A DNA stretch of 34,756 nt from an uncultured Flavobacteriaceae bacterium (GTDB lineage Bacteria > Bacteroidota > Bacteroidia > Flavobacteriales > Flavobacteriaceae), in contig CAJQNF010000095.1 in the NCBI GenBank assembly GCA_905479625.1, positions 1 to 34,756 of the forward strand, read 5' to 3'. Positions 1-34,756 of this stretch are shown piece after piece. The stretch's first letter is position 1, and every line of letters begins with the position of its first letter. The notes beneath the pieces were generated by a model. That model did no database searches. It saw nothing but the letters and a program-made list of their open reading frames with translations, and was not told the DNA's origin. The position numbers and the translations under genes are program-made.

Positions 1-359
1 ATTTCCCTAAAAGCATTGAGAAGATTAGCAGTACCCAAAACATTGGTTTCAATAAAGTCATTTGGGTGGGTAATAGACCGATCCACATGACTTTCCGCAG
101 CTAAATGTATAACCGCATCAAACCGGATTTCTTTAAAAAGAGTGCCAATAAATTCAGCATCTTTAATATCTCCCTTGATAAATTTATAGTTGACCTTTCC
201 CTCCAAATCCTTAATATTTTCCAGATTACCAGCATAGGTAAGGGCATCGAGGTTATATATTTTATATTCAGGGTATTTTGTTACAAAAAGTCTTACTACG
301 TGAGACCCTATAAAACCGGCTCCACCAGTAATTAAAATTTTCTTATCTATATTTTCCAT
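1..359 (-). CDS. rfbB: dTDP-glucose 4,6-dehydratase, N-terminal part (cut by window edge)
   Basis: This short-chain dehydrogenase family enzyme converts dTDP-glucose to dTDP-4-keto-6-deoxyglucose, an early step in dTDP-rhamnose and other deoxysugar synthesis for surface polysaccharide. About 119 codons are visible, from ATG at 359 to the window edge. The N-terminus has the NAD-binding GGAGFIGS loop. The LDALTYAGNLENI segment is typical of RmlB and separates it from GalE, and LAAESHVDRSI follows. The catalytic Tyr-x3-Lys lies outside the window. It is codirectional with galE 33 bp upstream of its start, so probably in one surface-sugar operon. Confidence 0.93.
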   Translation of the reverse strand, partial: MENIDKKILITGGAGFIGSHVVRLFVTKYPEYKIYNLDALTYAGNLENIKDLEGKVNYKFIKGDIKDAEFIGTLFKEIRFDAVIHLAAESHVDRSITHPNDFIETNVLGTANLLNAFRE

Positions 360-392
360 ATTTACAATGCGCCTATTGATCGACTTCTTTCG

Positions 393-1409
393 TTATTTCT
401 GTTTTAATTGCCATTGCCATGCGGAAGAAAGCGCCTCCTCTAAACCGAGATTTGCTTTCCATCCCAACTCCTCATTCGCCAGTTTTGTATCGGCATAAGC
501 TGATGTAATATCACCTTCTCTTCTTGCAACAATCTTATAATTTACATCCATTTGATTTGCCTTTTTAAAGGCATTGATGACATCCAATACAGAACTACCT
601 GTTCCTGTGCCCAAATTGAAATATTCCATTTTTGACTTATTCTTCCCCTCCAGCAATCTTTGCAAAGCAATAATATGCGCTTTGGCCAAATCGACAACGT
701 GAATATAATCTCTTACTGCTGTTCCGTCGGGTGTTGGATAATCATGTCCAAAAACTGATAATTCTTCTCTAATTCCAGCGGCAGTTTGTGTTACATAAGG
801 AATCAAATTTTGCGGAACACCTAAGGGTAATTCTCCTATTTCTACACTCTCATGTGCCCCAATTGGGTTAAAATACCTTAAAGCTATGGCGTTCAGGTCA
901 AAAACTTTTGTAACATCCTGAATAATTTCTTCTCCAATCTGCTTTGTATTACCATAAGGAGACTCTGCTTTTTTGACAGGAGCATTTTCAGTTATTGGTA
1001 ACTCATCTGCTTGTCCGTAAACGGTACAAGAGGAACTGAAAATTAAATGAGGCACCTTATTTTTAGTCATGTTTTTTAGCAAGTAAACAAGGGTTGAGAT
1101 ATTATTTTCATAATACTTCAAGGGTTGCTCCACACTTTCTCCAACAGCCTTTGACGCCGCGAAATGGATGACACCATCAATGGAATGTTGCTCAAAAAAA
1201 GAGGCAACATGTACCTTGTCTTTCAAATCCATTTGTACAAATTCAGGGCGGACCCCTGTGATCGCTGTAATTCCATCCAAAACTTCTATTCTGGTGTTGG
1301 AAAGATCATCAATGATCACCACATCAAATCCTTTCTGTTGCAACTCAACAACGGTATGAGATCCAATAAAGCCCAAACCTCCTGTAACTAATATCTTATT
1401 TTTTTTCAT
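393..1409 (-). CDS. galE: UDP-glucose 4-epimerase
   Basis: GalE interconverts UDP-glucose and UDP-galactose in the cytoplasm, feeding galactose into LPS and exopolysaccharide. The 338-residue length is normal for the family. The N-terminal Rossmann loop is GGLGFIGSH (about residues 10-18). The SSSCTVYG strand carries the catalytic Ser/Thr, and SPYGNTK carries the Tyr-x3-Lys catalytic pair. LRYFNPIGAH and AVRDYIHVVDLA are GalE signatures, and the C-terminus W-K-A-N-LGLEEAL is also typical. It starts at ATG 1409 and lies between the aminotransferase and rfbB on the same strand. Confidence 0.95.
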   Translation of the reverse strand: MKKNKILVTGGLGFIGSHTVVELQQKGFDVVIIDDLSNTRIEVLDGITAITGVRPEFVQMDLKDKVHVASFFEQHSIDGVIHFAASKAVGESVEQPLKYYENNISTLVYLLKNMTKNKVPHLIFSSSCTVYGQADELPITENAPVKKAESPYGNTKQIGEEIIQDVTKVFDLNAIALRYFNPIGAHESVEIGELPLGVPQNLIPYVTQTAAGIREELSVFGHDYPTPDGTAVRDYIHVVDLAKAHIIALQRLLEGKNKSKMEYFNLGTGTGSSVLDVINAFKKANQMDVNYKIVARREGDITSAYADTKLANEELGWKANLGLEEALSSAWQWQLKQK

Positions 1410-1444
1410 AATACATTGGTTCTAAATAAAATCATAGGTTAACA

Positions 1445-2593
1445 TTATTGTACAAACTCCATGATGGTCTGGATAATCAGATCCTGCTGATCCTTTTCCA
1501 ATTCAGTATGCATAGGAAGTGAAATGACGGTTTCGACTAATTCATTGGTCACTTTAAACAATTCTTCTTTATATCGATCATCCAGATAGGCCTTTTGTTT
1601 ATGCAAAGGCACCGGATAATAAATGGCATTAGGAATTCCTTTGTCCATTAAGTGCTGATGAAGGGCATCTCTTTTACCATTTGTTATTTTTAAAGTATAT
1701 TGATGAAACACATGACAGTTGCATGTATCGCAGATCTCACCACATTTTTTGGTTACAGGAGTAATGATATGAGGATTGCTTTTGAACCCATTGTTATAAT
1801 AACGAGCTGCATTTCTTCTAGCCGAACAATAATCATTTAAATGAGGTAATTTCAATCTTAAAACGGCAGCTTGTATACTGTCTAATCGAGAATTAACACC
1901 AACTACGTCATGGTAATATCTTTTATACATACCGTGATTCACCATCCCTCTTATCGTGTGTGCCAACTCATCGTCATTGGTAAAAATAGCGCCACCATCT
2001 CCATAACATCCTAAATTTTTGGAAGGGAAAAATGAAGTGGTCCCGAGAATACCCATAGTTCCAGCTTTTTTTGTTGAACCATCCTTAAATGTATAATCGG
2101 CTCCAATGGCCTGAGCCGTATCCTCAATCACATATAAGTTATGCTCCTTGGCAATTTTCATAATTGCTTCCATATTGGCACACTGTCCGAATAAATGTAC
2201 AGGTACAATGGCTTTCGTCTTGGGAGTTATCGCATTTTTAAGGGCCTCAAGATCGATGTTGAACGAATTTGGATCTACATCCACCAAAACCGGTGTTAGT
2301 TTGAGTAAAGCGATTACCTCAACAGTGGCTGCAAATGTAAAATCAGCTGTAATGACTTCATCACCTTGTTCTAAACCCAGACCCATCATGGCAATTTGTA
2401 AGGCATCAGTACCATTTGCGCATGGAATAACATGCTTAACATCTAAATATGCTTCTAGATCTGATTGAAAATTTTTGACTTCAGGACCATTTATAAAGGC
2501 CGCTGAAGTAACTACTTCATTGATAGCATTATCGATTTCAGGTTGGATTTTCTGGTATTGACTTTGCAGGTCAACCATTTGGATTTTCTTCAT
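1445..2593 (-). CDS. DegT/DnrJ/EryC1/StrS-family PLP aminotransferase (nucleotide-sugar type)
   Basis: This is a fold-type I PLP enzyme that aminates keto-sugar nucleotides in surface polysaccharide synthesis; the exact substrate cannot be read from the sequence. Visible motifs are ANGTDALQIA (cofactor phosphate binding), EDTAQAIGA (the Asp contacting the pyridine nitrogen), and FFPSKNLGCYGDGG with the Schiff-base lysine at about residue 192. The 382-residue length is normal. ATG at 2593 is preferred because an upstream in-frame TTG at 2602 adds only three residues and homologues begin MKKIQMVDL. An insertion before the CHVFHQYT segment carries four closely spaced cysteines in a C-x3-C-x2-C-x-C pattern. 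It is codirectional with galE and rfbB. Confidence 0.9.
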   Translation of the reverse strand: MKKIQMVDLQSQYQKIQPEIDNAINEVVTSAAFINGPEVKNFQSDLEAYLDVKHVIPCANGTDALQIAMMGLGLEQGDEVITADFTFAATVEVIALLKLTPVLVDVDPNSFNIDLEALKNAITPKTKAIVPVHLFGQCANMEAIMKIAKEHNLYVIEDTAQAIGADYTFKDGSTKKAGTMGILGTTSFFPSKNLGCYGDGGAIFTNDDELAHTIRGMVNHGMYKRYYHDVVGVNSRLDSIQAAVLRLKLPHLNDYCSARRNAARYYNNGFKSNPHIITPVTKKCGEICDTCNCHVFHQYTLKITNGKRDALHQHLMDKGIPNAIYYPVPLHKQKAYLDDRYKEELFKVTNELVETVISLPMHTELEKDQQDLIIQTIMEFVQ

Positions 2594-2632
2594 TTTGGTC
2601 AATTTTTATTCTTATTTCAGCCTATTGCACGA

Positions 2633-2640
2633 CAAAAATA
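2633..2640 (-). promoter_or_regulatory. Possible -7 promoter element for the aminotransferase-galE-rfbB operon
   Basis: Read on the minus strand the sequence is TATTTTTG, a full match to the Bacteroidota -7 consensus TAnnTTTG, about 40 bp before the ATG at 2593. No convincing -33 TTTG was seen at the usual spacing, so this is tentative. Confidence 0.35.
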
Positions 2641-2687
2641 CAAATATTTTGCGCGCTCTACCTCTAAATTTTTAAATTAGCTGACAA

Positions 2688-3935
2688 ATGAAATACCTCT
2701 ATAATTTTGCTATATATCTTCTGGGAATTGTGGTCCAAATACTCGCGATTTTCAACAAAAAATTAGCGCTGTTTGTAAATGGAAGAAAAGAAACTTTTCC
2801 AAAATTATTATCGGCTATTGGGCCGGATGACAAATCGATCTGGATGCATTGCGCTTCATTGGGAGAGTTTGAACAAGGAAGACCCTTACTTGAGGCATTG
2901 CGTAAATCAAGACCTAATTATAAAATCATTCTTTCTTTTTTTTCGCCTTCGGGCTATGAGGTCAGGAAAGATTATGAAGGAGCGGATGTTGTCGTCTATC
3001 TCCCGATAGATACCGCATCAAATGGCAGAAAATTTATTGAACTGGCACATCCTGAAATCGCCATTTTTGTCAAATATGAATTTTGGCCCAACATACTCAG
3101 TGTTTTAAGGAAAAAATCGATTAAGACGATTCTGGTTTCAGGTATTTTTAGGGAAGATCAACTGTTTTTTAAACCTTACGGCGGATGGATGAAAAAATCA
3201 CTACGGTCATTCTCGCATTTTTTTGTTCAAAATGAAAGTTCCCAAACCCTTATAGAAAACATTGGGATTACCAATGTGAGCATCAGCGGGGATACTCGGT
3301 TCGACAGGGTTGCGAGCATTCTGGAGCAAAACAATACACTCGATTTTCTGGAAGATTTTGTAAAAGATCAAACTGTATTGGTCGCGGGGAGCACGTGGCC
3401 AACTGATGAATTACATCTGGTAAACTTTATCAATAAAAATAGTCATAAAAACCTTCGATGCATTATTGCGCCTCACAATATAAACCCAAAAGAGATCCTT
3501 AAATTACAAAAAGCGCTTAATTGCACAACTTCTATGTATTCGGAAGGGGCCTTAAAGAAAGATGCAAAAGTTTTTATTGCCGATACTGTCGGGATCCTAA
3601 CCAAAATATACAGCTATGCTGATATCGCTTATATTGGGGGTGGATTTGACAAGGAAGGAGTTCATAACGTACTTGAACCTGCGGTTTTTGGAATTCCTTT
3701 AGTCATCGGACCCATCTATGAAAAATTCGAGGAAGCCAAAGAATTGGTCCAACTAAAGGGCTGCCTTGTGGCGCATAGTGACACTGATCTAAGCAATCAT
3801 TTAAGTAAATTGATCGAGAAAGAGACATATAGGGATCAGCTGGGGGAAATTACAAAAACCTATATCAAGAATCACCTGGGTGCCACTAAAACTATTTTAG
3901 ATTATATTGAGGATCAGCTTGCAGATATTTCATAA
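2688..3935 (+). CDS. waaA: 3-deoxy-D-manno-octulosonic acid (KDO) transferase
   Basis: WaaA (KdtA) transfers KDO from CMP-KDO to lipid A precursor at the inner face of the cytoplasmic membrane. The 415-residue protein has an N-terminal membrane anchor (about residues 4-22). It then has the family segment HCASLGEFEQGRPL with the conserved Glu acceptor-site base, FFSPSGYE, KYEFWPN, and the GT-B C-terminal half with VAGSTWPTDE and the donor-binding segment GGGFDKEGVHNVLEPAVFGIP. It starts at ATG 2688 and is divergent from the aminotransferase. The crp-like gene follows after 22 bp on the same strand. Confidence 0.95.
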   Translation: MKYLYNFAIYLLGIVVQILAIFNKKLALFVNGRKETFPKLLSAIGPDDKSIWMHCASLGEFEQGRPLLEALRKSRPNYKIILSFFSPSGYEVRKDYEGADVVVYLPIDTASNGRKFIELAHPEIAIFVKYEFWPNILSVLRKKSIKTILVSGIFREDQLFFKPYGGWMKKSLRSFSHFFVQNESSQTLIENIGITNVSISGDTRFDRVASILEQNNTLDFLEDFVKDQTVLVAGSTWPTDELHLVNFINKNSHKNLRCIIAPHNINPKEILKLQKALNCTTSMYSEGALKKDAKVFIADTVGILTKIYSYADIAYIGGGFDKEGVHNVLEPAVFGIPLVIGPIYEKFEEAKELVQLKGCLVAHSDTDLSNHLSKLIEKETYRDQLGEITKTYIKNHLGATKTILDYIEDQLADIS

Positions 3936-3957
3936 ATTTAACCTAAATATTTAAAAA

Positions 3958-4593
3958 ATGATACGAGAAAAACTCGAGGAATATTATAACGTCGTATTTG
4001 AAAAAGAATTACTTGATGAAATTGCCAAAGTGGGCACCTATAAAAAAGTTAAGGAAAATGAATTGTTACTTGATATTGGGGATACGTTTCATCATATTCC
4101 TCTTATCCTTACAGGGGCAATTAAAATAAGTCGGGAAACGAAAAATGGAGACGAAATCGTTCTCTATTTTTTAGAGAGAGGTGACACCTGTACCATCACA
4201 TTTGGCAGTGGTATTCAAAGCCATAAAAGTAAGGTCCGAGGAATTGCCGAAAAAGATTCTGAACTCGTCTTTATTCCTGTAGAAAAACTAGAGGAATGGA
4301 TGATAAAATATTCATCATGGAGAAGTTTTGTAATTGACAGTTATGATATCCGACTAAACGAAATGCTGGAAGCGATTGATACCCTGGCATTTTTAAAAAT
4401 GGATGAACGATTGTTCAAATACCTTATTGACAAAGTACAGATCATGAGAAGTACTGAGCTGCATACCACTCATCAGGAAATAGCGGTAGACCTCAATACA
4501 TCCAGGGTGGTTGTTTCTCGTTTATTGAAACAACTCGAAAATGAAGGAAGGATCAAATTATTTAGAAACAAAATTGAGGTTCTCGATTTTTGA
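3958..4593 (+). CDS. Crp/Fnr-family transcriptional regulator (candidate regulator of the sulfur regulon)
   Basis: The 211-residue protein has an N-terminal cyclic-nucleotide-binding-like beta barrel (about residues 20-125), a dimerisation helix (about 120-150), and a C-terminal winged HTH (about 165-211) whose recognition helix reads TSRVVVSRLLKQLE. The Glu used by E. coli CRP and FNR in that helix is replaced by Val, so the target should differ from TGTGA or TTGAT. It has only one cysteine (Cys78) and lacks the FNR cysteine set, so an FNR-type oxygen-sensing cluster is unlikely. A perfect GTAAC-N4-GTTAC palindrome begins 4 bp after its stop, in front of the YeeE-type genes, and two more lie before other sulfur operons. 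The inference is that it is their activator and responds to a sulfur species or redox signal; the ligand is unknown. Confidence 0.85.
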   Translation: MIREKLEEYYNVVFEKELLDEIAKVGTYKKVKENELLLDIGDTFHHIPLILTGAIKISRETKNGDEIVLYFLERGDTCTITFGSGIQSHKSKVRGIAEKDSELVFIPVEKLEEWMIKYSSWRSFVIDSYDIRLNEMLEAIDTLAFLKMDERLFKYLIDKVQIMRSTELHTTHQEIAVDLNTSRVVVSRLLKQLENEGRIKLFRNKIEVLDF

Positions 4594-4596
4594 TAT

Positions 4597-4610
4597 GTAA
4601 CAAAAGTTAC
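4597..4610. promoter_or_regulatory. GTAAC-N4-GTTAC operator, site 1 (before the YeeE/YedE pair)
   Basis: A perfect inverted repeat with arms GTAAC and GTTAC and spacer AAAA. Its centre (4603.5) is exactly 32 bp upstream of the centre of a -7-like box at 4632-4639, the same geometry as sites 2 and 3. The site would overlap the -33 region, as expected for a class II activator. The adjacent Crp/Fnr protein is the obvious candidate to bind it (inference). Confidence 0.75.
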
Positions 4611-4631
4611 CTGAAGCGGTCTCGAATAAAT

Positions 4632-4639
4632 TAATTTTA
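4632..4639 (+). promoter_or_regulatory. -7-like promoter element of the YeeE/YedE operon
   Basis: TAATTTTA matches the Bacteroidota -7 consensus TAnnTTTG at five of six defined bases. It lies 32 bp, centre to centre, from operator site 1, and the ATG follows 20 bp later. A weak core with an upstream activator site fits activator dependence. Confidence 0.55.
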
Positions 4640-4659
4640 CGAATTAAGCTTAATACAAT

Positions 4660-5217
4660 ATGGACTTTATTTTACAACCATGGCCTTGGTATGTAGCAGG
4701 ACCCATCATCGCCTTTAGTATGTTCCTGATGTTTTTCTTTGGGAAGAAATTTGGCGTGTCTTCTAACTTAGAGACTGTTTGCGCCATGGGTGGAGCAGGA
4801 AAATTTGTTGATTTTTTTAAATTAGACTGGAGAAAAAATAAATGGAACCTGGTTTTTGTGGTTGGCTTGATTGTAGGAGGGTTTATTTCTGATCAATGGC
4901 TAACCCCTGATGACACAGTTGCAATTAGTACAGAAACGGTTAAAGATTTAGCCGAAATAGGCATTCAAAATGCAGGTGCTAGTTATCTCCCAGATGAAAT
5001 TTTCAGTATAGACGCCATGCTTTCCGTTAAGGGATTCTTAATCCTGATTATTGCAGGAATCTTGGTTGGATTTGGCTCCAGATATGCCGGTGGATGTACC
5101 TCAGGACACGGTATCGTTGGCCTAAGTAGCTTATCGATTGAATCATTTATTGCTGTAGGGGGATTTTTTATCGGAGGACTGATCATGACCTGGCTTATTT
5201 TACCCTATATATTCTAA
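4660..5217 (+). CDS. YeeE/YedE-family transporter, first half (thiosulfate/sulfur-compound uptake)
   Basis: This integral inner-membrane protein of 185 residues has about four to five hydrophobic helices. It carries the family signature YAGGCTSGHGIVGL (about residues 144-157) and an N-terminal segment with another cysteine (VCAMGG). In the full-length YeeE/TsuA thiosulfate transporter, conserved cysteines relay thiosulfate through the membrane. Here the domain is split over two genes, this one and the next, 12 bp downstream. It sits right after the Crp/Fnr gene and operator site 1. The substrate is inferred from the family; sulfide or another reduced sulfur compound is also possible. Confidence 0.85.
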   Translation: MDFILQPWPWYVAGPIIAFSMFLMFFFGKKFGVSSNLETVCAMGGAGKFVDFFKLDWRKNKWNLVFVVGLIVGGFISDQWLTPDDTVAISTETVKDLAEIGIQNAGASYLPDEIFSIDAMLSVKGFLILIIAGILVGFGSRYAGGCTSGHGIVGLSSLSIESFIAVGGFFIGGLIMTWLILPYIF

Positions 5218-5229
5218 ACAAGACTGAAG

Positions 5230-5643
5230 ATGAAATATATCAAATATTTACTGGTAGGCATATTATTCGGAATTACGCTAAGTAAGGCCGAGGTGATCTC
5301 CTGGTTTAGAATTTACGAAATGTTCAAATTACAGTCATTTCATATGTATGGTGTTATTGGATCTGCCGTAGCAATAGGTATAATTTTAATGTATTTATTC
5401 AAAAATGAAACGCTTAAAACCCTTTACGGTAATCCTATTGTCGTTGAACCAAAGAAAAAAGGAATTCCAAGAAATTTAATCGGAGGAATTATTTTTGGTC
5501 TTGGTTGGGCACTTGGAGGATCATGTCCAGGGCCTATGTATATTCTTGTTGGGAAAGGTGTGGTTTCAATCTTGGTTGTCCTTTTTGGGGCACATCTTGG
5601 TGCCTTCCTGTATCATGCCGTAAAACATAAACTTCCACATTGA
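5230..5643 (+). CDS. YeeE/YedE-family transporter, second half (DUF6691 type)
   Basis: A 137-residue membrane protein with about four helices and the second family signature GWALGGSCPGPMYILVG (about residues 92-108). The SCPGP cysteine corresponds to the C-terminal-half cysteine of single-chain YeeE. It is encoded 12 bp after the first-half gene, so the two are almost certainly cotranscribed and form one transporter. No clear terminator follows, and moaA begins 90 bp downstream, so read-through into the Moco genes is possible. Confidence 0.85.
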   Translation: MKYIKYLLVGILFGITLSKAEVISWFRIYEMFKLQSFHMYGVIGSAVAIGIILMYLFKNETLKTLYGNPIVVEPKKKGIPRNLIGGIIFGLGWALGGSCPGPMYILVGKGVVSILVVLFGAHLGAFLYHAVKHKLPH

Positions 5644-5733
5644 TGAAACACCTCATTGTCACTTAATCTCTTAAACGGAGCATTTAGTTAGGCCATTTTC
5701 GTACATTTAGCATCCATTTTGCCATAATATTCC

Positions 5734-6726
5734 ATGAATAAATTAGTAGATAAATACGGTCGTCAAATTACTTACCTGCGCTTGGCAGTCACAGACAGGT
5801 GTAATCTGCGTTGCCAGTATTGCATGCCTGCACATGGTATTGATATCGTCAAAAGGCAAGAATTGCTGACGTATAAGGAAATGTATAGAATTACCCGGGT
5901 TTTAAGTGAATTGGGAGTGGATAAAGTAAGACTAACTGGTGGAGAGCCTTTTGTAAGGAAGGATTTTGTCAATTTTCTGGAGTCTCTTTCGTTTAATAAG
6001 AACCTTAAGGAAATTAATATTACTACAAATGGTGCCCTGATCTCTAAGCATATAGAGGGTCTTGAAAAAATGAAGATCAATGCCGTGAATTTGAGTATTG
6101 ACAGTCTTAACCGAGAAAAGTTTTTTGAAATTACTAGAAGGGATGTATTCCCGCAAGTCTTTCAAACTTATCAAGATCTATTAAAGAGTAATCTCAAACT
6201 AAAACTTAATGTCGTCATTCAATCCGGAGTCAATACCAACGAAATCATTGATTTTATTGAATTGACCAAAGAGGATAAGGTCTCTGTCAGGTTTATAGAA
6301 GAAATGCCTTTTAATGGTAAGGGAATTCGAGAGGTTAAAGAGGTCTGGAATTACAATAAGATCATTAAAACGATCAATTCACATTATGACCAAGTCGAAA
6401 GTTTAGTCTCAAAGAAATCTTCAACTTCCAAAAATTTTAAAATCAAAGACTACAAAGGATCTTTTGGGATCATTCCGGCTTTTACAAGAACAATTTGCAC
6501 TGACTGTAATAGAATCCGAATCACTGCTACTGGCTTGTTCAAGAATTGCCTGTTCGATGATGGGGTTTTTAATATAAAGGAATTTATAAGGAATGGTGCC
6601 AGCGATGAAGAGCTGAAACAAATATTTATATCTACGGTACACAAGAAACCAAAAAATGGTTTTATTGCTGAGGCCAACAGAGGAAGCAACTCCGTTTCCG
6701 AAAGTATGTCAACTATAGGTGGCTAA
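5734..6726 (+). CDS. moaA: GTP 3',8-cyclase (radical SAM, molybdenum cofactor step 1)
   Basis: MoaA converts GTP to 3',8-cyclo-7,8-dihydro-GTP with two [4Fe-4S] clusters. The N-terminal radical-SAM motif is C-x3-C-x2-C (Cys23, Cys27, Cys30, in RCNLRCQYC). The C-terminal cluster motif is C-x2-C-x13-C (Cys255, Cys258, Cys272). The chain ends in the functional Gly-Gly tail (STIGG). The 330-residue length is normal. The moeA ATG follows the stop by 7 bp, giving a tight moaA-moeA-moaC operon. Confidence 0.97.
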   Translation: MNKLVDKYGRQITYLRLAVTDRCNLRCQYCMPAHGIDIVKRQELLTYKEMYRITRVLSELGVDKVRLTGGEPFVRKDFVNFLESLSFNKNLKEINITTNGALISKHIEGLEKMKINAVNLSIDSLNREKFFEITRRDVFPQVFQTYQDLLKSNLKLKLNVVIQSGVNTNEIIDFIELTKEDKVSVRFIEEMPFNGKGIREVKEVWNYNKIIKTINSHYDQVESLVSKKSSTSKNFKIKDYKGSFGIIPAFTRTICTDCNRIRITATGLFKNCLFDDGVFNIKEFIRNGASDEELKQIFISTVHKKPKNGFIAEANRGSNSVSESMSTIGG

Positions 6727-6733
6727 TGAGTAT

Positions 6734-7945
6734 ATGAATAAAAAAGGAACATTAATAGATGTTAATAATGCATTGAGCATTGTGCTGAGGGAAACCGAGT
6801 CTTTTGGCCTGGAAGATATAGATTTCAAGGAATCACTTGGAAGAGTTTTAAGAGAAAATATTGCAGCTGATAGAGAAATGCCCCCATTTAACCGTGTGAG
6901 CATGGATGGTATTGCCATAAAGACTTCCGTTTTCAAATCTGGCAGACGGGATTTTAAAATTGAAAATATACAGGCCGCGGGGAGTGATCAGCTGGTCCTT
7001 GGTAATGAGAATAATTGTATAGAAGCAATGACCGGTGCCATGTTACCTGTCGGTACAGATGCCATTATTCCTTATGAATTGATCAGCATAGAAAAAGGTA
7101 TAGCTCATATTAATTTAGAGGAGGTCCAGTACTTTCAAAATATCCATAAGAAAGGATTAGATCGACAAAAAAATGAGCTTCTGGTTCCACAAAACACAAA
7201 AATTTCATCGGCAGAAATAGGGGTTTTTGCTACGGTTGGAAAGTCAAGAGTTCAAGTGTCAACCTTACCAAAAGTAGCCATCGTATCGACTGGAGATGAA
7301 CTTGTTGAAGTGAATCAATTTCCCGCCCCCTATCAGATCAGAAAAAGTAACGTTCATACGCTGTATTCACTTTTAAAAAGATTTGAAATTACCCCTGATT
7401 TGTATCATATTAGTGACAGTAAAGAGCAATTGAGAGAAAAAATCAACTCCCTTTTGGAGAGTTATGATGTACTTATGTTCAGTGGCGCGGTGAGCAAAGG
7501 AAAATTTGATTTTTTACCTGAAATTCTTAATGAACTAGGAGTAGTTAAACACTTTCACAAGGTCCGTCAAAGACCTGGAAAACCTTTCTGGTTTGGAAAA
7601 AAAGGCCAAACAACGATTTTCGCCTATCCCGGAAACCCGGTATCAACATTTGTAAGTTGTCTTAAGTACTTTGTGCCATGGCTGCAAAAAAGTCTGCAGT
7701 TAAGTTTTGAAAATCAAAACTTTGCCGTATTGGGTGAAGATTTTAACTTTAAACCGGCACTGACCTATTTTCTACAAGTTAAGATCATCAACAAAGAAGG
7801 AAGACTTATGGCTTTTCCAGATCCGGGAAATGGCTCTGGAGACTTGGCAAACTTATCTAATAATGATGGCTTTTTGGAATTACCATCAGATAGAACTAGT
7901 TTTGAAAAAGGAGAAGTTTTTCCATTAATTCAGTATAGATTTTAA
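6734..7945 (+). CDS. moeA: Molybdopterin molybdenumtransferase
   Basis: MoeA inserts molybdate into adenylylated molybdopterin. The sequence shows RVSMDGIAI (the MDGYA motif), MTGAMLPVGTDAIIPYE, the MoCF-fold segment VAIVSTGDELVE, SGAVSKGKFDFLPE, VRQRPGKPFWFG and YPGNPVSTFVSC, all in family order over about 404 residues. ATG 6734 is chosen over an in-frame GTG at 6719 because the GTG lies inside moaA and the ATG gives the usual N-terminus. It is followed 10 bp later by moaC. No mogA/moaB partner, which would supply adenylylated molybdopterin, is present in this window. Confidence 0.96.
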   Translation: MNKKGTLIDVNNALSIVLRETESFGLEDIDFKESLGRVLRENIAADREMPPFNRVSMDGIAIKTSVFKSGRRDFKIENIQAAGSDQLVLGNENNCIEAMTGAMLPVGTDAIIPYELISIEKGIAHINLEEVQYFQNIHKKGLDRQKNELLVPQNTKISSAEIGVFATVGKSRVQVSTLPKVAIVSTGDELVEVNQFPAPYQIRKSNVHTLYSLLKRFEITPDLYHISDSKEQLREKINSLLESYDVLMFSGAVSKGKFDFLPEILNELGVVKHFHKVRQRPGKPFWFGKKGQTTIFAYPGNPVSTFVSCLKYFVPWLQKSLQLSFENQNFAVLGEDFNFKPALTYFLQVKIINKEGRLMAFPDPGNGSGDLANLSNNDGFLELPSDRTSFEKGEVFPLIQYRF

Positions 7946-7955
7946 ACGCCTTGAT

Positions 7956-8432
7956 TTGAATAAATTTTCACATATAGATAAAGATAACAAACCAAAAATG
8001 GTCAATGTTATTGACAAAAAGATCACTAAAAGACGGGCCGTGGCTCAGGCAAAAATGTTTTTGGGTAAAGAGATTGTTACATTGCTTAACGGCTCTGAAA
8101 TCCACACCAAAAAAGGGCCTGTTTTTCAAACTGCCATCATCGCTGGAGTCCAGGCGGTAAAAAAAACTTCAGATCTCATACCTATGTGTCATCCTCTTCC
8201 GCTTGATGGCATCGATATTGATATTGAATTTCTAAATAAAGAATCCATCAATATTCTATGCACTGTTGAAATGGAAGGGAAAACAGGAGTTGAAATGGAA
8301 GCTTTAACAGGGGCCAGTATTGCTGCATTAACCGTATATGATATGTGTAAGGCTATTTCCCAAAAAATGGTGATTCAAGACATTATGGTGATGAAAAAAA
8401 CCGGGGGTAAGAGTGATGTCATTAATGGCTAA
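7956..8432 (+). CDS. moaC: Cyclic pyranopterin monophosphate synthase (TTG start)
   Basis: MoaC converts the MoaA product to cyclic pyranopterin monophosphate in the cytoplasm. The core motifs are DLIPMCHPLPL and VEMEALTGASIAALTVYDMCKA, with a C-terminal MKKTGGKS. The start is TTG at 7956, since the first ATG (7998) would remove the conserved N-terminal segment FSHIDKDNKPKMV. The gene is 10 bp after moeA. A rho-independent terminator at 8447-8474 closes the operon. Confidence 0.96.
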   Translation: MNKFSHIDKDNKPKMVNVIDKKITKRRAVAQAKMFLGKEIVTLLNGSEIHTKKGPVFQTAIIAGVQAVKKTSDLIPMCHPLPLDGIDIDIEFLNKESINILCTVEMEGKTGVEMEALTGASIAALTVYDMCKAISQKMVIQDIMVMKKTGGKSDVING

Positions 8433-8446
8433 AAGACAAAAAAAAT

Positions 8447-8474
8447 AACCAGTAAAGTTTCCCTTACTGGTTTT
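8447..8474 (+). terminator. Rho-independent terminator after moaC
   Basis: A perfect 9-bp stem, AACCAGTAA and TTACTGGTT, with an 8-nt loop. It is preceded by an A-run and followed by a short T-run. It lies 15 bp after the moaC stop and could also serve the opposing lipoprotein gene. Confidence 0.7.
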
Positions 8475-8524
8475 GCTGGGCATCAAGAGTATTATTCGGT
8501 TAAAACTCTAAATAATTTCTGTTT

Positions 8525-9064
8525 TTATAATTGAATAATAACTTTTGAGTCTAATGTTAATTCTATGAAGAAGTCCATACCCATATCATTGCATAAAGCA
8601 CTTCCGGAGTAAACAACATTAACTGTCTGGTTCGCTTTGAGTGCTTCAGAAATTCTATGAATTTCTTCAATTGCTTTAATTTCATAGATAATCTGATTAT
8701 CAGCAGTCGATTTTACTACAAAGGAGTTTTCTAAACAAACCTTGTTTGCAACAGACAGCGATCCATTAACTTCACCTAACGGGTCTCCGTTGAAATTTAT
8801 TATTCTATAAGTCAATCGATTAATCCGTACTTCCCTAATTTTGTTAGAATAATGCTTGGTCTCTTCATTATTTATGGTCAAAGTATTCTTGAACATAAAT
8901 GACATCCAGTCGCCATTTGTTCCATCCAGTTCGATGGGTATGACTTCAACTTGTTTTACATCAAATTCATATTTAGGACCATCAAGATCAAGCTCATCTT
9001 CTCCACAAGACAAAAAAGTAAAAAACAGACAACTCATACAAAGTGTAAATAATGTCAATTTCAT
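8525..9064 (-). CDS. Hypothetical secreted lipoprotein
   Basis: A 179-residue protein that I do not recognise. It has a typical SPII signal with a lipobox ending FLSC (Cys20) followed by GEDELD, so it is probably lipid-anchored and exported. The mature part is a predicted beta-rich domain of about 150 residues with two further cysteines (VCLENS and SALCNDMG) that could pair in the periplasm. ATG 9064 is chosen because an in-frame ATG at 9115 would place 17 non-signal residues before the lipoprotein signal. It stands alone, convergent to the moaC operon, and its link to the Moco genes is unclear. Confidence 0.75.
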   Translation of the reverse strand: MKLTLFTLCMSCLFFTFLSCGEDELDLDGPKYEFDVKQVEVIPIELDGTNGDWMSFMFKNTLTINNEETKHYSNKIREVRINRLTYRIINFNGDPLGEVNGSLSVANKVCLENSFVVKSTADNQIIYEIKAIEEIHRISEALKANQTVNVVYSGSALCNDMGMDFFIELTLDSKVIIQL

Positions 9065-9413
9065 AATTGATAATTTTAAGTTTAAATAATTTATACTGAC
9101 ACAATAATCATCCATTTAGATAGATTTTTGGTCATTTTTATTTTCGGTGTGTGGTTGACTCAACGCATATCAAGTCAACCTAAAATAGGATAGAATAAAA
9201 GAAACAAAGATTTTGTTTGAAGATTTCATATCGGGGGGAATATGTTTGTTACTTCTTTGTTTAAACGATTAAGTTACGAAAAAAAATAAAACTACCATGT
9301 GATCATCACCACCAAAATATAAAGATTATTCAAGAAATTCTTAAACTGATCTTTATTAAGTATTTTAGCTGTTGCATAAATTAACTATAATCCTTTTTTT
9401 GATTTATATCCAT
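9065..9413. other. Divergent intergenic region with one inverted repeat
   Basis: A 349-bp AT-rich stretch between the lipoprotein gene (minus) and the mobA-like gene (plus). No credible coding frame was seen. The only clear structure is the 8-bp inverted repeat at 9153-9180. No GTAAC-N4-GTTAC operator is present. Confidence 0.6.
9153..9180. repeat. Inverted repeat GGTTGACT-N12-AGTCAACC
   Basis: Perfect 8-bp arms with a 12-bp spacer, about 90 bp upstream of the lipoprotein start. There is no T-run typical of a terminator, so it may be an operator or an mRNA leader hairpin. The function is unknown. Confidence 0.45.
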
Positions 9414-10529
9414 ATGAAAGAACATGTAAAACATGCAAAACTAACCAGGCGAAATTTTGGTCAAATGGCTCCATTTGAATTGGCAATTCTTGGAACTAAG
9501 TGTTCTATTATAAAAGAACTGGTCAAGGAAATTTCCCATAAGGTTAACCATAAATTTAAGGTCGCGTATGCAGATGCCTCTCATGACAAGGATACATTGT
9601 CTCCTCTATTTGACGAGTTTACATTTCATCATTCAGGGGATCTAAAGAATCATAGAGACTATAAGATGAATCCTTATACGGATAAATCTTTATTGGCTAC
9701 TTATGACTTGGTTTTTATCAATGGAAATCATTATCCTGGTAACAGACAAATACTTATTTTGGACGCTGAAAAAGAAGCCTCAGTTTTAAAAAGAATCGAT
9801 CAGCTTGACAACATTGCCTTTTTGATCAATTTAAATCACCGATCGGAAATCTTTGACTGTCTAAAGGAAAAGTATCCATCTATAGAAAAATTAAAAGTGT
9901 ACTCTATACATGACATAGAGCATATTAGCAAGCATATTCTTGAGTTGATTGAAAACAACACTGCGCCGCTTTCCGGGCTGGTTCTTGCCGGAGGAAAAAG
10001 TGTTAGAATGGGCAAAGACAAAGGTTTATTAGATTATTTTGGAAAGTCTCAGCGTATCTATTCAATGGAGATGCTTGAAAAATTGAATTTAAAATCTTTT
10101 TTATCGGTCAGAAAAGAACAGAAACTGGACCAAAAAAATGTCATCGAAGATACATTTATCGGCTTAGGTCCTTTTGGTGCCATTTGTTCAGCATTTCAAC
10201 ATGATCCCAATACTGCCTGGCTGGTGTTGGCAACAGATTTACCCTATGCAGATGAAAAATTGATTCGACGCTTAATTCAAGAAAGAGATCCAAGTAAAGT
10301 AGCAACTGCTCTAAAAGGAAAAAATAAAAAATTTCCAGAACCACTCATCACAATTTGGGAACCCAGAGCCTACCCTATTATGCTGCAGTTTTTGGCACAG
10401 GGTATTTCTTGCCCCAGAAAGGTACTCATCAACTCAGATGTTAAACTTGTAGAGGTAGATGACGACTTTATTACAAACGTAAATACACCGGAAGAATTCA
10501 CTGCAATAAAAAAAAAGTTGGGCAAATAA
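9414..10529 (+). CDS. mobA: MobA-type molybdenum cofactor guanylyltransferase with N-terminal MobB-like domain
   Basis: The C-terminal half (about residues 180-371) is a MobA nucleotidyltransferase that adds GMP to Mo-molybdopterin to make MGD. It has LSGLVLAGGKSVRMGKDKG (GTP and Mg binding) and LVLATDLPYADE (metal-binding Asp). The N-terminal ~180 residues have a strand-loop-helix at AILGTKCSIIKELV that aligns with the P-loop position of MobB but lacks the GKT/S residues, so I infer a degenerate MobB-like domain. ATG 9414 is preferred over an in-frame TTG at 9372 that adds a hydrophobic stretch. bis-MGD is needed by the DMSO-reductase-family enzyme encoded downstream. The moeB-like gene follows after 13 bp. 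Confidence 0.85.
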   Translation: MKEHVKHAKLTRRNFGQMAPFELAILGTKCSIIKELVKEISHKVNHKFKVAYADASHDKDTLSPLFDEFTFHHSGDLKNHRDYKMNPYTDKSLLATYDLVFINGNHYPGNRQILILDAEKEASVLKRIDQLDNIAFLINLNHRSEIFDCLKEKYPSIEKLKVYSIHDIEHISKHILELIENNTAPLSGLVLAGGKSVRMGKDKGLLDYFGKSQRIYSMEMLEKLNLKSFLSVRKEQKLDQKNVIEDTFIGLGPFGAICSAFQHDPNTAWLVLATDLPYADEKLIRRLIQERDPSKVATALKGKNKKFPEPLITIWEPRAYPIMLQFLAQGISCPRKVLINSDVKLVEVDDDFITNVNTPEEFTAIKKKLGK

Positions 10530-10542
10530 GCGGCTGATTACC

Positions 10543-11625
10543 ATGAATACTGAAAAGGAAAAAACATTCATTCGACAGACCACACTGCCCGAAATCGGTG
10601 TTGTCGGGCAGGAAAAAATTAACCACGCAAAAATCGCCATTATTGGATGTGGTGGTTTGGGAAGTGCAGCAGCTGTATACCTTGCCGCCAGCGGAATTGG
10701 TCATCTTCATTTGATCGACTATGACAAGATCGACCTGAGCAATTTGCATCGACAGGTTTTTTACAGACGTGATCAGGTTGGAAAGTCTAAGGCCAAAATT
10801 CTTACAGCATATATTCAAGAAATAAGCCCATATGTTGACGTCAGTTTTGCAGAAGAGCCCATTACAAAATCTAATATTTATGAGCAGTTAAATTCATTTT
10901 CATTGATTGTTGACTGTACAGACAGCCTTGCGACCAAGTACCTTTTGAACGATTATTCTGTACTTCAAAATAAGGTCCTTGTCTATGGTTCTTTGTATAA
11001 GCATGATGGCTATGTGAGTGTTTTTAATCTTAAATCAGATGATCGGTACAGTGCTCATCTGCGCGATGCTTTCCCGGTAATGCCACAAAAGCACGTCCCA
11101 AATTGTTCTGAGATCGGTACATTGAACCCCATCGTTGGCATCATAGGATTGATGCAGGCCAATGAGGTCATCAAAATCATAACAGAAACAGGTAAGCCAT
11201 TAATTAATAAGATCTTGATCTATAATTCAATGGAAAACTCCCAGTATTTGATGAATTTAAGTCCTGGCTTTCCTTTGGCTGAGGTGGAGGCTATATTTAA
11301 TAATGACAGTTATTTCGATGCCAGATGTCAGGTACAGGATGCGTCTATACTCATAGAAGCTACGGAATTAAAGAAAAGGATTCAAGATGACAACTTAAAA
11401 ATTATATCAGTTATTGAAAATCAGGCTGTACCACATCCATTTCCTGTAGATATTCGAATGCCTCTTTCGCTTCTGGATCCTTCAAAACTGGAATCATACT
11501 CAGACACTACAATAGTGGTGATATGTCAAAAAGGTATTTCGAGCTATACGGCTACCCAGAGAATAAAGAAAAGATATCCTCATCTCCAGGTTTACAGTTT
11601 AAAAAATGGTATTGATCAGTATTAA
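10543..11625 (+). CDS. MoeB/ThiF/HesA-family E1-like adenylyltransferase with C-terminal rhodanese domain
   Basis: The N-terminal ~235 residues form an E1-like adenylation domain with IIGCGGLGSAAA (ATP loop), LIDYDKIDLSNLHRQ, and the catalytic-type cysteine in PNCSEIG (Cys188). The C-terminal ~90 residues are a rhodanese domain with active loop VICQKGISS (Cys328). The arrangement matches MOCS3/MoeZ-type proteins that activate and sulfurate the Gly-Gly tail of MoaD-like carriers. The two CxxC zinc pairs of E. coli MoeB are absent. Given the surrounding moa/moe/mob genes the partner is probably MoaD; a ThiS or other carrier cannot be excluded. It lies 13 bp after the mobA-like gene. Confidence 0.88.
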   Translation: MNTEKEKTFIRQTTLPEIGVVGQEKINHAKIAIIGCGGLGSAAAVYLAASGIGHLHLIDYDKIDLSNLHRQVFYRRDQVGKSKAKILTAYIQEISPYVDVSFAEEPITKSNIYEQLNSFSLIVDCTDSLATKYLLNDYSVLQNKVLVYGSLYKHDGYVSVFNLKSDDRYSAHLRDAFPVMPQKHVPNCSEIGTLNPIVGIIGLMQANEVIKIITETGKPLINKILIYNSMENSQYLMNLSPGFPLAEVEAIFNNDSYFDARCQVQDASILIEATELKKRIQDDNLKIISVIENQAVPHPFPVDIRMPLSLLDPSKLESYSDTTIVVICQKGISSYTATQRIKKRYPHLQVYSLKNGIDQY

Positions 11626-11670
11626 CCGCATGAGTGCATCGTCACTTAAAGTAAAAAAAATCTTGTGTCC

Positions 11671-13440
11671 ATGTCTGAACCGCTAACATTCTATCAGCAG
11701 GAAAAAAAACGATTCGAAGAACAAAGGGATCTGCTTAGAAAAAAGATACATATTTTTAGTATACTGCGTTTAGGATTATTTCTCCTTACGTTCCTGGCTG
11801 TTTATTATGCATATCCGAATAAACAGTTGCTTGCAGTTGTTTTTATCTCGAGTATTGTTGGCTTTGTTTTTCTTGTACTAAGGTACCAATCTCTTGTTGC
11901 AGCCAGAAAACTTTGTGAACAATTGATCCGCATTAACGAAATAGAAATAGATGCTTTAAATGGTGAATACAGTTCTCTCCCTGAGGGAGCTGAGTTTATT
12001 GATTCGAAACACTTTTATAGCAACGACATAGATTTATTTGGCAAGGGTTCATTTTTTCAATATATGAACAGAACCGCTACCACAGCAGGAAGGAGTGCTC
12101 TGGCTGCATTGCTTCTTGAAAACGATCCTTATCAAATTGTATCTCGGCAAGAGGTCATCAAGGAACTCTCTGAAAAAGTTAACTGGAGGCAACGTTTTAT
12201 GGCGCTGGCCAAAATGGTTAGGGTTGAGGTTGATCATACAACCATTATTTCATGGATTCATGGCTACAAGTCATTTCTTCCATCAATCATGACATACTTG
12301 CCTTTTGTTTTTACTTCAGCATCCATCCTTTTTACAGTGCTTTTAATTTTTAATTTGGTTTCTGTTTTCCTTCTTGTCATCTGGTTTTTTATAGGACTAT
12401 TTATTACTTTTCCCTATTTTCAGAGGATCAACCATCTTTATTTGGATGCGGGCCTAATCAAGGATACATTCAAACAATATCATAGTTTGTTACAAGAGAT
12501 TGAAAACCTGCCAATCAAATCAACATTAGCCTTAAACGAACAGGATAAGATCAAATCTTCCAAGAAAAAGGCCTCGAGCATTTTCAAAGAATTTTCAAAA
12601 ATTCTGGATGCCTTCGATCAAAGAAACAATATGCTTTTTGGTATTCTGGGTAATGGGTTTTTTCTTTGGGACATCCGTCAAACTTCCAAGATCGATGCAT
12701 GGGTAAAAACTTATCAATTTCAGGTAGAGAACTGGTTCGAAGTTATCGCTTATTTCGACGCTCAGATATCCTTGTCCAACTACGCATACAACCATAGGGA
12801 TCATGACTATCCTGAAATAATTCAGAACGACTTTGTTATTGATGCAGTTGGGTTGGGTCATCCCTTATTGGACAAAAAAATTAGGATCGATAATGACTTT
12901 TCCATACAAAAGAAAGATTTTCATATTACCACCGGAGCGAATATGGCTGGGAAAAGCACCTTTCTAAGGACCATTTCTCTAGGACTGGTAATGGCTAATA
13001 TAGGATTACCCGTTTGTGCAAAAAAAATGCGCTATTCGCCCATCAAATTAATTACAAGTATGAGAACTTCTGATTCACTGGCTGAGGAAAGTTCTTATTT
13101 CTATGCGGAAATTATGAGGCTTAAATTCATTGTAGAGCAAATGGAACAAGAAAAATACTTTATCATTCTCGATGAAATTTTAAAAGGCACCAATAGTAAA
13201 GATAAAGCAATAGGGTCGAGAAAGTTTGTTGAAAAACTTGTGAAATCAGGTTCTACCGGGATCATTGCTACTCATGATTTGAGCCTTTGCGACATAGAAA
13301 AGATCTACCCTCAGATCCATAACCAATACTTTGATGCAAAAATCAAAAACGAAGAGCTCTTTTTTGATTATAAATTAAAAGACGGAATCTGTACAAATAT
13401 GAACGCCTCTTTTCTCTTAAAGAAAATGGACATTATTTAA
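11671..13440 (+). CDS. Membrane-associated MutS-like ATPase
   Basis: A 590-residue protein with a C-terminal MutS-type ABC ATPase. It has TGANMAGKSTF (Walker A, Lys at about 428), the MutS signature region with SLAEESSYFYAEI, FIILDEILKGTNSKDK (Walker B), and an ATHD His switch. Ahead of it are two hydrophobic hairpins (about residues 30-75 and 205-255) predicted to cross the membrane. The mismatch-recognition domain of MutS1 is missing, so this is not the housekeeping repair protein; the substrate is unknown. ATG 11671 is used rather than GTG 11665. Its stop codon abuts the convergent moaE stop with no base between them. Confidence 0.82.
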   Translation: MSEPLTFYQQEKKRFEEQRDLLRKKIHIFSILRLGLFLLTFLAVYYAYPNKQLLAVVFISSIVGFVFLVLRYQSLVAARKLCEQLIRINEIEIDALNGEYSSLPEGAEFIDSKHFYSNDIDLFGKGSFFQYMNRTATTAGRSALAALLLENDPYQIVSRQEVIKELSEKVNWRQRFMALAKMVRVEVDHTTIISWIHGYKSFLPSIMTYLPFVFTSASILFTVLLIFNLVSVFLLVIWFFIGLFITFPYFQRINHLYLDAGLIKDTFKQYHSLLQEIENLPIKSTLALNEQDKIKSSKKKASSIFKEFSKILDAFDQRNNMLFGILGNGFFLWDIRQTSKIDAWVKTYQFQVENWFEVIAYFDAQISLSNYAYNHRDHDYPEIIQNDFVIDAVGLGHPLLDKKIRIDNDFSIQKKDFHITTGANMAGKSTFLRTISLGLVMANIGLPVCAKKMRYSPIKLITSMRTSDSLAEESSYFYAEIMRLKFIVEQMEQEKYFIILDEILKGTNSKDKAIGSRKFVEKLVKSGSTGIIATHDLSLCDIEKIYPQIHNQYFDAKIKNEELFFDYKLKDGICTNMNASFLLKKMDII

Positions 13441-13866
13441 TCAAGGGTGAGCGTTTACCCAAATATCCCCATCCTCAAAAAACTCTTTTTTCCAAATAGG
13501 AACAGTTTCTTTTAGCGTATCAATCGCAAATTGACAAGCCTGAAACGCTGCTTCCCTATGGGCAGAAGAAACAGCAATAATGACGGGTACCTCACCAATT
13601 CCAAGATTCCCAACTACATGATGAATAGCAATCTTTTCAACCTTGAACATGTCGATGGCTTTTAGCGCAATAAGATTCATTTCTTTTATAGCCATAGGTT
13701 CATAAGCTGAAAATTCCAACTTTAACACCTCTTTGCCTTTTGTATGGTTTCTTACTGTACCCACAAAAAGAGCCAAACCACCGCAGCTGTCGTCCTGAAC
13801 ATATTGATAACATTCATCCAGCGATAATTCACCTTCAATTAACTTTATAAAAATCTTGTCTTCCAT
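13441..13866 (-). CDS. moaE: Molybdopterin synthase catalytic subunit
   Basis: MoaE transfers sulfur from thiocarboxylated MoaD to cyclic pyranopterin to make the molybdopterin dithiolene. Signature segments are GGLALFVGTVRNHTKGK, IHHVVGNLGIGE, SSAHREAAFQAC and VPIWKKE, the last holding the catalytic lysines. It has about 141 residues. ATG 13866 lies 8 bp after the moaD stop. An in-frame GTG at 13881 would overlap moaD and is less likely. It is encoded on the minus strand with moaD, convergent to the MutS-like gene. Confidence 0.95.
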   Translation of the reverse strand: MEDKIFIKLIEGELSLDECYQYVQDDSCGGLALFVGTVRNHTKGKEVLKLEFSAYEPMAIKEMNLIALKAIDMFKVEKIAIHHVVGNLGIGEVPVIIAVSSAHREAAFQACQFAIDTLKETVPIWKKEFFEDGDIWVNAHP

Positions 13867-13873
13867 AAATAAT

Positions 13874-14116
13874 TTAACCACCGCTCACCGGAGGAATAAT
13901 TGCTACTATGTCATTCTCTGATAATACTGCGCCTTGCTCAGCATAAGATTCGTTTAAAGCAATGGCAAAGGAATCCATTTCAGAAAACAAGGGGTATTTT
14001 TTTACCAAAAATTCGCGGAATTCCTGTATCGTTATGCCGTCATTCAAATCAATAGTTATCTCGTTTTGACCAGCCAAATCTCTTGACATTCCAAAAAAAA
14101 GTGCCTTAATCTTCAT
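13874..14116 (-). CDS. moaD: Molybdopterin synthase sulfur carrier subunit
   Basis: An 80-residue ubiquitin-like sulfur carrier ending in the obligatory Gly-Gly (PPVSGG), which is adenylylated by a MoeB-type E1 and thiocarboxylated. The pattern ALFFGMSRDLAG near the N-terminus and SENDIVAIIPPVSGG at the C-terminus are typical. It is followed directly by moaE. Its upstream region is shared with the divergent molybdo-oxidoreductase operon and contains operator site 2, so coordinated control is possible but not shown. Confidence 0.93.
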   Translation of the reverse strand: MKIKALFFGMSRDLAGQNEITIDLNDGITIQEFREFLVKKYPLFSEMDSFAIALNESYAEQGAVLSENDIVAIIPPVSGG

Positions 14117-14207
14117 AGATGTGTTTTGACAAAAATAACCAATACCCCTCAGAGGAAAAAATTAATCATAAATGTTAGAAATATCTAGCGCCAAAGCGTA
14201 CCTTTAA

Positions 14208-14221
14208 GTAACTAATGTTAC
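14208..14221. promoter_or_regulatory. GTAAC-N4-GTTAC operator, site 2 (before the molybdo-oxidoreductase operon)
   Basis: A perfect inverted repeat with arms GTAAC and GTTAC and spacer TAAT. Its centre (14214.5) is exactly 32 bp upstream of the centre of the TAAATTTG box at 14243-14250. It lies between moaD (minus) and the fused iron-sulfur/NrfD gene (plus). Orientation to the -7 box favours control of the plus-strand operon. Confidence 0.78.
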
Positions 14222-14242
14222 AGCCTAAAACAGGCATTTCAT

Positions 14243-14250
14243 TAAATTTG
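14243..14250 (+). promoter_or_regulatory. -7 promoter element of the molybdo-oxidoreductase operon
   Basis: TAAATTTG is a full match to the Bacteroidota -7 consensus TAnnTTTG. It implies a transcript start near 14253-14256 and a leader of about 90 nt before the ATG at 14348. No -33 TTTG is seen; the operator occupies that position. Confidence 0.65.
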
Positions 14251-14347
14251 AGAGATAGTAGTCGGGAAACCTTTATAAAACCCATTACTTTTTCTTTATT
14301 ACCAGATTAAAAATAGGAATTCTCATTAATATGAAGCCATTTCACGT

Positions 14348-15964
14348 ATGAAATATGGATTTATTATTGACAACAGAAAGTGTATCGGTTGTCATGCGTG
14401 TACCACTGCCTGCAAAAGTGAACACGACGTACCTATAGGGGTGAACAGGACCTATGTAAAACAAGTTGAAAAAGGAGTTTTTCCAAATACCAGAAGAATT
14501 TTTTCAGTGATGAGGTGCAACCATTGTTCGGATGCCCCCTGTGTTGAAATTTGCCCTGTGGAGGCCTTATATACCAGAGACGATGGTATTGTTGATTTTG
14601 ACAATAACCGTTGCATCGGATGTAAATCATGCATGCAAGCCTGTCCTTATGACGCCCTCTACATCGATCCTGATAATAATACAGCGGCGAAATGTAATTA
14701 TTGCGCCCACAGAGTTGAGGTCGGAAGAGCGCCCGCTTGCGTGGATGTGTGCCCTGAACATGCGATTATTGCCGGAGATATGGAAAATCCTGAAACAGAG
14801 ATTTCCATGTTACTCGCAAGAGAACAGGTCATGGTCAGAAAACCAGAGAAAGGAACAAAACCGAACTTATTCTATATTGATGGAGATTATCAGTCACTAG
14901 ATCCTGATAATACATCTAAATCAGGGCCTGGCCTTTGGAATTCTCAAGCCAGGGGTGTTGGTCATTATGCCAAAGCTGCTGAAAAGCTGATGCATTCCAA
15001 TGACGATATAAATTTATTACAAATGAGTATTGATAATGAGCTGCAGTCTGCTTATCAAAAAAAGGAAACTGAAAATCCGAACTATATTGACGTACTTAAT
15101 GGCAAAGCCAGAAGGGTTTATGATACGCCTGACAAAGGGATTCTATGGGGCTGGGAAGTCTCCGCTTATGTGACGACCAAAGCCATTGCTGCCGGTGCAT
15201 TTTTAGTGCCTCTTTTAGCCATAATGCTGGGTTATGAAATTTCTAATACAACTAAATTAATTTCCGTAGGATTATCATTAGTCTTTTTAGGATTAACCGG
15301 ACTGTTTTTGGTTATGGACCTTGACAGACCCGACAGGTTTCTTAACGTACTACTAAGACCACAATGGAATTCCTGGCTTGTAAAAGGAGGCTACACTATT
15401 TCCATATTTGGACTTTTAATGACCGTTTGGGGGGCCGCAACATTTTTTGAATGGAATATTCCTGAAAATTTACTTCTTGGATTAACGGGTTTCTTTGGAA
15501 TCATCCTTGCGATCTATACTGCATTCCTTTTCGCACAAGCCAAGGGAAGAGATTTTTGGCAAAGTCCTACGCTTCCTTTGCATATGCTCGTTCATAGTGT
15601 TCTTGCAGGAGCTGCTGTTTTTTCAATTTTAGCAGTTGTTTTACAGCCAGAGGGATGGATGGAAACTTTGGGAACCATTATCAGTATTTCTTTGGTTGTC
15701 AATCTTCTTACCCTAGTATCTGAATTGACAATTACGCACCCTACCAAAGCAGCTAAAAAAGTAGTTACCATGATTCTTAAAGGACAGTATCAGGGATTAT
15801 TTTGGTTCGGAACTGTAGTTGTAGGAAATATCCTTCCTCTTATCCTGATCCAGTTCTTTCCTGGCACTTTAAGCCTTGCTGTAACAGGAGTATTGATCAT
15901 TATTGGCATATATATAACTGAAAAAATTTGGGTAGAGGCTCCGCAAAGAATTCCCCTTGCCTAA
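14348..15964 (+). CDS. Fused four-cluster ferredoxin / NrfD-type membrane subunit (SoeB-SoeC-like)
   Basis: Residues 1 to ~165 form a DmsB/PsrB/SoeB-type ferredoxin with four cysteine groups: CIGCHACTTAC, CNHCSDAPCVEIC, CIGCKSCMQAC, and CNYC...CVDVC. After a linker of about 100 residues comes an NrfD/DmsC-like domain with about eight membrane helices (about 268-530), including the segment MDLDRPDRFLNVL. The protein would take electrons from the catalytic subunit encoded 52 bp downstream and pass them to quinone. There is no Tat signal, so the soluble part should face the cytoplasm, as in SoeABC sulfite dehydrogenase. Fusion of B and C subunits in one chain is notable. It is the first gene after operator site 2. 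Polysulfide or thiosulfate reductase subunits are the alternative. Confidence 0.87.
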   Translation: MKYGFIIDNRKCIGCHACTTACKSEHDVPIGVNRTYVKQVEKGVFPNTRRIFSVMRCNHCSDAPCVEICPVEALYTRDDGIVDFDNNRCIGCKSCMQACPYDALYIDPDNNTAAKCNYCAHRVEVGRAPACVDVCPEHAIIAGDMENPETEISMLLAREQVMVRKPEKGTKPNLFYIDGDYQSLDPDNTSKSGPGLWNSQARGVGHYAKAAEKLMHSNDDINLLQMSIDNELQSAYQKKETENPNYIDVLNGKARRVYDTPDKGILWGWEVSAYVTTKAIAAGAFLVPLLAIMLGYEISNTTKLISVGLSLVFLGLTGLFLVMDLDRPDRFLNVLLRPQWNSWLVKGGYTISIFGLLMTVWGAATFFEWNIPENLLLGLTGFFGIILAIYTAFLFAQAKGRDFWQSPTLPLHMLVHSVLAGAAVFSILAVVLQPEGWMETLGTIISISLVVNLLTLVSELTITHPTKAAKKVVTMILKGQYQGLFWFGTVVVGNILPLILIQFFPGTLSLAVTGVLIIIGIYITEKIWVEAPQRIPLA

Positions 15965-16016
15965 TAAAAAAAATCAAAGACTTTAAAAAGAGTCTTGAAC
16001 TTATAAATACATAAAC

Positions 16017-18920
16017 ATGGGCTATAAAAAAGCATCCTTTATAGAAAAAATGGCTGAGAAAATTGGTCTAATTCCTGATCTTCATAAAGAGGGTTATCAG
16101 GAACATGATGCTGACATGCGTCATTTTACTGATGAAGAAGTGGCTGAAATGTATGAAAACTTTCCTCCTCCTGAAAAATGGAATGATTGGAAAGAATATG
16201 ACCCAAAGGCGTGGCCAAAAAAAAAGAAGACCAATTATCAAATTGTACCAACCACATGTTTCAATTGTGAAAGCGCTTGTGGTTTAACGGCTTTTATTGA
16301 TAAGTCTTCAGGCGAGATCAAAAAATTTGAAGGCAACCCCTATCATCCTGGTAGTCGCGGGAGAAACTGTGCGAAAGGACCTGCTACGATCAATCAGGTA
16401 ACTGATCCGGATCGTATATTATTTCCCCTTAAACGCAAGGGAAAACGCGGAGATGGTGAGTGGGAAAGAATTTCCTGGGATGAAGCGTTGGATACCATTG
16501 CGGACAGGATCAGAAAAGCATTAAAAGAAGAAAGGCATAATGAGATAGCCTATCATGTGGGAAGACCTGGTCATGAGGGGTTTATGAATTGGGTATTACC
16601 GGCATGGGGTATTGATGGCCATAATTCACATACCAATATCTGCTCCTCAGGAGCACGGTTTGGCTACAACTTGTGGTACGGCTATGACAGGCCTTCCCCA
16701 GATCATGCAGAAGCGAAATTCATCCTGTTAATTTCAGCACATTTGGAATCAGGACATTATTTTAACCCTCATGCGCAAAGAATCATAGAAGGTAAGATGA
16801 AAGGAGCCAAACTGGCCACCATGGATCCCAGGTTATCCAATACAGCTTCTATGAGTGACTATTGGTTACCATCTTATCCGGGAACGGAAGCCGCTGTTCT
16901 TTTAGCGATGGCTTTGATCATTCTTCAAGAAAAACTATACAATAGATCCTATCTTGAAAACTGGACGAACTGGCAGGAATATTTAGCTGCGAAACACCCT
17001 GATAAAGAGGTTGTTTTTGAAAATTATATTGAGGCCATGAAGGAGGAATACAAAGAATTCACTCCTGAGTTTGCCGAAAAAGAATCTGGCGTAAAAGCAG
17101 AAATGATCCGTGAGATCGCAGTAAAGATCGGTGAAGCAGGTGAGCGATTTGCCAGCCATAACTGGCGAAGTGCCGGAGCTTCCAACCTAGGAGGCTGGGC
17201 GGTTGCTCGTTGTCTTCATTTTCTCACAGTGCTAACGGGTGCTGTAGGAGCAAAAGGAGGTACATCTCCAAATTCCTGGAACAAATTCAAGCCGGAAGTA
17301 CCCAATCCGCCAAAGCCTCAGAAAAAATGGAATGAATTACATTTTCCAAAAGAATATCCTATGGCCTTTTTCGAAATGAGTCAGTTATTGCCTCATTTTC
17401 TTAAGGAAGGCAGAGGAAAAATGGATGTATACTTTTCAAGAGTATTCAACCCTGTCTGGACCTATCCTGATGGTTTTACATGGATGGAAATGTTTATGGA
17501 CGAATCAAAATTCGGCCTGCACACTGCCTTAACCCCAACCTGGAATGAAACGGCATTTTTTGCGGATCTGGTATTGCCTATGGGTCTAGCTCCAGAACGG
17601 CATGATATCAATTCCTACGCGACACATGGAGGTACCTGGGTAGCCTTTAGGCAACCTGTGTTAAGGGAAGCTGCCAGAAGAAATGGAAAACCTGTTGAAT
17701 ATACCTATGAAGCCAATCCTGGAGAAGTTTGGGAAGAAGATGAATTCTGGATTGAATTGAGTTGGAGGATTGACCCGGATGGAAGCATGGGAATTCGCAA
17801 ACACTTTGAATCTCCACAACGCCCCGGGAAAAAAATAACGATCGAAGAATACTATCAATACATTTTTGAAAGAATCAAAGGTTTGCCTGCTGCTGCAAAA
17901 AAAGAAGGTATATCCGAATTTGAATATATGTCAAAATACGGGGCCTTTGAAATCGAAAAAGGAGAATCTTACAAAATGAACGAAAACCTTTTGAGCAAAG
18001 AGCAATTGAAAGGATCCGAAGTAGATAAAAAAAATGGCGTTGTAAGAAAAAACGGGAAAGATATTGGGGTTATGATCAACGGAGAAGCCATGGTTGGTTT
18101 TCCTACGCCATCAAGAAAAAACGAATTCTATTCTCAAACCATGGTAGACTGGAACTGGCCAGAATATTCAACGCCCACTTATATCAAAAGTCATATCCAT
18201 AATGACGTATTAGACAAATCCAAAGGGGAATATGTACTGGTTCCTACTTTTAGGCTCCCAACTCTGATACATTCAAGGTCCGGAAATGCAAAATGGCTTG
18301 TGGAAATTTCAAATAGAAACCCAATCTGGATGCATCCCGAAGATGCTGCCAAATGGGATTTTAAAACAGGCGATCTGGTGAAACTGAATACAGACATCGG
18401 CTATTTTGTGGATAAAGTGTGGGTTACCCAATCTATGAAACCGGGTGTCGTAGCTTGTTCGCACCATATTGGCAGATGGAGAAGAGAGCAAGATACTGTT
18501 GGAAATCGATGGGCTACCAATACCGTTGACATTGAAAACAAATCATCTGGACAATGGAAAATGAGCACTAAAAATGGTATTAAACCTTTCGATTCAACTG
18601 ATAAAGATTCTAAAAGAATCTTTTGGAAAGATGGGGGGGTACATCAGAACATAACCCATGCTGTTCACCCCGACCCAATCAGTGGTATGCATACCTGGCA
18701 CCAACGGGTAAGAATCGAAAAACCAGGAGCAGATGATCATTATGGTGATATTTTTGTCGATACAAATAAATCACATGAAATATACAAGGAATGGTTGGCA
18801 ATGACTCGTCCCGCACCTGGACCAGATGGTCTTAGAAGACCTCTTTGGTTCAAAAGAGCTTTTAAGCCGGATGAATCAACCTATTATATAAAAGACGTTA
18901 AAAACGACCCTAAAAAGTAG
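16017..18920 (+). CDS. Molybdopterin oxidoreductase catalytic subunit, SoeA-like (candidate sulfite dehydrogenase)
   Basis: A 967-residue DMSO-reductase-superfamily enzyme binding bis-MGD and one [4Fe-4S] cluster. Cluster cysteines are Cys81, Cys84, Cys88 (CFNCESAC) and Cys118 (RNCAKGP). Cys209 in SHTNICSSGARFG is the likely Mo ligand, as in the polysulfide/thiosulfate reductase and SoeA branch. No twin-arginine signal is present; the N-terminus is a hydrophilic ~75-residue extension, so the enzyme should be cytoplasmic. Length and cytoplasmic location fit SoeA better than the exported PhsA, PsrA or TtrA. With the sulfur genes around it I infer sulfite oxidation to sulfate, but the substrate is not proven by sequence. 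It pairs with the fused BC subunit 52 bp upstream. Confidence 0.85.
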   Translation: MGYKKASFIEKMAEKIGLIPDLHKEGYQEHDADMRHFTDEEVAEMYENFPPPEKWNDWKEYDPKAWPKKKKTNYQIVPTTCFNCESACGLTAFIDKSSGEIKKFEGNPYHPGSRGRNCAKGPATINQVTDPDRILFPLKRKGKRGDGEWERISWDEALDTIADRIRKALKEERHNEIAYHVGRPGHEGFMNWVLPAWGIDGHNSHTNICSSGARFGYNLWYGYDRPSPDHAEAKFILLISAHLESGHYFNPHAQRIIEGKMKGAKLATMDPRLSNTASMSDYWLPSYPGTEAAVLLAMALIILQEKLYNRSYLENWTNWQEYLAAKHPDKEVVFENYIEAMKEEYKEFTPEFAEKESGVKAEMIREIAVKIGEAGERFASHNWRSAGASNLGGWAVARCLHFLTVLTGAVGAKGGTSPNSWNKFKPEVPNPPKPQKKWNELHFPKEYPMAFFEMSQLLPHFLKEGRGKMDVYFSRVFNPVWTYPDGFTWMEMFMDESKFGLHTALTPTWNETAFFADLVLPMGLAPERHDINSYATHGGTWVAFRQPVLREAARRNGKPVEYTYEANPGEVWEEDEFWIELSWRIDPDGSMGIRKHFESPQRPGKKITIEEYYQYIFERIKGLPAAAKKEGISEFEYMSKYGAFEIEKGESYKMNENLLSKEQLKGSEVDKKNGVVRKNGKDIGVMINGEAMVGFPTPSRKNEFYSQTMVDWNWPEYSTPTYIKSHIHNDVLDKSKGEYVLVPTFRLPTLIHSRSGNAKWLVEISNRNPIWMHPEDAAKWDFKTGDLVKLNTDIGYFVDKVWVTQSMKPGVVACSHHIGRWRREQDTVGNRWATNTVDIENKSSGQWKMSTKNGIKPFDSTDKDSKRIFWKDGGVHQNITHAVHPDPISGMHTWHQRVRIEKPGADDHYGDIFVDTNKSHEIYKEWLAMTRPAPGPDGLRRPLWFKRAFKPDESTYYIKDVKNDPKK

Positions 18921-18960
18921 AATAAATTTTATATTTGGCCGTAAAAGTTGAATTTAAAAA

Positions 18961-19998
18961 ATGAAAATGAAAAAAACTGCTTATTTCATGGTTGCATTGG
19001 CCATAGCATCTTGTAACAACGAGCCAAAAGATTACGTTTCTATTGCCGGAAATATAACCGATAAGAACAGCGATTCTGTAGTCATTAGAAGTCGAACTTA
19101 TTCCAAAACAATTCCTGTTAATGAGGATGGTTCGTTCAGTGATACCCTTAAGGTGGAAACAGGAGAATACTCCTTTTATGATGGGGGTGAATCTACTTCT
19201 GTCTTTTTAAAAAATGGATTTGATCTTGCAATGACTTTGGATACTAAAATGTTTGATGAAACGGTTAAATTCACTGGAAACGGTGCTGAACACAGTAATT
19301 TCTTAGCTGAAAAATCCTTGATGCAAGAACGTTTACTTGACCTGGATGAGCTTATGGGATTAGACTCTGTGGCTCGTGAAGAAAAGTTTGTTGCAATTAA
19401 AGATGAACTCACTAACTTTTATAATTCAGATAAAAATATTGATACGTCAATTGTAAACCGTAGTCTAAAAAGTATAGATCCTACGCTTGATTCATATAGA
19501 AGGTACATCAATCAAGATTTAGCGATGAAAAGGGATCTGCCTAAAGGAGCTCCCTCTCCTTTGTTTGTAGATTATGAAAATATTACTGGCGAGAAAACTT
19601 CCCTTACCGATCTTGAAGGAAAATATGTATATATAGATGTTTGGGCCACCTGGTGTGGGCCGTGTAAGGCTGAGATTCCTTCATTAAAAAAAGTTGAGAA
19701 ACAGTACCATGGAAAAAATATTGCTTTTGTAAGTATGTCTATAGACGATGATAGATCACATGGAGGATCATGGGAAAAGGCCAATGAAGATTGGAAAAAA
19801 ATGGTCAAAGAAAAAGAATTGGGAGGCATCCAAATTTTTGCTCCAAAAGGATGGCAATCTGAGTTTGTTCAAAACTACAAGATCAATGGAATTCCACGTT
19901 TTATTCTTGTTGACCCAAAAGGTAACATCGTAAGTGCAAGCGCACCTAGACCTTCAAGTGAAGAACTTATCAAACTCTTTGACGAGGAAAACATTTAG
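18961..19998 (+). CDS. TlpA/thioredoxin-like disulfide reductase, lipoprotein
   Basis: A 345-residue protein with an SPII signal (lipobox AIASC, Cys18), an N-terminal beta-rich domain resembling the DUF4369 region common in Bacteroidota, and a C-terminal thioredoxin fold with WATWCGPCKAEIPS (Cys232 and Cys235). It is probably anchored in the periplasm and reduces disulfides or persulfides. It starts 40 bp after the SoeA-like gene with no terminator between, so it is likely in the same operon. That suggests a link to the sulfur pathway, though this is by position only. Confidence 0.85.
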   Translation: MKMKKTAYFMVALAIASCNNEPKDYVSIAGNITDKNSDSVVIRSRTYSKTIPVNEDGSFSDTLKVETGEYSFYDGGESTSVFLKNGFDLAMTLDTKMFDETVKFTGNGAEHSNFLAEKSLMQERLLDLDELMGLDSVAREEKFVAIKDELTNFYNSDKNIDTSIVNRSLKSIDPTLDSYRRYINQDLAMKRDLPKGAPSPLFVDYENITGEKTSLTDLEGKYVYIDVWATWCGPCKAEIPSLKKVEKQYHGKNIAFVSMSIDDDRSHGGSWEKANEDWKKMVKEKELGGIQIFAPKGWQSEFVQNYKINGIPRFILVDPKGNIVSASAPRPSSEELIKLFDEENI

Positions 19999-20066
19999 GC
20001 GTATTAAAAAGTGATTATTAGAAGGAATAATCTTCCTTCAACAAGATATAATATGATAATTTGATG

Positions 20067-20104
20067 CATTCAATGTTTTGAAAACATTCTCAAAACATTG
20101 GATG
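20067..20104. repeat. Long hairpin upstream of the first SulP gene
   Basis: A 15-bp stem with one G-T pair; the arms are 20067-20081 and 20090-20104, and the loop is AAACATTC. The inner 11 bp (CAATGTTTTGA / TCAAAACATTG) are perfect. No T-run follows at once, so it is not a standard terminator. It could end the upstream operon or shape the leader of the SulP transcript. Confidence 0.6.
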
Positions 20105-20109
20105 ATCAT

Positions 20110-20132
20110 GTTAAAAGATTCACTTTTTTAAC
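20110..20132. repeat. Second, smaller hairpin before the first SulP gene
   Basis: GTTAAAA pairs with TTTTAAC across a 9-nt loop, ending 15 bp before the SulP ATG. Together with the hairpin just upstream it makes a tandem structure; a role in initiation or termination is only a guess. Confidence 0.35.
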
Positions 20133-20147
20133 CAAGTACTTTAGTTA

Positions 20148-21869
20148 ATGCTACAAAGAATATTTCCATTTTTGATCTGGTTGCCCTTGGCAAAAAAGTC
20201 ATGGAAGGATGATTTAATTGCAGGATTGACAGGAACAATTATTGTAATTCCACAGGCTGTAGCTTTCGCCATTATAGCAGGTTTACCTCCGGTTTATGGT
20301 TTTTATACCGCAATGATTACACCAATTATTGCCGCATTATTTGGTTCTTCCTATCATTTAATATCGGGTCCTACTACCGCAATTTCCATTGTTGTTTTTG
20401 CTACTGTGAGCGAAATGGCTGATGCCACTACAGATATAGAAAATTATGTTGCCTTAACACTTGTGCTGACCTCTATGGCAGGTTTAATTCAATTTGCCAT
20501 GGGATTAGCCAGAATGGGTAAGCTGGTAAACTTTGTTTCGCATTCAGTCATTATTGGTTTTACTGCCGGGGCAGGGGTGCTGATTGCCTTTAAACAACTG
20601 AAACATGTATTTGGTCTCGAAGTAGAAAGAGGAAGTTCGTTTTACACAACTGTGAAAACAATAGTTTCAAATATAGATCAGACGAATTGGTATGTTTTTG
20701 CGGTAGCCTTAGGAACTATGCTCATCGCTATTGTGGTTAAAAAATTTATTAAACCGCTTTCAAGATTTTATATGCTTATTGCGATGGTACTTGGTAGCGT
20801 TCTTGCCTATTCATTAGGGGGAGAGGCAAATGGAATAGAGAATGTTGGAAAAATACCCTCCAATTTACCTCCTTTTCGCGTTCCCGCTTTTTCAATATCT
20901 AACATACAGGAGCTGAGTACAGGTGCCCTTACACTGGCTTTGCTGGGATTGATTGAGGCAGTTGCGATCGCCAGATCTATTGCCTTGTCTTCTCATCAGA
21001 GAATTGACGGTAACCAGGAATTTAAAGGACAGGGCTTATCCAATATAATTGCCAGTTTCTTTTCAAGCTATATGGGATCTGGATCCTTTACAAGATCTGG
21101 AGTCAATTATCAGGCTGGTGCTAAAACCCCCATGTCGGCCGTATTTGCCGCTATTTTTCTAATGGTTGTTTTGTTATTGTTCTCACAATACGCTTCCTAT
21201 CTTCCAAAATCAGCTATGGGAGGAATCATTTTACTCGTAGGTTATAACCTGATTGACTTTCATCATATCCAACAAGTGGTCAAAAGCAGCGGAAGGGAAC
21301 TCATCGTTTTAGGAACTACCCTTTTTGGGGCCTTGTTCTTTGAATTGGAAACAGCTTTGTTCTCAGGTATTGGGCTTTCTTTATTCTTTTATTTGGAAAA
21401 AACCGCCAAACCGAATATTGCCATTCTTGGTACGACAAAGACGCATAGGTTCATTAATATTATCAGAGATCCGGATGTTAAAGAATGCCCTCAACTTAAA
21501 ATTGTTCGTCTTGATGGCTCCATATATTTTGGTGCCCTTGAAGTAGTTTCAGAATTTTTTGCCAATCTATATGAAAAAGGAGATGTAAAACATGTGCTAA
21601 TTATTGCAAAAGGAATCAATTTTATTGATTTAGCTGGAGCGACATGGCTTTCATATGAGGCCAAAAAGTGGCAAGATAATGGAGGAGGTATGTATTTTAG
21701 TGGTTTAAAGATCGTCAGTCAGCAAATCCTTAAAAAAGGAGGCTTTCGTGATGAAATTGGTGAAGAGAATTTTTACCCAGACAAACCAACTGCTATTCGT
21801 GAGATCTTCGCTAAGCTAGATAAAAACATTTGTGAGAATTGTAAAGTTCGTATATTTCACGAATGTTAA
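20148..21869 (+). CDS. SulP-family anion transporter with STAS domain (sulfate or related), copy 1
   Basis: A 573-residue inner-membrane transporter of the SLC26/SulP family. The N-terminal transport domain has AGLPPVYGFYTAMI, SGPTTAISIVVF and the family segment GSGSFTRSGVNYQAGAKTPMS. A C-terminal cytosolic STAS domain spans about residues 445-560. The usual phospho-acceptor motif of STAS proteins reads FIDLAGATWL here, with no Ser at that site. The tail is unusual: it ends with three cysteines (CENC...HEC). It lies 149 bp after the TlpA gene and 55 bp before a paralogue. Sulfate or sulfite is the likely substrate from context; bicarbonate is the main alternative for this family. Confidence 0.87.
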   Translation: MLQRIFPFLIWLPLAKKSWKDDLIAGLTGTIIVIPQAVAFAIIAGLPPVYGFYTAMITPIIAALFGSSYHLISGPTTAISIVVFATVSEMADATTDIENYVALTLVLTSMAGLIQFAMGLARMGKLVNFVSHSVIIGFTAGAGVLIAFKQLKHVFGLEVERGSSFYTTVKTIVSNIDQTNWYVFAVALGTMLIAIVVKKFIKPLSRFYMLIAMVLGSVLAYSLGGEANGIENVGKIPSNLPPFRVPAFSISNIQELSTGALTLALLGLIEAVAIARSIALSSHQRIDGNQEFKGQGLSNIIASFFSSYMGSGSFTRSGVNYQAGAKTPMSAVFAAIFLMVVLLLFSQYASYLPKSAMGGIILLVGYNLIDFHHIQQVVKSSGRELIVLGTTLFGALFFELETALFSGIGLSLFFYLEKTAKPNIAILGTTKTHRFINIIRDPDVKECPQLKIVRLDGSIYFGALEVVSEFFANLYEKGDVKHVLIIAKGINFIDLAGATWLSYEAKKWQDNGGGMYFSGLKIVSQQILKKGGFRDEIGEENFYPDKPTAIREIFAKLDKNICENCKVRIFHEC

Positions 21870-21924
21870 AAACTCTTTTTTTTTCTTGTTAAGAGGAATT
21901 CATCTCATTTATTTCTAACAGTTT

Positions 21925-23658
21925 ATGCATATAAAACAGCATATTCCCATTTTACAATGGCTGCCAAATTATAAAAGAAGCTGGTTAAAGAATGATCTAT
22001 TCGCTGGTATGACCATTGGTGTCATTCTAATTCCTCAAGGAATTGCCTATGCCATCATTGCTGGTCTTCCTCCAATTTATGGACTTTATACGGCGATGAT
22101 CCCGCAAATCGTTTATGCGATTTTAGGAACTTCAAGACAACTTGCTGTTGGACCCGCCGCTATGGATTCATTGATCGTAGCTGCAGGAATTAGTGTGCTT
22201 GCGGGCATAGGATCAGAACACTTTATAGTTTTAGCTGTGCTGCTCGCATTTATGGTTGGTTTTTTTCAAGTGATATTTGGTCTTTTCCATCTCGGTTTTT
22301 TAGTTAATTTTTTATCGAAGCCTGTTATAAGCGGTTTTACTACAGGTTCTGCCATTATCATTGGTATGAATCAATTTGGAAATCTTTTTGGACTGGATTT
22401 AGATCGGAGCAATCAAATACAGACTTTATTGCTGGAAATGAGTCATACATTTTCAAACGTACATTTGCCAACCACACTCATTGGAATAGTATCCATTGTA
22501 TTGATCTTTGGTATTAAAAAAATCAATAAAAAAATCCCTGCTGCATTGATCGTTGTGGTTCTCGGTATTCTAGTCGTTTATGCTTTTCAGCTTGATCGTA
22601 AAGGGATTACTATTTTAGGGGAGATTCCGAGAGGACTCCCAGAGTTTGTGATTCCTACCTTTGATATGGCTTTTATGGAGGAGATTTCAGGACTTGCTTT
22701 AACTCTGGCGCTTATCGGCTTTATGGAAGCCATCTCTATTGCTAAATCCATTGAAGTTAAGCACAATAATTATCGCGTAGATGCCAATAAGGAATTAATC
22801 GCCTTAGGTTTTGGAAATATGGTCGGATCCTTCTTTCAAACCTATCCTGCAACAGCAGGATTTGCCAGAACAGCTGTGAATGACCAATCAGGGGCAAAGA
22901 CCCCACTTTCGTCACTTATAGCCGCATTTATTATAGCTTTATCTTTATTATTTCTGACTCCCGCTTTTTTCTTTTTGCCAAAAGCTGTGCTTGCCGCCAT
23001 AATTATTGTTGCCGCATTCGGCCTTTTGGATTTTTCAATGCCCAAAAATTTGTTGAGCTATAACCGTCGGGATCTGATCATTTTGAATAGTACATTGCTT
23101 ATCACAATCTTTGTAGGAATTAAGGAAGGAATCCTTTTTGGGATAATTCTTTCTCTTGTGATGCTGATCTATAAATCAACAAAGCCTCATATGGCTGTTC
23201 TAGGAAATATCCCGGGCACCCATTTTTATAGAAATATAAATCGGTTTGATGAGGTAGTCATTCAGGAAGAAATATTGATTGTGAGATTTGACGCACAATT
23301 GTATTTTGCAAATACCCAATACTTCAAGGATAAACTGAAAGAATTTGCATTGGAAAGAGGCCCCGCCCTCAAATTACTCATTATTGATGGCGAAAGCTTA
23401 AATGCGCTTGACAGCAGCGCTATTTATGCCCTCGAAGAAGTACATGATTATTTTACATCAAAAAATATTACCATTGTTTTTACCGGGCTGAAAGGTCCCG
23501 TTAGAGATACCATGGTGAAATCAAAACTCATGAAAAAAATTCGGTACGATCATTGCTTTATGAGTATACAAGAAGCTGTTGATTGCTACAAAGAAAATTG
23601 CTTTGAGCTACCCAAAGGGTATAGTTTTCAGGAGTATACGAAACAATCAAATCGTTAA
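21925..23658 (+). CDS. SulP-family anion transporter with STAS domain, copy 2
   Basis: A 577-residue paralogue of the preceding gene with the same order of motifs: AGLPPIYGLYTAMIPQ, VGPAAMDSLIVAAG and TAGFARTAVNDQSGAKTPLS. Its STAS domain (about residues 445-560) keeps the DSSA motif in LNALDSSAIYAL. The two copies are clearly diverged, so the duplication is not recent. It is probably cotranscribed with copy 1. Operator site 3 begins 16 bp after its stop codon and serves the next gene. Confidence 0.87.
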   Translation: MHIKQHIPILQWLPNYKRSWLKNDLFAGMTIGVILIPQGIAYAIIAGLPPIYGLYTAMIPQIVYAILGTSRQLAVGPAAMDSLIVAAGISVLAGIGSEHFIVLAVLLAFMVGFFQVIFGLFHLGFLVNFLSKPVISGFTTGSAIIIGMNQFGNLFGLDLDRSNQIQTLLLEMSHTFSNVHLPTTLIGIVSIVLIFGIKKINKKIPAALIVVVLGILVVYAFQLDRKGITILGEIPRGLPEFVIPTFDMAFMEEISGLALTLALIGFMEAISIAKSIEVKHNNYRVDANKELIALGFGNMVGSFFQTYPATAGFARTAVNDQSGAKTPLSSLIAAFIIALSLLFLTPAFFFLPKAVLAAIIIVAAFGLLDFSMPKNLLSYNRRDLIILNSTLLITIFVGIKEGILFGIILSLVMLIYKSTKPHMAVLGNIPGTHFYRNINRFDEVVIQEEILIVRFDAQLYFANTQYFKDKLKEFALERGPALKLLIIDGESLNALDSSAIYALEEVHDYFTSKNITIVFTGLKGPVRDTMVKSKLMKKIRYDHCFMSIQEAVDCYKENCFELPKGYSFQEYTKQSNR

Positions 23659-23674
23659 AAAGTGGAAGTATCCG

Positions 23675-23688
23675 GTAACAAGTGTTAC
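23675..23688. promoter_or_regulatory. GTAAC-N4-GTTAC operator, site 3 (before the CstB-like gene)
   Basis: A perfect inverted repeat with arms GTAAC and GTTAC and spacer AAGT. Its centre (23681.5) is exactly 32 bp upstream of the centre of the TAACTTTG box at 23710-23717, identical to sites 1 and 2. With a start point near 23720 the operator is centred around -39, overlapping the -33 region. Confidence 0.78.
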
Positions 23689-23709
23689 ATATGATTATTC
23701 CCCTTTCAC

Positions 23710-23717
23710 TAACTTTG
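23710..23717 (+). promoter_or_regulatory. -7 promoter element of the CstB-like gene
   Basis: TAACTTTG is a full match to TAnnTTTG. The ATG follows 22 bp later, giving a short leader. Confidence 0.68.
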
Positions 23718-23739
23718 AGTAAATTTAAAATAAAAAACA

Positions 23740-25161
23740 ATGAAAGTAGAACAATTATTCACAGGATGTCTGGCTGAAATGGCTTATTATGTTGAGTCAA
23801 ATGGAGAAGCTGCTGTTATTGATCCTCTTCGTGAGACCGAACCATATTTAAGAATGGCGGAGGCTGATAATGCTAAAATAAAATATGTTTTCTTAACTCA
23901 TTTTCATGCCGATTTTGTTTCCGGACAATATGACTTAGCGCAAAAAACCGGGGCGAAAATAATTTTTGGCCCAAATGCAACGGCTGAATATGACATATAC
24001 AATGCCAAGGATGGTGAAGAATTCCCTCTTGGGGAAGGTAAATTGACCTTATTACATACTCCCGGGCATACCATGGAATCTTCTTCTTATCTGATTACTG
24101 ATGGCGAAGGTAAAACGCCTTACGTATTGACCGGTGACTGCTTGTTTATAGGTGACGTTGGGAGACCAGATTTAGCTGTTAAACAAGGTAAACTAACAGA
24201 AAAAGATTTAGCTGGATTCTTATTTGATTCACTAAGGAACAAGATCATGACTCTTCCTGATGATATTATTGTATATCCAAATCATGGAGCAGGTTCTGCC
24301 TGTGGTAAAAATATGAGTAGTGAAACTTTCGATACCTTAGGAAATCAAAAGAAAACCAATTATGCACTTCGTGCAGATATGACAAAGGAGGAATTTATTA
24401 CCGAAGTGACCACAGGGTTAAAACCCCCGCCACAGTATTTTCCGAATAATGTTAGAATGAACAAAACGATCAATACAAGTATTGAAGACATCTTACATAA
24501 AGGAACAACGCCTCTTGATGCCGCTACTTTTAAAGAATTAAGTGAACAAAAAGATATTCTGGTTGTTGACACGCGTAGTAAAGAATTATACGCCGAAGAA
24601 GGAACGGTTCCGGGAGCTTGGTATATTGGGATCGATGGTAGTTTTGCACCTTGGGTTGGAGCACTTATCAAAGACATCAATCAAAAAATAATTTTTATTG
24701 CTGATAGTGAAAACAGGGTAAACGAAATTGTAACTCGATTCTCACGAGTGGGTTACGACAATACCATGGGTTATTTAGAAGGTGGAATGCCTAATTGGAA
24801 AAGTCATGGTTTTAAAGCAGACATGATTGGTTCAATATCTGCTCATTTATTTGCGGAAAAGTTGGCCAAAGGAGAAATGGAAAAACCTGTTGATGTACGT
24901 AAAGAATCAGAGTATTTATCGGAGCATGTTTTAGGAGTAGAAAATTTCTCCTTGGATTTTATTCATGATAATTTTGCTGAGATTGACACAGAAAAAGAAT
25001 ATTTTCTTCACTGTGCCAGTGGTTATCGTTCTCTGATAGCTGCCTCCATCTTCAAAGCTAACGGCGTAAAAAAAGTTACCGACGTTAGAGGTGGATTTAA
25101 AGATCTTAAGGAAACTGAAGCGCCTATGACAGATTATGTATGTCCTACCACATTATTATAA
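23740..25161 (+). CDS. Persulfide dioxygenase / rhodanese fusion (CstB-like: MBL, pseudo-rhodanese, rhodanese)
   Basis: Residues 1 to ~210 are a metallo-beta-lactamase-fold domain of the ETHE1/PDO type with mononuclear-iron ligands His54 (THFHAD), His110 (TPGHTMES) and Asp133 (TGDCLFIGDVGRPD). The usual last His of HxHxDH is Phe59, which fits one iron rather than two metals. Residues ~250-357 are a rhodanese fold whose catalytic position reads FIADSENRV, with no cysteine, so a pseudo-rhodanese. Residues ~365-470 are an active rhodanese with Cys425 (HCASGYRS). This order matches S. aureus CstB, which oxidises persulfide to sulfite and forms thiosulfate; Cys188 in GSACGK may match its MBL-domain cysteine. 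It has its own operator and promoter, and a strong terminator follows. Confidence 0.88.
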   Translation: MKVEQLFTGCLAEMAYYVESNGEAAVIDPLRETEPYLRMAEADNAKIKYVFLTHFHADFVSGQYDLAQKTGAKIIFGPNATAEYDIYNAKDGEEFPLGEGKLTLLHTPGHTMESSSYLITDGEGKTPYVLTGDCLFIGDVGRPDLAVKQGKLTEKDLAGFLFDSLRNKIMTLPDDIIVYPNHGAGSACGKNMSSETFDTLGNQKKTNYALRADMTKEEFITEVTTGLKPPPQYFPNNVRMNKTINTSIEDILHKGTTPLDAATFKELSEQKDILVVDTRSKELYAEEGTVPGAWYIGIDGSFAPWVGALIKDINQKIIFIADSENRVNEIVTRFSRVGYDNTMGYLEGGMPNWKSHGFKADMIGSISAHLFAEKLAKGEMEKPVDVRKESEYLSEHVLGVENFSLDFIHDNFAEIDTEKEYFLHCASGYRSLIAASIFKANGVKKVTDVRGGFKDLKETEAPMTDYVCPTTLL

Positions 25162-25180
25162 TATAGATTGATTAGCTATT

Positions 25181-25208
25181 AAAAAGGGAGTTTAGACTCC
25201 CTTTTTTT
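25181..25208 (+). terminator. Rho-independent terminator after the CstB-like gene
   Basis: A perfect 11-bp stem, AAAAAGGGAGT and ACTCCCTTTTT, with loop TTAG and a run of seven Ts. It starts 20 bp after the stop codon. Confidence 0.92.
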
Positions 25209-25246
25209 ATGTAACATTGTAATTGAAGAACACAAAAACTAAAAAA

Positions 25247-25666
25247 ATGAGAATACGAAGTTCAAAAATTGTATTGATCACGATGTTATGGATAAGCCTC
25301 GCATCATGTGGTCAAAAACAAAATGAGAAATCTTCAGATCAGGATTCAGCATCTAAAATTTCATTAATATCCCCAGAAGATTTGAACAAGGTAAACAAGG
25401 ATATCATTCTTATCGATGTCAGAACTCCAGGAGAATATGCCTCAGGCCATGTCGAAAATTCAGTCAATATTGATTTCAGAGCCAGTAACTTTAAGGAACT
25501 AATAGGAGAGCTTGACAAAAATCAGGATGTTTATGTTTATTGTAAGGTTGGCGGCAGAAGTGGAAGTGCTGCAAGGATGATGGAAGATATAGGCTTTAAA
25601 AAAGTTTATGACTTGAAAGGTGGGATTATTGCCTGGGAAAAAGACGGTTTTAAAACTGTTAAATAA
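25247..25666 (+). CDS. Rhodanese-like sulfurtransferase, lipoprotein
   Basis: A 139-residue single-domain rhodanese with an SPII signal (lipobox SLASC, Cys21), so probably periplasmic and lipid-anchored. The domain shows LIDVRTPGEYASGHVENSVN and the active-site loop YCKVGGRSGSA with Cys99. ATG 25247 is used; an in-frame TTG at 25223 would add only charged residues before the signal. It could bind or transfer persulfide sulfur outside the cytoplasm, complementing the cytoplasmic CstB-like protein. It follows a terminator and has no perfect operator, so it is likely transcribed separately. A haem lipoprotein gene begins 12 bp downstream. Confidence 0.87.
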   Translation: MRIRSSKIVLITMLWISLASCGQKQNEKSSDQDSASKISLISPEDLNKVNKDIILIDVRTPGEYASGHVENSVNIDFRASNFKELIGELDKNQDVYVYCKVGGRSGSAARMMEDIGFKKVYDLKGGIIAWEKDGFKTVK

Positions 25667-25678
25667 CAAATTAGCAAA

Positions 25679-26242
25679 GTGAAACGACATACTTTTCTTC
25701 TATTTTTATCGGTTATAATTTTTTCCTGTTCTGATACTTTGTCTAAGAAAGAAATTGAGCTCTTTACTGAACAAGGAAACCTAATCGCAAAAGGAACTTC
25801 TGAAGAACTTTCCGGAAAACTAATGGCCAAAATGAAAGAGGGTGGAATTCCATTGGCAGTGGAGTATTGTAATACTGCTGCCCTACCTCTCACATCAAAA
25901 ATATCAAAAGAAGAACATGTGAGTATCAAGCGTACTTCAATTAAAGTCAGAAATCCTTTAAATACCGCCAATAAAGAAGAGATTCAGATCATAAATAAAT
26001 TCTTATCAATGATTGACCGGAATGTTCCACCAAAGCCTTTAGTCAAATTGGATCTATCAGGAAACCCCCATTATTATGCTCCAATTTTCGTCGACTCAAA
26101 GTGTCTTATCTGTCATGGAACTCCTGACAAAGAACTATCCAGAAAAGCTGACTCAATTATCAAAACATATTATCCAGAAGACCTGGCGACTGGTTTTAAA
26201 GAAGGCGACCTAAGAGGCATATGGAGTATTTCTTTTCCCTAG
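25679..26242 (+). CDS. Tll0287-like (DUF3365) c-type haem lipoprotein, GTG start
   Basis: A 187-residue exported protein with a lipobox FSC at Cys17 and a single haem c motif CLICH (Cys142, Cys145, His146). The family (Tll0287-like, DUF3365) has a PAS-like fold and binds one haem; its role is usually redox or small-molecule sensing, and it is not well defined. The segments MKEGGIPLAVEYCNTAA and RNPLNTANKEE are typical. GTG at 25679 is the only start that keeps the signal. It is 12 bp after the rhodanese lipoprotein, so probably in one operon, suggesting a periplasmic sulfur or electron-transfer role (inference). Confidence 0.82.
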   Translation: MKRHTFLLFLSVIIFSCSDTLSKKEIELFTEQGNLIAKGTSEELSGKLMAKMKEGGIPLAVEYCNTAALPLTSKISKEEHVSIKRTSIKVRNPLNTANKEEIQIINKFLSMIDRNVPPKPLVKLDLSGNPHYYAPIFVDSKCLICHGTPDKELSRKADSIIKTYYPEDLATGFKEGDLRGIWSISFP

Positions 26243-26269
26243 TCATACTTCATATACCAGATATATTGG

Positions 26270-28453
26270 TTAAAATTTGAGGTTGATACCCAATAGAAAA
26301 TTGATTTCTGCCTGAGGATAATACCCTGCTCCTGTTATTGTTGTCACCTGATCAGGATCTGTCCAGGTATCGTCATAGGTGTAGAAATAACCATTAGAAA
26401 CATATTTAACGTTGAACAGGTTGTTCACCAAACCACTAAACACGATAGACTTCAATAATTTATTTGTGGTAATTTCATAGCTTACATGTAAATCGTTTAC
26501 AAAATACGCGTCAAGTTTAGACGCTTCCAATTCAATATTACTCATATATTGGACTCCGACATATTTAGAGAGTAAACTAATTTGCAAATTTTTCAAGGGT
26601 TCATATCTAATATTGCTGCCGGCGATAAAATCGGGTGAAAATGAGAGATTTGTATTCCCAAAATTTGTCAGTTCACCATCGAATTTATAATATTTGTCTA
26701 TATTCTTGTTCGTACTAATTGCCAAATTTGGCTGCCAGCTAAATTTTTCATTGAATCGAATCACAGCATCAATTTCTAAACCTAGTCTGTAACTTTTTCC
26801 AATATTATCGGCAATAGGATTCCCAACATTATCAATATTTCCAGTTAAAACCAATTGATCCACATAATTCATATAATACACATTGGTTTTCAATCTAAAA
26901 TTCTCCGAATTATAATTCCATCCCAATTCAAAATCATCCAAAGACTCCGGTTTCACCTCACTATTCGCTAAATAATCAGCTCTCTTTGGTTCTTTATGTC
27001 CTTTAGCATAAGACAAAAAGAAACTACTTTTATCAAGAAAATAACTCACTCCAAATTTTGGATTAAAGAAATTATTCTGATCCTTCAATCCGATGGCAAC
27101 GGGCCCTTCATCAATTCCATCTACTTCATAATTTACATACCTGTATTGCAAGTCACCAAAAAGGCTCCAATTGTCATTTAAGGAATAATCGGCTTTGGCA
27201 TAGATATTAAAATCTGTCTTTTTTCCGGTGTTATCATAAAACTTCTGATTGGTTCTTTCACTGCCGTATTTGGCCCATATCACCTCACCAAAATGATCAC
27301 CATCGTATTCATTGAAAGCACCTCCAATGATCACATTTACCTTATCAAAATTCTTTAAAACCGAAAAAGTTGTCCCATAAAAATGATTGTCTAACCATTT
27401 TCTTTGCACCAGATCGGTAGCATTGATTTCCTCACCATCTATATTAATTGGGTCAAAACCATACACCGAAAAATCGGCGTCATTCTCATATTGCTCATAA
27501 AATCCTCTTCCGTATGTATAGTGAAAAGCTAAGTTTCCCGTCCAGTCATTTCCAAAATCATGATTCACATGTAATTGGTAATGGTCCTGTTTATAATCAT
27601 CTACCTGATTATCATAAAAGCCGGTCAAATCACCGTTTTCGTCGTAGATTTCACCCGCTGGATTGTATTTTCTGTTCGTCTCTAGTGTCTGCTCATCAAT
27701 ACCATACCAGGCTTGATAGGTAACTTCATGTCCGCCAAAAGCTATGGCTTTTATCAAGGTTTTTTCACTGAAAATACTGGCTGAAAGGTATACTGATCTA
27801 AGATCGGCAGAAGCTCTGTCTATATACCCATCCGATTGAATAGTTGATATCCTCCCTGTAAACTCAGACTTAAACTTGCCTTCACCACCAATAATACCAG
27901 ATCCAAACTGTATATTGGCTTTAAGCGTATTAAATGATCCTCCCGAAAAGCCAAGCTCACCATAAGCCTCCTCTTGTATTCCATTTGTAGAAAGACTTAA
28001 ACTTGCGCCAAAAGCACCGGCACCATTGGTAGAAGAGCCCACTCCTCTTTGTAATTGCATACTCTGAGTGGAACTGGCAAAATCTGGCAGGTTGACCCAA
28101 AATACACCATGTGATTCACTGTCGTTTAGCGGGATTCCGTTAATCGTTACATTTACCCTCGTGGCATCACTCCCTCGAACCCTTATTCCTGTGTATCCAA
28201 TACCGTTACCAGCATCAGAAGTAGACACCACATTCGGTAAAAAGTTTAATAGAACAGGGATGTCCTGGCCCAGGTTTCTTGATTCAATTTCTTCCTTGGT
28301 GATGTTGCTATTTACAAACGGAGCCTTTTCATCTACTCTGGTTGCTTTGACCAATACCTCATCTAAGTTAATCGTATCATTTAAAATACTTTTTTCCTGT
28401 GCATAACCTGAAAAGCAGGCACACAAAATGAAAATAACAGTAAACTGTTTCAT
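26270..28453 (-). CDS. TonB-dependent outer-membrane receptor (predicted thiamine uptake)
   Basis: A 727-residue receptor with a signal peptide (cleavage near GYAQ-EK), a TonB-box-like LDEVLVKATR, and a plug domain with VRGSDATRVNVTINGIPLNDSESHG (about residues 90-115). It ends in a beta-barrel with a C-terminal aromatic signature (FLLGINLKF). No SusD partner or carboxypeptidase-like N-terminal domain is present. The leader holds a TPP riboswitch (28548-28626), so the ligand is very probably thiamine or a precursor. Genes for a thiamine-binding protein and PnuT lie just upstream on the same strand. It is convergent with the haem lipoprotein gene, only 27 bp away. Confidence 0.92.
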   Translation of the reverse strand: MKQFTVIFILCACFSGYAQEKSILNDTINLDEVLVKATRVDEKAPFVNSNITKEEIESRNLGQDIPVLLNFLPNVVSTSDAGNGIGYTGIRVRGSDATRVNVTINGIPLNDSESHGVFWVNLPDFASSTQSMQLQRGVGSSTNGAGAFGASLSLSTNGIQEEAYGELGFSGGSFNTLKANIQFGSGIIGGEGKFKSEFTGRISTIQSDGYIDRASADLRSVYLSASIFSEKTLIKAIAFGGHEVTYQAWYGIDEQTLETNRKYNPAGEIYDENGDLTGFYDNQVDDYKQDHYQLHVNHDFGNDWTGNLAFHYTYGRGFYEQYENDADFSVYGFDPINIDGEEINATDLVQRKWLDNHFYGTTFSVLKNFDKVNVIIGGAFNEYDGDHFGEVIWAKYGSERTNQKFYDNTGKKTDFNIYAKADYSLNDNWSLFGDLQYRYVNYEVDGIDEGPVAIGLKDQNNFFNPKFGVSYFLDKSSFFLSYAKGHKEPKRADYLANSEVKPESLDDFELGWNYNSENFRLKTNVYYMNYVDQLVLTGNIDNVGNPIADNIGKSYRLGLEIDAVIRFNEKFSWQPNLAISTNKNIDKYYKFDGELTNFGNTNLSFSPDFIAGSNIRYEPLKNLQISLLSKYVGVQYMSNIELEASKLDAYFVNDLHVSYEITTNKLLKSIVFSGLVNNLFNVKYVSNGYFYTYDDTWTDPDQVTTITGAGYYPQAEINFLLGINLKF

Positions 28454-28526
28454 TTTCTTTCCCTTATGGGATGTTTTAATTAATGAAAATCGAATTAAAG
28501 AGGTGAAATCCGAATCGAAATACTTA

Positions 28527-28550
28527 GATTTTCAGTTATCCTTGAAAATC
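28527..28550 (-). promoter_or_regulatory. Hairpin after the TPP aptamer, possible expression platform
   Basis: On the minus strand GATTTTCA pairs perfectly with TGAAAATC across an 8-nt loop. The 5' arm shares three bases with the 3' strand of the aptamer P1 helix, so the two could compete. No T-run follows, so translation control or a weak attenuator is more likely than a standard terminator. Confidence 0.5.
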
Positions 28551-28626
28551 TTATCCCTAAACAGCATTATCCGTTCTAGGTTCAATGGGTTTAATCTCAG
28601 CCTGTATTGGGCACCCCTTATAAGAT
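28548..28626 (-). ncRNA. TPP riboswitch (THI element)
   Basis: On the minus strand the conserved core is in order: GGGGTGCCC, CTGAGA (28595-28600), AAACCC, TTGAACCTA, then GGATAATGC. A 7-bp P1 helix (ATCTTAT at 28620-28626 with ATAAGAT at 28548-28554) closes the aptamer. It lies between arfB and the TonB-dependent receptor, about 95 nt before the receptor ATG. Binding of thiamine pyrophosphate would switch the receptor off. Confidence 0.95.
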
Positions 28627-28676
28627 CGTTGCAAATGTAAACAACAATTGGGAATTAAAAAATCAAAACCTGATTA

Positions 28677-29081
28677 TTAATCTAGTTTGGGTTTTTGACG
28701 AAGTGTTTTTTTGAGACCTCGCTTTTTCTTGGCTTCCATTCGCCTTGCCTTTTCCAATTTTCTCACCTTGGTAGGGATCCTTATTTTGTCCTTTTTCAAA
28801 GCGGCTTCAAGCAATACTAATAATCTGTTTGTAACGATTTGTTTATTTTTATGCTGACTTCTACTCTCGTCACAAGTCAACATCAATTGGTTTTTCTTAT
28901 TTAATTTAGATGAAAGTTTATCGAATAATCTCATCTTTTCCTTTTCAGAAAGGGCCTGTGAATTTTCAATATCAATAAGTACGATAACTTTAGACGAAAC
29001 TTTATTTGCATGCTGCCCACCTGGTCCGCCAGATCTTACTGCAGAGAATTCAAGTTCTTTTTGAAGTATTTCTTTATCCAT
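28677..29081 (-). CDS. arfB: Peptidyl-tRNA hydrolase ArfB (ribosome rescue)
   Basis: ArfB (YaeJ) rescues ribosomes stalled at the ends of broken mRNAs by hydrolysing peptidyl-tRNA. The catalytic GGQ motif is in SGGPGGQHANKVSSKV near residue 20. The basic C-terminal tail (KKKRGLKKTLRQK) is the part that enters the empty mRNA channel. At 134 residues its length is normal. It follows the NadR-like gene by 36 bp and precedes the TPP riboswitch. Confidence 0.95.
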   Translation of the reverse strand: MDKEILQKELEFSAVRSGGPGGQHANKVSSKVIVLIDIENSQALSEKEKMRLFDKLSSKLNKKNQLMLTCDESRSQHKNKQIVTNRLLVLLEAALKKDKIRIPTKVRKLEKARRMEAKKKRGLKKTLRQKPKLD

Positions 29082-29117
29082 ATTTCCTGATCAAGAAGTT
29101 TTCCTTTGATTCAAAAG

Positions 29118-29714
29118 TTACAAACTTTTGGAATAGGAATTCAAATCACCCCTTTCATCCAATAATTTATCAATGGCACTGATGGCAACCTTCAATCGGT
29201 TTTTTATACTTCCATTTAACTTTATATAAGGCTTTTTATACTTGATAAGAGCAGTCTCAAAAGCTTTATACATTTCTTCCCTTTGTTCGGGTCGATCTCT
29301 TAGGTCATCAGCTTCCCATGGGGTATCAATATTGGTCAACAAATAAAGATCATATTGATTCTTAAGCGCATATTTATCCAGATTAGGATGCACAAACCCT
29401 CCATAATATTCTTCAGAATATACCTTTGTCTCCAATAAATCAGTATCACAAATTAGAATCTTATCTGCCTTTAAAGCAAGCTTATTCTCAAGCGCAATTT
29501 GACCTTTGGCGATTGGTATCAGATCGGCATCTTCACAGGTTTTTCTCTCATTATTCCATTTTTCCTGTAAATACTCTCTTGCATATTCAGCTACCCAAAC
29601 TGTATTATAGTGTTTGGCCAATAGCTCTGACATCGTCGTTTTACCCGTTGATTCAGGCCCAAATAATACTATTTTAACCAAATTTATTGGTGACTGCTCA
29701 AGTGCTTTTTCCAT
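29118..29714 (-). CDS. NadR-like P-loop kinase (nicotinamide riboside kinase-type; possible thiamine-pathway kinase)
   Basis: A 198-residue P-loop ATPase resembling the kinase domain of NadR. It has FGPESTGKTTMSELLA (Walker A), WVAEYAREYL, ILICDTDLLETKVYSEEYYG, and RDRPEQREEMYKAF in the lid region. The nucleotidyltransferase domain of NadR is missing. In NadR the kinase phosphorylates nicotinamide riboside. Here the gene overlaps pnuC by 31 bp and sits with a thiamine-binding protein and a TPP-controlled receptor, so a vitamin kinase in thiamine salvage is a reasonable alternative. ATG 29714 is chosen because upstream in-frame sequence lies within pnuC and carries no domain. Confidence 0.82.
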   Translation of the reverse strand: MEKALEQSPINLVKIVLFGPESTGKTTMSELLAKHYNTVWVAEYAREYLQEKWNNERKTCEDADLIPIAKGQIALENKLALKADKILICDTDLLETKVYSEEYYGGFVHPNLDKYALKNQYDLYLLTNIDTPWEADDLRDRPEQREEMYKAFETALIKYKKPYIKLNGSIKNRLKVAISAIDKLLDERGDLNSYSKSL

Positions 29715-30307
29715 GCGATATATCCATAAATTGCGATAAATGTAAATCCTAAATACTGAAAACTGGTAAAGGCCAGCCCTTTGTATAAATACAAGGGTAC
29801 TGATATGATATCTCCCAAGATCCAATAGATCCAGTTTTCAATTTTTCTTTTTGCCATAAGCCACATTCCAACAAAGAATATAGCTGTTGTGATTGTATCC
29901 ACATAAGCTGTCCAACTAGTCCATTTATCATTGTAATAATACACAATAAATACAAAAACGATAGTCGCAAAAAATATGAAAACTGATTGTTTCTTTTCCA
30001 GGCTATTCGTTCTGCTTATAGGGGTAACATGTGATGCATCAATTTTTCTAGTCCAAATATACCAGCCATAAACACTCATGGCAAAATAATAGGCATTGAT
30101 CATCATGTCTCCCAGCAGTCCCCATTTAAATAATAAATACACAAAAATAGAAGTACTGATCATTCCGGTGGGAAAGACAAGAATCTTATTTTGTTTGGAA
30201 TACCAAACTGACAAAAATCCAAAAATAACGGCGATGATCTCCAAAACGATATCGAGGGTCTGATAATCCTGATATTGCTCGAACAAGTAATTAATAATCT
30301 GGTGCAT
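29684..30307 (-). CDS. pnuT: PnuC-family vitamin transporter, predicted thiamine-specific (PnuT)
   Basis: A 207-residue inner-membrane protein with about seven helices and the PnuC-family pattern (FGFLSVWYSKQNKILVFPTG, NAYYFAMSVYGWYIW, and the C-terminal YLGFTFIAIYGYIAWKKH). PnuC proteins move nicotinamide riboside, PnuT thiamine and PnuX riboflavin by facilitated diffusion with metabolic trapping. Thiamine is inferred from the overlapping upstream gene for an MTH1187-type thiamine-binding protein and the TPP riboswitch downstream. Its 3' end overlaps the NadR-like kinase, which could trap the substrate. Nicotinamide riboside remains the alternative. Confidence 0.82.
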   Translation of the reverse strand: MHQIINYLFEQYQDYQTLDIVLEIIAVIFGFLSVWYSKQNKILVFPTGMISTSIFVYLLFKWGLLGDMMINAYYFAMSVYGWYIWTRKIDASHVTPISRTNSLEKKQSVFIFFATIVFVFIVYYYNDKWTSWTAYVDTITTAIFFVGMWLMAKRKIENWIYWILGDIISVPLYLYKGLAFTSFQYLGFTFIAIYGYIAWKKHLSSHQ

Positions 30308-30551
30308 GGTGACTTCTGTCGTCAGTGACGATCTTTAAAATAAAAACGCAATTCTTTTCATTGAGAAGTGAGCTGTGAATATTTGAATTTACAAAAGCCA
30401 TTACCTCCTCGTAAGGCCCAAATATTTGTGTGCTTAGACCATTTTCCTCTATGTGAAAGGATGAAGTTCTCAATGCCTTAATAAAGGCTATGATGGGCTC
30501 CTCAAAGTCCTTATGCAAAGGATACATAGATATATCAACAGATATGTTCAT
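30291..30551 (-). CDS. MTH1187/YkoF-type thiamine-binding protein
   Basis: An 86-residue ferredoxin-like-fold protein of the DUF77 family (thiamine-binding, as in MTH1187 and YkoF). Visible features are the N-terminal strand VDISMYPL, the helix FEEPIIAFIKAL, and the LSTQIFGPYEEVMAFV segment common in the family. It overlaps the GGGP synthase gene by 17 bp at its start and pnuT by 17 bp at its end, so translation is probably coupled. It may store or deliver thiamine or HMP in the cytoplasm. Confidence 0.82.
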   Translation of the reverse strand: MNISVDISMYPLHKDFEEPIIAFIKALRTSSFHIEENGLSTQIFGPYEEVMAFVNSNIHSSLLNEKNCVFILKIVTDDRSHHAPDY

Positions 30552-31269
30552 TTTTCATGATTTTAGTGAGGAAATTACTGTTTTCTTCAAAAGCCGTTCC
30601 TATGACAACAACATCTGCCCCATTTTTATAAGCCTCAAGTAGTTCATTTTTTGATCTGATCCCACCTCCTACTATAAGCGGAATATTCACGTTCTTTCTA
30701 ACTGAATTGATCACCGAAGGTTTCACCGGGTTCAGCGCGCCGCTGCCTGCTTCAAGATAAATTAATTTATTGCCCATGTACATCCCTGCCATTGCCGTTT
30801 GCGTGATTTTATCAATATTATTCGCTAAAATGGGCTTGGTTTCACTGACTCTCTGCACAGCCGTTTCTTTACCTCCGTCGATGAGTATATATCCGGTAGG
30901 TATTACCTCAAGTTCGGATCTCTGCAGATATGGAACCGCTTTGACTTGCTGATTGATCAAATACTCAGGATTCCTTCCTGATATGAGTGACAAAAATAAA
31001 ATGGCATCAGCATGCGAAGTGATCTGTTGGTAATTTCCTGGGAATAATACGACGGGAAGAGATGTGAGCTCTCTTATTTTTAATACCAGTTCGTCAGTCT
31101 CTTTGTCTTCAACGCTACTGCCTCCTACAAAAATAAAATCGACTGCTGAAGTATTGATCTTGGTCATTATTTTAACAATGGATTCATCATTCATCTTATC
31201 AGGGTCCAATAGAATGGCCAGAAGCTTTCTTCCTTCATTCATTGCCGATAAAAAAAGCTCATAAATCAT
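30535..31269 (-). CDS. Geranylgeranylglyceryl phosphate synthase (bacterial group II type)
   Basis: A 244-residue TIM-barrel prenyltransferase of the GGGPS/PcrB family, joining a polyprenyl diphosphate to glycerol-1-phosphate. Motifs are LLDPDKMND (N-terminal), VGGSSVEDKETDELV, LFPGNYQQI, YLEAGSGALNPV (GPS-binding) and VGGGIRSKNELLEAYKNGADVVVIGTA. Such enzymes occur in many Bacteroidota, where the ether-lipid product has an unsettled role. It is codirectional with the PPTase gene 57 bp upstream and overlaps the thiamine-binding gene. Confidence 0.93.
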   Translation of the reverse strand: MIYELFLSAMNEGRKLLAILLDPDKMNDESIVKIMTKINTSAVDFIFVGGSSVEDKETDELVLKIRELTSLPVVLFPGNYQQITSHADAILFLSLISGRNPEYLINQQVKAVPYLQRSELEVIPTGYILIDGGKETAVQRVSETKPILANNIDKITQTAMAGMYMGNKLIYLEAGSGALNPVKPSVINSVRKNVNIPLIVGGGIRSKNELLEAYKNGADVVVIGTAFEENSNFLTKIMKNEHIC

Positions 31270-31326
31270 GACTACTGTAACTTACTTTTAAAGAATATTC
31301 CTGTTAATCAACGTTGAATTCTTCCG

Positions 31327-31956
31327 CTAAGGCTTCACTAAAGCATAGACCAAGGTGAATCCTTCCTTTAAAAACTCAAACTTAATTTCATATTCCCTTT
31401 TCCAAGTGTCAAATATAACTCTTCCTGAGGATCTCCCATCGGCAAAGCTAAATGGATTGATGCCAATATGATTATGAAAACTCAAGCCACCATAAGGATA
31501 AGTTTTATACATCGACTCCTTAGCTCCCCAAATCACAGTTAATTGCTTGACAAGGTCTTCTTCAGATAAAGAATCGACCTCTGTATTGACAAATCGATGT
31601 TGAATATTAACTATTTTCTCTCTGTTTTTTTCAATATCAACCCCGGCTTCCTGCTCACTGATCAGCACCGCTGCAAACTCAAAAGAGTGCGTAATAGAAA
31701 TATGCTTATCATCATTTAAAAAAGGCCTTCCATATTCGTTATAATAAAGATTAGCATCCTCATAACCAGCATGTTTAAGTAATTTTCTAACACTCAAAAA
31801 TCCTTTTTGATGCAGTATAGATTTCATGCCATTCAACCTCGAAATACTATTTTCGGTCAAGACCAGTCCATTTCTCAATTCCTCAAGGGACTCCTCAATT
31901 TTCCATATATAAATAGTGGTTCCTCCTTCAGAAGAAATGGTTTTATAAATCGGCAT
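31327..31956 (-). CDS. 4'-phosphopantetheinyl transferase superfamily protein (Sfp/AcpT type)
   Basis: This family activates acyl or peptidyl carrier proteins by adding phosphopantetheine from CoA. The 209-residue protein carries the two signature motifs GVDIEKNRE (Mg-binding Asp and Glu) and WGAKESMYK (Glu and Lys), and the substrate segment YNEYGRPFL...ISITHS. ATG 31956 is chosen; an upstream in-frame TTG at 31995 adds 13 residues. It is divergent from ahcY, with only 55 bp between starts, and is followed by the GGGP synthase gene. The target carrier protein is not evident here. Confidence 0.9.
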
Positions 31957-31978
31957 ACAATGTTTAATAGGTATTTCG

Positions 31979-31986
31979 TATTTTTG
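31979..31986 (+). promoter_or_regulatory. Possible -7 promoter element of ahcY
   Basis: TATTTTTG is a full match to the Bacteroidota -7 consensus, 25 bp before the ahcY ATG. The upstream -33 element is not convincing. Confidence 0.4.
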
Positions 31987-32011
31987 CAAAATCAAAACAA
32001 ATATAAAAATT

Positions 32012-33328
32012 ATGAGTTCAGAAACATCGACTTACGTAAAATATAAGGTTAAAGACATCAACCTTGCAGATTGGGGAAGAAAGGAAATTCATTTAGCTGA
32101 ATCTGAAATGCCAGGTTTAATGAGCCTTCGGGAAGAATATAAAAATGAAAAACCATTAAAAGGTGCTAGAATCGCAGGTTGTTTACATATGACCATTCAA
32201 ACAGCAGTGTTGATTGAGACGCTAGTGGATTTGGGTGCTGAAGTGACCTGGAGTTCATGTAATATCTTTTCTACACAAGATCAGGCTGCTGCTGCCATCG
32301 CGGAGGCAGGCGTATCAGTATATGCCTGGAAAGGCCTTACAGAAGAAGAATTTGACTGGTGTATAGAACAAACTCTTTTCTTTGGAGAAGACAAAAAGCC
32401 ATTAAATATGATTTTGGACGATGGAGGAGATCTGACCAATATGGTATTTGACAGGTACCCTGAATTGGTTAAGGGAATCAAAGGTCTTTCTGAAGAAACG
32501 ACTACTGGGGTTCACCGTTTGTATGAAAGAATGAAGGAAGGAACTTTACCAATGCCTGCCATCAATGTGAATGATTCTGTTACCAAATCTAAGTTTGACA
32601 ATAAATATGGCTGTAGAGAAAGTGCTGTAGATGCAATTCGAAGAGCTACAGATACAATGATGGCCGGAAAAGTGGTTGTTGTTGCTGGATATGGTGACGT
32701 TGGAAAAGGAACTGCCGCCTCATTTAAGGGTACAGGAGCCAGAGTAATTGTCACTGAAATAGATCCAATTTGTGCGTTACAAGCTGCTATGGAAGGTTTT
32801 GAAGTCAAAAAAATGGACAATGTCATAGAGAAAGCTGATATCGTAATCACTACTACAGGAAATAAAGATATCATTCAAGAGCGTCATTTCAGAGCTTTGA
32901 AAGACAAAGCTATTGTTTGTAATATTGGCCATTTTGACAATGAAATTGACATGGCATGGTTGAATGCAAATTATGGTGATACTAAAAATGAGATCAAACC
33001 ACAGGTTGATCAATATAGTATTGACGGGAAGGAAATTATTCTTTTGGCTGAGGGAAGACTTGTTAACCTTGGTTGTGCGACGGGTCATCCAAGCTTTGTA
33101 ATGAGTAACTCATTTACCAATCAAACTTTAGCTCAATTAGAGTTGTGGAATAACACGGATCAATATGAGAATAAGGTTTATATGCTTCCTAAACATTTGG
33201 ATGAAAAAGTAGCCCGACTTCACTTAGAGAAAATTGGTGTGGAACTGGAAGAATTACGCCCAGAACAAGCTGATTATATTGGAGTTAAGGTCGAAGGTCC
33301 TTTTAAACCTGAATATTACAGGTACTAG
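32012..33328 (+). CDS. ahcY: Adenosylhomocysteinase
   Basis: AhcY hydrolyses S-adenosylhomocysteine to adenosine and homocysteine, recycling the product of SAM-dependent methylation. The 438-residue protein has [27 protein letters not shown], the NAD-binding loop [30 protein letters not shown] (about residues 222-251), [11 protein letters not shown], and the C-terminal [28 protein letters not shown] with the final KPEYYRY. This is a full-length canonical enzyme. It is monocistronic, ending in a strong terminator. Confidence 0.98.
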
Positions 33329-33342
33329 CATATTTTGACCTT

Positions 33343-33390
33343 AAATAAATAGAACTTCCAGGTAATAACTTGGAAGTTTTATTTATTTTT
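33343..33390 (+). terminator. Rho-independent terminator after ahcY
   Basis: An 18-bp stem (arms 33343-33360 and 33371-33388) with a single G-T pair, a 10-nt loop, and a T-rich 3' arm and tail. It starts 15 bp after the stop codon. Confidence 0.9.
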
Positions 33391-33419
33391 AACCCTATCT
33401 ATTGTTAACTCCTTTTCAT

Positions 33420-34217
33420 ATGAAAAACATTTTAGTCCCTATTGGAAGTAATATTAATGCCCTAAACACTTTGCAATACGCTATTGATTTTGCGGAAGCA
33501 GTAGAGGCAAAGATTTATCTTGTTCATGTTTATAGTAGCCCTAAGATCAGCGGAAATATTCTTAAAGTAGACCAAATAATGGAAAGGGATAGTAAAGAAA
33601 TCCTGAAGGATCATTTGACCAATGTGAATAAAAAAAATGTAGAGATTATAACCAGCACTTTAAAAGGTTATTCAGTAATCGATACTTTGAAACAATTAAA
33701 TAGACTTTTACACATTGATCTCATCATTACTTCCCCAAAAAATGACGGAGCTGATGAACATGTATTTTTAGGCAAAATAACAGGTAACATCATTAAGGAC
33801 ACCAAGGTGCCTGTTCTTATTGTGCCCGGTGAAACAAGCTTTAAGCCGATAAAAAAGATTCTGATGACTATAAAATCAGGATCCATTAAATCAGTATCAA
33901 CTTTAGATCTTTTGATCAAAATTAAAAACACCTTTTCATCAACGATTAATCTTTTACAAGTAAAGACGCCAAAACTTGATGCTCAGGATCTAGAATTAAA
34001 TAAAACACTTGAAGGATTAATCAATCAGCATATTCCTACAACCAATGCAACTGTTTATCAAGGTGTTCTTGAATTCCTGCGAGAAGAGGATCCTGATATG
34101 CTTTGCGTGATTCGCAGAAAAAGAGGATTCTTTAAAAAACTTTGGGAAAATGACAGGGTCAAAAAAATTGATTTTGACAGTCATATTCCCTTGCTTGTTT
34201 TAAAAGGAATGTCGTAA
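33420..34217 (+). CDS. Universal stress protein, two UspA domains
   Basis: A 265-residue cytoplasmic protein. The first Usp domain (about residues 1-140) begins MKNILVPIGSN and has ALQYAIDFAEAVEAKIYLVHVY-type segments and the nucleotide-binding-like GKITGNIIKDTKVPVLIVPG. The second domain (about 145-265) is more degenerate and ends HIPLLVLKG. ATG 33420 gives the canonical N-terminus; an in-frame start at 33402 adds six residues. The role is unknown beyond stress resilience, and there is no link to neighbours. Confidence 0.88.
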   Translation: MKNILVPIGSNINALNTLQYAIDFAEAVEAKIYLVHVYSSPKISGNILKVDQIMERDSKEILKDHLTNVNKKNVEIITSTLKGYSVIDTLKQLNRLLHIDLIITSPKNDGADEHVFLGKITGNIIKDTKVPVLIVPGETSFKPIKKILMTIKSGSIKSVSTLDLLIKIKNTFSSTINLLQVKTPKLDAQDLELNKTLEGLINQHIPTTNATVYQGVLEFLREEDPDMLCVIRRKRGFFKKLWENDRVKKIDFDSHIPLLVLKGMS

Positions 34218-34405
34218 TTTGCTTTCTTAAACCCTCATTATGTAATAGGGTTCGTAATGAAAATACAAAGTGGAATAAATCAGGAGTTTATATTCGAAAA
34301 GCATAGTACCGCTATGGTTAAGAAGATAAACCTAGTGCAACGACTGATTTGAAGTAGTTTGTATTTGTAATAGAAGATCTATTGCATATTGAGGGTTACA
34401 ATTTT

Positions 34406-34479
34406 GGGGCTATAGCTCAGTTGGCTAGAGTGCTTGACTGGCAGTCAAGAGGTCCGGGGTTCGAATCCCCGTAGCTCCA
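34406..34479 (+). tRNA. tRNA-Ala (anticodon GGC)
   Basis: A 74-nt cloverleaf with acceptor stem GGGGCTA / TAGCTCC, anticodon stem CTTGA / TCAAG and loop CTGGCAG giving anticodon GGC, and T-arm CCGGGGTTCGAATCCCCG with the GTTCGAAT loop. The acceptor stem has the G3-U70 pair that defines alanine identity, and the discriminator base is A. The 3' CCA is not encoded. Confidence 0.97.
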
Positions 34480-34609
34480 CAACAAAAAAGAAAAGTCTTC
34501 GGTAGAAGGCTTTTTTTATTTCCTTGAATTTTGGCGAAGCAAAGCTTCAAGTTAAAATTCAAGGAAATAAAAATTCAAGCCCGCATGGGCTTGCTTTTCT
34601 TTTTTGTTG
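34480..34609. repeat. Nested inverted-repeat element directly after tRNA-Ala
   Basis: The outer 16-bp perfect arms (34480-34495 and 34594-34609) enclose a tRNA terminator hairpin (34493-34517) and a 20-bp perfect inverted repeat (34513-34532 with 34554-34573). The loop of the latter has its own GAAGC-AAA-GCTTC hairpin. A third hairpin CAAGCCC-GCAT-GGGCTTG (34576-34593) follows. The left outer arm begins at the base after the tRNA discriminator. The whole could fold as a cruciform. The function is unknown; it may be a compound terminator or a mobile extragenic repeat. Confidence 0.75.
34493..34517 (+). terminator. Terminator of tRNA-Ala
   Basis: An 8-bp stem, AAGTCTTC with GAAGGCTT (one G-T pair), with loop GGTA, followed by five Ts. 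It begins 13 bp after the tRNA 3' end. Confidence 0.75.
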
Positions 34610-34756
34610 TTAGGGGCACCCCTTTGGGATCAACGCAGTTAATCCCGATACATATTAAATCTAACATACTTGAGCGTCTTTTTTTGTGAGGAGATGTAAA
34701 ATTGCTGCTAAGCAATTTGCAGATTCTATTTGCAGAATGGGAGTATAGGGGATCAA
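34610..34756. repeat. Terminal intergenic stretch with small repeats
   Basis: No gene was recognised. It holds a perfect 8-bp hairpin AAATTGCT-GCTA-AGCAATTT (34699-34718), a 9-bp direct repeat ATTTGCAGA at 34715-34723 and 34728-34736 (13-bp period), and GGGAT/ATCCC arms near 34627-34648. The region continues past the window edge. Confidence 0.45.

Follow-up and report, generated by a model that had tools for sequence, protein, structure and literature searches.

The locus described here raises the question of why three copies of one palindrome stand before three groups of putative sulfur genes on a single contig, and which protein reads them. The window, i.e. the whole stretch of DNA analysed (34,756 nt; contig CAJQNF010000095.1, assembly GCA_905479625.1), comes from an uncultured Flavobacteriaceae bacterium whose 2.67-Mb draft genome is 84% complete. 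Exact GTAAC-N4-GTTAC palindromes start at positions 4597, 14208 and 23675, all three intergenic and with the central spacers AAAA, TAAT and AAGT at sites 1, 2 and 3, respectively, exactly as a sequence-only reading of the window had reported. At all three a gap of 21 bp (32 bp from centre to centre) leads to a -7 box, that of site 1 being one base off, which likewise matches that reading. With a probability of roughly 0.83, our analysis suggests that a Crp/Fnr activator of class II type, most likely encoded at 3958-4593, acts on sulfur genes through the palindromes as its operators. Members of the Flavobacteriaceae are often found in sea water and in sediments, and we know of no description of the control of reduced-sulfur metabolism in this family. 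The relevant features, with functions as predicted, are the following (G025 is a genome of the same genus):

3958..4593, plus strand: Crp/Fnr-family regulator, 211 aa (P0001), with the Pfam domains cNMP_binding (PF00027, 39.1 bits) and HTH_Crp_2 (PF13545, 42.2 bits), both over cut-off
4597..4610, plus strand: operator site 1, GTAACAAAAGTTAC, exact palindrome
4632..4639, plus strand: -7 box of site 1, TAATTTTA, one base off TAnnTTTG
4660..5217, plus strand: YeeE/YedE-type sulfur transporter, first half (Pfam Sulf_transp; similarity to TsuA weak, below cut-off)
5230..5643, plus strand: YeeE/YedE-type sulfur transporter, second half (Pfam DUF6691, Sulf_transp)
5734..8432, plus strand: molybdenum-cofactor genes moaA, moeA and moaC, downstream of the yeeE pair
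14208..14221, plus strand: operator site 2, GTAACTAATGTTAC, exact palindrome, retained in G025
14243..14250, plus strand: -7 box of site 2, TAAATTTG, TAnnTTTG-type
14348..15964, plus strand: fused 4Fe-4S/NrfD subunit of a molybdo-oxidoreductase
16017..18920, plus strand: molybdopterin oxidoreductase, 967 aa, DMSO-reductase superfamily
18961..19998, plus strand: TlpA/ResA-like thioredoxin-fold protein
20148..23658, plus strand: two SulP-family anion permeases
23675..23688, plus strand: operator site 3, GTAACAAGTGTTAC, exact palindrome, retained in G025
23710..23717, plus strand: -7 box of site 3, TAACTTTG, TAnnTTTG-type
23740..25161, plus strand: MBL-fold protein with two rhodanese stretches (persulfide-dioxygenase/CstB-like; best PDB matches 3tp9 and 3r2u)
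25223..26242, plus strand: rhodanese, then a Tll0287-domain protein

If bases are independent, 0.04 exact palindromes are expected in the window and 3.05 in the whole genome, and the palindrome was absent from all 100 dinucleotide-shuffled versions of the window. The sequence-only reading had put the chance figure at 0.03 per window; the excess in the window holds, but the genome as a whole shows none, with 3 copies observed. The three palindromes of the window are in fact the sole exact copies in the draft genome, so that the copies scattered through coding DNA which might have spoken against operators are not seen there. Since the genome total equals the expectation, the non-random part lies in the clustering on one 35-kb contig, the intergenic position and the boxes. 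Relaxing the pattern (palindrome plus TAnnTTT, at most two mismatches) revealed no further host-genome sites over the control, with 11 matches against 32 in the reversed control at gap 21 and 11 against 34 at gap 22; only the three window sites matched without mismatch. A scan unselected by motif covered 33 regulator-anchored loci (338,626 bp, window left out). Here the GTAAC arm with a spacer of 4 ranked top among all 5-bp arms and spacers of 0-10, with 28 copies compared to a mean of 0.2 for the other 59 letter orders at this spacer. All but one of these 28 palindromes lay outside ORFs of at least 100 aa, which cover 86.5% of the bases; 17 of the 33 loci lacked the exact palindrome.

The spacing to the -7 box is nearly fixed. 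Around 29 distinct palindromes (loci L016-L065), TAnnTTT boxes were found at gap 21 in 11 cases and at gap 22 in 16, with at most two at any other gap from 0 to 45. A tally of 145 boxed family sites, covering gaps 21 and 22 only, gave gap 22 (33 bp) for 126 and gap 21 (32 bp) for 19. The fixed 32-bp offset proposed earlier is therefore a property of the host genus and near relatives, but family-wide 33 bp is commoner. A distance of 32-33 bp from the palindrome to the centre of the -7 box would fit an activator centred near -41.5, and the layout, 21-22 bp upstream of this box and at the -33 position, would, judged by its geometry in the sequence, be a class II activator arrangement.

Boxed sites occurred in 148 of 199 Flavobacteriaceae genomes, about three quarters of the sample, and numbered 457 compared to 24 for the reversed control. 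They follow the regulator: of the 153 family genomes whose homologue reached E<=1e-50, 140 carried one, compared to 8 of the 46 with a weaker or no homologue (p=6e-22; Fisher p for the co-occurrence ranged from 8e-18 to 6e-22). The exact boxed site was absent from 13 of the 153 despite the strong homologue. One genome with a 76% identical regulator (G146) had no exact boxed site, and in two others (G003 and G119; regulators 70% and 73%) the listed sites stood before TolC genes or inside a 402-aa ORF, with none at yeeE. In G025 all three sites are retained with the same genes downstream and a gap of 21. Among 17 relatives with yeeE after the regulator gene, site 1 was exact in 8, had one mismatch in 4 and two in 1, and was lost in 4; in the 12 with at most one mismatch, inspection of gaps 20-23 showed a box-like match at a gap of 21 each time. 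Retention in orthologous promoters is thus complete in G025 and frequent, but not general, for site 1, whose four central bases vary among relatives while the arms are retained. Outside the family the association of site and regulator appears weak: the rest of the order had 7 sites compared to 7 in the control (127 genomes), and of the 15 genomes there whose homologue reached E<=1e-50 only 1 carried a site; the class outside the order had 33 compared to 20 (115 genomes). A wider distribution in Bacteroidia was therefore not adopted.

The putative regulator combines the cNMP-type beta-roll and Crp-type HTH of the Crp/Fnr superfamily. Its structural model (pLDDT 87.9, pTM 0.66) gave 50 listed PDB fold matches, which are Crp/Fnr-type or putative regulators (TM 0.47-0.69). 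The recognition helix reads R183-V-V-V-S-R188; the pattern R-V-V-[VI]-[ST]-R held for 61 of the 62 homologues aligned prior to the removal of weaker rows, and R183, V184, V185 and R188 are invariant in all 58 aligned homologues. The FNR-type cysteine cluster for an Fe-S centre is absent from the regulator, whose sole cysteine is Cys78. Most homologues also carry Cys84 and Cys85. Mean pLDDT is 73 for residues 71-80 and only 57 for residues 81-90, so that the surroundings of Cys78 in the model are unreliable. As a guess, the conserved Cys78 might be a candidate sensor of a reduced-sulfur or thiol signal. It is a rather speculative extension that the protein would be a family-wide persulfide/sulfane-sulfur sensor and activator, and the master switch for the detoxification and oxidation of sulfide, sulfane sulfur and sulfite; that Cys84 and Cys85 would assist Cys78 in the loop matching the cAMP site of CRP belongs to this extension and is equally tentative.

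In the mechanism that we propose, the regulator dimer would read GTA-N8-TAC via an NtcA-like helix (Arg183, Val184, Arg188), bind some 40 bp before the start in place of a -33 element, and bring RNA polymerase carrying the primary sigma factor of Bacteroidota to the TAnnTTTG promoter. Site 1 would drive the YeeE/YedE sulfur importer and perhaps the molybdenum-cofactor genes, since moaA, moeA and moaC are possibly in the same transcript. Site 2 would drive a SoeABC/PsrABC-like molybdo-oxidoreductase, in whose 967-aa subunit no twin-Arg motif was seen in the N-terminus, together with the SulP permeases, and site 3 the MBL-rhodanese genes for putative persulfide handling. Such a regulon would cover sulfide, sulfane-sulfur and sulfite metabolism. 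Across the family, the first labelled gene is one for sulfur-compound handling at 76 of 145 examined sites. At 34 sites no gene with a label lies within 400 bp, and at 14 a TolC-type gene follows. The proposal that the operators mark a sulfur regulon is supported, with targets broader than sulfur genes, as the site is also found before TolC/HlyD/RND efflux, cytochrome bd, peroxiredoxin and thioredoxin genes. The exact pattern (palindrome, 21-22 bp, TAnnTTT) would predict the regulon in the 148 sampled family genomes that carry it, which makes genes of unknown role downstream of it candidates for functions related to sulfur or thiol stress. A search of open-licence literature, in which the slash spelling 'Crp/Fnr' may be missed, found no description of this regulon, which is a weak negative.

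Near-fixed spacing, sulfur targets and the adjacent gene all support the class II Crp/Fnr-type activator that had been proposed from the window. That the palindromes are a chance or compositional coincidence would agree with three exact copies in 2.67 Mb being the independent-base expectation, but it was rejected on the strength of the shuffles, the family counts, the box gaps, the regulator-anchored loci and the conservation of site 1 in its arms and not its centre, and its probability is negligible. A more serious, if still unlikely, alternative is that another Crp/Fnr protein reads the operators, or that two do. The host genome encodes a second homologue on contig C65 (56% identity, helix R-V-V-V-T-R), and a one-mismatch palindrome with a counterpart in G025 stands before an SQR/FCSD-like gene that lies some 2 kb from this homologue. 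With helices so nearly identical, the identity of the regulator rests on linkage, which favours the gene at 3958-4593: the three exact sites share its contig, site 1 (from 4597) directly follows its end at 4593, and the linkage is kept in G025 and, for site 1, in 8 of 17 other relatives, whereas the C65 palindrome is inexact and has no box of at least 5/6 within 60 bp. The comparative tests thus point, through linkage, to the Crp/Fnr gene already suspected. Repression is possible for Crp/Fnr proteins. NtcA is described as repressing some promoters, with its site downstream of the -35 box there, but a near-fixed gap of 21-22 bp to the -7 box downstream would be the layout of a class II activator, and a repressor at these sites seems improbable.

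The operator letters themselves are not new, as GTAACnnnnGTTAC, identical to the window operators, was assigned in 2005 as the consensus of HcpR2, a predicted hcp regulator (PMC1274295). According to that study, HcpR2 is carried by most Clostridium, Bacteroides, Thermotogales and Treponema, residues 180/181 correlate with operator bases (Rodionov 2005), and position 181 is Pro, or Ser or Gln in three species, whereas it is Val in 58 of 58 aligned regulator homologues. The regulated targets also differ from the genes at the family sites. No PF03063 (hcp) match was found in the 84%-complete host genome (the model matches 5 of 14 control genomes), and a Pfam scan of 20 representative downstream genes gave no Prismane/Hcp. 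Given the absence of hcp and Val at residue 181, HcpR2 membership was not accepted despite the shared operator, and a nitrosative-stress regulon of this type with sulfur genes included by chance appears even less probable than repression.

The activator proposed here can be set beside three further proteins. Its best PDB sequence match is 3dv8, a Crp/Fnr protein of Eubacterium rectale (E 9e-16) with a Cys aligned to Cys78; the helix of 3dv8 differs (S-H-R-E-V-I-T-R), and to our knowledge no function or operator is on record for it. E. coli CRP shares the fold and the two-fold symmetric half-sites, and we take the window operator to be that of CRP with A in place of the inner G. Glu181 of CRP is replaced by Val, and the CRP equivalog model gives the regulator 47.3 against a cut-off of 266. 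The CRP consensus is TGTGA-N6-TCACA, as cited in PMC1274295. NtcA is the nitrogen regulator of cyanobacteria, whereas the targets here are sulfur genes, and the NCBIfam NtcA model gives the regulator 49.9 bits against a cut-off of 244.95. Its operator, GTAN8TAC, is described as having its centre around -41.5, with a TAN3T -10 box downstream of it, in a class II layout, and the window operators have the same GTA-N8-TAC core upstream of a -10-type box. By alignment the NtcA helix reads R-V-T-V-T-R, so that both proteins share the form R-V-x-V-x-R.

The window carries three exact GTAAC-N4-GTTAC palindromes, at 4597 (site 1, ahead of yeeE), 14208 (site 2, ahead of an FeS/NrfD operon) and 23675 (site 3, ahead of an MBL-rhodanese gene), as the sequence-only reading had reported and a search of the window bore out. 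All three are intergenic, and each has a TAnnTTTG-like box downstream across a 21-bp gap, so that palindrome and box together span 4597-4639, 14208-14250 and 23675-23717. The whole genome (2,671,614 bases, 151 contigs, 84% complete) holds no exact palindrome beyond these three, which all lie on one contig. From base composition alone, 0.04 copies are expected in the window and about 3 genome-wide, so that the genome total of three is unremarkable; what is remarkable is their placement on one contig, between genes and with boxes at 21 bp. With at most one mismatch the genome contains 50 palindromes, the exact ones included, versus 211 for the reversed control pattern, and one of the 47 imperfect copies (at 25066) lies inside the MBL-rhodanese gene. 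Relaxed scans for palindrome plus box returned 11 versus 32 and 11 versus 34 control matches; being fewer than the control, imperfect sites in this genome are indistinguishable from chance. A gene for a MutS-domain-V protein was found amid molybdenum-cofactor genes at 11665-13440.

Among named relatives, Lutimonas halocynthiae (96%) and L. saemankumensis (93%) stand closest to the window, which is therefore probably from Lutimonas. The retention of the palindromes in orthologous promoters held in full in the same-genus genome G025, where all three sites, their genes and the 21-bp gap are kept, but only in part for site 1 elsewhere. Among 28 loci of named relatives examined out of 80 retrieved, yeeE comes next after the regulator gene in 17; site 1 is exact in 8 of these, has one mismatch in 4 and two in 1, and is lost in 4, including three Aureibaculum. 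The 12 loci with at most one mismatch show a box-like sequence at gap 21 (gaps 20-23 inspected, relaxed match), and the central four bases vary among them. Counting against a regulon, one close relative (G146) has no exact boxed site (palindrome followed by TAnnTTT at gap 21-22) in its genome, and two others (G003, G119) have none ahead of yeeE. Site 2 of G025 (L047:1691-1713) overlaps a second palindrome, which is shifted by nine bases and has one mismatch, so that three half-sites follow one another.

A test unselected by motif used 33 loci chosen for their regulator homologue (338,626 bp), without the window locus and contained loci. In these, GTAAC at spacer 4 gave 28 perfect copies, the top count among all 5-bp arms at spacers 0-10, and the 59 other letter orders of GTAAC averaged 0.2 copies at that spacer. 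All but one of the copies (27/28) lie outside ORFs of at least 100 aa; at least one exact palindrome occurs in 16 loci and none in 17. Around 29 distinct palindromes (L016-L065, site 1 of the window included) the box stands at gap 21 in 11 and gap 22 in 16, with at most two boxes at any other gap from 0 to 45. The claimed fixed 32-bp spacing (gap 21) holds for the three window sites and near relatives, while most family sites have gap 22. Between the window with its near relatives (L258-L278) and most of the family there is a one-base activator-promoter shift.

The family scanned comprised 199 genomes from 198 genera; it is taken as Flavobacteriaceae on the strength of the window's nearest named relatives, Lutimonas and further genera belonging to it. 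Boxed sites occurred in 148 of them, with 457 sites versus 24 for the reversed pattern. They were present in 145/167 genomes with a regulator homologue at E<=1e-20 and in 3/32 without, and at E<=1e-50 in 140/153 and 8/46, respectively, counts that ignore the relatedness of the genomes. The site-regulator pairing fades beyond Flavobacteriaceae: summed over per-genome rows, the order outside the family gave 7 sites versus 7 control matches (127 genomes), and the class outside the order 33 versus 20 (115 genomes). In the former, 15 genomes have a homologue at E<=1e-50, and a boxed site is present in 1 of these. Three genomes outside the family (G211, G212, G252) carry a site close to the homologue, ahead of YeeE, SulP and MBL-rhodanese-like genes.

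Target genes were taken from the window and 100 regions round the boxed sites listed first, apart from the last 8 listed rows and unlisted matches, together 145 boxed sites in 54 genomes; names come from window proteins and a Pfam scan of one representative per type.

First labelled gene within 400 bp of 145 boxed sites (raw counts)
Sulfur-compound genes:
MBL-rhodanese, 26
TauE, 17
Rhodanese, 6
SulP, 6
YeeE, 5
SQR-like, 5
Sulfite-oxidase-like, 5
Second SQR-like type, 2
DsrE, 2
YgaP-type, 1
FeS/NrfD of the window, 1
Other genes:
TolC, 14
Peroxiredoxin or thioredoxin types, 10
Cytochrome bd, 3
Tll0287, 3
Di-haem peroxidase, 2
DUF983, 2
Regulator itself, 1

Five of the 145 sites lie inside an ORF of at least 150 aa. 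The placing of sulfur genes behind the sites applies to 76 of them, but not to those with TolC, cytochrome bd and other types, nor to the 34 with no labelled gene within 400 bp. Both SQR-like types, named so here, have Pyr_redox_2 as main Pfam match. Far sites, more than 30 kb from a listed regulator or on another contig (in a draft, possibly still near), number 61, with 16 ahead of sulfur-compound genes and 11 ahead of TolC. The TolC type (L105:1-3506, L123, L147, L179) is the commonest labelled target there, and in L105 HlyD and RND genes follow it behind the boxed site; an exporter would be a puzzling target for a sulfur regulator. Boxed sites also precede a SoxA/TsdA-type cytochrome c gene (L189:2435-3463), a thiosulfate-dehydrogenase candidate, and in two genomes fatty-acid-hydroxylase-like proteins (L138:3689-4564, L192:2693-3208), which are odd for a sulfur regulon.

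The position of palindrome and box fits a class II activator that would bind the palindrome in place of the -33 element; activation, start sites and the signal of the regulator we infer. Crp/Fnr regulons are a known kind; new, as far as our literature searches go, is a sulfur regulon that spans the family and has a defined geometry of operator and promoter, of which no description was found. Contig C65 of the window's genome encodes another Crp/Fnr homologue. About 2 kb away is an SQR/FCSD-like gene (L046:3418-4656), which has the imperfect palindrome GTGACATAAGTTAC upstream (L046:4754-4767; G025 counterpart, L048:9433). Since another Crp/Fnr-like palindrome, TGATTTAAATCA, stands between GTGACATAAGTTAC and a TAT[AC]TTTG box, two regulators may share this promoter.

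The product of 3958-4593, the putative regulator, is a Crp/Fnr protein (Pfam), whose best sequence matches among solved structures are 3dv8, then NtcA; NtcA is also its top NCBIfam model, with a score far below cut-off. A helix R-V-V-[VI]-[ST]-R together with Cys78 occurs in 61 of 62 distinct homologues from the retrieved loci. In the final alignment of 58 homologues (L052, L089, L127 (low score) and L154 (fragment) left out), R183, V184, V185 and R188 are invariant and Cys78 is present in all, Cys84 in 45 and Cys85 in 49; the window's own regulator retains only Cys78 of the three. The structure model (pLDDT 87.9 overall) is poor at the Cys78 loop, and Cys78 as a sensor therefore remains a guess.

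In E. coli CRP, replacing Glu181 by Val alters the specificity for the corresponding operator position. The one exception among the homologues, the more distant L052:1947-2579 (109 bits), has no Cys at position 78 and a helix S-R-E-A-I-S-R with E at 181, and is a natural contrast for this Glu/Val operator rule. Rodionov 2005 (PMC1274295) connects operator bases with CRP residues 180 and 181. The HcpR2 operator is given there as GTAACnnnnGTTAC, and most HcpR2 have Pro at 181. NtcA, according to PMC3898017, recognises GTAN8TAC near -41.5, with a TAN3T -10 box downstream. Its helix R-V-T-V-T-R falls in the printed alignment at the place of R-V-V-[VI]-[ST]-R, and its GTA-N8-TAC is contained in the predicted operator GTAACN4GTTAC.
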